NCBI GenBank assembly: GCA_034231615.1
Contig: CM067298.1
Location: 67,847,591 to 67,911,590 of the forward strand
Reading direction: 5' to 3'
Length of the DNA stretch: 64,000 nt
Origin: Meghimatium bilineatum
Lineage: Eukaryota > Mollusca > Gastropoda > Stylommatophora > Philomycidae
In this document: positions 1 to 64,000 of the stretch, one piece after another
How the letters are laid out: each line of letters begins with the position of its first letter
How positions within the stretch are numbered: position 1 is the first letter of the stretch
Notes under the pieces: generated by a model
The model's input: only the letters and a program-made list of their open reading frames with translations
Told to the model about the DNA's origin: nothing
Databases searched by the model: none
Position numbers and translations under genes: made by a program

Positions 1-430
1 GGTGTTATACCTATTCTTTTTCTGATGCCTTCATTTCGGAACCTATCGAGCCCTGCAGCTTTTCTCAAGCATTCCATCTAACATGTCACTATCTTTCTGT
101 AATGTGAAGATGAGAGAGACCAGGTTTGGCACTGGTAATACAGTGTTGGTAGAAATATACTGTAAATCATTTGTCTTTTAACTTTCATCTCGATCTTGGG
201 ATGAAGAAGTAGTGGTGACAATTGGTATGTTACTGCATTTGCTTTATGACATCTCATCTCTATCTCTCTATTAAGGCTTCCATTTTCGGTGAAAATACTA
301 TAGAGATATTTGAACTCCGATACTTGTTTTACTCATAGTTCTTAATATGTTTATTTAACTTGATTATGTGAGTTTCTTGATTGTATCTTCCCATCTTTAA
401 TACAACTTATCACTTTCCTAACTTGCTTAC
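1..430 (-). mobile_element. LINE fragment (RT C-terminal part), decayed
   Basis: The sequence is paralogous to 45960-46620: both contain the blocks CTGATG(C/T)CTTCATTTC, TCTCA(A/G)GCATT and TGGCACTGGTAA in the same order. At 45.9-46.9 kb the minus strand reads as a LINE polymerase C-terminal region. Numerous stops are present. The left end lies outside the window. Confidence 0.6.
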
Positions 431-506
431 TACAATGTAAACTTTGACAAATTTAAAAAGAATTACAATTGCCTTTGAATAAAATATAAGCTTTATGTAA
501 CACCAA

Positions 507-605
507 CTACAAACCTGTATTCCTTTTTGCAAGTTGTGCTGCACGTCTCTCCAGAGCCAGTTTCTTATTTTGTTCAATTCTTGCCTTCACTTCATCTGTT
601 ATATC
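507..605 (-). CDS. TIPIN: TIPIN exon 7 (C-terminus and stop)
   Basis: 99 nt including the TAG stop at 507-509. It encodes DITDEVKARIEQNKKLALER and then RAAQLAKRNTGL. The RIE.NK.LALERR.A helix is conserved in TIPIN. A CAG|GTTTGT inside the last codons could be a splice donor to a further exon, but the in-frame stop directly after it is the simpler reading. Confidence 0.87.
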   Translation of the reverse strand, partial: DITDEVKARIEQNKKLALERRAAQLAKRNTGL

Positions 606-3600
606 CTGAGTGAATAAGGAAAATTTATATCTCATAAACTACGGTCTACCAATTACCTTCACCACGCTGTCAGTGACTATAGTCAAAAGACACGCAATGT
701 TATTTCAGCAGCTACAATCAATTGTTTCTCTGCACCTCTATCAACAAGTACATCGCGATTGTAAACTAACATTATTCATCTGGGTAACAGAAAAAATGAA
801 AGTAGACATAATTAACTTAAGTTTCTGCTAGTGTTAAACTAATAGGCAAGCAAAATGAATTAAACAGGTTACTAAAACACTTACCTTGCCTATTAATAAA
901 AATATATAAAAAAGTATATATAAAAAAACATACAATAAAACTAAACAGGACAATTCTCCACTTATCGGCTCAAATTGAACCTTTTTCAAGAGACAAACAA
1001 CAGAAAACAACACAATAAAAAGCAAAATAGATGACTTTAGATTTCATCAAGCCCCGTCTCCATAACGCAGGGATGGCAACGCATCTAGTAAAAGAGAAAA
1101 TGCGTGCATTCATTATAAACAAAATATATTTGGTAATTTATAAAGTAAAATTTTTTCCACTTTCCAGTTTGTTTATAATGAATGCTATGAGCTGGGCAGT
1201 CTTATTCAAAAGAGAATTCTGTTGTTGTTACTTTTTTCACTCTTAAATCATGCTGTAGATAAAAATGTTGCCTCTCTCTGAGTAATCCACATGGATCTTC
1301 AGCAGGCTTCAAAGGAAGACATTATGGGGTGGGGTAGCCACTTCACACTCAACCATCTTAGTTACCTCATATAACATGCATGGAAGGTGACAATATTACT
1401 ATTTTTGTCTCACATCCCAGAACTCAGTAATACATGGATGAAAAGACTAGTTTAATATGTTTAAGAAACTTTGTGTTTAAACTATCTAGGATTATTTCAC
1501 ACATTACTAGTTCTACTTATAACATACTAATTTCTTACATTCTTTGGTCCAGTTTTGGTGGTAATTTGTGACTGTGAAGTTTCATCATCAGGTCTACTTA
1601 GACTATCAACAGGCATCGTTTGCTCTCTCAATAAGTTTTCAATTTCATCTTCATCTATCTGAAAGTTACAACAAACATGGTGTATTGACAAAACTATTGT
1701 AAGCCACAATTCTATCTTTTACAAATTTTTTTTATTACTTTATAAAATATTTTAAAGATCAGCACTGGATTAACTACTCTTGTCATATTTTGTACAGATA
1801 AAATCAGGACAGTTTGATGAGTTCCGCTTTTCCTTCTCAGTCACACTAACTGTTAACTGAATGGAGGAAATTATAGCTTGCCTCCATGAGGCAATTATAG
1901 CTTGCCTCCATGCAGTTAGGTGGGATGTGTTTAAATTACTTACCAAACACCACCTGTTCAATGTAGACACTACAATTTATGACATGTCTAAGGTTCAGTT
2001 GAGGAAATTTTGTGTGAAATGTAGCAAGGACTCAGCACTCATGGTGCAGAATATGTTTATTTAACCATAAAGTCACAGACACCATAATCATGCATAACCT
2101 TCAGCATTTGCTGGGGAAGACTGAGCAAGCCCATGCATGGGCTTGCTCAGATTGTAATTACATTAGTTTACGAACAATAACTCCATGTAGTTAAATAAGA
2201 TAGAATATAAGGTGTTGAATGGTATAAGATCACCAGTGAGGAACTCCTGCAAAAAGTTAAATGGTGCTAGAGATGGAAAAGACATACATTTAGAACAATG
2301 AAATGCATTGCAAGATGGGTAATGTTCTGGAACTCACAGGAAAAGAGGAAGATAAAGTAATACCTTGTAATATATTTAGACACAAAGATGCTTCTTCTAT
2401 CCAGTCCGATGAGTTATCCCTCTTGGGCAGCAGTTTCAAACACAAAGGAGGAGTATGACACAGAAAGAGTTGGAAGCAATAGTCAAAAATAGGATAAGAC
2501 AGAAGAGGTTTGTTGAGATATATGCTCTGAAGAGAAGTGAAAAGTATTTAGATAGTCAATATGTTCCCATGCAATTATAGACATCAGCCTTTTGATACCT
2601 TTAACTTAAAATTATGTTGAACATTAGCACTGAGTGTCCATGAATTTGTTATCTTTACAGTACCTAATAAGAATATCACTGTTCATATCGAAAATATTAC
2701 AAATATTTAGTGTATTTTCATTATCAGTTATGAAAAATGTCACCTGAGAGACAACAATATTTTTTAAGTGGAGGATAATTCCCCCCAAAAAATAGTGTGC
2801 ACTGACAGAAACTAGCTTTTACAATGAACTTGAGACACATTTCACTAACTAATGGAAGTGTAGTGGTTAAGGTAGTTTTTATTATTAGGTAAGCATACTG
2901 CAGAAGTTGCAAGCATCTGTTCTTATACTTTTTTAAATGTGATACATATCAAAGATTGTCTCTGCCGTCTGTGACCTCTTGGACCAGATTGATTTATTAC
3001 ATTGGCCAACACCAAATTTGCTGTCTATGGTCGTTTTTTTAAATACAGATTTAGGATAATTTTATTGTGCTGAATCCAAAAATCACATTGGTTTTTCTCA
3101 ATCAGGTCAGATTTTGTTATCTAGCACCACATGATGTTTTTCTATAGGTGGGTCATATTCCATGTCAAACCAATCAGTAAAACAACAATTGATTTCTACA
3201 CATTTTATCAAAAGTGTGTTTTTTTTCTATTTAAAAGGACAAATAATATAGAAAGCAAGTATTTTATTGTCACATGTATGGATATTTTCACGCCATATGT
3301 TGCAAAATTTCTTTATCTTGGAATATACACATTATGAAGATTTCACATGCTTAAATTTACTAGTATAAATAACCAAATGGCCAGAGGGTGTCCGACAAAG
3401 TGGATGGTGCCGCAGTAACCTAATGAACAAATAGTAATGCAAAATGATGTAAAAAGGTTACTAAAAAAGGTTTTAGTAACCTTTTTACATCATTTTGCAT
3501 TACTATTAAATTTACTAGTATTGCTAATTTTTTGGGGTATTTTTTTTAAGGTTTCAAGTTTGTTTGTTTGTTTTTCATTCACTCCATTGTAACCATCACG

Positions 3601-6600
3601 GATATCTGTGCGATTTCCGCCGGGAGCGTGATTACGTTGTGCCACCGTTATGCGCCTTGTAGGCCTAGCACATCCGATTTCGGCATGAAGGTTTCAAGTG
3701 ATTCAAATGGCTTCAACTAGAAGATCTTGCAATAATAAGCCTAACATCTTCTGCTACATCTGCGGTGAATACACCCTCGTTCCTAAAAGAAATCTAGTCA
3801 CAACTTTCATAAAGCAAGCTTACTATGCGTATTTTGGTATAAAACTTTGTGACCAGGATAAAGCTTGGCATCCTCACATGGTGTGCAAGTCATGCACTGA
3901 ATACCTGCATCAGTGGATTAAAGGCAAGAAGAGCAGTCTGAAATTTGGAATACCCATGGTTTGGAAGGAGCCCACAAACCATGTCTCTGACTGCTATATC
4001 TGCGCTATTGATGTGACTGGGATCAATAGAAAGAATCGAAATGTCCTCAAGTATCCTGATCTTGAATCAGCATGTCGTCCTGTAGCTCACTCTGATGAAA
4101 GCCCCGGACAAGGATGGTGATTGCTTCACTTACTTGTGCCGCGCTTTTCCAGGATTAACCATAGAGGTGGTTAAGGTGGCATTTTTGATCGTCCTCAATT
4201 TCGTCAGCTCATCAGAGATCCTGAGTTTGAGAAATCAATGAACAAATTGGAATTGGAAGCATGGAAGGCCTTTGTTCTGGTTGTGAAGAATTTTTTGGAA
4301 AACACCAAAGCCAGTAACTATGAAGAAGTTGTCAACAATATCCTGACTGCTTTCAAAAACCTTGGATGCAACATGAGCATAAATGTGCATTATTTATTCT
4401 CGCATATGGATAGGTTTCCCGAGAATCTTGGATCAATGAGTGACTAGCAGGGAGAGAGGTTTCACCAGGACATAAAAGAGATGGAGACTAGGTATCAAGG
4501 ACATTGGGATGCAGTAATGATGGCTGATTACTGAATTACTCTGAAGAGAGAAATCCCTGCTGCTGAGCGCTCAAGAAAGTCGAAGAAATTGAAGTTAATG
4601 TCTTGAATTTTGCTCAGATGACATAATTTACATGTCCTTACCTTTTTCAATGTCTTCTCTTCATTTATATAATTCCATGTTTGCAACATTTAATAAATAC
4701 ATTCTGTTAAATACTTTTTATGTGAGAAATGTAACACATAAATCAACTACTAATATTACCAAAATGTAGTTATAAATAGAAGGCTATAGTCAGAGAATAT
4801 AATTTAAAAAAATTAATTTATAAGAAAAACCTGACCTGATTGAGAAAAATGGATGCCATTTTTGGATTCAGTGGCATGAAATGCTCCTAATTCGGTTAAA
4901 AAATTATAGACAACTTTCAACTTCTTTTTTGTGTGTTAACCAGTGAATATTCCTTAGAATATTTGGTTATTATATTACACATTTGTTAATTCTGTGTGTT
5001 GTGAAGACTGAAATGGTGGCTAAGAAAAATATAACTGACTTGCCATAATGTCTAAGAGACCACCAAGAATAGTTGGTGTTACTCTATCTATTTATCTAGA
5101 TTTTTCAGTTCCCTATGGAACATAGAGCTGCAACTGTTGCTCTTCAATAATTTCTGTGCTGCCCTCTTCACTTGTGTGCAATAGGTTCCAATTCATTTGG
5201 TCTCTTCCTCTGTTGTTCTTCTCCAATGGGTCCTAAAGGTTAAAGTTTGATTGTAATATTTGCATCTTGTGGCTCCCGCACATCCAACACCAGCATGGAA
5301 GTAGGGGATTACTTTGATCAGATGTGTTAGCGAATCAATTCACAACTCTCCTTAGTTGCATCTTACAACATGCATAGGTCACAACTCTCCTTAGTTGCTT
5401 CTTACAACATGCATAGGTTACAACTCTCTTTAGTAGCTTATTACAACATACATAGGTCACAGTTTTCCTGTCATTGGTTCCATTTTGGGCCTGATAACAC
5501 ACAGGAGATATGATACAAAGTTTAAATAAAATAAGGACGTTTAAATTTTCATTGCATTCTTGCAACACAAGACAATATAAATGGTACTATACAAGGATTA
5601 GTGGCCAGGTTTCTATGGAACAAAAGGCTAACATAATTAAACTGAATGAACTTCCGTTAAAGACACATATACCGATGTATCCAACGTTCTATGCATTACG
5701 TGATGAGAGCCCCACTGATCACTAAATATGCGCGCAACACACTGAGTGGGGGTGGGGGGTGGATGGCCAATGCGTTGTGTGCAAAATGCTAGATTGTTAT
5801 CCAAAGTTACAATTTAATAAATTTCTGAGAAACTCTGTGCATTAGTGTATGAAATTAAAAAGTTGGTAGGCTGTCATGTGATTTTGCCACTGATCGCTGT
5901 ATTGAACCATATAAATGAATATATCTTCATTATTATAGAGGATATGTTATAGAAGGAACAACTTTTTACCTCATTTTCTCTAAAGCTGTCTTCACTTCTC
6001 TCAGCATTGTCTTCTTTATCATCAGGATCAGTTCTCTGCATACCTTCATCATCCTGAACAGTGTCAGTAGCCAGCACTGGCATGTCCAGACGGATTCTCT
6101 TCACACAACTCTGCCATGCAAATGGAAAGGGTAGTTTGGGTAATAACATAAAAACTCTGGGCTATGCATATGTTGATAAAGTGAGAGAAATAGTAGATTT
6201 CTATAGAACAGAAATAGACAAGAACAATATTTAACAATTCAAATAGTGGGGGGGGGGGGGGGGGAGAGGAGAGAGAGGAGAGAAAGGAAGAAGAGGAGGA
6301 GAAATTGACATACTTGTAAAAACAAAACATATTTGGATCACTCCTGATATCCACCTCTTGTGAGTGCAACTTTGGTGAGACATTCTCATTGCAACATCTC
6401 CTTTATCCACTCTGTCTCACCTATATAATATATGCTAGACATACTCAACAGCTTTACTCTTTTCACTTTCTGTGCCTAAGAAATCTCATGGGAGTATGTT
6501 GGCAGGATCAAATACCAGACACAGAAATTCTTTAAAAATCCCATATGCAAACCATCCATGCCATGTTGATTAGGTCCCAACTCGTTGGACTGACCATTTC

Positions 6601-9600
6601 ATCTGTATGACAGATAAGCATCTTCTAAAGAGATTGTTCTATAGGGAGCTGTGTGATGGTAAATTGTTCTATAGGGAGCTGTGTGATGGTAAACATTCAA
6701 GCGGAGGGTAGAAAAAGGGCTTCAGGATTACTTAAGGAACTCCCTCAATCACTGTAGCATTGATCCCATTCTTTGAGAGACTACAGCTCTTGATCACTCG
6801 GCTTGACACACTGAGCTCACAGCTGGCATCACAAAATTTGAAAAAGAAAGAACACTGTAGGAAATCTACAAGAGACAGAAATGAAAAGAAAGATCTGAAC
6901 ACGCTCTTACTCGGGACCTTCTACACTCATGCATGTACTGCAATAGACCTTTCCTGGCATGTATCAGACTCCTCTAGCATCTACGAACTCACAAACCTAA
7001 AACAAAATAGGCAAACACCAACATTCTGTTTTGTTTCTTCATCACTTTTCACCTCATATGTTCATTATTTTCATGTCCTGCTCATCTTCGCTTGCGAGGT
7101 AGGATCATCATCATCATATATAATCATACAATTTTATGTCATTAAACAAAATTTCCTCTGCAATCAACCTGCAATCAACCTGACATAGTTGACTTTAAAA
7201 AGCATACAAGTTAATATGAGTTTTGAACTTATTGATATATGACTGTAAAATCCAAAGAAAAATGATTTTTCAAAGGAAATAATTATGGTATTACTAGTGC
7301 ATTACCTAGCCCAGTAATGGAATCAAAGCATAGCAGCTCTGTGACCTGCCATGCATGTAAGAGGTGTCTGAGGAGGATTGTGAGTGGTTGGCTATTCTAT
7401 CTTCCTTGTCCTATTTATGTGTGCCTCCAAGCGTCATGGTGAGCTGAAATTTTCTTTATTTTGCTGTTATGCCGCTGCCATAGTGCAGCCTTGGCATTCT
7501 AGTATTTCTCTGATGTCATCTATCCATCTTCGTCTGGGTCTTCCTTTGTTTCTCTTTTCAGATAATCTTTTGTTGAAGTCTATCGATGGAATGCAATCTG
7601 GTTCCATTTTGATTAGGTGGTCAAACGATTTGATCTTTTGTGTATCTACATCTTCTTTGCATGATATTGTTTTCACCAGATTTCTTAGTGTCATTGTTTA
7701 TTCTATCTCTTTTTGTTACCCTTAGTGCTGTTCTCAGGCACTTCATTTTGCATCTAGTTTTTCTTCTAGTTTCTCTGTCAGGGTCCAAGTTTGGTATCAG
7801 TACCCATATTGCTATAGGTCAAAATTACACAAAAAGCTGAAGATAAATATGTCAGGGCAAAAATTGCTGATATCTCAGCCTAGGAGTAAACCATGACAAA
7901 GTGCATTCTGTTCTCCAGACTACATTATATAACCAGTAGGAGGGAGCTTGAGATTAAATATTGAAGAATTATATATAAAGAAACAAGTAACCTTGAGAAC
8001 AAGTACCGTAATAAGTAATGCACAATTTGCTATCTATGCCGCCAGTGGCTTGAGCCGATGACGAAATCTGTACTGAAGATAGCTACCTTCATTTTTTTAC
8101 TTGGACAAGTGAGTGTCGAGGAAAATAAAAGAGCAGACTTGCCAGCATTGCCATTGAGACTAGTAGCAGTTCAATGCACAGTGCAGATATTTTGAATGCA
8201 ATCATGGAGTTGGACCAGTTGGTAAGATATGGGGTGTATTTCTTCTGTATCTATGGCTAGAATGCAGGATCTGAGAGTGAAACATGGTACTGCAAGAAAC
8301 AAGTGATATATAGGAATCAAAAGGAGAAGTTATCAACCCACACAGAACTGGAACAGTCATGCTGAAGGACATACTGAATATGAGATCAGAGCACCTATGA
8401 ACTTGTCCAGAGTGCCATGATGATGACTAACCAACAAGTAAATTATTGAAGGGCTATTACTTTACCTGTACATTTTTCTTTGCACCTAATCTCTCTACCC
8501 TCTCCAATACTTCAGGAAATGTCATTTTTGGAAACAGACGATGACCCCAATGTTCCAAGGTTTTCATTATTGTCTTTAAGTCCTCTTTCTAAAAAACACA
8601 ATAATAGAAAAAAAACAGCAATTCAATTTTCAATACATGTCAATGAAAATAAAATTATACTAACCAAATTAAATAATAATGGAAGCAATATTAAGCATAC
8701 CGAAAGCTTTCAGTACGATCTGTATATTGGTTATATGAAACTTATTGTTGTACAGGTAGTTGTTTTTTATGACTCCTATTTTATATTCCTAAAACCCATA
8801 ACCTGTTAGGTCACTACTACATTAAATGCATCAAATCACTAAGTCCTCCAGTGAGTTCTATCTTCAGCAATGCGGATGAGAGTTGAAATAAAATCTGCAC
8901 CAGGCTCCCATCTGATTAATTGAAGATCTTAAACATTGACCGAATTGGTCAAATTTTACCAACTGAAATTCTTTTGTCTGATATAGAAAATATTTGCAAC
9001 CCAGGTGTACTCATTGGTGTTAAATCTCCACAATATATTTACTACAAATGCCAGCATATGCAGGTAGTAAATCCATTTGCAACCCTGAAGATTGGAAGTA
9101 CCTAAAGCTAATGATAACCACTAATATTGACACTGACCATTTTGGATCTTTACAAGCATGAACTAAGAGTCAGACACAACTAAGTAAATATCAATCCAAG
9201 CCATTTTATGGGGGCGCAGTAATAATGTAAACCTCCATCTAAATACAATATGTGATGCCCTATAATGTTATCTGGCCCTGGATGTAGCTGTCCTGCAGTT
9301 ATGTTTGGTGATGACTGCTACTAAGCTCTAGTTATAAAACCTGTTAGATTCTCACTTTGATGCAGAGATCCATCAATCCTCACAATATATAATCATGCTT
9401 GGTATTATTAGCTATCATAAAATTTTGCTTTTTTTATTTTAATCGCTAAATCTCCTGCCATGAATAGTTACCGGGTATAACAGTGAAAGCTTGGTCGGAC
9501 ACAACTCTTCTCCCATTAGTATGGTTGAAACTGTGGTAAAATCTACTATTTTCTTTTAAGCTGGTGTCATCAATGATGTGCCATGTTTGAATCTATGTCC

Positions 9601-12600
9601 ATGAAATTTTGTAAGTCCATGCATATTTAAGAGACAACTCAGGAGTTTTTCGGGATGCAGTTGGCTGTCCCATCCCACAGAGGGTCAAAGTGGTTTAAAG
9701 CTATGTTGAAATTGGATGTGTAAGGCTGAAAGGTGCAGATATTGCAAAAAATACTGTAAACCATGACATGCCATTCCATTCTCTAGACTACATCCTGCTA
9801 ATCTGCAGGAGTTTGAGAACAAATGCAGAAGAACCCATAGGGAAAGAAGAGAATTGGAAGACCAAGGAATACCTGGAGAAAAACAGTGGATGAAGAGACC
9901 AAATTAAGTGAAACCTTGTAGGAACAGATGAAGATGAAAGTACAGCACAGAACTCGTTTCCATCCGACAGTTGCATCCCTATGTTCACAGGGAACTGAAA
10001 GAAAATATAGATAGATTGTGCGGCTAGCTCACTATACTCACGATATGATTACAGATATATTACGAATGAAAAATGGCATCATATGGACACGAAATGTCTT
10101 TTCAAAAAATGAAAAATGTATGATTTTATAATATAAAAACACAAATTTGTAAGCATGCTTAACAGGAAAGTACCAAAAGCATCTTTGAATTGTGAAAGTA
10201 TGTAGAATTCAATCAAGTATGGTCTGTATATTGTTCCGCTGTATACATACCTCATGATTTTTGCCCTTCAGTACCACATTCTTAAAGACTTGTGGTAGGA
10301 TAGGGATGCCACGTTCACCAGTTAATCTGCAAAAATAAACAAATGCCAAAATATTTCAGAATAATATCACTATTTCCCTTCACATGGTGGACTTCTGCCA
10401 TGACTAGAGATATCAAGACAAATACTGCCACTGTTTTTTTAAATTCTCAATATTAAGTTCACATTCAAAAGTATAGTTGAGGGGGATTACCTCATGCAAA
10501 ATATTCAACAAAATTAACTCATGGTTCACAAAGCGAATATCCACATTGTACGATTGTATGTATTAGTGGTGCCTACAAATTCAAAGAATAGTTGAATAGA
10601 TATGTCCTATACAGGATAATAATAAGACCCATAGCCTATCAGGGCTGCAGATATACATTCGGACAAGTGTTGAAAATCATGTATGGATCTCCGCTGAAGA
10701 TGGATGTGTCGGGCCATTGACGCAAATAAAACGGCGACACAGCGCATTTCATTCTCTGGACTACATCCTGCTGGAGGTCTAGTAGTCCTGCTACAAGAGA
10801 GATCCAGCTAGAGTTTGAGAATGAACACTGAAGAAGAAATGTATGGATCATTCCTTGATGTTGTCAATCAAGGATTTTTATCACATCTTCTCCTTCTACC
10901 AACAACAGTTGCTTGTAAAATAGTTTTAGAAAGTGAGTCTTTCTCATTACATGCCTAAAAGAAACAAATTTATGCTGTTTCACCCCCGTCCCATAAACTT
11001 TGGGTAATAACATAAAAACTCCTGCAAACCAAGGTAGCTGCAGCTACCTTGTTGTGATTTGTAAGTTTGATTATTTGCTGCCAAAAAAATATATTTGTCT
11101 TATGCTCTAAATACCTGAATTTTAATAAACATCTGTTAGCACTTATATTCAAAAGCTTGAATTATTCTTTCCATGTCTGCATTCAAAGTCCAGCTCTCAT
11201 ATCCATACAAAAAAAAAGCTCTAGTATTCTCTCTATAGATTTATACTGTGAGTCAAAGGGCATGCGCCCATAGATCACTGATCTTTATTGATCTATGATT
11301 GTAAGACTGATCTTATTTTCCAAATCAGGCACATGTTCCTAAAATAACACCTAACTTATAAGGAAAATATGTCTGCACTGGTTTATGTGAATTAGTTTTA
11401 GTTTAGTGCACAGAAAAAAAACATACTCATGATATGTTTATGTAATTATTTTCTGTCAGTTCTGCAGCAAATTTTAAACACTAAGTCTGCTAATTCTAAT
11501 TATAACCCATCATAATAAATCAGACACACTATTGCAAATTGCTCAAATGAAATATAAATGCTGCTCATGTTACACTGTTTTTTATATATATATATACATT
11601 TTTATTAACCATATCCCCATTAGTCGCAGTGCATCGCTTCTACTGGTAGAAAACCAAACTTTTTTTTACTTGTTTCGCTGCGATCAATATTACATTTTTA
11701 GCATGCACTAGGTTAATCCCTGGCCATGACCTTTGCATAGGTCACAGTTCACGCTTTGTATATTTACATTGTGAAAATATTATGTCGGACTGATTTTTAT
11801 GAATGTCTCAAATTTGTGGAGATTTGACTCAATTTGTTTGCAATGATTGATATTGTTTGCATGTACACAGATGAAAGCCGTAGCTACAATAGAAATATTG
11901 CACGATGTTGGTAATTTTCATAAAAAATATAACGTGGAAAGTGACAGGGAAGTTCCTTGTTAGATAGACCTAATGTTTCTGACACCAACAAAAAAATTTG
12001 TGGTACTAATTGTGACATTGCGAATTGCGCTTGAGTAATATAGTTTTTCTAGTAGAAATGAGAATTTTGTAGAAAACGTAGGGCCTGCACATAATCTTGA
12101 TGAGATTGCTACACGTTATGAATACTTTAGCATCATTGTCGAAGAGGAGTATTATCAATTTGCAGCCGATCAAACATATTTGTATGTAACATAACACAAA
12201 GAACAAGCAAGGAAAGAAGACACGTACTGGACAACTGTAACTGCCAGTGAAATAAAACATTTTAAAAAATATTTATATTATGATGGGCCTTAGTATTCTG
12301 CTTGAGTATGGCATGTACTGGAGTACAGAATGCAGGTTCAACGTTTTGGGCATATCAACCTGATTAAGAATATATCTCAATATTTTCGTCTCAATATGAC
12401 TCCACTACTCAGCACCCCAAGGTAAAAAAGAAATGTTTCCACATTATGTTGAGTATGACAGTTTAAAAAAATAATATATATGTATTAAATTATCTTTGAT
12501 ATAGTTTCATGTGAGACTACTCATTTTCATGTTAATCTTCTAAGTCTGAATGTGATATGATGAACAGTTTGAAAGAAAATGAATTTTTAACACCACTCCC

Positions 12601-15600
12601 TATTGACAATTTGGAGTTGTGCCTTTTGTCTTAGTGATGGGGGATTGACAATATGAAAATCTCAAGTGATGAAAGGGTTAATATTATATTATATAATTTC
12701 TATTAATTCGGATCTTGCTTGAAGTTAGTAGTCACCAACATCTTGCTTTTATCAACACAAATTTCCATGCCATATTTCCGACTACTGTCTTCTAACTGAG
12801 GTAAGTTCCTGGAGTTCAAATTTGGAAACAACCAAGCGATTGTTCACAAAGAAGTACCACTGATAGCTATTGATGTTTGGTGATTTTGTAACATCTCTTG
12901 CATTATATGTTCAAGATAAATTTTAAAAAGGTACATGAGGAAAGCATGCAGCTCTGACTCACTCGTCCTATATCTGTATTGAAAAATTTGCCAATGTCAT
13001 TGATGAAAATAGAACTTCTTGAATCTCTGTACGTGTTTCACTAACAAACTTCTCCTGTTTCAAACGGAGTTATACTGGGAATATATTAGCAACTACCCTG
13101 CTTAGCATCATGTTCTTTGCTATGTTGTATGATGCTTTCAGAGATCTGGACTTGGGAGTAGACATTGGATATCATATTGATGAAAAAATTGTTCAACCTT
13201 GGTGATTTTTAGCAAAGTAAAATCACACATTGTCAGGGATCTTCTATTTGCTGATGACTGTCCTAAATGCCAACTCTGAGGTTGATCTACGAATCATCAT
13301 AGACAGATTATCAAAAGTCTGTAACAACTTTGGCCGTAACACTTTGCTGACCAATTTCGACGATAGTCGAATTTCCGGTACTGGACCTTGGAGACCAAAT
13401 TCGACGCTCATCAAATTTGCTATGATGCATCAGAAAAATGAGAATACCCATTGCAATAATGTGCTAAAAATAGTGTTTCCGGGAAATTATGTTCTGTAAA
13501 AATGGCGGTATTTCGGGAATAACGATATAGACCTAGTAAGTGAGTTTTTATAAAGAAATATCAGAGTTTTTGAAGGAAATATTGTATGATACATAGAAAT
13601 TAATGTAAATCTAGGCCTAGCATTATGATAAGTAGCATTTTGCACTTGAAATAACTCTGGAGCTTTCAAATTCATTCAGAAAGTGCAAACAGTCGTTACA
13701 ACACGTAGAAAGTTTCAAGGCTTTCTTGCGGTAGATCGATTTTATAAAATTTTTTAAAGATGCCGATGTCAATGTATAAAATTTTGCGAGCACCCTCGGT
13801 AATGGCGGACAAGTATGCTCTAGATTGCTGGTCAGCAAAGTGTTAATATTAAATTCAGAGAAAACAAAAGTTGTGTTACAACCAGCACCTGACAAAATTT
13901 GTCATGAGCCCTGCATAATGGTAAATGCAGTAGCACTGAAAATTGTGAATCGATTCACATACCTAGTTAGTAAACTATCACAAAATGCCATTTTTGATGA
14001 TGAAATGTATACCAGGATCCCCAAGGCAAGCAGCACTTTCAGCAGACTGCTTGCAAATGTGTGGCATAGAAATGGCATTAGCCTACATAACATGCTGAAA
14101 GTTTACAGAGCAGTGGTACTTCTAGTGGTGTAATACACTGGTGAAACATGGACTGTGTATAGATGACATTAGGAAGTTCAAACACTTTCACATAACTTGC
14201 CTCAGAAAAGCAAGAGATTTACAGAAGCGATGATCTGAGCACATATGGACATATCCAGTGTGCAAAGAGGATAATCAACATATCTAATCTAATACCTAAT
14301 AACTTTAACTGAATTTCATAAAGTGGGTGCAACAAATGGTCATAATCACTTGTGATGGACGAACTGCATTATCGTCTATGAAGTATTGACAATATATTCA
14401 AATAATGTTACACATTTTTAGATATTTCAGCATTTAATACAAAATTTCTAGCTGCAGCTACCTTGTTGCATCAAGCTTTGGAAGAGTTTTTTTTGTCACA
14501 TGTTTTGAAGCCCCTTTCATGCTCTTCAACTTTGCCATGAGTTCTGCATTATCTGAAACATGTCCAATATGTGCATGAATTCATATCACTTTCATCTTCT
14601 CTGGAAGGATGCATGAAATATATGGTAAATACATAAATTTATTGCATTGAAAACTACAAAACCTTTAATTATTTAATTATGTCTTATAAATGCTAAAGTA
14701 AATGGTACATGAATACAAATGTATGAAAAAATTGCTCACATCAAAATCAAGACAAAAGTAATTTTGTTTGAAGGTAAAAATTTTTAAAATTAGTCAAACA
14801 ACCAATAGATCCGACAGACATATATGGGTTATGGTAACAAATAAATAAATAATATGATTGAGGATGTGAAGTGTTTCCAACAAAATAACAAATAATATGT
14901 AAAGTACAAATTGTATACACACAAAAATAGATTCTATATTTTGATATATCATTATTTAAAAAAAACAAGAACCGCAAAAACAGACAGAAGAGTAGCTCAC
15001 TCCTTTCTATCATGTGCTTTTATGTCTTATTAGAAGGACAGCTGGAGAGGAGATGGGCACCACTAGCTAAACCTTTTGCCCACTGAAATACTACAATGGA
15101 TAATCACACACAGAGAATACAGAACAAAGCTCTTAAACTCACCGAAAACTGTGTTATCGGCACATGGAATGTGCGCACGCTATACGCATGCGGAAAGGTC
15201 AGCGAACTTACACACGAATTAAACAAGTATACATGGGACATAATGGGCATGGCAGAGGTAAGGTGGACGGGATTTGGTGAAACAACAACGGATGACGGTC
15301 ACAAAATATGGTATAGCGGAGATGAAACAAAACACCAACATGGAGTGGGGTTTATTGTAAACAAAGAGAAAGTTAAATCTATCATTAGTTGCACTCCTAT
15401 AAACAGCAGACTTATAACAATAAGTGTAGCAGCTAAACCCAAAAATATCACGATAATTCAAGTTTATGCCCCAACTGCCGATTATGACAAAGAGGAAATA
15501 GACGCATTTTACGAAACACTAGAAGACACAATAAAGGAGATCCCCAAAAAAGATCTATTAATAGTACTAGGCGATTGGAACGCAATAGTAGGACCTGATG

Positions 15601-18600
15601 CTTATGATCAATGGGCCGGTACAGTAGGGAAATTTGGAACAGGAGAAACGAATGAACGAGGACTAAGACTATTGGATTTTGCCAATAAATTTAAATTTAC
15701 TCTTGCAAATACATTATTCCCACATAAGCTTTCCAGAAGAACAATGTGGCATGCTCCAAAAGCAGACATACATAATCAAATTGATTTCATTCTTACACCG
15801 AGAAAATTCAAGTCCAGCATAAACAAAGCACAAACAAGAACTTTTCCAGGAGCAGACATCGGTAGTGACCATGATATGGTTCTATTGACGATCAAAATTA
15901 AGCTGAAAAAGAAACATACGCAAAACAAATGCACACGATTAAGATTTAATTTAGAAAAATTGAAAGATCCAGAAATAGCAGAGATATTTGAGGAACAGTG
16001 GGAGGAAAATTTGCAGCTTTAAACCTTGTAAATGAAGATGTTAATTCTCTCACAGAAACCATGAAAGGAACTTTATTAGAATCAGCAACAGAAATACTAG
16101 GGACAAGAAGAATAACACACATACCTTGGGTAACAGATGACATCCTAAAATTGTGTGACGAACGGAGAGAAATGAAAAAGATTAAGAAAGAGGCCCCTGA
16201 AATGTCAGGGCAATATAGCAAAATAAACAAAAACATCAGAAGGAAAATGAAACAAGCACAAGAAGTGTGGCTAGAGGAAAAATGCGAAACCATCAATGAA
16301 GGTATTAAGCGCGGAAACAGTAAGGTAGCATACGACACTCTAAGAAAGATAACACAGCCAAATAGACCAACGATATCTACAATACAAGACAAACACGGAA
16401 ATATACTCAATGAAACAACAGATATAGTGAAAAGATGGACAGAGTATTGCAAGGAGCTGTATAACTGCAAGTGTAATCCTGACTACACGATATTACAGAA
16501 TTCTGAACTAAACAACAGAGAAATAGGAAATGCAGAAATTCTAGTAGATGAAATAAAAGAGGCCATACGAACATTGAAAGGAGGGAAGTCACCTGGTATA
16601 GACAACATTCCAGCAGAATTGTTGAAATACCGGGGCATTAATGTGGTAAATATTATGACCAAAATATGCCAAAATATATGGAACACAAAACAATGGCCCA
16701 CTGAGTGGACACAATCACTAATAATACCAATTCCCAAGAAAGGAAATTTGAAAGTGTGTACAAATTACAGAACAATTAGCCTTATAACACACCCCAGTAA
16801 AGTGATGCTCAAAATACTACTTAACAGAATAAAACACAAGTCAGAAGAAATAATTGCAGAAGAACAAGCTGGCTTCAGATCAAACAGAAGCACCGTTGAA
16901 CAAATATTTAACATCCGAACACTAATCGAAAAACATATTCAACACCAACATGATTTATACCACAACTTCATTGACTTTACAAAGGCCTTTGATCGTGTTT
17001 GGCATGATGGTCTGTGGCACATACTAAGGAAATTTAATTTTGACACCACAATTATAGACATTATTGAAGCTCTGTACGAAAATGCAAATAGTGCTGTCTT
17101 GTCACACAATACAATTGGAGAGTTCTTCAAAACAACTGTGGGAGTTCGACAGGGATGCGTAATGTCCCCAGTACTTTTTAACATATACTTAGAGCACATC
17201 ATACAAGAAACATTGCATGACTACAACACGTCTATATCGATCGGAGGTCGCCCTATTTGCAACTTGCGTTTCGCTGATGATATTGATCTTATAGCTGGGT
17301 CAGAACAATCATTGCAAGAATTAACATCAAAGTTAGAAAAAGTTACCAGCAAGTACGGAATGGAAATCAATTCAGATAAGAGCAAAATTTTGGTAAACAG
17401 CAGAGACACAGAAAACCAGACTAATATCATGATGAATGGACACAAGCTTGAAGAGGTGAATACCTTCAAATACCTCGGATCCAGTATATGCAGCGATGGT
17501 AAATGCAAAGCAGAACTAAAAATAAGGCTGGAGATGGCTTTAGCGTCATTGTCAAGGCTAACTGTGATTTGGAAAAGCAACATCAGTGTTGGAGTGAAAA
17601 TCAAACTGTATAGGTCGCTGGTGCTTTCTGTTGTGTTGTATGGTTGTGAGAGTTGGACACTCACTGCGGACATGGAGAGAAGATTACAGGCTTTCGAGTA
17701 TAAATGCTACAGAAGAATTCTACGAATTTCCTATAGGGAACATAAGACCAATGTGTACGTAAGAAATAAAGTAGAGATGTGTGCAGGTGTCCAGGAGCCA
17801 TTGCTTTCAATAGTGAAATGACGAAAACTAGCATGGTTCGGACATGTATGCAGGCACGATTCCTTGTCAAAAACAATACTGCAGGGAACTGTCGAGGGTG
17901 GAAGAAGCAGAGGAGGACAAATAAAGACATGGACAGACAACATCAAGGAATGGACAGGGCTAGATATTTCCACACTCATCCGCATCGCTGACGATAGAAT
18001 TCGCTGGAGGACTCTGTGTGCTGAACATCCAATGTGGTACCCCTACGACCCTGAAGGCTTATGGGTTTATTGATTGATTGATTTATGTCTTGCAAAGCAT
18101 ATCCTAGGAGTCTAATAGACTCACTGTGAGTGTTGGTGTATGCATGGGCCAGCCAAGTGAGAGTCGCTGTTGCTGCTTCTGTTCCATTCTCATGCTCGAT
18201 GTTGTGCGATAGGCAGCAAATTTTTCCACCACTTTCTTTTTATTTTTGTAGACTACAAAATCTCATCTGCACTTGTTTGTTTCTTTTATTATTTGAGCCA
18301 TTTGTGTAAATAATTATAACTTGTAGCTTTGAGTACTGCTGGATGAGTTCTTGTATCATTTCCTGTCTTGGCTGCAGTTCAATCATGGCACTCTCTTCCT
18401 AGCTGTATAAAATTTCTAAAGGATTTTCTGTTTTATTTCATCCACTCACAGTCTCTTCCTACTTCTTCCAGCACTTAGAATCTGAGAAGGGTATCTTCTG
18501 CTTCTGCCATCCAAGACCTTCCTTGTTTAATATGCTTTCCTATTATTATTTAGAGTCTGTGTAAAGAGTGGTGGTCATTGTTGGTGGCTTTAGAGTACTC

Positions 18601-19045
18601 TTTCATCTGCAAAACTCGATGTCTTACTTTGATGCTGATACAAGAATTTGTGTGTAATCACTGAAGCAAATAATCATGTATTTATCAAATTAAAATAACA
18701 ACATACATTTTGAGACAGTGTATCATTTTATAACATTTTTAAAAAATGATACTACACTCCAAATTTCAACCAGTTTACAAGATCTTGTTATTATGTTATA
18801 AATGACTTGGAAAAATTAACTTAAATAACATAAATTATTACATTTGATTTTGTTTTAAAGTTGCAAAAAGTTTTACCTGTGTCGCCTTGAGCATTTTCAG
18901 TTTCATCTTGGTCACCATCATTTCTAACATCTCTCATAGGTTCTAGCTCATCTTCTAAATCTGGAAGCCTTGAAGGACTGAAGTCTGCCACATCATCCTC
19001 TTCCCCAAAAATATCATCCATCTCTAGTGGAATACTATCCATCAT
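507..19045 (-). CDS. TIPIN: TIPIN, TIMELESS-interacting protein (whole gene, 7 coding exons)
   Basis: Partner of TIMELESS in the nuclear fork protection complex, which stabilises stalled forks and supports checkpoint signalling. Coding exons: 18877-19045, 14462-14552, 10251-10326, 8466-8588, 5970-6110, 1539-1658, 507-605. They join in frame over consensus GT-AG introns into 272 residues. An acidic N-terminus (1-57) is followed by a basic stretch ending LPKLDATR, then the Swi3-type domain (about 85-175) with GERGIPILPQVF, LEHWGHRLFP and SCVKRIRLDMPVL, an acidic linker, and a C-terminal RIEQNKKLALERR helix. All of these blocks have counterparts in vertebrate TIPIN as I know it. The protein is shorter than human TIPIN, mainly at the C-terminus. 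A minus-strand AATAAA lies at 350-355. Introns of 0.9-4.3 kb are full of retroelements. A non-coding 5' exon cannot be excluded. Confidence 0.93.
1325..1435 (-). mobile_element. Class 1 SINE, 5' head fragment
   Basis: Reverse complement carries ACCTTCCATGCATG and GTTA...GAGG-type blocks typical of the class 1 SINE head seen intact at 28324-28603. Strongly diverged. Confidence 0.45.
1539..1658 (-). CDS. TIPIN: TIPIN exon 6 (variable linker)
   Basis: 120 nt, 40 codons (IDEDEIENLLREQTMPVDSL...). Acceptor AACTTTCAG, donor AAT|GTAAGA, phase 0 on both sides. The segment is low in conservation. It is assigned because it is the only in-phase open exon between exons 5 and 7 and it matches the expected position of the linker. 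Confidence 0.75.
1850..1915. repeat. Short direct duplication with inverted symmetry
   Basis: ATTATAGCTTGCCTCCATG occurs twice about 28 bp apart (from 1870 and from 1896). The flanking copies of ATGGAGG make the block partly palindromic. It lies in TIPIN intron 5. Confidence 0.6.
2121..2150. repeat. Perfect 30-bp palindrome
   Basis: Bases 2121-2150 equal their own reverse complement (half-site CTGAGCAAGCCCATG). It lies in TIPIN intron 5 with no obvious element around it. Confidence 0.85.
2180..2560 (+). mobile_element. LINE ORF2 C-terminal remnant
   Basis: Shares ordered blocks with 37795-38112 and 48085-48310: a GG(T)ATAAGA...GAGGAACTC block, then GGAAAAGAGGAAGA. The better-preserved copy at 37.8 kb has the basic GKxGRPRNxW-type tail common at LINE polymerase C-termini. 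No open frame remains. Confidence 0.4.
2561..3350. other. Intronic AT-rich sequence, nothing recognised
   Basis: Part of TIPIN intron 5. Short unrelated ORFs only; no repeat family recognised. Confidence 0.5.
3351..3521. mobile_element. 139-bp insertion carrying a perfect 37-bp hairpin, flanked by 16-bp direct repeats
   Basis: TTAAATTTACTAGTAT occurs at 3351-3366 and again at 3506-3521, like a target-site duplication. Between them, 3430-3466 and 3471-3507 are perfect reverse complements with a 4-base loop (AAGG). The hairpin therefore overlaps the right repeat by two bases. There is no coding capacity. It could be a small fold-back element or a template-switch product. Confidence 0.65.
3560..3687 (-). 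mobile_element. Class 3 SINE, full length with target-site duplication
   Basis: 128 bp flanked by perfect 12-bp duplications AAGGTTTCAAGT at 3548-3559 and 3688-3699. Read on the minus strand it starts ATGCCGAAATCGGATG, contains the hairpin GCCTACAAGGC followed by GCATAACGG, and ends in an (AAAC)n tail. A second copy lies at 40511-40638. Confidence 0.75.
3707..4606 (+). pseudogene. Zinc-binding protein of unknown function, internally deleted
   Basis: The first ORF starts MASTRRSCNNKPNIFCYICG and contains paired CxxC/HxxC motifs (FCYICGEY, HPHMVCKSC, DCYICAIDV), suggesting Zn-binding knuckles. After HSDESPG the reading jumps to sequence that continues, with a frameshift, into EAWKAFVLVVKNF, HYLFSHMDRFPENLGSMSD and, past an in-frame TAG, a GERFHQD..MET segment. 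As I recall, intact relatives in arthropod genomes have both halves separated by several hundred residues, so a large internal deletion is inferred near 4095-4110. The function of the family is not known to me; a transposon origin is possible. The ATG at 3707 gives a start matching the family better than the one at 3698. The copy sits on the strand opposite to TIPIN, right after a class 3 SINE. Confidence 0.65.
4607..5340. other. Intronic sequence, nothing recognised
   Basis: Part of TIPIN intron 5. AT-rich, with no coding or repeat family recognised. Confidence 0.5.
5340..5465. repeat. 39-bp tandem repeat, about 3 copies
   Basis: Units begin (G)TCACAACTCTCCTTAGTTG and contain CTTACAACATGCATAG. 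The first two copies are nearly identical and the third is diverged. The repetitive minus-strand ORF here simply translates the repeat. Confidence 0.85.
5970..6110 (-). CDS. TIPIN: TIPIN exon 5 (end of Swi3 domain, acidic linker)
   Basis: 141 nt, 47 codons. It starts SCVKRIRLDMPVL, the last conserved block of the Swi3 domain, and runs into an acidic linker of D/E-rich residues. Acceptor ATGGCAG, donor GAG|GTAAAA. Confidence 0.94.
6247..6303. repeat. Poly-G tract grading into GA-rich sequence
   Basis: About 17 consecutive G followed by (GA)n-like sequence on the plus strand, in TIPIN intron 4. Confidence 0.9.
6633..6692. repeat. 30-bp tandem duplication
   Basis: ATTGTTCTATAGGGAGCTGT plus ten further bases occurs twice, head to tail, without mismatch. 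Recent local duplication. Confidence 0.9.
6693..7334. other. Intronic sequence, nothing recognised
   Basis: Contains an unsupported 142-codon plus-strand ORF of biased composition with no recognisable domain. Treated as chance. Confidence 0.45.
7335..7395 (+). mobile_element. Class 1 SINE head fragment
   Basis: ACCTGCCATGCATG...AAGAGG and GAGTGGTTGGCT blocks correspond to the 5' half of class 1 SINEs. Confidence 0.45.
7410..7845 (-). mobile_element. LINE polymerase C-terminal fragment
   Basis: The minus strand encodes NKGRPRRRWIDDIREILECQ, the basic tail that follows the thumb in RTE-like and related LINE polymerases, preceded by a decayed FDHLIKMEPDCIP segment. 5' truncated. Confidence 0.7.
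7850..8465. other. Intronic sequence, nothing recognised
   Basis: End of TIPIN intron 4, up to exon 4. No family recognised. Confidence 0.45.
8466..8588 (-). CDS. TIPIN: TIPIN exon 4 (Swi3 domain centre)
   Basis: 123 nt, 41 codons, phase 0 at both ends. It encodes KEDLKTIMKTLEHWGHRLFP and then KMTFPEVLERVERLGAKKNVQ. The EHW.HRLFPK motif is the most diagnostic block of the family. Donor CAG|GTAAAG. Confidence 0.94.
8589..9620. other. Intronic sequence, nothing recognised
   Basis: First part of TIPIN intron 3. AT-rich with only short chance ORFs. Confidence 0.45.
9627..9832 (+). mobile_element. Class 1 SINE, 5'-incomplete and diverged
   Basis: Contains TTGGCTGTCCCATCCCA, GGATGTGTAAGGCTGAAAGG and GACTACATCCTGCTAATCTG, ending GAGAACAAATGCAGAAGAA. 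It follows the order of the copy at 28324-28603. Confidence 0.8.
9833..9910 (+). mobile_element. LINE C-terminal fragment
   Basis: AAAGAAGAGAATTGGAAGAC followed by CAAGGAATACCTGGAG corresponds to the basic tail (GKRxxGRPRNTWR-like) in the copy at 37.95 kb. Confidence 0.4.
10251..10326 (-). CDS. TIPIN: TIPIN exon 3 (start of Swi3 domain)
   Basis: 76-nt exon with acceptor TTTTTGCAG and donor GAG|GTATGT. It encodes LTGERGIPILPQVFKNVVLK followed by GKNHE. This matches the start of the TIPIN/Swi3 domain (consensus L..ERG.P.L...F...KGK.HE). Confidence 0.92.
10690..10838 (+). mobile_element. Class 2 SINE, full length with target-site duplication
   Basis: 149 bp flanked by the perfect 11-bp duplication ATGTATGGATC (10679-10689, 10839-10849). 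It begins TCCGCTGAAGATGGATGTGT, has GGGCCATTGACGCAAATAAA and the CTGCTGGAG...ATCCAGC inverted repeat, and ends GAATGAACACTGAAGAAGAA. It starts at the same core position as the copy at 52822, which fixes the family's 5' end. Confidence 0.85.
11031..11050. repeat. Perfect 20-bp palindrome
   Basis: AAGGTAGCTGCAGCTACCTT at 11031-11050. The overlapping 20-mer at 11035-11054 is also found at 14449-14468, across the exon 2/intron 2 donor of TIPIN. Confidence 0.8.
11060..13220. other. Long AT-rich intron segment, nothing recognised
   Basis: Main part of TIPIN intron 2. Contains a short (TA)n run near 11586 and A/T homopolymers. No coding similarity or repeat family recognised. Confidence 0.45.
13225..14375 (+). 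mobile_element. LINE (C2H2-tail family) fragment, interrupted by a TTAA element
   Basis: Before 13340 the plus strand encodes RDLLFADDC, the RT catalytic FADD motif, then DRLSKVCNNFG. After 13846 it resumes with SEKTKVVLQPAPDKICHEPC, FTYLVSKLS and YRAVV...GETWTVY. This matches the LINE at 58915-60058. Its 3' region, with ATGGTCATAATCACTTGTGA, matches the 3' regions of copies at 41.27 and 59.1 kb. Frameshifts and stops are present. Confidence 0.75.
13340..13842. mobile_element. TTAA-type non-autonomous DNA transposon (piggyBac-like)
   Basis: Terminal inverted repeats CACTTTGCTGACCA (13340-13353) and TGGTCAGCAAAGTG (13829-13842). TTAA follows on the right (13843-13846) and GTAA, one base off, lies on the left. 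TTAA targets and short C-A-C/G-T-G termini are typical of piggyBac-type elements. Removing it rejoins the host LINE. About 503 bp with no transposase. A related right end lies at 48990-49050. Confidence 0.72.
14462..14552 (-). CDS. TIPIN: TIPIN exon 2 (basic linker before Swi3 domain)
   Basis: 91-nt exon too short to stand out as an ORF. The acceptor TTTCAG is at 14553 and the donor AG|GTAGCT at 14461. It encodes DNAELMAKLKSMKG... ending KTLPKLDATR, with the final Arg codon completed by exon 3. The PKLDxxR block directly precedes the Swi3 core in animal TIPIN proteins. Confidence 0.9.
15096..16022 (+). pseudogene. RTE ORF, endonuclease part (before frameshift)
   Basis: 308 codons, start MDNHTQRIQNKALKLTENC. 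Carries all visible catalytic blocks of the apurinic-type endonuclease, which nicks target DNA: N in GTWNVRT, E in AEVRW, Y in VYAPT, D/N in GDWNA and SDH in GSDHDM. It ends prematurely because of the one-base deletion; the frame continues at 15998. Confidence 0.9.
15998..18073 (+). pseudogene. RTE ORF, reverse transcriptase part (one nonsense codon)
   Basis: Continues the same polyprotein. RT fingers GKSPGIDNIPAELLK, motif A YHNFIDFTKAFDRVWHD, motif B VRQGCVMSPVLFN, motif C RFADD, thumb FKYLGSSICSDG and YGCESWTL. The TGA at 17819-17821 interrupts ...LLSIVK/RKLAWFGHVCRH. Beyond it the frame stays open to 18073. Confidence 0.9.
18092..18876. other. Intronic sequence, nothing recognised
   Basis: T-rich remainder of TIPIN intron 1 up to exon 1. 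No family recognised. Confidence 0.45.
18877..19045 (-). CDS. TIPIN: TIPIN exon 1 (start codon, acidic N-terminus)
   Basis: Starts MMDSIPLEMDD. The two adjacent ATGs at 19045 and 19042 are both plausible starts; I chose the first. The exon encodes 56 residues plus one base, rich in Asp and Glu as expected for the disordered N-terminus. The donor is CAG|GTAAAA at 18876. Similarity to known TIPIN is weak here, so the assignment rests on position and on in-frame joining to exon 2. Confidence 0.8.
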
Positions 19046-19600
19046 CAGACTTTCACAAAACCTGATAATTAAACAATATAAAATGATATTGGTTTATAAC
19101 AAAAAAACTAACATATCCCAATGTCACTAAGAATACAAAGTAGAAGAAAATATTTGAATAAGACTAATATTTTGTTATAAAATAATAATTTATAAAATAA
19201 TTTGTTGTTCATATACATTTAGAAATAAAATATCTGGGTGCTGATGTTAAAGAAACAGAGATGGGCGCTCATAATTATAATAATAAAATATAATATTAAC
19301 ATTCTTCAAAATCTTGACTGTCACAAAACCGTTATTTTTTAAGTGTTATAAACCAGCTTTATTTTACAGTACACATAAGATTTTGTCATTCATACTTATT
19401 AACCACTGAATGGCCTTTTGAATCTTGCAGACGATCATTAATCAAAAAGGAAATAGTTAGCCTATAAGCATTTTCTCTCAGAATTGGAAGACTTTCTAGG
19501 CGATTATGTCACAGCAACAGAAGATTTTTGTTTTTGTCTTTCTTTTTTTTTCTTCCACATCTTTTATTATATTGTTCCTAAACAATGTTATACACCTCCC
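19046..19600. promoter_or_regulatory. Presumed TIPIN upstream region
   Basis: Sequence 5' of the TIPIN start on the minus strand, very AT-rich. A possible splice acceptor (CAG|GTTTTGTG) 15-20 bases before the ATG leaves open a non-coding 5' exon further upstream. No defined promoter element is visible, so this is a positional call only. Confidence 0.3.
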
Positions 19601-20240
19601 CCCCCCCTCTCAGGCAGATTGTGCCTCCAGACAACCAGAGTTTTGGCCATGTTTCCACAATTTTTGGGATCTATAGCGAAATCTTTCCTTGAGGACTTAC
19701 AATGTCTTTGTACCTCAGCATTGGTCTGCACCGCGAGCCCACTGGCCTTTAGACAGTTCTCCAAATAGTACTTGTTTTAGAATGCAGCAGTTTGGCACTC
19801 TATGGACGTAGCCCAGCCATTACAATCTACTTCTAATAAGTGTTTCCATGTCAGATGGTAGCTGTAACACTTTTATATTGGTGGCTGTATCGTGCCATTT
19901 ATAGTTTAAGATTTTGCAGAGACATCTTAATTGAAAGGTGTTTAGCCTCCTCTCATGTTTTGTGTAGGTAGTCCATGTTTTGGATCCATAGTATAGTGTA
20001 CTCAGCACATATGTTAGATGAATTTGTAGCTTGTAATTTTAGCTTTCAGTTTTTCCAAGCACTTTTTGACAGTCTGTCAAAAATGGTAGTCACTTTCCCT
20101 ATGTGTGCCTCTATATAATTATCTAAGGAAAGGGTTAATATAATTGTGGATACTAGGTAACCAAAATTTTCAACTTTTTTTATATGCTTGTTCGTACTGT
20201 AGATCCTTGACACATTACCAGTTTTTTAAATGTTTATTGT
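19600..20240 (-). mobile_element. LINE (C2H2-tail family) C-terminal fragment
   Basis: The minus strand encodes LYYGSKTWTTYTKHERRLNT and FQLRCLCKILNYKWHDTATN, then a shifted WLGYVHR..NCCILKQVLFGEL and a basic tail. Same family as 58915-60058. Confidence 0.75.
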
Positions 20241-20389
20241 CATAGAGAACAACTCACAGGCTTTACCCATGTTGTCAATTTGGGACTGCAAAGTGACACT
20301 GTAAATTTTTCAAAATAATATTTTTTTTTACCTTGTGGGTAGGAAAGGTTAAGAAATACCTCAAAACTAGGACAAAGGTCACAGTGGTG

Positions 20390-20560
20390 GCTAAAAAGAC
20401 GAATGCGCCAAAAGACCTTGTTGAAGACCTTACTTGAGGGTAGATTCAAGGGGAGGCAAATAAGAGGTAGGGAGTTGGAGTTATAAGTTGCAGATATAAG
20501 TTGGAAACATCTTAAGATGGACAGGTTATAGTCTAGCAGAGTACACAAAGTTAGAGGTTC
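20390..20560 (+). mobile_element. LINE basic-tail fragment
   Basis: The plus strand encodes KTLLKTLLEGRFKGRQIRGR. This matches KTLLEGKVKGKRARGRQRYK in the minus-strand copies at 22744-23040 and 63642-63980. Confidence 0.65.
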
Positions 20561-20639
20561 ATTGCAGAGACAATACTTGGTCTTGTTATAGTCTTTGAAA
20601 TATATGCCTAGTACTATTTATACAGTATGACACAGTACT

Positions 20640-21425
20640 TCTTTCAAACGATATAAAGGGATTGGAACAACTAATCAAGAACACAAAGAAATATAGCGAA
20701 GCACAAAATTTGTATTTAAACACACAGAAAACAAAAATTATGTCAACAGATATAACAACACAACAACCAAAAATCAGAATAGACAATACCGAGATAGAAT
20801 GTGTGGATAAATTTGAATACTTAGGAGCAAACATCAACGGTGCAGGAGACTGCATGGCAGAAATAAGGAAGAGATTGGCAATGGCATATTGCAAAATAAC
20901 ACGGCTGAAAAACATATGGAAAAACAACAAAATAGAAACGAAAGTGTTAATGTTACGAACTTTTATTTTTCCAGTTGCAACATACGGCTGTGAAACATGG
21001 ACTCTAAGTAAAACAGCGGCAAAGAAGATCAACGACTTCGAGCTGAAATTCTACAGAAAGATACTTAGAATATCATGGAAGGATAAAATCAGAAACTCAG
21101 ATATTATAAACACACTGAATATTCCAGAGTGTTGGTTACTAAACACAATAACAAAAAGAAAAACACGCCTGTTTGGTCATATAAAGAGACATAACTGTTT
21201 AGAAAGACAAATAATGGAGGGAAGAGTACCTGGGGAGAGGAGAAGGGGCAGACCAAGAAGACGATGGACTGACGACATTAAAGATAATATGAATACATCG
21301 CTAGAAAATGCAAGCCACATCGCCCAAGACAGAGAGAGGTTCAGAGAGTTCATTGTGAAGACAACGTTCTGGAAGGAATACGTCACATGACACACTATTT
21401 ATAATTTATAGAATTGTGTTCAAGT
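20640..21425 (+). mobile_element. 5'-truncated LINE, RT C-terminal half with open frame
   Basis: 242-codon open frame (20662-21390): LNTQKTKIMS, FEYLGANINGAGDC, VATYGCETWTLSK, RKILRISWKD, KTRLFGHIKRHNCLERQIME, RGRPRRRWTDDI, ending TTFWKEYVT. The catalytic FADD is lost to truncation. A shorter copy of its last residues ([11 protein letters not shown]) is at 50545-50645. The open frame suggests a fairly young copy. Confidence 0.85.
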
Positions 21426-21435
21426 TATGACATAA

Positions 21436-21451
21436 CCCCCCCCCCCCCCCC
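21436..21451. repeat. Poly-C tract
   Basis: 16 consecutive C directly downstream of the LINE fragment. Confidence 0.95.
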
Positions 21452-21594
21452 TGACTGATACGAGTCTGGATGTCGTCTAAAAACCGGTGTAGTGTGCTTT
21501 TGTTATAATAAAAGTTAAGGGCTATGGGCCTGTCAACTGCCACAGCTAGAGTGCCTAAACTAAAGGGAGTATCTCATCATCATTATAATTAATA

Positions 21595-21880
21595 ACCCTA
21601 GTTTTGGGAGCCGCGTTAGTGCAGTGGTTAGCGCACTGGCTTTGCATATGAGTGGTCCTGGGTTCATTCCCCAGCTGAGGCGGAAATGTTTTCAGATCGC
21701 AACGGCTCCCAGGTCGACCCAGCCTTAAATGGGTACCGGATTAATCCGGGAAGTAAAGATTTGCGAGGGAGAGGAGATGGCTACCACCCTCATTTGCAGA
21801 GCCTGTGAAATGTGAGATCACTAACATCTCACACCCCTACGGCATTAATAAATGCTATGGGTTACTTTACTTTTTTTAAA
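21595..21880 (+). mobile_element. tRNA-derived SINE with target-site duplication
   Basis: Starts with a tRNA-like head GGGAGCCGCGTTAGTGCAGT, with a box A-like TTAGTGCAGTGGTTAGCGCA and box B-like GGTTCATTCCC, then a non-tRNA body. Flanked by ATTATAATTAATA at 21582-21594 and 21881-21893. The 3' end (ACCCCTACG...TATGGGTT) resembles the 3' end of the RTE at 15029-18081, and GGAGAGGAGATGG in its body also occurs in the RTE 5' leader. It is therefore a plausible RTE-mobilised SINE transcribed by Pol III. Confidence 0.85.
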
Positions 21881-21893
21881 ATTATAATTAATA

Positions 21894-22740
21894 CTATTAC
21901 TATAGTAATTAGTATTAGTTAAACTTAAGACTTAAGCCACGTGAAGCACTAGGCATAGGTACACATTTACTCATGTATATAATATATAAATATATATTAA
22001 ATAAATTATAATAATTAATAACTATTATTAATATTAATTAATTAAAATGAAATAATTAAAGTTTAAACTTCATTTTGATAAATTCAGCTTACTTTACTCA
22101 CAAACTGAGTCAGGTACGCCGTGAGTCACTCAATTAGACTTTGTTGTATGAACTGTACTGAACAGTACTGTGTAATGATTACTGTAACAGTAGTCTTAAG
22201 TCAGTAGTGTGTAAGTGGTGTAGTGTACGTACTGTGTAATAGTAGAGTAATTTCTCGATGTGAACTAGTCAAGAGCAAGACTCACTGGAACTGATATTGG
22301 CATTCATTGCATAAAATGATCAATGTTACTACAATCAATAAAAGGTAATATTATTAATAAGAAAGTAAGTTTGTGCTATAATATATTTTATATATAGGTC
22401 TAATATAACTTTTGAATTGTTAGTTTCAGTAGTATGTTCACTCCTCTTTCGTCTACTAATCTTTTTCCCGCAACTTGAAATAATTTACATTTAGAGTAAT
22501 TTCCCATGCACCGCTAAATCTAAGTTCAGAGAATGGTTAACCTGGTTATCAATCAAGTACCATGACGATTCACGAGTGGAGTAGGTGATCATGTCACTCC
22601 ATAACACTCTGCCTCTTGTGTTATTAATGAGTTCAGTGAGTCAAATTATTTCCAGACACAGTGACAACCCATCCAGAAATGTCTCTCTGTGTCTTCCTCT
22701 ATCTCTTCTCCGCTCATCTTTCCATTGGTTTATAACTAAA
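21894..22740. other. AT-rich intergenic sequence
   Basis: Contains TA-rich runs and a block with many short CAGTACTG/AGTAGT repeats (about 22140-22260). No coding or known element recognised. Confidence 0.45.
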
Positions 22741-22743
22741 TGT

Positions 22744-23815
22744 TCAAGTTTTGCACTTCTCATTCGCCATCATCATACGGTGACGTCCGCGCAACGAAGA
22801 TTGGCTGCAACAGATTTCCAACATCCCGTCTCTTTTCTTGGGGGTGCATTCTGCTAGACTGTAACCTGTCCATCTTGTGATGTTACTCTTCCACTTGTAT
22901 CTCTGCCTACCTCTTGCTCGCTTTCCTTTGACTTTACCCTCAAGTAAGGTCTTCAATAAGGTGTAATGCCTTTTAATGTATCCAAAATATGTTATTTGCT
23001 TGATCTTTAATTCTCTTAGTAATTCTTTCTTCATATTAGGCCCTAAGTGTTTTTAGAACTTCTTTGTTTTCATATACTTCCATGATTTTCTCCCTATTCT
23101 TCTATAGGCCTATACCCACATCTCACAATGCATCTTCTTCTTTCGTTCACTTGAAACATGTCTATATCTGTTGCACTGTCTCTTTAATAAAACTCACAAT
23201 AAATTGAGAAGGACCTCCAGTAATTGTGGTTGGGCCCTTTCGAGGTATAGGGCCCGTCACCGCCCCTGTCCGAAAATCCGCCACATGGCAGGCACCATAA
23301 CTATTATGAGATATTGACATGTTTCCATTGTGTTTTATGCGTGGCATCCTGATTCAATGTGCGCCTTTTGACTGATTGCCTCCGTCTTCAGCACATTGCT
23401 TACTTGGGCAGGACTGTGATCTTACTCGAGTGGGACTGTCCGACCAGTCTTAGTTTCTAGCGCCTGATGGCTGAATTAAGCCCCATCACCACTTCACGGT
23501 GCTGTACTCGATGGGGTCAAAGGCATCAATTATGTCTTCTAATTGTTTGTTTATTGTCTTTGTTTCTAAGCCATACATTAATATAGAATAGGTGTAGCAT
23601 TTTATAATTCTCATTTTTAACTGATTTGTAATTTATTTAGATGTTACTATTTTCCTCATGTCATTGAATGTACTTTTAGCCATTCCTATTCACCTTTTAA
23701 TTTCTGTTTCACATCTGCCGTCATTTGTGACTATGTGTCCAAGATATTGATACTGTTTTGCTTGTTGTAGTTTCTCTCCATGTATGCTTATGTTTAGCTC
23801 TTAATAACGAAAGAG
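22744..23815 (-). mobile_element. RTE-like LINE fragment with a 0.4 kb insertion
   Basis: The minus strand encodes KKELLRELKIKQITYFGYIK, KTLLEGKVKGKRARGRQRYK and upstream RT thumb sequence. It parallels 63560-64000 closely. Compared with that copy, an extra ~395 bp (23122-23515) separates CCCACATCT from GGCATCAATT. Confidence 0.75.
23122..23515 (-). mobile_element. Insertion with SINE-core and LINE-tail features
   Basis: Absent from the paralogous LINE copy at 63.88 kb. On the minus strand it contains GTGCTGAAGACGGAGG...AAAAGGCGCACATTG, resembling the SINE core, and CTCGAAAGGGCC, also found in the 5' leader of the LINE at 24023-28182. It ends GAACGAAAGAAGAAG. No clear target-site duplication. 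Probably an internally deleted LINE derivative or a fourth SINE family. Confidence 0.5.
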
Positions 23816-24022
23816 ATAATTTATTGATAGAGTAGGCACAGGCACATAAAGTAGTCTTAGGGAATAACATGGTTCAAGCAACATCCAAGATGGCTGTGTA
23901 CATGGGTTATCCTAGGAGAATACATGGAACCAAATTGATTACATTTTAGTCTCTAAAAGACATAGAAACAGCATTAGATGTATGAAAACCAGGCCAGGTG
24001 CTGACTGCAACAGTACTGATAT
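23811..24022 (+). mobile_element. RTE-like LINE (element C), endonuclease segment, part 1
   Basis: The plus strand encodes, with frameshifts, NERDNLLIE, HPRWLCTWV, IDYILVSKRHRNSI and KTRPGADCNSTD, the end of an AP endonuclease domain. The frame is cut by the LINE inserted at 24023 and resumes without loss at 28194 (ILLVGKLCIRLNK...). Confidence 0.75.
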
Positions 24023-27000
24023 CTTCTTCTTCTGCGTTCAGCATCTGTGGTCATGTTATATTGTCAGGCCTGTCGTCAGGACGAAGTCCAATGTCTTCTC
24101 CAGGTCAGAGCGGCTGCCCCATAGCTTTTGCCTCAAGTCTGTATCCTCTGGCCAGATCTGCTGTCTCTGCTCTTTGTATGTTGGGCAGTCCTGAAGTATG
24201 TGTTCCGTAGTCTGGGTTCCGGATCCACATGGACATTCATCTGTGTATGAGATCCTCAATCGGTAAAGGTGACCTAACAGTCTGCAGTGGCCTGTTTTAA
24301 GGCGAAATATTGTGGTATGTTGATATCTTTGGAGGAGATGTATTGTATCATGTTTGTACTCCACTTCCATTTGTTTCTTCCACTTTGCTGTGTATGTGTT
24401 GTGGATTATTGTTTTTGCTGTAAGACAGTGGGTGTCTATGTTGCTCCAGTTTAGCTTCCTGTTTTTGACAGAGCATCTGCTTTGTCATTTCCCATGATTC
24501 CACAGTGTGATGGTATCCACTAAAGGGCAAAAGCTGATGATTTTTGGATCTGTCTTAGCTCATGTCTGATGTTGTGCAGAAGGCTTTCGTTTCTGTTGCT
24601 CTGGATTGATTCCAGTAGGGATCTGCAATCTGTGAATATGGCCATCTTCTTTGGTCTTGGCAGTACTGATTTGGTGACAGCTTTCAGTGCTTGATGGAGT
24701 GCAACAGCTTCTGCTCTAAAGTTAGAGGAGTATTTCCCGGTTGGAAAAGCTTTTGATATTGTCTTCCCATCTTTGAGTCGTAAAAATTCCACCTCCTCCA
24801 TTGCTTACTACTTCTTCTGCCGATCCATCTGTGTATACATGTGTCCATTCCTTGGGGTTGCATTTTATTTCTATCATCTCTAGTGTCAATGCTTTTAGTT
24901 GAGGTGGAGTTTGGTATTCCTTATTAAGTATTCCAGGAACCTGTGTTATTATGGAGACATTTTGGATACTATTGTCTGGCTCTTCAAAGTCCGTTAGTGT
25001 TTCAGTTTCATTTAGGAGGTTTGTGAGGATATCTTTATGTTGTTGATGGAGATGGTTGATGTGACAGAAGCTGGTTCTCTTCAGCCAGCTTGTGGTTGAT
25101 CTAGAAATTTACGCATGCATCAGATGGTTTGGCATGTGCTTAATTTTATTCCCTTTGAACAATCACTCTTTCTTCTCTTCTGTCATCCATTAGGTAGATG
25201 TTTACAAGTTTTTCCATTGCATAGATTGGAGTGGTTTTCATCCCTCCTGAGATAAGTCGAAATCCTGCATGTTGTATTTTGGATAGGCGATCAGTATTTG
25301 TTTTTGATGCTGATGCCCAGGCTGTCATTCCATATTCTACTACAGGTCTGACTGTACCCATGTAGACTTTTCGGAGAATACTTCCATTTGCTCCCCAGCT
25401 TGTGCCTGCAAGTTTCTTCATCAAGGATAGCCTCCTGGTTGCTTTTTGCTCAGTGGTTATTATGTGTGGTTTTCAGGTGAGTCGCTGGTCTAGTTTGACC
25501 CCTAGATATGTAGGGTTCTCCACATGTGCTAACTCACTTCCATTTATTTTTAGATTTGCTTTTTTTGGTCGTTTGAAAGTGAGAAGATGGTTGTCACAGT
25601 TTTGGAGAGGTTGATCTGGACTCCCCAGTCAGATGCCCATTCACTTAGGGTGTCAAGTGCGGTCTGCATTCTATTTTTCGCAGTGAATAGGTTGTATGCC
25701 GCACTCCAGGCAGCAAGGGCATCTGCATGAAGGGCCTTTGAAATATGATGTGACAGTTTCTCTCTCATATCATTGATGAATACTAGGAAGAGGGTAGGAG
25801 AGATAACTCCTCCTTGAGGTACTCCTTGTTGGAGAGTAACACGTTTGCTTAGTTTACCATCTACTTTTACTCTTGCAGTGCGGTAGCAGTCTTTTATTCA
25901 GCTGAACATTCTTCCTTCAATTTTGTTCAGTGCTTTGATGTTTCCTATAGGCCGACTGTGTCTTGGTGTGCTTTTGGTTTTCTTCTAGGTATTTTATCAG
26001 TCTAGAGTTGACCATTCTCTCCATTGTTTTTCCTACTCAACTCAAGAGACTGACTGGTCGGTAGTTTGACTTGCTTGCTTTCCCTTTCTGTTTTTTCCAG
26101 ATTGGAACGATGACAGCTTCACGCCACAAGTCTGGAATTTTACCAGTTCTCCATGATTGGTTGAAGATGGTAAGGAGCTTGTTTCTGCTAATTAGCCCTA
26201 GGTTCCTGATAATATAATTGGTTATGCCGTCTTTTCCTGGGGCCTTTTTGGTTTTTAGTTTTCCTATGGCACCATTTAGTTCTGCGATGGTGAAGGGTGT
26301 CTTCATGCATGGCTCTGGATTTTGATTCTTCAGTTTTCTTTTTTGACTTCTTTGATACGTGTATGAGAGAGTATTGTTGTGCCTTCTTCCTTGTATAAGT
26401 CAGCTAAAATGTTTTCTGCCATTTTTCCTGTGTGGAATTTCCCCGCTTCTTCGATGACAGTCTTGTAGTGTGAATTCTTTGTTTCTTCATTTAGAGTTCT
26501 TGTAAGGCTCCATAGTTTGCTTGTGTCTTTTGTTATGTTTAGGCTGCTAGTCTTTTCATGTCAGCTCTTTTGAATCTCTGTTCTTTTCTGCTCATTGAAA
26601 GTGTGTTTGATTTCATTGTGTTTCTTTGTGTTTTCTGCTGTAGGGTTTTGCTCCATTGTATGTCTTGCATCATTCAGCTCGTTATGCAATTTTTCTAGTC
26701 TCACTCCAATAAGACTTGTATTCTCTTCGTCTGCCCCCTGAGATTAGCTTCTGTGCGAATTGTAGTATTACTTTGTTTATATTCGAGATGTTATGGTTTA
26801 TGTTGTTAGTGAGGGTGATATTCTGGCAAAGCTGGTCTGTTTGTTCACTGAAGAGAGTCCAATTTGCTTATTTGAAGTTTCAGCTTGGGGAATATGCTAT
26901 GTTGTCCTGTACTTCCTGAATTGGAGATTTGCAGGATGACTGGTACATGGTCACTTCCTCCCAGTTGAATTTCTACTGTTCTTGTAATGTGTCAATCTAT

Positions 27001-28182
27001 GTCATCTGTTGACATGGCAAGATCTGGTGAGCTCGTTTTTGTCCAGGCTCTGGAGTAGAATGTTGGTGTATCGTCTGGCTGGTTTATTAGAATTAGTTTA
27101 TTTTTCCATCATCCAGTCTTCTATCTCTTCACCCCTTTGATCCATATCCTCGTAGCCCTAGCTTGGTGAGTGACCATTGAAGTCACCCACTATTAGGTGA
27201 CTCGATTCCTCTATCTTTAGTTTACAAAGTTCCATTTTGGTGGCAGGAGGGCTTTAGCAGTTTATTATTGATATTTCTCCACCAGGCAGCAGAAATTTTA
27301 TTGTTATATGTTCCAGTTCTCCTTCTCCGGATCTTTTCTACTTCTGCTGCTGGTATTTATGTTTTTACAAACGTAAATATACCTCCTTTGACTCTTTTGG
27401 GTCGATCTTGGCGGAAGGACTCATAACCCCGAATAAATAATCTCTGTGTCATTTAGGTGTGTCTCTTGTATGCACATTATGTCAATCTGGTTTTTCCTCA
27501 GAAATTCCTGTAGCTCTGGCTTTTTGTTTCGCACTCCTTCTGCATTCCACTGAGCAACTCTGAGGCATTTGGTTTAGTCAGTATCACTACTCTGCTTTTC
27601 CCTGACCTCTAAGTTAGCAGAGGCCCTGGTCGCTTGGGTAGGCCCTTTCGAGACAAGGGGCCTGGCTCCGCTCCTCCCTGGTTTTAGCTGATAGGATCGA
27701 CGCCATGATGACAGAGTTGATTGTCGAATGACCACATTTCTTTAAAGCGTGTGTGCCATAATTTATCCCAGTATCTGCACCATCGCTGGCTAACACACTC
27801 CGTCTTCGGCAAGCTGGGTTGTGATTTTTCTGTCTGGGTTGTCTCCCCATGCCTTTCCATTCCCGATGATGATTGCAAGGCAGTAATTTTGGGGGAAATT
27901 CCAAAAAAACATCCCCCTCCCCCAGCACGCCCCTGACTTGGAGTTAAGAACCTCATTCCAGCAGCATGAGCTTATAGTGACCCATACTCGCTTGAAACTG
28001 CCCGTCGTTGGACACATGGGGTATTTCTGTGGGGTATTTCCGCCCCGTCCTGGTAGGCAGCAGCACCGGTTTGGTCCGCGGCTGCTAAATTGCAGCTGGA
28101 ACCATATATGGACATATATGGAGGCAATCCGCCACCTGTGGACGCGCCTGGTAGGGGTCGGTAGCCCCCCCCCCCCCCCAGG
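24023..28182 (-). mobile_element. RNase H-bearing LINE (element A), about 4.16 kb, probably full length
   Basis: Flanked by AGTACTGATAT (24012-24022) and AGTAATGATAT (28183-28193), an 11-bp target duplication with one mismatch. On the minus strand: a G-run and long leader (28182-27600); endonuclease start RVAQWNAEGVRNKKPELQEF and DIMCIQETHL (about 27570-27430); RT (KAPGKDGITNYIIRNLG near 26250, thumb near 25400); RNase H (KMAIFTDCRSLLESI, WIPSHCGIMGNDKADAL; 24800-24480); and a Cys/His tail CPCGSGTQTTEHILQDCP. It ends GAACGCAGAAGAAGAAG. The domain order EN-RT-RNase H fits the I/Jockey-related LINE group. Many frameshifts and stops; no separate gag-like ORF recognised. Confidence 0.85.
27600..28182 (-). 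other. 5' leader of LINE A with SINE-core-like segment
   Basis: No confident protein domain here. The minus strand at about 27812-27760 reads TTGCCGAAGACGGAGTGTGT followed by TAGCC and GGTGCAGATA. This parallels the core of class 1-3 SINEs (TGCTGAAGTCGGATGTGTCA, then GGCC and GGCGCAGATA). A G-run (28167-28180 on the complement) marks the 5' end. Confidence 0.5.
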
Positions 28183-28193
28183 AGTAATGATAT

Positions 28194-28323
28194 ACTACTG
28201 GTGGGGAAACTTTGTATAAGATTAAATAAGATCCAGATATCACAAAGAAATATGAAATTAGATTTAGCATTATTGAAATCAGATGCTGACATTAAAGAAA
28301 GATACAACATAGTTGTATAGAAC
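28194..28323 (+). mobile_element. RTE-like LINE (element C), part 2
   Basis: Continues the frame broken at 24022: ILLVGKLCIRLNKIQISQRN, KLDLALLKSDADIKERYNIV. It is cut again by the SINE at 28324. Confidence 0.75.
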
Positions 28324-28603
28324 GCCCGTGTGTTGCCGGGGCCCGAATGGGGAGCAAAGAATAGCAACACTGTTTACCTTCCATGCATGTCGTAAGAGGT
28401 GACTAGGGAGATTATAGGATGGAGTTGGCTGTTCCATCCCATATAGGGTCAGTGACCCAAAGCCATGCTGAAGTCGGATGTGTCAGGCCGAAAGGCGGAG
28501 ATATCGCAGCAATGCTGTAAACCATGACACAACGCATTCCGTTCTCCGGACTACATCCTGCTAATCTGCAGGAGTTTGAGAACGAACTCAGAAGAAGAAG
28601 AAG
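28324..28603 (+). mobile_element. Class 1 SINE, full length (reference copy)
   Basis: 280 bp. Flanked by TTGTATAGAA (28313-28322) and TTGTACAGAA (28605-28614). The head GCCCGTGTGTTGCCGGGGCC pairs over 7 bases with GCAACAC. This is followed by CATGCATGTCGTAAGAGG, then the core CATGCTGAAGTCGGATGTGT, CAGGCCGAAAGGCGGAGATA, and the tail GAGTTTGAGAACGAACTCAG(AAG)n. No convincing tRNA box A/B is seen. Inserted in LINE C. Confidence 0.9.
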
Positions 28604-30020
28604 ATTGTACAGAATAGATACAATGCCATTTCAAAGATTCAGATAATTGAAGATCGATGGGACATTCTATAAACCAAACATCTAAATAAATAATACCAAA
28701 AGTAAAACATACATCAAAACAAAAATGGATGACAAGAAATATTAGAATTGATGAGCACCAGAAGAAAAAATAAACACAGGGTAGAGGAATATCCGAAAAT
28801 ACATAAGGAGATAAGAGAGAAATGTAAAATAGCAAAAGAATGCTGACTGAACAAGAATTGCACAGAAATAGAATCACTTTACAACCAAGATACAACATTA
28901 CTACAAAAGCAAATTGAGGTAATAACAAGAATAAGGACGCAAACAGTTATGCCCTATAGGGTGTCTAAAATCTAAGACTGTGCTGGTGTTAATGGGAAAA
29001 GATCACATAGTACAGAGATGGTCAGAATATATCAAAGAACTTTATGGTGGCAATAGACCCGAGATAAACATACAACATAACGGCGAAGGTTCATCAATAC
29101 TCGTGGCAGAAATAATGGAGGTACTACGACACATGAAATATGGCAAAGCACCAGGACCAGACAATATCACATTAGAGGAATTAGCAGCTTTAGATGAATT
29201 TGGAGATAAAATAATCACAAAATGCTGACTGACCTATATAATAGTGGACGCATACTCTATTTAATGAGGTCCATATTTATAGCTAAGAAACCAGGGACCA
29301 CTGAATGTGAAGAACACTGTGCAATCAGCCTCATGAGCCAAATAAAACAAATACTTCTCAGAATCATCACAAGAGAGTGAGAAACAAAATAAAAACAGAA
29401 ATAAGTCAAGAGCAATGCGATTTTGTAGAAGGCAAAGGTACCAAAAATGCTATATATATTTTGAGAACACTAATAGAGAGGTCTATGGAGGTAAAAACAG
29501 ATCTGTACCTATGTTTTATAGACTACACGAAAGCATTTGATATAGTTAAACATAGTGAAGTTATTCTCTTGCTAGAGAATTTGAACATCGACAATAAGGA
29601 TTTAAGAATCACAAAGAACATGTACTGGCAACAAACAGCAGCAATTAGAGTAGAAAATCAATTTGGTCCTTTTCAACAAATAAAACAAGGAGCTTGACAG
29701 GGATGTGTACTTTCACGAGACCTGTTCTCTTTATACAGTAAAAACATAATGCGTGCAATAGTTGATATCCCAGCAATATCAGCGGGAGGACATACCATAA
29801 ATAATTTGAGATATGTGGATGACACTATTCTGATTTCAAAAAGGGAGGAAGACCTTCAAGATTTAATTAATGTAGCAGTCACATAAAGTAAAGAGAAATG
29901 CATCTCCTTAAATATAAAGAAAACAGAAGTAATGGTTATTTCAAAGAAACAAAATACCACTTCTTGCAAGATCAAAAGTGAATTATATGGTATTAAAACA
30001 GGTCCATCAATTCAAATATT
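28604..30020 (+). mobile_element. RTE-like LINE (element C), part 3: reverse transcriptase
   Basis: RT motifs on the plus strand: RWSEYIKELYGGN, KYGKAPGPDNITLEEL, YLCFIDYTKAFDIVKH (motif A), QGCVLSRDLFSLYS (motif B), LRYVDDTILIS (motif C, YVDD variant) and NIKKTEVMVISKK. Stops and a frameshift interrupt it. It breaks off at 30020 where an antisense LINE is inserted. Confidence 0.85.
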
Positions 30021-31075
30021 TGATGAGGTACTCGAACGGCACTCTGTTATACGCGTCCTCCAAGTCAAGCGCGACAGCACACGTTTTCAGACATGTATGG
30101 AAGCTGTCGAATACGTCGTGGGCGAAAACAGAGGCGTTGCGCCATGCTTCTTTGTGACGGCTGTAGCCTCCGAGAGTTTCTGGAAAAATGTGGGGCTCTC
30201 TTCTATGTCTCAGATATGTGACGTGCAACAATCTTCTGAATACGTTTGCCCGTGGTGTTTTGCATCGTTGTGATTCGGTATCCGTTGATCTGAGCGTGGT
30301 TATTCATTGGGATTCTTTAATGGAAATAGATAGCTGTGTAGCCGTTCGTCCTTGATCGTACCACTCTTGATCCTTTCGTTGAGTCACGAGCTAGGTCGTT
30401 TATGTCACTCTCCTTAAGGATGGCGAGTCCTCATATCGTATACCATCAGGGCCTAGGACGGTGTTCCGCGACCATTTAAGACGGCCTAGAGGTCTCTGCA
30501 GTGATGTATATGTTCTCATTCCACTCAGCCTCCGTCCACAGAACAGATATAGTTGTAATAATCCTCCGCCTGACATCTAGGTTGTTTTCAAAATACGCTC
30601 TCACAAGTTGTATGGCCGACATGAGGCGTACTGCTGTCCCTCAGCATATATCGTGTGGACTTCTTTAGCCGCGATGGAATGTCTACCAAGACAGCTGTCT
30701 ATGGTTTTTAATGGTAGACTACAACTTTGACTATCTACATCCGTGAATATGCAGATCCTACAACCTTATTGCGACACTTGGCTGACATTAGGCTCGGTGT
30801 TAGTGGTCCCTCATATGTCTTACATACGCGCCTACGTGGAGTTGGATGCCTACTAACGGGTTGCGATGTACATTTGGTCTATCTTTGATATGACCTCAAT
30901 TTATCAGACATGTCTTTCCCCACAGTTCATGGTCGGCGCACATGGACTGTGTTGTGGTTTATGGTTCTGTCCGTTGATCCTCATAGATCAGCTAGTGTAC
31001 AGTACGAGCAATACCCAGCAACGTGTTGCGAAGTGCGACTGGTTTATCCTAATTACATGACCTTCGGTGTATGAG
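30021..31075 (-). mobile_element. Antisense LINE fragment (element D)
   Basis: The minus strand encodes HIFPETLGGYSRHKEAWRNA, then VFDSFHTCLKTCAVALDLED and AYNRVPFEYL. ALDLEDAYNRV is the RT motif A of a LINE group different from its neighbours. GC content is higher than around it. It interrupts element C, which resumes near 31090. Confidence 0.7.
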
Positions 31076-31380
31076 GCATGTCACATTCCCAACACACGGA
31101 CTGAAAAGGTACCATATGTTTGTCTTCAGATATCACTTATCCAAAAAGACAATCTTCATTTTTGGCCACTTTATGAGACAAGGAGGTTTGGAGAACATAG
31201 TCGCCACAGGCAATATTGGAGGCAACAGAGACAGTGCGACAACGTGAGAAAATATTAAACAGTTTAACAAACAGGCATAGCAGAGAAAAACAACGATCTT
31301 GATACATAATGCTAGTCATAGAAGCTGTGGGGAGCCATGATCACATACGCCAGCCGGCATGGCACCTAATGAATGAATGG
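31076..31380 (+). mobile_element. RTE-like LINE (element C), 3' end
   Basis: Encodes, with frameshifts, KKTIFIFGHFMRQGGLENIV and the terminal YASRHGT, then GCACCTAATGAATGAATG. The same terminus (RHGT plus GATGATGATGA) is at 38700-38850 and 49850. About 130 residues of thumb sequence are missing at the D insertion. Confidence 0.7.
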
Positions 31381-31680
31381 GAATATATTTATCCACCAAC
31401 AGTCTGATACTAAGTATAGTTATTGAAGTTCCTCTATTTTTCATGTAACCAAACTGTTCTTCACCAAGTTTGATGTGGATCTTGTTTTTAATTCTTTAAT
31501 GTATTATCTTCAGTAGTAATTTGGTTATGTGGCTCATCAAACTTAGTGTCCCATATTCTGTACAATCCACAGGCATTATAAGTACTGTTATGAACGCTGA
31601 TGATTTTTGGTTTTTATGTAGCCTATGTGGTGTGTTTCATATAGGGTATGTCATTGCAAAGTTCAGTGACAGTTGAGTTT
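31381..31680 (-). mobile_element. LINE RT fragment
   Basis: The minus strand encodes IPVDCTEYGTLSLMSHITKL and EEQFGYMKNRGTSITILSIR, the fingers region of an RT (LMS..K...EEQ.G...RGT). Truncated at both ends. Confidence 0.65.
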
Positions 31681-32153
31681 CTGCACCAAATTAATGTTAG
31701 AGTTGTTATTATGTCTGCTGCTATTATGTCAGCACATGCAGCCTTATATTTTATTGAATTTGTCACTTTTAATATTGGTATTGTTAGTCCATCATTATTT
31801 TATACTGTAGTTTTTTTGTGTTCTGTTGCCCATCAAACCGGACTATACTGGATATTCTGTCTTAAAAAATATAATTTTTACACTCATATCTTTAATGCAG
31901 CCAGTCTCATTTACAGGACTCCTATCTGTGATGTTTTATTTTTTTGTGCAGTATTTTAGTCTTATATTGTAACATTTCTATTTCTCTGCATTTTGTTTCT
32001 AATCATTGTTCTTTCGTTGTTCTGCACACGTTACATATCTATTTGACTATCAATGAATATTGTGGGATATTTTTGGATTTATTTCTTTCTAACATTTTAC
32101 TTAGTATTATCTGTCATCCATGTTTGTGCATTCTTGCCTTCTCTTGTTGATTC
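31681..32153. other. T-rich intergenic sequence
   Basis: Possibly the decayed remainder of the adjacent LINE. No motif can be read. Confidence 0.4.
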
Positions 32154-32453
32154 AAGTAGGAAGCAAGAGGATAAAATAAAAATTCAAGAGACTAACGGGA
32201 ATTGAACAAGGTCTGTTCTAACGGCACCGAAGCCTTGCAACTCGAGTAAATAGGTTTTTCCGTACTTGACTAACTGCATCTCCTAAAAAGATGCAATTTT
32301 GTCAAGACATTGAAACTGTGTACTCAAGTCACTGAGAACGGACCAATTGAGATAAGGACTATTAAAACAACAATGAACATGCCGTACAAGTATTGAAGTA
32401 TCCTCAGTAACACAAACATATAACATCCATATTTATCCTCTTGCTTCCTACTT
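32154..32453. mobile_element. MITE-like element with 22-bp perfect terminal inverted repeats
   Basis: AAGTAGGAAGCAAGAGGATA... (32154-32175) is exactly inverted at 32432-32453. The 300-bp element is non-coding with a GC-richer interior. No convincing target-site duplication is visible, so the superfamily cannot be named. Confidence 0.65.
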
Positions 32454-32659
32454 TAATTTACTTGTATAAGATTATTTGAAGCAACATTGTACTGTCTCTA
32501 TGTTATTTATGTTTACAAGAAGACATAGTGGGCCTCGTAATACGAATACGGATGTTCAGTTTCTGTGTCTCTTCCCTTTCATTTGTTTTCTGAATGATTT
32601 TCCTTAGGCTATCCAATTTATTGTCCATTTTCTCTCCTTGATTTTCTTTCAGTATTGTT

Positions 32660-33775
32660 TCAAACTAACAGAAAGAGCCACAGAAAACAACAAAGCATTA
32701 TACATCGCCTTCGTCGACCAGGAAAAGGCCTTTGACAGAGTGAACAGACAACAACTATGGAATACACTATCAATGTAAGGAATTCCAGAACATTTAATCA
32801 AAATATGCAAAAGCATTTATATTAATAGCCAATGTGAAGTAAGAACAAATGCAGGAATGTCCAATAAGTTCAAAATTCAATCAGGAGTTCGCCAGGGGTG
32901 TGTCCTATCTCCTCTACTTTTTATAACATATATTGACCACATCTGTAAACTAACAGGTACCAATGAGGAAGTTAACATAAAAGACAAATTGAACGAACTA
33001 CTCTTTGCAGATGACCTAGTACTAATAGCGACATCAGAAGAACAATTGCAAGAACTTATGAACAGACATCACAAAACATGCCAAAATTCAACATGAAGAA
33101 TATATTGAAAAGACCGAAATAATGGCAATAGCAAAGAAAGAAATATCACTATCTCCATCGATGATAAACACCGTAAACAAGTAAAGGAGTTCACTTACTT
33201 TGGAAGCATTATATCGAATGAGGGGAAAACCAATAAAGAGATACAAAATAGATGCAACAAAACATACTAGATTCTAGGACTGATGACACGTATTTTCAAG
33301 AACAAAAAATGTAAACATAGACACTAAAGTTGCATTATACAAGACTATTATTATTCCATCACTGTGCTACCAGTGCCAAACCTGGACAATGACAGCACAA
33401 GACAAAAGAAAAATAGTGAAAACAGAAATGATATGTCTACGAAGAATACTCAGAGTGTCATTAAGAGATAAGAGTTAGAAAGGATAACATCAGACAGATA
33501 ACCAAAACAATACCAGTATTGGAACACATAAAAAAACAAAATCAAGTGGTTTTCACACACTTCCAGACTACCAACAGACAGCATGCCACAGATGGCCATG
33601 ATACATAGATATAATGGCTATAAAGCCAGAGACAGACCATGTAAAAGATGGATCACAGAAATCAAAGAAGCGACAGGAACAAGCTTACAAACAGCACACA
33701 AGAAGGCAATCTCCAGAGAACTCTTCTACCCCAGACGCCGCAAGGCAAACAAGGGATACAGCGTATAGATAGATA
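32660..33775 (+). mobile_element. RTE-like LINE fragment (reverse transcriptase to C-terminus)
   Basis: Plus strand: NNKALYIAFVDQEKAFDRVN (motif A), SGVRQGCVLSPLLFITYID (motif B), LLFADDLVLIATSEEQLQEL (motif C), then a frame-shifted thumb (FTYFGSIISNE, TKVALYKTIIIPSLCY) and C-terminal GYKARDRPCKRWITEIKEAT. Several stops. 5' truncated. Confidence 0.85.
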
Positions 33776-33849
33776 TATTGTTTCATGCATTCAATCAAAA
33801 GGTGTTCTTTACTGTTACAAGGTATTATTACTGTTTATCTGGTTGTTTC

Positions 33850-34155
33850 AGTGATGTGTACTGTGGATCTTGCTTTTCTCTATTTTCTGTTGTTTTTAAA
33901 CTTTACTTGAATTTTGCACAATACTAGATTGTGGTCAGAGTTTATATCATCTCCTGAGTATGTTTACTATTCTTTACACTATTTCTAAATCTGTTGTTGA
34001 TCGTAATAAAATCTATCTGGTTCCTCTTTGTCTCCAGGATTTTCCCATGTATATAATCTTCTATTTTCATATTCAAGGAATTAATTTCATATTGTCATGT
34101 TATTCTTCTCATATAATTATATTAGTCTTTCTCCTCTGTCATTTCTGATCCCTAG
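33850..34155 (-). mobile_element. LINE endonuclease fragment
   Basis: The minus strand contains PGDDINSDHNLVLCKIQVKF, the terminal SDH block of an AP endonuclease, preceded by decayed sequence including GLGIRNDRGERLI. Confidence 0.65.
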
Positions 34156-34179
34156 CCCAAATTGTCCTACAATGTTCTT

Positions 34180-34320
34180 CCTTACAATCTTCAATTCCCT
34201 TTCAGAAATATATATTGGGAACAAACTGCTTCAATAATGTGTGAAAGCATGTCACTCACCATACATCAAAATCAAAAGAGAGGTAAGACAAGGATGCATT
34301 TTATCACCCAACTTTTGTCC
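34180..34320 (+). mobile_element. LINE RT fragment
   Basis: Encodes NIYWEQTASI and, in a second frame, EVRQGCILSP (RT motif B). Very short remnant. Confidence 0.6.
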
Positions 34321-34420
34321 TTTTGTAGCAGACTCCTATGTGGTGGGAATTCTAGGTGTGTCATATTTTCTGGTTTGGTCAGCAGATCTGACACAAGGAT
34401 GATGAACTAATTAGCCCAGA

Positions 34421-35400
34421 CATATATGCTGAGTTCCTGGCAGGATGTGATGATCCTGGGATACTGCAACATTAAAATATCTCCCTTTGAGGACTAAACA
34501 TGCATCCATAAATCTCCCTAATATGACCATGTATTGAGACAACAAACCTTATACAAGTCTGGATGTCACCTTGGTTAATAAATTGAAGAAGACCTGGGGT
34601 TTTGTCAAAAAGACTATGAATTGTCAGGAGCTACTTGCTCACAGCTAAGCAGATTACTTCATCATTATCCATGTCCCAGCAATCTTTCAAATGTTGCTTC
34701 TAATTCTTTCCTCCAGGTGTTTCTTGGTATGTCTCATGTTTGTGCTCGTGATTTAAGAATGTATCTCACACAACTTTTTAATGGTTTTCTGTCTATCTCA
34801 TGCTATTTTAAAAGAAAAAGGTTGAAAAGGCATAGAGGATTGACTTAATTGTCCTCAGGTTACCCCACTTTCTTTCAATGAAGTATATGCCACCTGTTGA
34901 GAGTACCGCTTGTAGTAAGCAATTCCATAGCTATGCAATTAAAGCGATTATCCCCAAGTATTTGATTAGTTCTTTCCATGTTCCTCATTGGTGGTCATGA
35001 CAAACCATTTCAAAACTTTCATTACCGGTACATTGGCATCCATTTATGAAAATACATAATTATCTGGTTGCCTTTTGTTGTTCTCTATGTATATGAACCA
35101 TACAACAACAAAATACATACTTCTCCACAATGACTCAAACCAAGGTTTACTTTTTACATATATTATTGCCTTCCTTTTGACAAAATGTTCTCTGTTTCTG
35201 ACTTTGAACAGTATCATGTCTATATATGTTGAAGATACATTTATATTCAGGTTTTGATTGGAGATCATACTTAATCTGATTAATTATACTTCCTAAAATA
35301 CAAGTATTTTTGAACAGTTACACATCACAATATAGAAAACATTTAGTATATTTTCACTTGTATAGTTTATTTTCCAGAAGCACATTTATTTAGTGTGCGC
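34421..35400. other. Intergenic sequence, nothing recognised
   Basis: No supported gene or repeat family. Short opposing ORFs near 35044-35268 are treated as chance. Confidence 0.4.
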
Positions 35401-35404
35401 GCTG

Positions 35405-35610
35405 CATGCACACACATACACACACGCAACTGTGACACAAATACACTTTCACATACACATGCATCTGAGACACAAGTACTCTTCCGTATACACAAGCAGC
35501 TGTGACACAAATACGCTATCTTATATACAAGCAGCTGTGACACAAATACACTTCCATAACTACCACACACACATGCAGCTGTGATGCAAATACGCTTCAA
35601 GGTACACATG
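35405..35610. repeat. Imperfect ~35-bp tandem repeat, about 5 copies
   Basis: Units contain GCAGCTGTGACACAAATACRC followed by CA-rich spacer (starts near 35425, 35461, 35495, 35530, 35575). The overlapping Cys-rich minus ORF is a translation of the repeat. Confidence 0.8.
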
Positions 35611-35619
35611 GAGTCATTG

Positions 35620-36585
35620 TTAACATGGAGTAATGTTAAGTCATTTGCCAGCTGACCAGCAAACCTGGGTTTTGAATTCACTCATTATCCATGGTTTGAA
35701 ATAAAAATGACTCCCATGATTCACCCAGCCACCAGGAAGTAGAGTACCACAGTTCATGTTCTGGGAAGGTAGATAAATGGTGCCATTTCTACTGAACAAG
35801 TGCGGTAAGTGATGCTATTCAGGTGGTTTCTGGTCAACCACTGTTTAGGTTCCTGGTTAACCATAAGTGCAGCTGGGCACTTATGGGAAACTGTGTGCTA
35901 TGACGCTGGTTCATAACCCATATTACCTTTACATTAGGGGTGATGTAGTCAGCATCAGGCAAATTGCCTATACATTCCAAAATTTGTATTGATATCAAAT
36001 TTCTGAGGAGATTCAAGAACCATTTGTAGTAGAATAAAATCCTCAAATGGAAATCAATAAGCACCACTGTGTTAGGAAGCCAGTTCACTAACCACTGCAT
36101 AACTGTAGCTCTTACACACTATAAGTCATCATCTATGTTTTCATTTAGTATTACAATGTGATCACAGTCAGTATCATCCTCTACTATGTTACATTCTTAA
36201 TAAAGATCTTTCAGCCAAATCAATGATTTATGTATGTATATATTCCTGTGCGTTTTCAGTTATTTGCAAAATTTCACAACCGTGAAGTTCACTCACTTTT
36301 TGCCTATTATTATAAAGAACTATTGTTAACAAGCTAACAACACATGAAGTCAATACATATTGTACATTCATATTAATTATACACACAAAATTATGATAAC
36401 TAGCAAAACAATGTACAATAATACTGTAATGCAATGTGAGAATCCTGTAGCCACTCATTTGAGAACAATCTTTATTTGACTTAATCAGAGGAAGAAAGAA
36501 GCTATGGAGCCATTTTTCCTGACCATGCCACTTTGGATACTTTTATTATAACTTGCCTGAACAATGTGTTCATATTATTGCAGGC
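35620..36585. other. Intergenic sequence, nothing recognised
   Basis: A block near 35700-35830 resembles one at 48475-48600 (ACTCCCATG.TTCA.CCAGCC, AAGTAGAGTA, CTGGTCAACCA), so it is an unnamed interspersed repeat. Otherwise unrecognised. Confidence 0.45.
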
Positions 36586-36589
36586 AAGT

Positions 36590-37620
36590 TCATTGGTAGT
36601 ATTGTACGCAGATATAATTAGGGTCAAAAACTGAATTGCGAGTCCCAATCTGAACACCTTGAGCATGATCCTGTTGATGCAGACATTGAGGTCAAAGACC
36701 TCATCCTCAAACATGTTGAAGATACAGATGTTGTGATTTACACAGATGGGTGTCGTCTGCCACCAATGGTGCGCATGGGTCTTCACTGACAGATCAGATG
36801 GAAGAATAGTTGTGGGACTTTGGTAGCAACAGTAGTCTAATGATGGAGGTGTGTCATAAAGAAGGCCCTAAACTGACTGGAATCGCAAGTCTATCATTAT
36901 GCATGGATACTGAGCAACTCAATGAGTATGAACCAAAAAGTCAAAGCCAGTGAAGTGCGCTGGGTAGTCATTGAAGAGGAATAAGAATTGGATCTCACTG
37001 CTCAAAATCACTTTAATCTTCTGCATTCATTCTCAAACTCCTACAGATTAGCAGGATGTAGTCCAGAATGCGTTGTGTCATGGTTAACAGCAATGCTGCA
37101 ATATCTGCACCTTTCTACCTGACACATCTGACTTCAGCATGGCTTTGGGTCAGTGACCCTATATGGGATAGCCAACTCCATCCCATAAACTCCTTAGTCA
37201 CCTCTTATGACATGCATGGAAGGTAAACAGTGTTGCTATTCTTCACTTATCTCTCAGGCCCCGGAAACACATGGGTGAATTCCATCTGTGTTCCCAGACA
37301 TGCAGGTGTGGAGGGAAGCAAGTCAGCCAACAAGTTGACTGGTTCTGTTTCTATAACAGGTGGTCACCCTATGGATAGAGCAGAGATACTCAATGCTCTA
37401 TTATGTTCTATACTGCGCGATCTGAGGATTTTGAGGTCAATGAATCAGTATTGAGATTGCATGAATTGGGAGTGAGGATCAACTAAGATGGTGAGAACAC
37501 ATCACAAAAATTTCAAAAGGAATGTTCAACCAAAACAGAACAAGAACGATCAGCTGCTACATCTTGAGAGAATAACTAAAATGGAGATCTGAGATCTTAT
37601 GGATATATCAGGTGTGTGAA
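36590..37620 (+). mobile_element. LINE fragment, RNase H domain (element E), split by a SINE
   Basis: Plus strand: DTDVVIYTDGC (RNase H first strand), decayed middle, then after the SINE VPRHAGVEGSKSANKLTGSV (RNase H C-terminal HAGV block) and GGHPMDRAEILNAL. A copy with the same DRADILNAL block is at 61260-61710 and a C-terminal piece at 45240-45530. Confidence 0.7.
37020..37275 (-). mobile_element. Class 1 SINE inserted in LINE E
   Basis: Minus strand runs from the GTGTTTCCGGGGCC-type head through GTCAGATGTGTCAGG to CTCCGGACTACATCC-like sequence and a short GAATGCAGAAG tail. It interrupts the RNase H reading of element E. Confidence 0.85.
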
Positions 37621-37679
37621 GACTAAAATGAACATCCCATATTTTAACTTCTGGACTGTATGTTGCTAGCTTCCAAAAG

Positions 37680-37790
37680 TTGAGCAAAGAATAGTAGCAA
37701 TTCCACCTTCCATGCATGCCATAGGATGTGACTAAGGAAGTTGGGTGTGAGTTGCCAACCTCACACTGTAAAAAAAGACAAAGTTAAAAA
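37680..37790 (+). mobile_element. Class 1 SINE head fragment
   Basis: AGCAAAGAATAGTAGCAA, ACCTTCCATGCATGCCATAG and TGACTAAGGAAGTTGGG blocks of the class 1 head. The core and tail are missing. Confidence 0.6.
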
Positions 37791-37794
37791 CGCA

Positions 37795-38112
37795 TCAAGT
37801 CATGGATATGCCTACTTAGAATAAGAGGTTTGAAATGGTATGATAAGACCATCAATGAGGAACTCATTCAAAGAAATAAACAAACACCAGCTGGATACAT
37901 TAAGAAGAACAGCAGAAAGTATTGTAAGAAAGGCTTTATTCTGTAACTCTCAGGGAAAGAGGGAGACCAAGAAATACCTAGAGGAAAGATTTTGATGTAG
38001 AGATACAATATCTTGGTAGAACATGGAAAGAGCTGAAGGTAATATCTAAATACAGAACAAGATGGAGGTTTGCTGAGGAGCTATTCACCACTGGGAGATA
38101 GACAGGTAGAAA
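37795..38112 (+). mobile_element. LINE polymerase C-terminal fragment (element F)
   Basis: With frameshifts encodes GLKWYDKTINEELIQRN, then GRPRNT-like basic tail and YLGRTWKELKVISKYRTRWR, ending F..ELF. This terminal arrangement is common in LINE polymerases. Related remnants at 2180, 9833 and 48085. Confidence 0.6.
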
Positions 38113-38695
38113 TAATAAACAGTTGACTTGGTGGTAGAGTGGATAGTTGGTAAGCCTGCAAACAACTTGGTCAAATGTACTTATAACTTGAAAATTGAGT
38201 CCACATTACACTACGATGTGATTAAATGTATAAATGGTGTCAAAAAACTCAACAGTAGCTAAAAATCAATACTCTATACAGGATATGCTACAATGATTAA
38301 ATAGCAATCATGTGTACAACTCATGTCACTTGTTAGAAATAACTTATAAAAGTAATGTGTTAAGTGCACAGGGCTGAAATCCAATTGACATGGTACACAG
38401 GTAATCTAGTTCATGACTTTGAATGAGGTACTGGTACTAATGACTCTACTTCTTCCAACAGAACAGCAGTTTTCTCCTCCACTATGTTCTGTACAGAAAT
38501 ATTGAAATAAGAAAAAGAGGGAATATATTATGCACATCACAGAAGATACAGATAAATCCAATTTGATATTGATTTGTTTTGTTATAATAATTTCAACTTC
38601 TGTGTTCTTTCTTAAAGTTCTGCCAGTTAGCGGTATGTAGTCTGTAGAATCGAATATGTTCTATGGTTTACAATGTGGCTGCAATATTTGCACAT
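38113..38695. other. Intergenic sequence, nothing recognised
   Basis: No gene or repeat family recognised. Confidence 0.4.
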
Positions 38696-38699
38696 TTAG

Positions 38700-38850
38700 T
38701 TTATCACTTCTGTGTAATGTGTTCATTTGTAGAATGTTTAACCTGGCATGGCAGGGCAACAACAATAATCGTGATACATAATACTGTGGACAGAGATCTG
38801 TGGAGAACCATGATCGCCTATGCTAGCCGGCATGGCACCTGATGATTATG
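38700..38850 (+). mobile_element. 3' end of LINE element C family
   Basis: Encodes RDLWRTMIAYASRHGT followed by a GATGATTATGA tail, as in 31300-31380 and (inverted) 49850-49930. Confidence 0.7.
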
Positions 38851-39224
38851 TGATTTAAGCTAGCAAGAATCAGCTTCATATTGATGCTAAGAAAGGCTGG
38901 TGTACAATAAAAAGAACATGCAGATTGGTCTGTTGGTATTGCAACCATGGGAAATGGAAAAGCAATATCTGAGCTGATGTTTTTTAACGCCTTAGGGAAA
39001 TAGGATGAATGATCAATCTAACCAATGTTTGTGAATCTACAACCTTGAGCAAACTACAAGAACATAATATCAAGAGGGAAGTGGCAAAACAAGAGTGTTA
39101 CGCAGGTATCAGAGGAGAGTGATACGCCAACATGGAGTGAAGGTGGTCAGTTGCTCCATGGTGAGGGATATTTTGACGAGATCCAAGCACTTTTGGATTG
39201 ATAATGCCAATGTGCCAATCTGTT
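38851..39224. other. Intergenic sequence, nothing recognised
   Basis: No supported feature. Confidence 0.4.
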
Positions 39225-39375
39225 GACTAACTAACTAACTATAGTGCACAAATCCAGCACCAATGAAAACATTAATGCGGCAATGATGTTTATTATCACC
39301 ACGTCTATTGGGGTGCAAAGGGAACGCATTGCTCTAGGCGGACCCAGGGTTAGCAGATAACCAAGATCCCAAATG
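39225..39375 (-). mobile_element. LINE 3' terminal region with (GTTA)n tail
   Basis: Minus strand GATCTTGG.TATCTGCTAACC...CCCTTTGCACCC is shared with 44725-44785. It ends in TAGTTAGTTAGTTAGT, a typical LINE microsatellite tail. Confidence 0.55.
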
Positions 39376-40510
39376 TACCTCCACGCGGTGCACCCTGGAA
39401 ACAGAAATACAGCAGCTCGAGCTGATTCTGGCCAAATCATTTGGGGATCGTGTCCGAAAATGTGGAGGTAGCAGATGGAAAGAGATTTGACTGCACAAGA
39501 GACAGACAATATCTCAGACACCACCAGCATCACCACATACAGCGACACTGTCGACATACAGTGAAGCTAGTCAATCCAGTCTGAACATTGGAGGGGCGGC
39601 CAATGTAAAATGCACGTAAAGGTAGATGCATGGCGAGAGACAAATAGATTTCATGCAGAGTACAATGAAACAATGAAAGGGCAGAACAGCGCTAGAGGGC
39701 AGCGCAAACTGCAAATAGAAAGTGAAAAGTTCCTAGGAAAGGGGAACTACAAGCTCCGTCAGCTCGAGATGAGCTTCTAGTTACGTGTGTTCCTTACAGG
39801 CAGAGACACAGACCTATTCATTGGCGTTTGGTAAAGCAAGAAGACCTAATCCAACTCTAATGTCGAGTCTGCCTAAACCGGAAATATGCTCGCGAAGAGA
39901 AAGGGTTCTGTACCCGATGGACTTAGGCAAGAAAGGGACAACGATGGTAGTCCTGGCCCAACTCTACTGTCAAGATTTCCTATACCGGAAGTACACTTGC
40001 AGAGAGAAAGGGTTCCGTACCCAATGGGCTCAGGCACAAAAGGGACAACGATTTAGCCCTGGCCCAACTCTACTGTCAGGTTTTCCTACACCGGAAATAC
40101 ACTTGAAGAGAGAAAGGGTTCAGTACCTGATGGGCTTAGGCGTTATTGGGACAAGGACGCTCAGCTCGAGAACGCCTTGCTCTCAAACGCGTGGTGTGAG
40201 ACTCGAACTTGGACAAGGGGTACACGATGTCGGTGAATGACACCTCGGCTAAGAGGGTGAAAGAGCCAGGGTACAACTCCTCTGTTGAGTTCTTCCCCTT
40301 AAGGAACCAGGCTCATGGATGAGAAACGGTTCAGTACCCAATGGGCACAGCACGTCCAATTACACGAAGCAAGCTCATAGACAGTGGAACACCTTGTACG
40401 AGTCAGACGAGAGAAAAAATTGTCTGGGTGAAGAGTCGCCACTACGCGTGCCTGGAGACAGATATAGAGGCTGTCACAGGCTAAGGGTAGCCCACCCAAA
40501 TTGTCAAGAC
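39376..40510. other. GC-richer block containing a 106-bp tandem repeat
   Basis: Base composition is visibly higher in G+C than in the flanks. It contains three ~106-bp units (39853-40165). The 151-codon ORF here is generated by the repeat. No gene recognised. The block ends in a class 3 SINE. Confidence 0.5.
39853..40165. repeat. 106-107-bp tandem repeat, 3 copies
   Basis: Unit starts AACTCTA(A/C)TGTC at 39853, 39960 and 40066. Shared blocks include ACCGGAA(A/G)TA, AGAGAAAGGGTTC and GGGACAA. Confidence 0.9.
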
Positions 40511-40638
40511 ATGCCGAAATCGGATGTACTAGGCCTACAAGGCGCATAACGGTGGCACAACGTAATCATGCTCCCGCGGTTATCGCACGGGTATCCGTGA
40601 TGGTTACAATGGAGCGAACGCAAAACAAACAAACAAAC
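40511..40638 (+). mobile_element. Class 3 SINE
   Basis: ATGCCGAAATCGGATGTACT, AGGCCTACAAGGCGCATAAC, ending GAGCGAACGCAAAACAAAC(AAAC)n. It is the inverse-orientation counterpart of 3560-3687. Target-site duplication not obvious. Confidence 0.75.
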
Positions 40639-40639
40639 T

Positions 40640-41060
40640 ACGTCTATTCAACATGTATTAGAATTTACTGGAAAATTTCAAATATCGGCTATAGTAAACG
40701 GTGAATGACTATGTACCATAAAATTTTCTCATGATTAAGTTATAAGAAGTAACAGAGTGACAGAAACTGATATTAACAAATGTCACGAACATCAATTATA
40801 GACTCAAGAATAATTTGAATAACAGTATCTGCAGGTTCATGCTTATTCTCTCAATACTTGTTTCTTGTGTAAAATCTCGATTAAATGAAAATTTAAGTAT
40901 ATAACTAAAACTTCACATTAGAACTGCTCAATTAAGACTCACAAAAAAGGGAAAGAGTTACAGTTATATCTTCATTGTTTTCCATGTCAGATTCACTTTT
41001 TTGCAGTATTGCATGTTATCAATTATGTCACAGGTACCCAACATTTTTCTAGTCGTGATC
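40640..41060. other. Intergenic sequence, nothing recognised
   Basis: A short minus-strand acidic ORF near 41010 was considered as an extra HELQ exon and not accepted. Confidence 0.4.
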
Positions 41061-41061
41061 T

Positions 41062-41247
41062 CATTTTATAGAAGCGAAGTGTCCCACATCCCCATTTTAT
41101 AGAAGCGAAGTGTCCCACATCCCCATTTTATAGAAGCGAAGTGTCCCACATCCCCATTTTATAGAAGCGAAGTGTCCCACATCCCAATTTTATAGAAGCG
41201 AAGTGTCCCACATCCCCATTTTATAGAAGCAAAATATATTACATTCC
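41062..41247. repeat. 31-bp minisatellite, array 1 (about 6 copies)
   Basis: Unit CATTTTATAGAAGCGAAGTG plus TCCCACATCCC, head to tail. Copies are almost identical, so the array is recent or homogenised. Confidence 0.95.
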
Positions 41248-41795
41248 CATTTTATGTTGTTCATCCATCACAAGTGATGATGACCATGTGCTACATCCAC
41301 TTTTCAAAATTCAGTTAGAATTATGTCCATACCTGATGGCTAATAAGCCCTATTCGACCTGCAAATGTCCTTGAATAGCACGGGCATGGAATGACCACAG
41401 TGGAAGGATTTTGGTCTACCTGTGACTTTATAGCTACTCTTTGCTGTTGCATTTCTCCTCTTTTCACAAGATGATGCACCCTTTTTGACTGTAGTGTCAT
41501 GTAGATCTATTTTATGCAAGTTCTTCCCATGTATCTTGGTCCATTTCAAAGGCGTTCAGTAAGGTCTTTAATGAAATGAGTCCTTGAAGTGCTTTTTTGG
41601 CCACCTTGAGATCATGTACCCTTCTCCATCTCACCATATAGAAGTATCTTTGGCAGGTGATGGTCTGGCATATGTACCAAATGACCTGACCAATGAATCT
41701 GCTTCAGAATAGTGTCAATGGTAGGGATACCAGATCTGTCAAGGACAGTGGTATCTAAAATATTGTATTGCAATCTGATGTTCATAACTTTGAAC
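41248..41795 (-). mobile_element. LINE (C2H2-tail family) 3' fragment between two minisatellite arrays
   Basis: The minus strand encodes NILDTTVLDRSGIPTIDTIL, IHWSGHLVHMPDHHLPKILL, then a lysine-rich tail. Its 3' region ATGGTCATCATCACTTGTGA matches copies at 14340 and 59095. Confidence 0.75.
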
Positions 41796-41796
41796 C

Positions 41797-42530
41797 CCAT
41801 TTTATAGAAACAAAGTGTCCTGCATCCACATTTTATAGAAGCAAAGTGTCCTGCATCCACATTTTATAGAAGCAAAGTGTTCTGCATCCACATTTTATAG
41901 AAGCAAAGTGTCCTGCATCCACATTTTATAGAAGCAAAGTGTTCTGCATCCACATTTTATAGAAGCAAAGTGTTCTGCATCCACATTTTATAAAAGCAAA
42001 GTGTTCTGCATCCAGATTTTATAGAAGCAAAGTGTTCTGTATCCACATTTTATAGAAGCAAAGTGTTCTGCATCCAGATTTTATAGAAGCAAAGTGTTCT
42101 GTATCCACATTTTATAGAAGCAAAGTGTTCTGCATCCACATTTTATAGAAGCAAAGTGTTCTGCATCCAGATTTTATAGAAGCAAAGTGTTCTGCATCCA
42201 CATTTTATAGAAGCAAAGTGTTCTGCATCCACATTTTATAGAAGCAAAGTGTTCTGTATCCACATTTTATAGAAGCAAAGTGTTCTGCATCCACATTTTA
42301 TAGAAGCAAAGTGTTCTGCATCCACATTTTATAGAAGCAAAGTGTTCTGCATCCAGATTTTATAGAAGCAAAGTGTTCTGTATCTCCATTTTATAGAAGC
42401 AAAGTGTTCTGCATCCACATTTTATAGAAGCAAAGTGTTCTGCATCCACATTTTATAGAAGTAAAGTGTTCTGCATCCACATTTTATAGAAGTAAAGTGT
42501 TCTGCATCCACATTTTATAGAAGCAAAGTG
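41797..42530. repeat. 31-bp minisatellite, array 2 (about 24 copies)
   Basis: Unit ATTTTATAGAAGCAAAGTGT plus TCTGCATCCAC. Same repeat as array 1 with a few fixed differences (GCAAAG for GCGAAG, TTCTGCA for CCCACA). Substitutions such as ATCCAG and GTATCC are shared by scattered units. Confidence 0.95.
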
Positions 42531-42591
42531 ACCAGTGACCCCAATAGATATAAAAAGACTTTTTAATAGTGAAAAATAAAACAGATTACCG

Positions 42592-42870
42592 CTTGTGTGT
42601 TGCCGGGGCCCGAAAGGGAAGCAAAGAATAGCAACACTGTTTACCTTCCACGCATGTCATAAAAGACGACTAAGGAGGTTATGGGAGTTAGCTGTCCCAT
42701 CCCATATAGGGTCAGTGACCCAAAGCCATGCTGAAGTCGGATGTGTCAGGCAGAAAGGCGCAGATATTGCAGCAATGCTGTAAATCATGACACGACGCAT
42801 TCTGTTCTCCGGACTACATACTGCTAATCTGAGGGAGTTTGAGAACGAACGCAGAAGAGGAAGAAGAAGT
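42592..42870 (+). mobile_element. Class 1 SINE, full length
   Basis: From GCTTGTGTGTTGCCGGGGCC through GAAGTCGGATGTGTCAGG and CTCCGGACTACATACTGCTA to GAGAACGAACGCAGAAGAGG(AAG)n. Well preserved, but with only a weak ~5-bp TTACC flank repeat. Confidence 0.88.
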
Positions 42871-43146
42871 TTACCTATTGGAAATATAAAATATAAGCTA
42901 TTCATATTTTTATGGTATGATATTAAACAATTTTTTGATATTATTGAAATTTAAGAAACTGATTTCAACTGAAAATCAATATTTTAAAAATGTACTTTTT
43001 CAGTTGGGGACCACACATGAAAACCATTTGTGACTCTAACTCAGGTCGTAATATATGGGGAACCTGTAAATTAAGTCTCAAAAGGAAACAAAAACAATTT
43101 CAGTAAACAAAGAACAAATAGAGAGATACTGAGACAAGTAGAGATT

Positions 43147-43152
43147 TTATTA
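43147..43152 (-). promoter_or_regulatory. Polyadenylation signal AATAAA of HELQ
   Basis: AATAAA on the minus strand about 25 bases past the HELQ stop. Close spacing makes a very short 3' UTR. Confidence 0.6.
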
Positions 43153-43174
43153 TATCTTGAATAAATAATGTGCA

Positions 43175-43321
43175 TCATAAATGTACCTTAGCTGCAGCAA
43201 TGATCTGTCTGGCAGCACGGAGAGACATATGCTCGATACTGGCCACGAGCTCCTTATCATCAGCCCCTGCCAACATACTTAGACTTTTAAAGCCTGCTGC
43301 ATAGAGTTGTCTAGCTCTCGC
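43175..43321 (-). CDS. HELQ: HELQ terminal exon (helix-hairpin-helix)
   Basis: [48 protein letters not shown] and TGA at 43175. An AAG|GTACAT at 43187 could be a donor, but AATAAA shortly after the TGA supports termination here. Confidence 0.92.
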   Translation of the reverse strand, partial: ARARQLYAAGFKSLSMLAGADDKELVASIEHMSLRAARQIIAAAKVHL

Positions 43322-46300
43322 CTGCAACAGTTTCAGACATAACTGACTTACCCGGTAAATAGTCACATTGCATGGTGGGAAATTCAGGTTTTGTTAATCA
43401 GGAACAATTTAAAAATGTGTATAAATTATGAAAAAGGGAAAAAAAAGGTGTCAGTTTGACAAAAGTAAAGTAGATGGCAAAAAATATCTATCATCATCAG
43501 GAGCCATCTTCATATCAATGGTTGATTGCAAAAGACCTCCAATATCTTGTCTCTTATCTTGATGGCGCACTCTACTGGACTATAACCTGTCCATCACATA
43601 ATGTTTCCTTCCCACTTGTATCTGTGCCTAACTTTTGCTCGCTACCTTTCAACTTTACCTCCAAGTGAGGACTTCAATAAGTTGTTATGTCTTTTAATAT
43701 GTCTAAAATATTTTATTTTTATTTCTTTTAATAGTTATTTTTCCATATTGGTTGCTTCTTGCAGATGTGACAAGAGCCTCAAGAATATATTGCTTGATAT
43801 AGTTATTCCAAACCTGACGTTCCATGTCATTTTGGCACCATCAGCAGCAAACTTACATTGCCCAATGCAACTTTCACAACAGAAGAGGGTTTTACATGTA
43901 TGTCCCATAGCATCATATATGCCATCATCTACAAGCATTGCACCACGACCTTCATAGGGTTAGGGGTCAGTAATCCAACACCCTAGCTTACATGTGGATC
44001 CATGCATTCACAGATAGATCATCAGAGGTAGCAATAAAGAAAGGAGGAGCTGGGATGCCAATACTCATATCAAACACCCCAAAAAGAAATATAACTCTCA
44101 ATCGCTACTGGCAGATTATTGATACATTACAGAGCAGAACTACAAGCAATCTTAGATGCATCAAAGGCATTAGAGGAACAGAGACTCAAAGAGCTAATAT
44201 AGTCTTCTTGTGTGACTGCAAGTCAGTACTCCAGACCATCCAAAATATACCTAAAGATCACCTAATAAAAACAACTGTAGAACTTTGAAATCAAATTACT
44301 GCTAACAATAAAGTTGTGCTGCAGTGTATCCATGTGCAAAGAGAAATTACAGGAAACAGCTGTTAGACTGGCAAAAGTAGGTGCAAAAAAGGAACAATTC
44401 CATCACAGAATATCACGCAACTAAAGGAAAAACTCTTATCAAAAGAAAATACAAACATACATGGAGTCAGAAACAGGCAGCAACTCTCCACATTCTAAAG
44501 CTGAGCAGATCACAGCAAACCATAACTTTTAGGCTCTGCACAGGACAATGTAGACTACAAGCATATCTCCACAAAATAAAGGACGTCCAAACTGACCAAT
44601 GTCAGTTTGAGGCAGATCTGAAGATGAAACTGTGGGGCAACCATGAGGACCTCCTACTGATGACTGAATTCATGAAGGTGGCCCACTTTCCTGTGTAGAC
44701 TTCTGAGCATAGGAAACTGATTGCAGAAGAAGGATCTTGGCTATCTGCTAACCCTGGGATAATACAAGATCAATGCTGTACCCTTTGCACCCACACCCTG
44801 CTAATTTGCAGGAGTTTGAGAACGAACACAGAAGAAGAACTAGTAATTTGATATTTAATAATAATACTAGTTTGAGAAATGTGAGAATTGGCATTCTAGC
44901 TGATACTTATCAAGATAATGGCTAAGTTTGGTAGTTACAAAATTGACACAGTTGCAAATTATGAATCTGGGACAGAAATTTAAGAACTTAATGGACACTA
45001 CAAAAAATGCAGTAAAAAAATTTAAAACAAAATAATTCAGTATTCTCTTATTCCATGTGATGAGATCCTTGCAGAATATTGTTCTTAGTTACTCTTTTAT
45101 CCTCTCCATTGCATGCAAAGCTTCTTTAATTGTGTCATATTAAAGAGATACTCAATGTCATGTTTCTTGTTTGTTTTGAGCTGCTTAATTTTTATCTTTC
45201 CATTAACATGTTATTTTTATCATGCGCGATTGTGGCCCAAGGTGATGAGGACTGGAGTGAGCTGACGTTTTTAACTCCATAAGAGATATAGCAGACGAGA
45301 GTGAGACTAGTGTGGATGATGATTCCTTTTCGATGGCCCGGATAACAGAACAGGTTTTGAAATGTGGTGTTGCCAGAAGTGAATTTTTTTGGAGGGCGCA
45401 GAAGAATAATGGTCAACCAGCAGAGGACTGGTGCTATCAGCGGAAGTGTAATGGCGGATATACTCAGGGAGATATCGGAGCAACTATGGACATATCCGGT
45501 TTGCAGTAATGATGATCTGACATCTAACTAACTTTTACCATTTTCGTTTTATTTAAGAATATCTATCTTTTCAATCTGGTCATACTTTATGCATGTGCAC
45601 AATATGTTAGCATAAAGTGTTTGGACAATCAACAATAAATGATAAAAGGAACTATCATCCTTAATGCAGTGGATAGGTTCTAGTATCTTTTATCTATTGT
45701 TTTTTTCACAAATGCTGTTAGGCGTCATTGGGAGTTTAAGTTTTCTGTCTTTGGGGTATTTCAGTGCTCTGTTGCGCTTGCCATTGTTAGGCCATGATTT
45801 TTAATAAATCTCTCTGATTGAATCTTCCCCATTTTGTACTTAGTCTTCCTCTTGCTTTGTAGCCGTTCTTTCTGCTGTTGTATGCCTGAATGGCTGGTTG
45901 TGATGGTTCCATTCCCATAAGGCGACTGAAACAAGTTGATCTGTTGTCTCTTTCTATATTTTTTTGCATGATATGGTCTTTACTATCTTTCTGATGTCTT
46001 CATTTCTCATTTGGTCTATTTTAGTGACATTTATAGCCTTTCTCAGGCATTTGATCTCACATGTTGTAACCTTTCTCATGAGTGTTTTTGCCAAGGGCCA
46101 TTCTTATTCTTCTTCTTCTGTGTTCGTTCTCAATCTCCTGCAGTTTAGCAGGATGTAGTCTGGTGAACGAAATGCGTTGTCATGGTTTACAGCATTGCTG
46201 TGATATCTGCACCTTTCGGCTTGATACATCCGACTTCAGCATGGCTAAAGGGTCACTGACCTTATATGGGATGGGACAGCCAACTCCATCCCATAACCTC

Positions 46301-49300
46301 CTTAGTCGCCTCTTACGATATGCATGGAAGGTAACAGTGTTGCTATTCTTTGCTCCCCTTTCGGGCCCAGGCAACACACAGGCGCCAAGGGCCATGTCTG
46401 GCACTGGTAAAATAATGCTGGAATAAAGATGGTGTTTACTACATGTCGTTTATCACCATGTTGATTGATGGATTTTTAAGCAGCTGGTATGTTACAGCAT
46501 TTGCTTTTTGGCACTTCATCTCAATTTCTCTATCAATTTTGCTGTCCTCTGTAAAAATGCTTCCTAGATATTTAAATTCTGATGACTGTTTTAGTTTTGT
46601 GCTGCTAACATACACATTTAGCTGTTCTGTTGCTCTGCATATTTTGTTTTGATGTGTTTAATTTCATTTTGTATTGTTCGCAAGATTGCCAGTAATGAAT
46701 TTGTGTGTCTTTGTAGTTCATCTTCAGTTTCATATATTAGACCCTGATAATCTGCAAAGAGTAGATCGTGCAGAGAGTTAACTAGGTCTCTTGATGTTGT
46801 GTTCACCCAAGTCTGTTGCCTTAATAAAACAATAAAAAACAGAGTTGACATTCTAATAGAAGGTCTTTATCAAGATTGGGAAAACAAGCTAACTAATTTA
46901 AAGGATTGGTAAACATTAATAAAATTCCTCTTCTAAATTCCCTTTTTAGGACAGCACAGTACTGCAATAACTTTTCTTCTAATTTGTTTTTATTGATAGA
47001 AATATCTTACCAGCTTAACACCAGGAACCTCCATCAGAGGAATGAGTTCTGAGCTCACACAGTAGGCCAATCTCTTGATAAAGTTACCAAACAGGTCCTG
47101 ATAAGCCCAAAACTCTTCAAGTTCCTGCAATATAATATATTAATTATATTGAGATTTTATCTGAGACAGTGATAAATAGTGCATGCCAATTTGAGTAGTA
47201 TAGAGTTTTAGATTTCAATGCAAAGTCAGTATTGCAGGCATTAAAAGATCCAAAGAACACGAGCATCAATGAACTTACGGCCTGCTTACTACACCTCAGC
47301 AGTACTACCAAAGAAACAGTACTGCAGTGGATCCCAGGTCACTGTGGCATACCTGGAAATGAAAAAGCTGATCTCCTGGCAAGGAAAGGGGGATCACTGG
47401 AACAAATAGAAAATGATAATACGTACTATGAATGTAAGACCATGTTAAAAGCAGAATATAAGAAAAAGTGGAAGCAAATGCATCCAACAGCAGAACCAAA
47501 TGACCCCTACCACCAAATGTCACGCAAGGAACAAACCATCATCTTCAGACTACGAACTGGTCACAACAGACTGAGAAGTCACATGTTCCGAAAGCTGAAG
47601 ATTTGTGAGACAGACCTGTGCAACTGTGGACTGAGCCCAGAAACTGCAGAACACATTCTTCATGCCTGTCAACTCTACCAAGAAGGGAGGGAGAAAATAT
47701 GGCCTACTGAAACGGCACTGCTTCCAGACTTGAGGGGTTCCATGGATGAGCTGAAGCGAATCACACAATTCATTGAAGCTATTGGTGCTGTAACCTGATA
47801 TCTGACTGAAGAACGATGAAGAAGAAGAAGAAGAGTTCTAGATTTTAATCTAGTTGCTTAGCACTTAACTTCTGTTACTCAAATTAAAATAATGGCACTA
47901 CCAAAATCGGGTGTGTTGGGTAATTGAAACAAATAAAACTGTGACACAATGCATCTCTGTTCTCTTAATTACATCCTGCTGAAAATCTAGTAGGACCAAT
48001 GTTCTGCTATAAGAGACATCCATCAGGAGTTTGATAATGAACATAAAAATAATGATTACCAAAAAACATATAGGCTTTTATAAATGGGTGCTTACAAAGA
48101 ATAGAATTGATGAGGTACGATAAAGTTATTATTGAAGAACTACTTGAAAGAACAAAATAAACACCAATCAAATGGGCGATTGAGAAAAGACGTTGGCGAT
48201 GGAATACATTTAGAAGACCATCTAATAGTAGCCTAAAGAGTTTTGCCCTGGAATCCTTGGTAAAGAGAAAAAGAGGAAGACCATAAAAGAAGCCAGCCAA
48301 GAAAATATTCTAAATGTGTACATAAATACTGGAAGAACAGAAGATATTATTCTAGAACTTGGTGTTGCTGGGCAGTGTTGTTACAAGATTTTTATTTTGG
48401 GACCGTAGTAGTGTAGTGTTAAATCACTCGCCCACCGACCAGCAGGTTACTAATTATATTGCTATTCATGGTTTGATATAAAAATTACTCCCATGGTTCA
48501 TCCAGCCATATAGAAGTAGAGTATCAGGGCTCATGCTTTGGGAAGGTTGAGGAATGGCACCATTGCTACTGAGCAGGCAGTTTCTGGTCAACCATATTAC
48601 AGTAGCATTACAAATAAAAATATCTCAGCTATGTTACTACATCATTGCTGCAGTCACATAATAAAGTGTTTTAATAAGGTTTGCCTATGAATGATGTAAT
48701 AATTCAGATTTGTTTTGCAGGTGATTGTGTATGATACTGTCACAGTAATGTATATAATGATGACCAGCATTACACGAAATCCATTTTTGGCTCTTGGAAT
48801 AAATAAAAGTTTATTCCCTGGAGTTTAAAAATTCTTTCATACAATTGTATCAAAAATTCTTTCATACAATTGTATCAAAAATTATTTCATACAATTGTAT
48901 CATTATGATACAATTAAAAGAATAAGAGATATGTCATGATGTCATTTTTTATACATTTTTCAAGAGTGCTATGATTTTTAAAAAATGTACAAACACCCTT
49001 GATAATGGGAGATAAGTATGCTCTAGATTGTTGGTCAGCAATGTGTTAATAGCTAAGAAAACTAATAGCTATTCCTAGAGCCAAAAATGTATTTCTTGTA
49101 ATACTGGTCATCATTATATACATTACAATGAAAATATCGTACAAACTCACCTGCAAAAGATACAATAAAAATAAACTACAAGTTTATTCTGTATATAGGC
49201 CTGCAAAGTGTATACATTGATAAATGATAAAAATTGAATTTGTCTGCAGTGAACCTTTTAAATTCTGTAGTGAATATACTTAACCATACATTATTAATAT

Positions 49301-52300
49301 TGTGATGGTCAGAATAGAATGAGATTGGTAACCGGACACAATATACCCAAGACAAAATATCCTCAGATCTTTGATTGGGTTAACTACACAACATTAATAT
49401 TTAAAAAATGTGCTATGTTTTTCAAGAAGTTGATAGGTTCTGCTGGTTCAACAATTGTTATAATAACATCATCGGCACAGTAAACCTTTCATTTGTTGTT
49501 GGTTGACCAGTGGCAATCTGACTTCCCAACAGTGCAGATATGTTGTTGTTGCTGTAACTTCCGGACAAGTCTTGCTGCTGCTGTTGGATGAGATACATTC
49601 ACCATTGAATTAAATGCATTGTGCCAACCTTCTACATTGTTGTTGATTTTTGGCGCTTTATTCATGACACGATTGTGTTGACACCCAAAGGCGCACAGGA
49701 AATCGAGACTGCAAACAGCAACCACGACAGTCCAATGTAGAAATCTTTAATCGATGAGGATATCCAGGTATGAGAAACTGTAAATATTGGTGAGTTGTTT
49801 GAAAAAAGAGGGTGCCCAAAACAACAATGGTGCAGTGATATATCATCATCATCAGGTGCCATGCCGGGTGATGTAGGCGGTCATAGCTCTCCACAGCTCT
49901 CTGTCCACAGTATTATGTATCAAAGTCGTTGTTGTTTCTTTGCCGTGCCAGGTTGTCAAACTGTCTAATATTTTCTCACGTTGTTGCCCTCTGTCTCTGG
50001 TGCCTTCAATCTTGCCTGTTGTGATTATGTTCTCTAAACCTGCCTGTCTCATGAAGTGGCCAAAAAAAAAAGATTGCCTTTTTCTTATATTGTTGATTAA
50101 GGTCCGTTCCGCATTTAACTCTTAACGCCTCTACATTAGTTTTTCTGGCAGTCCATGGTATTCTCAGCATTCTTCTGTAGAACCACATCTCTGTTGCCTC
50201 CAATCTCCCACTTTCCAGTTTGTTTATTGTCCAAGACTTATTGTCCACCCATATGTTAGTATAGGGGTTATATAGCACTGCAGAACTCTCTTTCTCACCT
50301 CTAATGACAAGGTCATATTACACAGTATATTTTTCATTTTTCTGAATGTTTATTTTTGCCTGTCCTATTCTGCATCTTATTTCTGTTGAACTTCTTCCAT
50401 CTGCTGTTATAATTGTACCTAGATATTTGAATTGGTGGACCTGTTTTAATACTATATCATTCACTATGATCTTGCAAGGTGTGTTATTTTCTTTCTTTGA
50501 AATAATCATTACTTCTGTATATTCAGTGATATATAAGATTGCTTAAAAATGTCACTGGCTGCGGCAGGTCAATGCGCCCAGAATCGTGGAGTGTTCAGAG
50601 AATCCATAAGGAAGACCACATTCTGGAAAGAATATGTCACATAATGATGATATTTGGTCTTGGGGATATTTTGTCTGGGAATATTTTGTCCATGAAACCA
50701 TGAGGTCAGTATCAAGCACAGTTGTTTCATCACTCTTTAACATAAATAATAGACACACACCTGACACAAAATATGTTTTTACCTATGACAATACAGAAAA
50801 AAGTAAGAGCTTACTTGATATATACCTGACCCAATAAAAAGATATATTTACCTTACAGAAGTGAAAGACACTGGATGCAAAAGCTACAGACTGACTCAAT
50901 AGATTCTGTACAAATCCTCTTGGCTGAACAAATTTATCTGCCACTTCCCACACAGATTTTTGGTTCCACAAATTCCACAGCATTAGAGTCAAGTAGAATC
51001 GATTGACTATCATTTCACATACTTTCTACAGATAATAAAATGTGATTTTTACAGAATTAGATGTCAAAAGTACACATTTTACATATATAAAAATATTAAG
51101 CCCAATAACTCATCAAGATAATAGGGGTGCCGTATTTTACATCAGGGTAAAGTACAGTCAAATACCATTGGTCTGGGCCAACAAAATATTTATGTAATAA
51201 TTGAAACTTGCTATATACAATATAAACAATGGAATAAATATACTTGGGGATCTTGAAACGTTTTGTTAAATAGTGAAATATATTATTATTAGAAATATGG
51301 TTTCTACTGTAATATGCAAGGAAATTGGTATGGTGGAAGGGGAAGAAAGACAAGAAGAGGACATGGCTGGATAATATCAAGGATGTTAGATTTGTAAATT
51401 GCAGAAGACGGATGTGTTGGGCCATTGGTGGAAATAAAACAGCAACACATCGCATTTCCATTCTCAGGACTACTTTCGGCTGGAAATCTTGTAGGACCAT
51501 TGTCCTGTTACAAGAAAAATCCAGCAGAAGTTTGAGAATGAACGCTGAAGAAGAAGCTTTATAAAACAGCCATGAAACTTCATAAACTCAGGTGGTATAG
51601 GCACATGATAACATTCCTCAGTAACAAATGATGTTGTTTAAGGTATGGTGGAGGGGGAAAAAAGACAAGGAGGCCAGAAGAGGACATGACTGGATAATGT
51701 CAAGGACTTGACAGGGTGTAAAGTTTTCAAGCTCTTCAGGATGATACATATGCATGGAGATCTTTTTGCATCAAATGTCAGGTTTAATTATTATTTTGAA
51801 TATACAAATTTATTTTTCACCTCCTTAAAAGTTCAATGATTTCAACACTTAATATATAATGATAATGCCAATTAAATCATCACACATGAAAAATAACTGG
51901 TGACTTAACAACACACTAAGTGAGACTAAAATAGTAGGTTAAAATTAAGTAACACAAAGGAAATTGAAGATGTTTATTCAATGAAGAACTAGATTATTAA
52001 TCACTAAATCGGCAGTAAGTTGTTGGGCTCGAAAAGGGAGCAAAGAATAGTCACACTGTGGCCTGCATGTATGTGCTAGAGATGATTAAGGAGGTTTCAG
52101 GGAGGAGTTGGTTGTCTCCAAAGGTCAATAGTGATCAAAAAACAATACTGAAGTCGTATATCTCAGGCAGAAAGGCATAGACTGCATCAAAGATGTAAAC
52201 CATGCCACATCACATTTCATTCATTGGATTACATTCTATTAAGCAGCAGAAATTTGAGAATGATCAAAGAAGAAATAACACTCAATTAAAGAGGTAAAAG

Positions 52301-55300
52301 ATCACAGTTTTCACCTTCTTAATGGAACGACCTGCAGCTTTTATCCCAATATAACTCTCTGATACACCTATAAGACTTGCTGCCTTCAACTCAGATTCTG
52401 TTAACTTGAAGATCTAGAGAAAACAATAAAATAGAAAAAATAATCCAAGCTGAAAAGAAATAAATTTGTAAGGAATTCTATCAGATCTTACAACTTCAGA
52501 TCTTCAACAGTTTATATGCTTTTGCTGAGTTGGTGCATTTATATTTTAGTTGAATGGTTCCTTTATAAGTACTTTGGATTGATTTACTTGTTGATTCCTA
52601 ACATTTTTTTCCCTAGTATTTCAGCCATTTGGTAACCATATGTAACCATAATGATGCATTCATAAGTTTATTGTAATGTTACTTTGTAATTCATACTCTT
52701 TTTAATAAGATATTTATCCATGTGTTGTAGAGACCCACTAGGGAAGCAAAGAATAGCAACACTCTGACCAGGCATTGCCGGTCATAAGAAGTGACTAAGG
52801 GAGTTTGAAATGGGGCTGTCCCCGCCGAATATGGATGTGTCAGGCCATTGGCGCAAATAAAACGACGGCACAATGCATTCCCATTCTCTGGACTACATCC
52901 TGCTGGAAATCTAGTAGGACAATGGTCCTGCTACAAGAGAGATCCAGCGGGTGTTTGAGAATGAACGCTGAAGAAGAAGAAATGGGGCTGTCCAATCTTA
53001 TTGTAGTCATGCTGAAGATAGATATGTTAAACAGAAAGGCGAAGATATTGCACTCAAGCTGTAAACTATGGAACATCACATTCCTTTCTCTGAACTAAAT
53101 TATGCCAACCTGCAGGAGTTTGAGAATGATGCACAGAAGAAATAATAAAAAGACCAGGAACCAGTCTTATCATATGAAATAGAAGCACCAGAAAATTTTG
53201 GAAGGAAGCTTTGGAGCACTTCCATTTGGGAAAACTCTGACTACTATGGGGGGACTTTTTCTGGATTTCTTATTTAAGCTGCATAACTTTGTTATCCAAG
53301 TCTCATTTTAAGGTCATAATGTGCTCTGGTAGTGGAACATTCTCTGATCCATCTTCCATATATTGACTACCCATATTCTGATGAGCCGCAACCTATTAAT
53401 ATCCCTTTTCTACCACAGCCAAGTGAACAATATCTGTTCGCATTTTAGGTTGTACTGATAAACCGCAGATTTACAGAAGTAAATCTGACCACTGCTGCAA
53501 ATAAGAGCTCTAGAAGTTGCTCTGCAGACAGAAAAAAAACTATTAAAAGTTTACAAAAACAAGATGTGCTGGTCTGGCACTATTGACATATTATTTTAAG
53601 TTGTAGCACAACATACTTATACTGAACTAGCTAAAAAAAATTAAATTTTTTATTTCATTATATAACTTGTAACAGAAGTATGACAGCCAGCTAACCACTA
53701 TCTTTCCACCACTGCAGTTCTTCTGGAAGTGAACTTTCTCTAGACGATCTTTTTTCTTGACATATAAATACGAGGCGTGTTCAAATGAAAACGGGACTTG
53801 TGGATTTATTTAAAAAGTATCATACGCAATTTAATATTTTCAACGGAATTGAACAAAGCAACCACTTGTGAATAAGAATGCACCTGGGTTCATCAGAAAA
53901 AATCTCCGTATGCATTTAGGCAAGCATCCCACTGTTTAGGTAGACGTCGAATGCCGTCCGAGAAAAAGTTGCGTGGCTGTTCTCTGAACCATGTGGTCAC
54001 CGCTGTCTGCGTCGCTGTTGAATCGCTGTCCCTTTAGTGCTTTCTTCAACGGTCCGAACAAATGGAAATCACACGGAGATAAATCGGGACTATAGGCTGG
54101 GTGATGAAGAACTTCCCAATTCTTCTTTGCCAATGTTTCCTGCACAATTTTTGCGACGTGCGGACGAGCGTTGTCGTGGAGAAGAATCACACCTTGAGAA
54201 AGTCTGCCTGGTCGCTTAGCCTTGATGGCCTTATGCAGCTTGTCTAAAGTGTCTTTATAATGGGCGGCATTGATGTTGACACCAGGTTCCTTAAAATCAG
54301 TCAACAAAAGCCCTTCATGGTCAAAAAATGCAGTCACCATAACCTTCCCAGCAGAAACCTGTGTCTTGAATTTTTTGGGTTTTGGTGAACCTGGATGTTT
54401 CCATTGCATGCTGTCAATTTTGCTGCTCGGTTCATAGTGGTGGCACCACGATTCATCACCTGCCACAATGCTCAACAGAAATGCATCACCCTCTGCCCTG
54501 TAACGCATCAGGTGGTTCAAACTCCACCCCATCCGTTCTTCCTTATGGTGGTCAGTCAACATCCGTGGGACCCACTGTGAACACACCTTCCGATAGTTCA
54601 ATTTCTTCCGAACAACCATGTGGGCTGTCCCAATTGACATATGGAATTCTTCTGCAAGCGAACGAATGCTCCGACGACGGTCAGTCAGTACTGCTTTATC
54701 AAGCACGGCTATGGCTTCTTCTGTTGCAACAATATGTGCCTGACCTGGCCGTGCAAGATCTGCCGTTAACTCACGTCCGTCTTTAAACATACGCACCCAC
54801 TCCATCACTCTGGTCCTCGACAAACATTTGTCACCATATGCTGCCTTCATTCTCCAATGAATGTCTACTGCTTGACATCCTTCAAATGAAAGAAACTGGA
54901 TCACAGCACGCTGATTCACTTTGGACGGGTTCGGAATCACACCCGCCATATTGTTAACAGTCTTCTGCAGCACATATGCATGCTGGGAAGATGAACACGT
55001 GACCGTATGTAAATTATTGGATACTCATTACTAGTGCAAAATGTCATCAATATCAGTGCGCTCTATCACGCGTGGTGTAACAAGTCCCGTTTTCATTTGA
55101 ACACGCCTCGTATCTACATTTCTTCCCTGGGGTCCATATCAAATAAATTCTTGTGACATTATCTAGCTCTCTTATGAGGATGCAGTTAATCCAAGTTATA
55201 ATGTCACAACTGACTGCTTATCTTTCTGATTACTTCTATTTAGTAGCTGATAGTGATTTTGTTAGGTCAGAATATTATGTGTATCTTTTATATCTACTAC

Positions 55301-58300
55301 AATTATTGCTACAAATTATCACATTAGACATATCATTTATGTGGTTATACTGTAGCAACTAAAGAATAATTTACCAACACAAATTATTCTTATTTTTAAA
55401 ATGACAAAATCGTATTATAATAATGTTGCAACACATTCAAAATATTAGTCAATAATTTAATGAAAATGTGTTTCCAGAGCCTGAAAGGAAAGCAAAAATT
55501 AGCAACACTATCACCTGCCATATATGTTATAAGAACCAACTATTTGGGAGTGGAGTTGGTTGTTCCATTTAATATGTCAGTGATCCAAAAGCCATACTGA
55601 AGTCAGGAAAAAAAATAGATATTGTAGTCAAGCTATAAACCATGGGGCAATGCATTCCATTCTTCGGGCTCCGTACTGCTAAGTAGCAGAAAATTGAGAA
55701 TGAATGCAAAGACACAGAGAAGAAGAATAGTGTTGCACATAGACAATAAATACCCACCTGGTTAAGATAGATTCTCCAGTCAATAGTAACGACCACATCA
55801 TACGGAGTCACCAGGTAGAGAAGGTGTAAGTGAGTAGCCAGATTGAGAGACTCTTGAGCTGTTGTCAAGTCCTTGTATAGTTGACTACTGCGGATGTAGT
55901 CAACTGAACCTGCACATTTATAATATTAATAATATGTTTTTAGACAATATATGATCAATTAAAATTACATCTATAGAAATGTTCAAGGTAATGTCAGTAC
56001 CTGAGATACTATTAGCCAATAATAATAATTATAAAATTAATAACCAGTCCGGGTCATAGGTGTGCTGTAAAGTAGATATAAAAACAAAAAGATATGATCC
56101 ATGTTATGCTGACACTCTAATGGTAGCATTTCTGTAGGCAGAATTTTACGCTGTGGCACCAGTCTCCTCTCCGAAATTTTCTTTATTTGCAAGCAGAAAT
56201 AACACAACAGTCATCCCACTCTATTTTACTGGAAGTTACTGAATACAGCCAGCTGAACGAAAAGGCAATGTTTTCTACTTCATAAGAGACAACTAAGGAG
56301 GGTTCAGTGTGATGTTTACTATCCCATCCTGTAGAAAACCAAATGACCCAAAAATGTCATACTGAAATTGGATGTATCAGACTGAAAGGTATATATATAT
56401 ATATATACCAGCAAAATTGTCAACCAAGACACAACATAATCTGTTATTTGGACTATACCATTCCTAATTGGGTGGAATTTTGAGAATTAATTCAGAAGAA
56501 CATATAATATGTCCTTAAGTTATATAGAAAAAATAGTAATGCTGTAGTAAGAAAATAATGTTTAACATTTTGGACATATAGCAAACCTTTAAATGTAGCT
56601 TGTCCTAAGGAAGAAACTTGTAAACTATCTTGAGAGTCTGAATCATCGAGGTCACCACTTCTGCTGTTAATAACTAACTTTTGGTCTATGAGATATTGAA
56701 GAGATTCTTTAGTTGCCATGGTTACATCAATGCCCAAAGTAGATGATTGAATCTTCAGTAAAGACGTGTTCATCAACTCAAATGCAGACTTGGCTGATGT
56801 CACTATCTGTAAAAAGAAATATATTTAAAAAAAAAAATATTTTCAAAGCTTTGAAATGTTCACAGGTGTAAAGAATTAACTTCATTGTACATAGGTTTTT
56901 CTAATAATGACATGCAAGTTACCTGTCAGAGTATTACTCAAGAGTACCGTTTTTTAATAAGATGGAAAATGTACAAATGCATAGTGTTGAACTTAGAACA
57001 GGTTGATCTTAAATATAAATTAGTTTCATTTTAAAGAGTTATAATAACTCAATTTATTTTGAAAATAGGAAGACATATGGACAAATATATAATAGATAAA
57101 GAATATATAAAAAGAAGGCAGACTGCCATGTCTTGGTCATATGAAATGTCAACTATGAGATTACTACACAATATAATTAAGGGTGTGTGAAAAAAAAACA
57201 CTCTAGAAACAACTAAATCACACATGCCTGCAGAAATATTGTGGTTCAGACTTTTTGTTGTCCGCAGAAGACAGATGTATTGGACATTGGTGCAAATAAA
57301 ACTGCAACACAACCACAACACATTTTCATTCTCTGGACTACATTCTGCTGGAAATATAATAGAACCATTGTCTGCTACAAGAAAGATCCAGCAGGAGTTT
57401 GAGAATGAACGCTGAAGAAGAAGACATTTGTAGAACTAAAGTAAGCTGTAGAGAACATGGGACTGTGAAATGGTATGAATAGATTACTAACACCAGTCTC
57501 TGACTGACTAATCTGATGATGATACTAGTAATCAAGTAACAATGATAAAATATATGAGGAACTTTTTCACTAGTCACTATTTTTTTCTTTTTCTCAATCG
57601 TAGTTTAATATGTCTACACACCAAGTCTGGTTTTCTTAATAAATGCTGTTGCATTTGAAAGCTCCTCTGTGCTCCAAAAAGCTTTCTGGGGATATCTATC
57701 TCTGTGGACTAGTGCTCCTCCCGTAACTAGTTTAGTGTAATGCAGTCTTGCAGGATATGATCCATGAAGTGTGATGTTTGCCCACAAGAACACTGAGGTG
57801 ATGGAATCAGTCTTAGTCTATTTAAGTGGCTGTTTAGTTTGTTGTGTCCTGCCCTGATAAGAAGATTATAACATGCTAAGCTCTGTCAAGATAATGATAG
57901 TTGTCTTTTGGGTGGTTGATTTTCCTAATAGCTTTGATGAGGGTCCTCTTTTCCTGATAGGTGATTTTTTTGTCTTTTTATTCCTGTATTGCTCCATCTT
58001 TGGTCAGTATATCTATCTCTTCATTTCCTGGAATTCCATAGTGGGATGGTATCCACTGTAGTACTATCCTTCTTTGGATGCTCACTTCTCATATGGTTTC
58101 CTTCAGGTTTGACAGTTGACTGTCAAGGGCTTGTAGGACAGATTGTAGTGAGAAACACTACCTGTTGATATTGGCTTGTGTATTTAATTATTTCTGCAGC
58201 AATGCTTAGTGCCTATATTTAGTGCTTGTACTTCTGCAGAGTAGTTAAAGCAAAAGATTCCAGTTGGTGAACATGTGGATTCATTTTTTTTTTTTTTATA

Positions 58301-61300
58301 TTTTATGTAAACTACAGCACCTCCATTCTTCACTGCACTAGTTGCTGATCCATCAGTATATACTTGTTTCCACACTTCTCTGGGGTACATATCTTCAATA
58401 ATATTGTATACTGTTGTTTTCTTTTGGAGAGTATTCAGTTCTATCATAGTGTAGTTGTTTATGACAATTCTGATAGTGACATTTTGATATTGCACCCACC
58501 CACGGAACTGGAAAAAGTGTTGGTGTTATTTCTTTTGTTATGTTTGGTATTTCTTCCTTATTTTCTCTGTGTAGTTTTTTGGATCGGTGAATAAAACTGC
58601 TTTTCAGACTTTCACTGAATCTTGTCTTCATTGTGTGTGCAGGCATATTCTTGTAATTTTCTGCATGGATCATGGTCTTAGTGTTCCGTCTGTATGGTAA
58701 GGGGGTGGTGCCTTTAATTTTTACAATGCATTTATAGAAGAGGTCTTGATGTCCTCTGTGATAAGGTAGAGTGCTTGATTTTGTACCTTGTCCAGAACTT
58801 GTAGATGGGAATTGACTCTGACATCCATGCTGTTGATCATATTCTAGTACTGATCTAATTGCACCTGTATATACCTTCTTTAAAGTTGCCTTAAAGGGCT
58901 TTAATCAATCTACACTTTCAGGTGGTGTGTTTACTAATCAAAGTTGATAATCCGCACATCAGCTGCAGTGGAAGATGATCAGCATGCCATGTTTTCTCAA
59001 TTTTGCTCTTCATGAGGATTTAGGCATCAAGAATATTATCCTCCCAGCCAATCCTTGAGAGTATCTGATGTTCGTCCGTCGTGATCGACAATGACCAAAA
59101 ACTCAACCATAATAATAATAACAGTAAATAATAAAAGTTAATAGTGCGTTTTTAAATGACTAGCAAGTCCAATGTGCGCACAAAATGTTCTTTTACAGAA
59201 TTGACAACAATAGAGGGTATCTATGTGAGGTTGAGATGTATTTTCTTTTCTACGTGTCCGCTTCTGTCTTGCAGTATCTTGTCTGAATTCTTCCACCACT
59301 AGTGCTCCTGTTCTAATGCTGTAACGCCATGCTGTTCTATCCTGAGCGAGGCTCTCCCAAGCGCCTACGTCAATGTTAAGATGTTTCAAGGATGACTTGA
59401 GCGTGTCTTTGAAGTGCTTTTTCTGTCCACCAGCTTTTCGAAATCCTGCCTTGAGTGCTCCATAATATATTTGTTTTGGCAAACGCGAGTTCTCCATACG
59501 CACTAGATGGCCTGCCCAGCGTGCTTGTGCCGTCATAAGTATTGTGTGGATGCTTATTGAGGTTGATTTTCCCAAGACCTCGTAGTCTGATACTTTGTCC
59601 CACCAATGGATGTTTAGTAATTTACGTAGGCAGGTAAGATGGAAATGATTTAATTTTCTTGCATGTCTAGCATACACTGTCCATGTTTCGCAGGCGTATA
59701 GTAGGGTTTGTATAACAGCAGCATGATATACTTGTAGTTTGGTGGTTGTTCTTACACCTCTTCTGTCCCATACATTGTTGCGTAATCTGCCAAATACAGC
59801 ACTAGCTTTTGCCAGTCTATTGTTAATTTCCACATCAATCTTGACATCGCGCGAGAGAGTGCTTCCAAGGTAAGTAAAATTGTCGACTACCTGCAGTTTT
59901 CCTGATTGATGATGATGGAAGTAGTAGTATGTTGGCTATTTGATGTTGCTTGGTGCATGACTTCTGTTTTTTTGGTGTTAATAGTGAGACCAAAGTTGTT
60001 TAACCTGAGAGTATCTAAAGAGTATCTAAAGGATGAAGAATTAGATGCGATGTTTTCTAAAGGGTCAAAGTGACCCAAAGCCATGTTGAAGGGGATGTGT
60101 CAGGCCAAAAGGCACAGATATCGCAGCAATGCTGTAAACCACGAGACAACACATTCTGTTCTCTGGACCACATCCTGTGAATCTGCAGAAGTTTGAGAAT
60201 GAACGTAGAAGACAAGATGTGGGCCTCAAAATTCCTCAGCTGATTGAAACATCTTTTCATCTGAGTCAAAATCTACCTTAAAAGATAATAAGTAAATAAA
60301 GATCAATTATTAACACAAAAATGTAGACATTCATGGTATTTCTAAGAATATACATCACCTTCAGTCCTATACTCGACAGTAACAATGACGTAATGCCTTT
60401 CATGCCATCATATGCCAGACTACTATGACAAAGATCCTTTGGTCCTGCTAGAAGGTCTTTCACCTTGTTACACAAAGAATAATACATAGTTATTGCAAAT
60501 ATACAGTGAAACCGGTTGATAAGAAATAAAAAAATGCCTTACTAACAGGCAAACATTTAACTATTTTAAAGATGAAATGAATGTCACAATTGTTCATAAA
60601 TTACATTGATATGCACAACTTCTAGGTCACCTTCTTAATTGAAGCAAAAATAGTCTTACATGTTTTACATGTCCAAGACCGCCATCATGAGTGAATGTAG
60701 ACTGCACAGCACTATCAATACAGAAATAGTACTGCATAGAATCCAGACCAATGTGGCATAATAGAAATAAAGAGGTTGACCTCCTAGTAAGAAATTTCAG
60801 TGATGATTCATAATCTAAAACTATGAAAAGCAGAAGTTAAGAAACTGTGGAAGCAGACATACTGCTGAAGCTACCACTAAATGTTATACAAAGAACAAAG
60901 GACTATGAACAGGACACAACAGAGAAATCATATGTACAGGAATGTTATATTTGGCTAGACAGATTTGTGGACTGAGCCAATAAACTCCCAACACATCTTT
61001 CGTGCATGTCATGCTTATGGAAAAACAAAGAAAGAAAATATATATTTTAGAGGCTATTTCTGCACACGAGATTGGGTTCATGAATAACCTGAAACAAATT
61101 TTACATTTCAATTTAAGCGATTGGTTTAGTGATCTGAGCACTGATAGAATACTGAAGATTTAACAATTAGAATTAAAGTTCTTTGAAAAATTGAAAGATT
61201 TGTTGATTGATTAGGTTGATTATCGTCTTTCCACACCATACAAGCCCATAAGTGTTCACATCTCTGCTTCAATAAATATCTAAGGACGTAGTAACTGATG

Positions 61301-62203
61301 GTTCTGTGTTGGTTGAATCTTCTTTGTTAAATTTTTGTTGTAGTCCCTCTGAGCGTAGCTATTCTCACTCCCAATGTATGCATTATTAATACTGACTCAT
61401 ACTCATTGAAAAAATAAAACAGAAGAACAATACTAAGAGAAAGTAAAACAACCAATATTCATACTGTTCAAGAACTGCACAGAATAGCTTTGAACAGACA
61501 GAATTGGAGAGATCTGACCTCTGCCCTAACTTCAGCGCAAAAGGAAAATGAATGAATGAATGAATACTCATTGACCTCAAGATCTTTTGCCTTAAATAGA
61601 GCATTGAGTATGTCTGCTCTGTCCATAGATTGACCATCTGTTATGGTAGCAGAACCAGTCAACTTGTCGCCTTGCTCATCTCTCTCCAAACCTGTGTCTG
61701 GAGACAAAAATGAAAGTGAGTTTGTGCATTGAGGCCATATTCTTAGTCCCTTCAAATAACTCCACCCATAACATTTAAAGACTTGTTTTATTATATAATC
61801 ATCTCCTAGTTTGTTATTTCATAAGTTTATCCTCAAACTGTAGTTTCAATAATCAGCTTCCTACACACTTTTCTTCCAGTAAATAATCAGCTTCTTCTAG
61901 AATGAATTTTTTCCGATGTTAACCTGGGAATCATTGTTTCCAAAAGTTGCAGCAATGCACAAAACATATTCTAAACCGTTAACATATTTGTAAAATTTAA
62001 TACATGAAAAATACCAGCAGTATTATTTATCAAGCAAGCTTACACAGTATCAACTACTCACCTTTGTTTTATCTTGTGCTTTAATAATTAGTATACTTTC
62101 TCCAGATGTATCAATGCCAGCTCGACCAGCTCGCCCTATCATTTGTTTGTATTGGCTGTGTTTGATAAAACTTGTTCCAACATAGGGACTCCGTAATATT
62201 ACC
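43175..62203 (-). CDS. HELQ: HELQ, POLQ-like DNA helicase, C-terminal half (8 exons; N-terminus outside window)
   Basis: Ski2-type 3'-5' SF2 DNA helicase acting in the nucleus in fork restart and double-strand-break/crosslink repair. Exons: 62062-62203, 60359-60463, 56587-56806, 55758-55909, 52315-52413, 50852-51025, 47011-47124 and 43175-43321, joined in frame by GT-AG introns. They encode helicase motif VI ([13 protein letters not shown]), then the winged-helix and ratchet regions ([47 protein letters not shown]) and the helix-hairpin-helix end ([30 protein letters not shown]). The similarity to vertebrate HELQ is collinear, and it favours HELQ over POLQ because no polymerase domain follows. 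The stop at 43175 is followed about 25 bases later by AATAAA (43147-43152). The end is some 40 residues shorter than human HELQ as I recall it. Motifs I-V must lie beyond 64000. Confidence 0.95.
43480..43765 (-). mobile_element. RTE-like LINE 3' fragment
   Basis: Same terminal region as 22744-23040 and 63560-63790 (CTGTAACCTGTCCATC on the plus strand, and CAAGTGAGGACTTCAATAAG against CAAGTAAGGTCTTCAATAAG). Confidence 0.7.
43985..44700 (+). mobile_element. RNase H LINE fragment (element A family)
   Basis: Plus strand: [20 protein letters not shown] (RNase H strand 1), [15 protein letters not shown], then in another frame VQREITGN, and [20 protein letters not shown] with [16 protein letters not shown]. 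Parallel to the tail of 24023-28182. Stops present. Confidence 0.75.
44723..44838 (+). mobile_element. LINE 3' sequence fused to a class 1 SINE 3' end
   Basis: 44725-44785 matches 39318-39375 inverted. 44795-44838 reads CCTGCTAATTTGCAGGAGTT and GAGAACGAACACAGAAGAAG, the SINE end. Confidence 0.55.
44840..45235. other. Intronic sequence, nothing recognised
   Basis: Inside the last HELQ intron; AT-rich. Confidence 0.4.
45240..45530 (+). mobile_element. LINE E C-terminal fragment
   Basis: One frame reads [20 protein letters not shown], a C-terminal block also hinted at near 37600. Other frames give only chance ORFs. Confidence 0.5.
45730..46860 (-). mobile_element. RTE-like LINE fragment, split by a SINE
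   Basis: The minus strand encodes [20 protein letters not shown] (RT motif C, FADD altered to FADY) near 46780, further RT thumb, and C-terminal [20 protein letters not shown] near 45840. Interrupted at 46102-46383. Confidence 0.75.
46102..46383 (-). mobile_element. Class 1 SINE, full length with target-site duplication
   Basis: 282 bp flanked by the perfect 12-bp GCCAAGGGCCAT (46090-46101, 46384-46395). The minus strand starts GCCTGTGTGTTGCCTGGGCC and ends GAGAACGAACACAGAAGAAG(AAG)n. The paralogous LINE at 1-430 lacks it. Confidence 0.93.
47011..47124 (-). CDS. HELQ: HELQ exon (ratchet end)
   Basis: 38 codons: [48 protein letters not shown] is conserved. Acceptor TTGCAG, donor CTG|GTAAGA. 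Confidence 0.96.
47216..47833 (+). mobile_element. 5'-truncated RNase H LINE with open frame and target-site duplication
   Basis: Flanked by AGTTTTAGATTT (47204-47215) and AGTTCTAGATTT (47834-47845). A 188-codon open frame carries [20 protein letters not shown] (RNase H end), [20 protein letters not shown] and [20 protein letters not shown] (Cys/His tail). It ends GAACGATGAAGAAGAAG. The lack of stops suggests a young insertion in a HELQ intron. Confidence 0.88.
47890..48045 (+). mobile_element. Class 2 SINE, diverged
   Basis: ATCGGGTGTGTTGGGTAATT, AAACAAATAAAACTGTGACA, TACATCCTGCTGAAAATCTA and GAGTTTGATAATGAACAT follow the class 2 order. Confidence 0.7.
48085..48310 (+). mobile_element. LINE F C-terminal remnant
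   Basis: GATAAAGTTATTATTGAAGA and AAGAGAAAAAGAGGAAGACC parallel 37840-37980. No open frame. Confidence 0.45.
48311..48744. other. Intronic sequence with an unnamed dispersed repeat
   Basis: 48475-48600 resembles 35700-35830. Otherwise unrecognised. Confidence 0.4.
48745..49126. mobile_element. Fold-back element with ~55-bp inverted arms
   Basis: 48745-48799 and 49072-49126 are inverted copies with about 4 mismatches in 50 compared. The interior holds a 25-bp tandem repeat and a sequence (49005-49050) matching the right end of the TTAA element at 13340-13842. Probably composite. Confidence 0.65.
48827..48901. repeat. 25-bp tandem repeat, 3 copies
   Basis: Unit AAAAATTCTTTCATACAATT plus GTATC, each containing the palindrome ATACAATTGTAT. 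Confidence 0.92.
49127..49845. other. Intronic sequence, nothing recognised
   Basis: Inside a HELQ intron. Short ORFs without domains. Confidence 0.4.
49850..50515 (-). mobile_element. LINE element C family, 3' part
   Basis: Minus strand: [60 protein letters not shown], then C-terminal [10 protein letters not shown] and a frame ending RHGT with GATGATGATGA tail. The first ORF parallels 29932 onward in element C. Confidence 0.85.
50545..50645 (+). mobile_element. LINE 3' fragment
   Basis: [19 protein letters not shown] and stop, the same terminus as the LINE at 20640-21425. Confidence 0.6.
50852..51025 (-). CDS. HELQ: HELQ exon (ratchet domain)
   Basis: 58 codons: [47 protein letters not shown]. 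The PRG..QNLL...A.F.S.V.HFC block is a strong HELQ match. Donor AAG|GTAAAT. Confidence 0.96.
51310..51770 (+). mobile_element. LINE basic-tail remnants around a class 2 SINE
   Basis: The GGTATGGTGGA(A/G)GGGG..AAGACAAG(A/G) block occurs both before (51328) and after (51640) the SINE. The second part ends with an [16 protein letters not shown] LINE terminus. Confidence 0.5.
51402..51556 (+). mobile_element. Class 2 SINE
   Basis: GCAGAAGACGGATGTGTTGG, GAAATAAAACAGCAACACAT, CTGGAAATCTTGTAGGACCA, GAGAATGAACGCTGAAGAAG. Flanks (TTTGTAAA / TTTATAAA) are only suggestive of a duplication. Confidence 0.85.
52020..52275 (+). mobile_element. Class 1 SINE, diverged
   Basis: GTTGTTGGGCTCGAAAAGGG, GAAGTCGTATATCTCAGGCA and GAAATTTGAGAATGATCAAAG follow the class 1 order. 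Confidence 0.75.
52315..52413 (-). CDS. HELQ: HELQ exon (ratchet domain)
   Basis: 33 codons: [33 protein letters not shown]. The GVSES.IG.KA.G block is conserved. Acceptor CTCTAG, donor AAG|GTGAAA. Confidence 0.93.
52725..53150 (+). mobile_element. Class 1 SINE, diverged, split by a class 2 SINE
   Basis: Head (AGGGAAGCAAAGAATAGCAA) and 5' half before 52821, core and tail (CATGCTGAAGATAGATATGT ... GAGTTTGAGAATGATGCACA) after 52993. Confidence 0.85.
52822..52978 (+). mobile_element. Class 2 SINE nested in a class 1 SINE, with target-site duplication
   Basis: 157 bp flanked by the perfect 15-bp GAAATGGGGCTGTCC (52807-52821, 52979-52993). Starts CCGCCGAATATGGATGTGTC, has AGGCCATTGGCGCAAATAAA, the inverted repeat CTGCTGGAAATCT/AGAGAGATCCAGC enclosing TAGTAGGAC/GTCCTGCTA, and ends GAACGCTGAAGAAGAA. 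Confidence 0.93.
53151..53768. other. Intronic sequence, nothing recognised
   Basis: Between the SINE pair and the mariner element. Confidence 0.4.
53771..55110 (-). mobile_element. Mariner DNA transposon with perfect terminal inverted repeats
   Basis: 1340 bp bounded by TA at 53769-53770 and 55111-55112. The first 31 bases (CGAGGCGTGTTCAAATGAAA...) are repeated exactly inverted at 55080-55110. It carries a mariner transposase gene on the minus strand. Perfect termini and a long open frame indicate a recent insertion into a HELQ intron. Confidence 0.96.
53936..54973 (-). pseudogene. Mariner transposase, frameshifted near the C-terminus
   Basis: 345 codons, beginning [20 protein letters not shown] (an internal Met at 54949 is an alternative start). 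N-terminal paired helix-turn-helix region ([20 protein letters not shown]), [14 protein letters not shown] linker, and catalytic triad D ([11 protein letters not shown]), D (LHDNARPH), D ([13 protein letters not shown]) with 34 residues between the last two, i.e. the mariner DD34D. After FNSDAD the frame is lost; the correct C-terminus ([20 protein letters not shown]) continues in another frame. A small deletion near 54000-54005 is inferred, so this copy is probably inactive. Confidence 0.93.
55113..55465. other. Intronic sequence, nothing recognised
   Basis: AT-rich HELQ intron sequence. Confidence 0.4.
55470..55735 (+). mobile_element. Class 1 SINE, diverged
   Basis: AGAGCCTGAAAGGAAAGCAA head, CATACTGAAGTCAGG core, and AAATTGAGAATGAATGCAAAG tail with (GAA)n. 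Confidence 0.75.
55758..55909 (-). CDS. HELQ: HELQ exon (ratchet domain start)
   Basis: 152 nt: [56 protein letters not shown] is characteristic of HELQ. Donor CAG|GTGGGT. Confidence 0.95.
56265..56500 (+). mobile_element. Class 1 SINE, strongly diverged
   Basis: CATAAGAGACAACTAAGGAG, CATACTGAAATTGGATGTAT, CAGACTGAAAGG, then a (TA)n expansion (56394-56406) and GAGAATTAATTCAGAAGAAC. Confidence 0.7.
56587..56806 (-). CDS. HELQ: HELQ exon (winged helix)
   Basis: 220 nt: [40 protein letters not shown], ending LGQATFK. Contains an S/D-rich loop. The LG.A.FKG junction spans the next intron. Confidence 0.93.
56820..57260. other. Intronic sequence, nothing recognised
   Basis: HELQ intron. No family recognised. 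Confidence 0.4.
57266..57423 (+). mobile_element. Class 2 SINE
   Basis: Starts TCCGCAGAAGACAGATGTAT at the same core position as 10690 and 52822. TGGTGCAAATAAAACTGCAA, CTGCTGGAAATATAATAGAA, GAGAATGAACGCTGAAGAAG. Confidence 0.85.
57590..58910 (-). mobile_element. RNase H LINE fragment (related to element A)
   Basis: Minus strand: RT thumb remnant, then [20 protein letters not shown] (RNase H strand 1), [17 protein letters not shown], decayed middle with IPLWNSRK, and a CGQTS..HILQDC-type Cys/His tail. Many stops. Confidence 0.75.
58915..60058 (-). mobile_element. LINE with C-terminal C2H2 zinc finger (element G)
   Basis: Open frame of 231 codons (59138-59833): [60 protein letters not shown], and a final zinc finger [21 protein letters not shown] (C-x2-C-x12-H-x3-H pattern). 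Upstream in another frame [12 protein letters not shown]. Its 3' region contains ATTGTCGATCACGACGGACG after a TTATTATTATTA run. 5' truncated; the RT catalytic motif is absent. Confidence 0.85.
60060..60213 (+). mobile_element. Class 1 SINE, 5' truncated
   Basis: GGGTCAAAGTGACCCAAAGC, GGATGTGTCAGGCCAAAAGG, CTCTGGACCACATCCTGTGA, GAGAATGAACGTAGAAGAC. Confidence 0.85.
60359..60463 (-). CDS. HELQ: HELQ exon (start of winged-helix region)
   Basis: 35 codons: [35 protein letters not shown]. Phase 0 at both ends; acceptor AACAAG, donor AAG|GTGATG. LSSIGLK matches the LSLIGLK block of HELQ. Confidence 0.9.
60680..61120 (+). mobile_element. RNase H LINE 3' remnant
   Basis: Nucleotide-level parallel of 47232-47798 (TACTGCA(T/G)(A/T)G(A/G)ATCC, GAGGTTGACCTCCTAGTAAG, GTGGACTGAGCCAATAAACT). 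Frame destroyed. Confidence 0.65.
61255..61715 (-). mobile_element. LINE E RNase H fragment, interrupted at 61410-61563
   Basis: Minus strand: [35 protein letters not shown], then after the insertion [17 protein letters not shown]. Same family as 36590-37620. Confidence 0.7.
61410..61563 (+). mobile_element. 154-bp 5'-truncated LINE insertion with (AATG)n tail
   Basis: Flanked by ATACTCATTGA (61399-61409 and 61564-61574). Plus strand encodes [20 protein letters not shown], a LINE C-terminal block, and ends GAATGAATGAATGA. Its removal restores the LINE E frame. Confidence 0.75.
61760..62060. other. Intronic sequence next to HELQ motif VI exon
   Basis: No element recognised. Confidence 0.4.
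62062..62203 (-). CDS. HELQ: HELQ exon with helicase motif VI
   Basis: [19 protein letters not shown] then [19 protein letters not shown]. The Q..GR.GR arginines contact ATP in SF2 helicases. Acceptor TTTTCAG, donor AAG|GTGAGT. Confidence 0.96.
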
Positions 62204-62224
62204 CTGAAAAATAAAATGGTTAGT

Positions 62225-62275
62225 ACCTATATGTTGTCAGGGCACAAAAGGGGATAACAAATAGCAACACTGCAA
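62225..62275 (+). mobile_element. Class 1 SINE head fragment
   Basis: TATGTTGTCAGGGCACAAAA, GGGGATAACAAATAGCAACA match the GTGTTGCCGGGGCCCGAAAGG / AGCAAAGAATAGCAACAC head. Confidence 0.6.
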
Positions 62276-62490
62276 CAGTGTTCCAGGTCAATTGCCACTG
62301 TGAAAGTCTCCTTCGGCTGGAATCCCACATAAACATCATATGCAAATGTAGTGGAATAATCACATCCCCTACCCATGCAGCAGCTTTCATAGGTATTAGG
62401 TAGGATGCGTTCAGTTTCAAAATGACACATTATCTTTCTTGCTATTATTTTTTTCAAAATAATTTGCCAAATACGTTTTGCAGGGTGATG

Positions 62491-63244
62491 ATATGGTAGC
62501 TACAGAGAAGCTTGTGATTCTTGCCATATTTATGAAATGGTAGCTACAGAGAAGCTTGTGATTCTTGCCATATTTATGATATGGTAGCTACAGAGAAGCT
62601 TGTGATTCTTGCCATATTTATGAAATGGTAGCTACAGAGAAGCTTGTGATTCTTGCCATATTTATGAAATGGTAGCTACAGAGAAGCTTGTGATTCTTGC
62701 CATATTTATGAAATGGTAGCTACAGAGAAGCTTGTGATTCTTGCCATATTTATGAAATGGTAGCTACAGAGAAGCTTGTGATTCTTGCCATATTTATGAA
62801 ATGGTAGCTACAGAGAAGCTTGTGATTCTTGCCATATTTATGATATGGTAGCTACAGAGAAGCTTGTGATTCTTGCCATATTTATGAAATGGTAGCTACA
62901 GAGAAGCTTGTGATTCTTGCCATATTTATGAAATGGTAGCTACAGAGAAGCTTGTGATTCTTGCCATATTTATGAAATGGTAGCTACAGAGAAGCTTGTG
63001 ATTCTTGCCATATTTATGATATGGTAGCTACAGAGAAGCTTGTGATTCTTGCCATATTTATGATATGGTAGCTACAGAGAAGCTTGTGATTCTTGCCATA
63101 TTTATGATATGGTAGTTACAGAGAAGCTTGTGATTCTTGCCATATTTATGATATTGTAGCTACAGAGAAGCTTGTGATTCTTGCCATATTTATGATATGG
63201 TAGCTACAGAGAAGCTTGTGATTCTTGCCATATTTATGAAATGG
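62491..63244. repeat. 44-bp minisatellite, 17 copies
   Basis: Unit (AT/AA)ATGGTAGCTACAGAGAAGC + TTGTGATTCTTGCCATATTT + ATG, head to tail from 62491 with exact 44-bp register. Units differ almost only at the second base (A or T); single changes occur at 63114 and 63154. Lies upstream of the first visible HELQ exon, presumably in an intron. Confidence 0.97.
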
Positions 63245-63555
63245 TCGCTAGTGGCTGTGGAGACAATCCTTTGTTACTGCTGCATTTTGTATGCTGGTAT
63301 TTAATGCCTCAATATATTTTTAATACCACTTCATCGAACTGCTAAATGTGGTGATATTGTCATGTCTGCTTATTACACAATATTTATGAATAACAGAATT
63401 ACCTGTACAGAATATGAAGAACACAAAATACTAACATATGACATACAGAAATGCGTTCAAGTAATTATTAAACAAGTAATTGATAATCAAAACAAGTAAC
63501 AATTATAATAACTGGAAAAACAATAATGTATTATTATTATTATTAAGTGCCGTCT
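63245..63555. other. Sequence between minisatellite and LINE, nothing recognised
   Basis: AT-rich, with a short ATTATTATT run at its end. Confidence 0.4.
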
Positions 63556-63559
63556 CCGC

Positions 63560-64000
63560 AATGAATGTTGGCTGCAACTATCTCCAACATCTCCTGTCTC
63601 TTGTCTTGGTGGTGCACTCTTGCTAGACTGTAACCTGTCCATCATGTAATGTTACTCTTCCATTTGTATCTCTGCCTACCTCTTGCTCGCTTCCCTTTGA
63701 CTTTACCCTCAAGTAAGGTCTTCAATAAGGTGTCATGTCTTTTAATGTGTCCAAAGTATTTTATTTGCTTGATCTTTATTTCTCTTAGTAGTTCTTTCTT
63801 CATATTAAGTGTCTTTAGCACCTCTTTATTTGTTTTCTTCTCTTTCCATGATGTTCTCCCTATTCTTCTATATACCCACATCTTATAGGCATCAATTTTG
63901 TCTTCTAATTGTTTATTTAGTGTCCATGTTTCTGAGCCATACATTAATATGGAATAGATGTAGCATTTTATAATTCTCATTTTTAACTTGTTTGTAATTT
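63560..64000 (-). mobile_element. RTE-like LINE fragment running off the window
   Basis: 112-codon open frame on the minus strand: YIYSILMYGSETWTLNKQLE, KMWVYRRIGRTSWKEKKTNK, YFGHIKRHDTLLKTLLEGKV, KGKRARGRQRYKWKSNIT. Best copy of the family also at 22744 and 43480. Confidence 0.85.

Follow-up and report, generated by a model that had tools for sequence, protein, structure and literature searches.

A conserved RNA unit shared by three classes of non-autonomous retroposon in Meghimatium bilineatum, with a candidate HDV-like ribozyme at the head of the longest element

Background

The source and role of the central domains of SINEs are an old question. A composite architecture is known from SVA of hominids, a non-coding retroposon in which tandem repeats make up the middle and a SINE-like part the end, and which a LINE moves in trans. 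The central-domain superfamilies named in PMC8010984 are V, CORE, Deu, Nin, Ceph, Inv, Pln, Snail and Meta, and Nin-SINE is placed in limpets by an excerpt of PMC11121367. In the trypanosomatid elements NARTc and SIDER and in R2 SIDE, all non-coding and flanked by target duplications, an HDV-like fold occupies the 5' terminus (excerpt of PMC4035085), while the metazoan retrozymes, as described in part of PMC7761336, are small ribozyme-bearing non-autonomous retroposons of animals.

Here we analyse a stretch of 64,000 nucleotides from contig CM067298.1 of M. bilineatum (the window), in which a sequence-only reading had proposed three or more SINE families built around one shared core of about 60 nt and likened them to central-domain superfamilies. 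The observation is partly confirmed, being real but in need of correction, and the interpretation is partly supported. We find a homologous unit of 118-153 nt common to three classes, and thus several non-autonomous families on one conserved module whose heads and tails are exchangeable, as had been proposed. In architecture, which we compared instead of sequence, the likeness to central-domain superfamilies stands (one conserved segment, differing heads and tails, very high copy number); the differences from the superfamilies named in PMC8010984 are that only class 1 places the segment centrally, that it opens the element at the 5' end in class 2 and in short class 3 and sits close to the 3' end in a 1.33-kb element, that its conserved stems reach the tail, and that no tRNA head was found.

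Results and discussion

Three classes built on one unit

The core is not a chance resemblance. Allowing up to three mismatches, its pattern has 13 matches in the window where 0.15 are expected, a number that none of 100 shuffles reaches, and a genome-wide pattern search recovers 33,635 exact matches in the 1.61-Gb genome against 0 for the reversed-pattern control. From 264 kb we took the 59 core places at E <=0.01 (out of 69 non-overlapping at E <=10), and all 59 fall into three classes, of 32, 23 and 4 copies. The 200 kb sampled outside the window hold 41 core-bearing copies, which scales up, very roughly, to ~330,000 per genome. The class consensus sequences align to one another with scores above 1000 of 1000 shuffles in every pairing: 60.5 for classes 1 and 2 (top shuffle 29), 30 for classes 1 and 3 (top shuffle 22.5) and 24.5 for classes 2 and 3 (top shuffle 21.5). 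The core of ~60 nt recurs as described, but the likeness extends further, a 3' stem and a motif before the tail also being common to the classes. A 17-mer of the core occurs in 26 IMG/VR stretches, the best alignment of which to a consensus reaches only E 0.004; a longer core pattern occurs in 7 bacterial and 0 viral contigs.

Class 1 is the shared unit behind a head of ~140 nt (previously put at about 150 bp), with a (GAA)n tail. Its copies in the window are:

28323..28606, + strand: full length, ~140-nt head and shared unit, (GAA)n
42590..42868, + strand: full length
46107..46384, - strand: full length, 12-nt target-site duplication (TSD) ATGGCCCTTGGC
37006..37275, - strand: full length, older
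9616..9833, + strand: 5'-truncated
60058..60213, + strand: 5'-truncated
52005..52274, + strand: old
55467..55726, + strand: old
56280..56500, + strand: old
52718..52818, + strand: 5' half, split by the class 2 copy at 52819-52980
52989..53141, + strand: 3' half, partner of the preceding half (match itself from 53005)
7813..7942, + strand: fragment
38572..38697, - strand: fragment
44793..44839, + strand: final 47 nt only

In 17 of 32 class 1 copies the start is scattered between positions 17 and 194, two of these starts (139 and 143) adjoining the start of the core. An antisense ORF in a class 1 copy found no protein relative at E <=10.

Class 2 is the unit alone, so that the module is 5'-terminal instead of central:

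10688..10838, + strand: begins at the core, 11-nt TSD ATGTATGGATC
51400..51558, + strand: no clear TSD (4 nt)
52819..52980, + strand: nested in a class 1 copy, 15-nt TSD GAAATGGGGCTGTCC
57261..57424, + strand: no clear TSD (5 nt)
47899..48055, + strand: old, absent from the sequence-only reading

Of 25 copies, 22 have their 5' end within consensus positions 1-10, which agrees with the earlier statement that class 2 begins at the core and argues that it is not truncated class 1. We reject that derivation on the fixed start, on a 3' interior of its own and on the nested copy with its target duplication. All copies of classes 1, 2 and 3 that had been named are present in the window, with tails as described, (GAA)n in classes 1 and 2 and (AAAC)n in class 3. 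Perfect TSDs had been ascribed to the named class 2 and class 3 copies; exact ones of at least 9 nt measure 15 nt at 52819, 11 nt at 10688 and 12 nt at 3557, while the copies at 51400 and 57261 gave 4 and 5 nt.

Stems and covariation in the unit

From 5' to 3', the unit consists of GAARWCGGA, a 7-bp stem S1 with a small hairpin, CACAACG, a 6-7-bp stem S3 whose interior differs by class, AACG and the tail. The hairpin keeps its stem while the loop changes, just as first read: GCC-GAAA-GGC in class 1, GCC-ATT-GGC in class 2 and GCCT-ACA-AGGC in class 3. Over 32 units, picked as the more complete copies, standard pairs fill 205 of 219 cells in S1, the best of six slid versions giving 123/223 (55%), and 199 of 209 cells in S3, where the best of six slid versions gives 96/189 (51%); letters in the class 2 and class 3 rows were shifted across gaps by hand before pairs were counted. 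Covariation, proposed earlier as a check, is seen in five pairs altered on both strands between classes (2 in S1, 3 in S3), and since it is carried by only three class sequences these five represent few independent events. From the aligned sequences we conclude that all three classes carry a predicted structured RNA module made of S1 and S3. A further closing stem (TGCTG/CAGCA, CGCCG/CGGCG, TGCCG/TGGCA) was dropped because its 3' strands do not lie in homologous alignment columns.

Class 3 and its long element

Class 3 is found either as the unit alone or as the unit behind a 1.2-kb head, the long form measuring 1.33 kb:

3557..3687, - strand: short unit, 12-nt TSD ACTTGAAACCTT
39310..40640, + strand: long element with ribozyme-like head, tandem repeats, class 3 unit and (AAAC)n, 9-nt TSD ACGTCTATT
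39841..40157, + strand: ~107-bp tandem repeats inside the long element
40510..40639, + strand: class 3 unit forming the 3' end (last 130 nt) of the long element

The copy at 40510, which had been said to begin at the core, is thus only the end of an element that begins at 39310, and the 9-nt duplication flanks this longer element. Nor do the copies support a start at the core for class 3 as such. The 26-base class 3 core has 8,221 exact matches. Among the first 100 of the 33,635 core matches, 34 are of class 3 type; we fetched 33 of them, and 26 run upstream into the long element while 7 are short. Removing near-identical duplicates (one long, one short) leaves 25 long and 6 short, and the copy at 3557 in the window is a further short one beyond the 33. 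In short class 3 the module is again 5'-terminal, not central, and all seven short copies start at CATGCC or ATGCC, within one base (L091 being judged by eye). They do not cluster in a tree of short and long copies, which leaves out L070 (runs into N), L071 and L072, and whose resolution is poor, with 22 of its 23 inner branches open. The long element starts at GGGGTGC in the window copy and in 8 of 10 copies fetched with more flank.

This 5' terminus can be folded as follows:

39310..39448, + strand: 5' terminus of long class 3 with an HDV-like ribozyme fold (Rfam drz-agam-1 and descriptor scans)

The Rfam drz-agam-1 model scores 24.2 bits on the long head and so falls short of its 37-bit cut-off; E is 1.6 when the whole window is searched and 0.035 when only the element is. 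An HDV descriptor run over 628 kb of strand gives 8 sites, each at nucleotide 1 of a long element, and a relaxed descriptor, run on a subset, returns the same 8 sites; the descriptor misses two of nine intact 5' ends (L076 and L084), which have changes in the L3 loop region. P1, which we placed by hand outside the Rfam match, has 7 bp counted from the first nucleotide of the element (GGGGTGC/GCACCCT), P3/L3 reads ACC-TCCACGC-GGT and P1.1 is GG. The pairing strings of P2 (with one bulged G) and P4 are present, as is, on inspection of the alignment, a J4/2 with a putative catalytic C. A genome search with RF01787 gave nothing at E <=0.001, control genomes being equally silent. Long class 3 appears to start with a self-cutting RNA, a candidate HDV-like ribozyme.

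NARTc, SIDER and R2 SIDE, in the excerpt cited above, share with long class 3 the 5'-terminal HDV-like fold, the non-coding body and the target duplications, and its J1/2 exceeds the HDV J1/2 in length, as does that of some R2 ribozymes (excerpt of PMC3774820). Unlike NARTc, SIDER and R2 SIDE as far as that excerpt describes them, long class 3 contains 107-bp tandem repeats and ends in a class 3 unit, and its cleavage is a prediction from the fold. The metazoan retrozymes, also ribozyme-bearing, differ in the hammerhead motifs, link to Penelope-like elements and RNA circles reported in PMC7761336; Rfam detected no hammerhead in the window or in the copies tested. SVA-like features of long class 3 are its composite, non-coding build, tandem-repeat middle, SINE-like end and, on the account proposed below, movement in trans by a LINE; its sequence, however, is unrelated to that of SVA, its head is HDV-like and its tail is (AAAC)n instead of poly(A). 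Should the head be active, long class 3 would amount to a composite retroposon of the SVA kind whose 5' end is determined by the element itself.

Target duplications and LINE partners

TSDs of at least 9 nt flank 8 of 20 class 2, 3 of 13 class 1, 6 of 7 long and 3 of 3 short class 3 copies, against 0-2% of swapped flanks; no exact 9-nt TSD was seen in 10 of the 13 class 1 copies of full length, nor in 12 of the 20 class 2 copies. For this analysis longer fetches replaced the shorter ones (L055, L056, L057, L059, L061, L063-L066, L074), and the near-duplicates L071 and L072 were left out. Target duplications and tails mark insertion of the LINE type. Two RNase-H-type LINE segments lie in the window:

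24059..24484, - strand: C-terminal ORF, with GAACGCAGAAGAAGAAG just downstream on the same strand, as at the class 1 end
47199..47835, + strand: 3' end, with tail GAACGATGAAGAAGAAG

We compared element tails with four RNase-H and five RTE-type LINE ends, picked from those seen. The class 1 tail, which is common to class 2, scores against each of the four RNase-H ends higher than all of 500 shuffles (0/500 as high); without its GAA repeats, 0, 0, 6 and 10 of 500 shuffles score as high. Judged by this comparison, classes 1 and 2 share the 3' end of a resident RNase-H-type LINE. The class 3 tail is matched as well by 12-276 of 500 shuffles against the four RNase-H ends and by 81-289 of 500 against the five RTE-type ends. 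Among these ends no class 3 partner was found, and we reject an RTE-type LINE in that role because the match to the RTE-type ends is at chance level. We found no autonomous parent sharing the 5' end of long class 3. The RTE-type endonuclease has its best named relatives in molluscs (62-63%).

From these observations, we hypothesize that all three classes belong to one group of related, non-autonomous retroposons which a LINE reverse transcriptase copies in trans, an account that we hold to be probable as a whole, inferred steps included. The 3' half of the unit (S3, AACG and tail) would serve as the recognition end for the reverse transcriptase, and the 5' half (S1 and hairpin) would be an RNA domain, retained because it is required for the output or capture of the RNA. 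The 5'-terminal HDV-like ribozyme would trim long class 3 out of read-through transcripts and so fix its 5' end, and short class 3 may arise repeatedly at the core boundary, from long-element RNA or from an internal start.

Alternative origins of the short units

Short class 3, and by extension class 2, might instead be 5' truncations left by an early stop of reverse transcription, in which case the core sets no 5' end. Long class 3 does include the entire short unit, short copies are unclustered in the tree, and 5'-truncated copies of classes 1 and 3 exist, two of the class 1 starts adjoining the core; yet 7 of 7 short class 3 starts agree within one base where class 1 truncations scatter, the upstream hairpin GGGTAGCCCACCC in long class 3 ends ~12 nt before the short start and not at it, and the class 2 3' interior is absent from class 1, and we judge truncation improbable. 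An exact 5' boundary, recurring within a longer RNA, together with the structure of the unit (S1, S3), would also suit a core that is itself a self-cleaving or RNase-cut RNA domain and so determines where class 2 and short class 3 begin; part of PMC7761336 mentions, as work in preparation, RTE elements that carry truncated twister ribozymes at their 5' end. We regard such a core as very improbable: in the three copies tested, Rfam gave no ribozyme match around it at E <=10, on which we reject an HDV or twister identity, and on inspection the HDV L3 and J4/2 signatures are missing from it.

The unit could alternatively be an ordinary pol III SINE with a promoter degenerated beyond recognition, in which case class 1 and the long element would be later fusions onto it. 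Its high copy number (41 in 200 kb) would fit, as would the lack of a TTTT run in the consensus sequences of class 1, class 2 and short class 3, against one run in the long element. A loose A-box TRGYNNARNNGG, scored without a shuffle control, agrees with classes 1 and 3 in two places each, at 11 of 12 positions. The scores of strict A and B boxes, however, lie within about 1 of the shuffle mean, and one copy per class gave no tRNA, 5S, 7SL or snRNA match at E <=10, so that we consider this origin rather unlikely. The sequence-only reading had seen no tRNA, 5S or 7SL head, and Rfam (on the window and one copy per class) and ARAGORN bear this out; with no head derived from a pol III RNA found, its name SINE does not apply in the strict sense. 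We lean somewhat against the families having been described already, whether as a Ceph-, Nin- or Snail-type superfamily or as a Repbase/Dfam entry. Such superfamilies are on record, Nin-SINE in limpets included (PMC8010984, PMC11121367), and a Nin-type abalone repeat aligns to the class 1 head over ~26 nt, which is a lead only; the 3' part of that repeat aligns weakly (19 of 1000 shuffles as high), and sequence strings of the elements match no paper text, although papers rarely print sequences in their text.

A more speculative proposal, which we think unlikely as it stands, is that the core is an RNA module fixing the 5' ends of short retroposons, and that the RNA of a ribozyme-headed 1.33-kb element gives rise to the unit again and again, by release or by internal initiation, new SINE-like families then arising from the tail of a longer element and not from tRNA genes. 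One genome here holds the same unit in three contexts: by itself, preceded by a short head, and as the 3' end of an element with a putative ribozyme head. At a rough ~330,000 copies, these contexts allow tests, within this one genome, of where such a domain comes from and what it does. Separately, a relic at 5256-5414 (- strand) combines a repeated head block with a core-like stretch, and we suspect a fourth class.

A core common to three retroposon classes

The elements analysed here form a real group of retroposons, LINE-driven and abundant, that all contain a single structured RNA unit of 118-153 nt, which recurs in three classes of about 280, 155 and 130 bp (classes 1, 2 and 3). The core pattern proposed in the sequence-only reading is real: allowing up to three mismatches, the window contains 13 matches against 0.15 expected, and the whole genome (1.61 Gb, 32 contigs) contains 25,902 exact matches. 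A longer version of the core pattern, in which the loop is left free, occurs 33,635 times genome-wide, and reversed core patterns, used as a control, match nowhere. The small hairpin loop differs by class, as had been claimed, with ATT, GAAA and TACAA the commonest types among the first 100 places listed for the longer pattern. We added to the window twenty 10-kb stretches, each cut at the same fixed coordinate from a different contig, and ran a profile search over the resulting 264 kb; it returned 59 core matches at E <= 0.01, namely 32 of class 1, 23 of class 2 and 4 of class 3, with none outside the three classes. The 200 kb outside the window account for 41 of these (21, 18 and 2, respectively), from which we infer, by scaling, roughly 330,000 core-bearing elements in the genome.

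The shared unit is folded. The alignment comprised 32 selected units (9 class 1, 13 class 2, 10 class 3); before pairs were counted, three letters were moved by hand across a long gap in the class 2 and 3 rows, and a one-column gap was slid in the class 3 rows. In stem S1, TGTGYYR paired with YGRCACA, standard pairs occupy 205 of 219 cells, against 123/223 (55%) for the best of six slid versions, and in stem S3 199 of 209, against 96/189 (51%) for its best slid control. At one S1 pair, every one of the ten class 3 rows has C-G where classes 1 and 2 mostly have T-A; at another, class 2 mostly has G-C where classes 1 and 3 mostly have A-T. S3 reads CGTTCTC/GAGAACG (class 1), CATTCTC/GAGAATG (class 2) or CGCTCC/GGAGCG (class 3), both sides having changed between classes at three pairs. 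The covarying pairs that the sequence-only reading had suggested looking for are thus present in both stems (two in S1, three in S3), and we regard this evidence for the stems as good but not overwhelming, because only three class sequences underlie it.

Class 2 as a separate element, and the probable helper LINE

The three classes are distinct elements. Class 2 is not merely 5'-truncated class 1: 22 of its 25 copies start within the first ten consensus positions, and one copy (52819-52980) splits a class 1 copy (52718-52818, resuming at about 52989) with its own 15-nt target duplication, which shows that class 2 moves by itself. Class 1 copies begin at position 1-9 in 15 of 32 cases, the others being spread over 17-194; two of the scattered starts (139 and 143) adjoin the core start. 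Common to both classes are the core, a CACAACGCATT stretch, a GGACTACATCCTGCT stretch and the 3' end, and class 2 carries some 35-40 nt extra between these common stretches.

Classes 1 and 2 probably use an RNase-H-type LINE as their helper. The window has two ends of this type, at 24059 (-) and 47795 (+), and further ones occur in the sampled stretches; like classes 1 and 2, they finish with a GAACG-like motif and a tail of (GAA)n. Pfam detects RNase H within ORF 47199-47795, and ORF 24059-24484, which has no Pfam match, was assigned by similarity to it. The class 1 tail outscored 500 of 500 shuffles at each of four RNase-H LINE ends tested; with the GAA repeats removed, 0, 0, 6 and 10 of 500 shuffles scored as high. 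For the class 3 tail, 12-276 of 500 shuffles scored as high at the same four ends and 81-289, which is chance level, at five RTE-type ends, so that its partner was not found among these nine. The window contains a LINE that we take to be of RTE type:

15087-17821 (+): LINE with endonuclease and reverse transcriptase ORFs in overlapping frames (ORF, protein-relative and Pfam searches)

The best named relatives of the endonuclease ORF are molluscan (Babylonia 63%, Elysia 62%), other relatives reaching 71%; the DNA is accordingly from an animal, probably a mollusc.

Long and short forms of class 3

The first 100 places listed for the longer core pattern include 34 of class 3 type, of which 33 were fetched. 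Upstream extension into a longer element was seen in 17 of the first 20 and 9 of the 13 further places, and not in the remaining 3 and 4. The claim that class 3 begins at the core therefore holds for seven of the 33 places (two of them near-duplicates of each other), but 26 continue upstream. The long element measures about 1.33 kb (window copy 39310-40640), and its 5' end, GGGGTGC, directly follows the target duplication in 8 of 10 long copies fetched with more flank; a diverged copy (L077) has a similar 5' end and another (L083) is without the first ~70 nt. Nine long copies diverge 1.7-3.5% from their consensus, which includes 2.7 units of a 107-bp tandem repeat and is stop-free over at most 167 codons; the longest ORF of the window copy matches no Pfam family. 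Locus L079 holds parts of two long elements head to head (1-941 and 1586-2521), 95.6% alike.

The short unit, the last ~130 nt of the long element, is a real standalone form. The window copy at 3557 and six fetched ones (L069, L073, L086, L090, L091, L092) make seven distinct short copies, and all begin at CATGCC or ATGCC, and in six an exact target duplication of 12-14 nt ends at that start; at L091, AACAATATAT flanks the copy at the same boundary by eye, the script having chosen another, more distant repeat. Random truncation does not account for this fixed internal start. Its recurrence in the family suggests that, at the core boundary, transcription starts internally or the RNA is processed. 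The short copies do not cluster in a tree of 32 class 3 units (7 label changes against 5.9 in shuffles), but 22 of 23 inner branches are unresolved. We think it unlikely that the core module sets the 5' end of short retroposons, the unit being repeatedly released from, or started within, the RNA of the 1.33-kb element, so that SINE-like families would arise from its tail and not from tRNA genes.

A candidate ribozyme at the 5' end of the long element

The 5' end of long class 3 is predicted to fold like an HDV-type ribozyme. Read by hand, P1 pairs the first seven bases, GGGGTGC, with GCACCCT directly after P3; P3 is ACC/GGT with loop TCCACGC, P2 is ATCCCAAATG against CATTTGGGGAT with one bulge, P1.1 is GG, P4 is CAGAA/TTCTG and J4/2 is CCAAAT; the proposed cleavage site has a G-U pair, and J1/2 is about 50 nt long. 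Rfam drz-agam-1 matches nt 46-136 at 24.2 bits, under the curated cut-off of 37 (E is 1.6 when the whole window is scanned and 0.035 when a single element is), and places P1 elsewhere than the hand reading does. A descriptor of P1, P3, L3 and GG, run over 628 kb of strand, hit eight sites, each of them at the first base of a long element; the descriptor was composed after the sequence had been seen, and the result therefore shows specificity, not independent discovery. A relaxed descriptor, run on a subset of loci, gave the same eight. Two of nine intact 5' ends (L076, L084), whose L3 loop region has changed, are missed by the descriptor. RF01787, searched against the genome, had no match at E <= 0.001, control genomes being equally silent. 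Both long elements of L079 carry the ribozyme-like 5' end. For R2, PMC3774820 describes ribozyme cleavage at the 5' junction of the element and, in silkmoth, long J1/2 loops of 216-498 nt, and non-autonomous elements headed by ribozymes are reported in PMC4035085.

Relation to known SINEs

The reported absence of a tRNA, 5S or 7SL head holds: Rfam, applied to the window and one copy per class, and ARAGORN found no such head, nor one from snRNA, in these elements. Since strict A- and B-box scores also lie near the shuffle mean, we call the elements SINE-like and not SINEs in the strict sense; of the earlier description as SINE families on one core, the several families and their one structured unit stand. 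The class 1 head matches a Nin-type abalone repeat, for which we used an approximate sequence, over CCATGCNTGTCGTAAGAGGCGACTAA and only weakly further on, which is no more than a lead. It is quite possible that the families are already present in a repeat library. Sequence strings from them had no match in the literature text searched, and the octopus annotations in PMC8967140 name tRNA-Core and tRNA-Deu SINEs, there without printed sequences.

Other features of the window

1323-1434 (-) and 37658-37754 (+): class 1 head fragments, no recognisable core after them
3430-3507: near-perfect inverted repeat (Rfam MIR7696, 44 bits, cut-off 83)
3707-4120 (+): stop-free stretch, 137 relatives at E <= 0.001, up to 86% identity among 120 listed
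21610-21682 (+), repeat to ~21870: separate tRNA-headed SINE-like repeat (Rfam tRNA, 28.6 bits, cut-off 29)
53939-55024 (-): Mariner-type transposase ORF, 362 codons stop-free (Pfam Transposase_1 and DDE_3)
~41700-42590 and ~62440-63320: minisatellites with 31-bp and 44-bp units

The inverted repeat looks like a small hairpin transposon, and the stretch at 3707-4120, which has no Pfam domain, would encode a widespread unnamed protein. A relic at 5256-5414 (-), in which the head block of class 1 is tandemly repeated and a core-like CATGCTGGTGTTGGATGTG occurs, is possibly an older fourth class. The tRNA-headed repeat has relatives in L038, L039, L040, L046 and L052, and the first minisatellite adjoins a class 1 copy at 42590.
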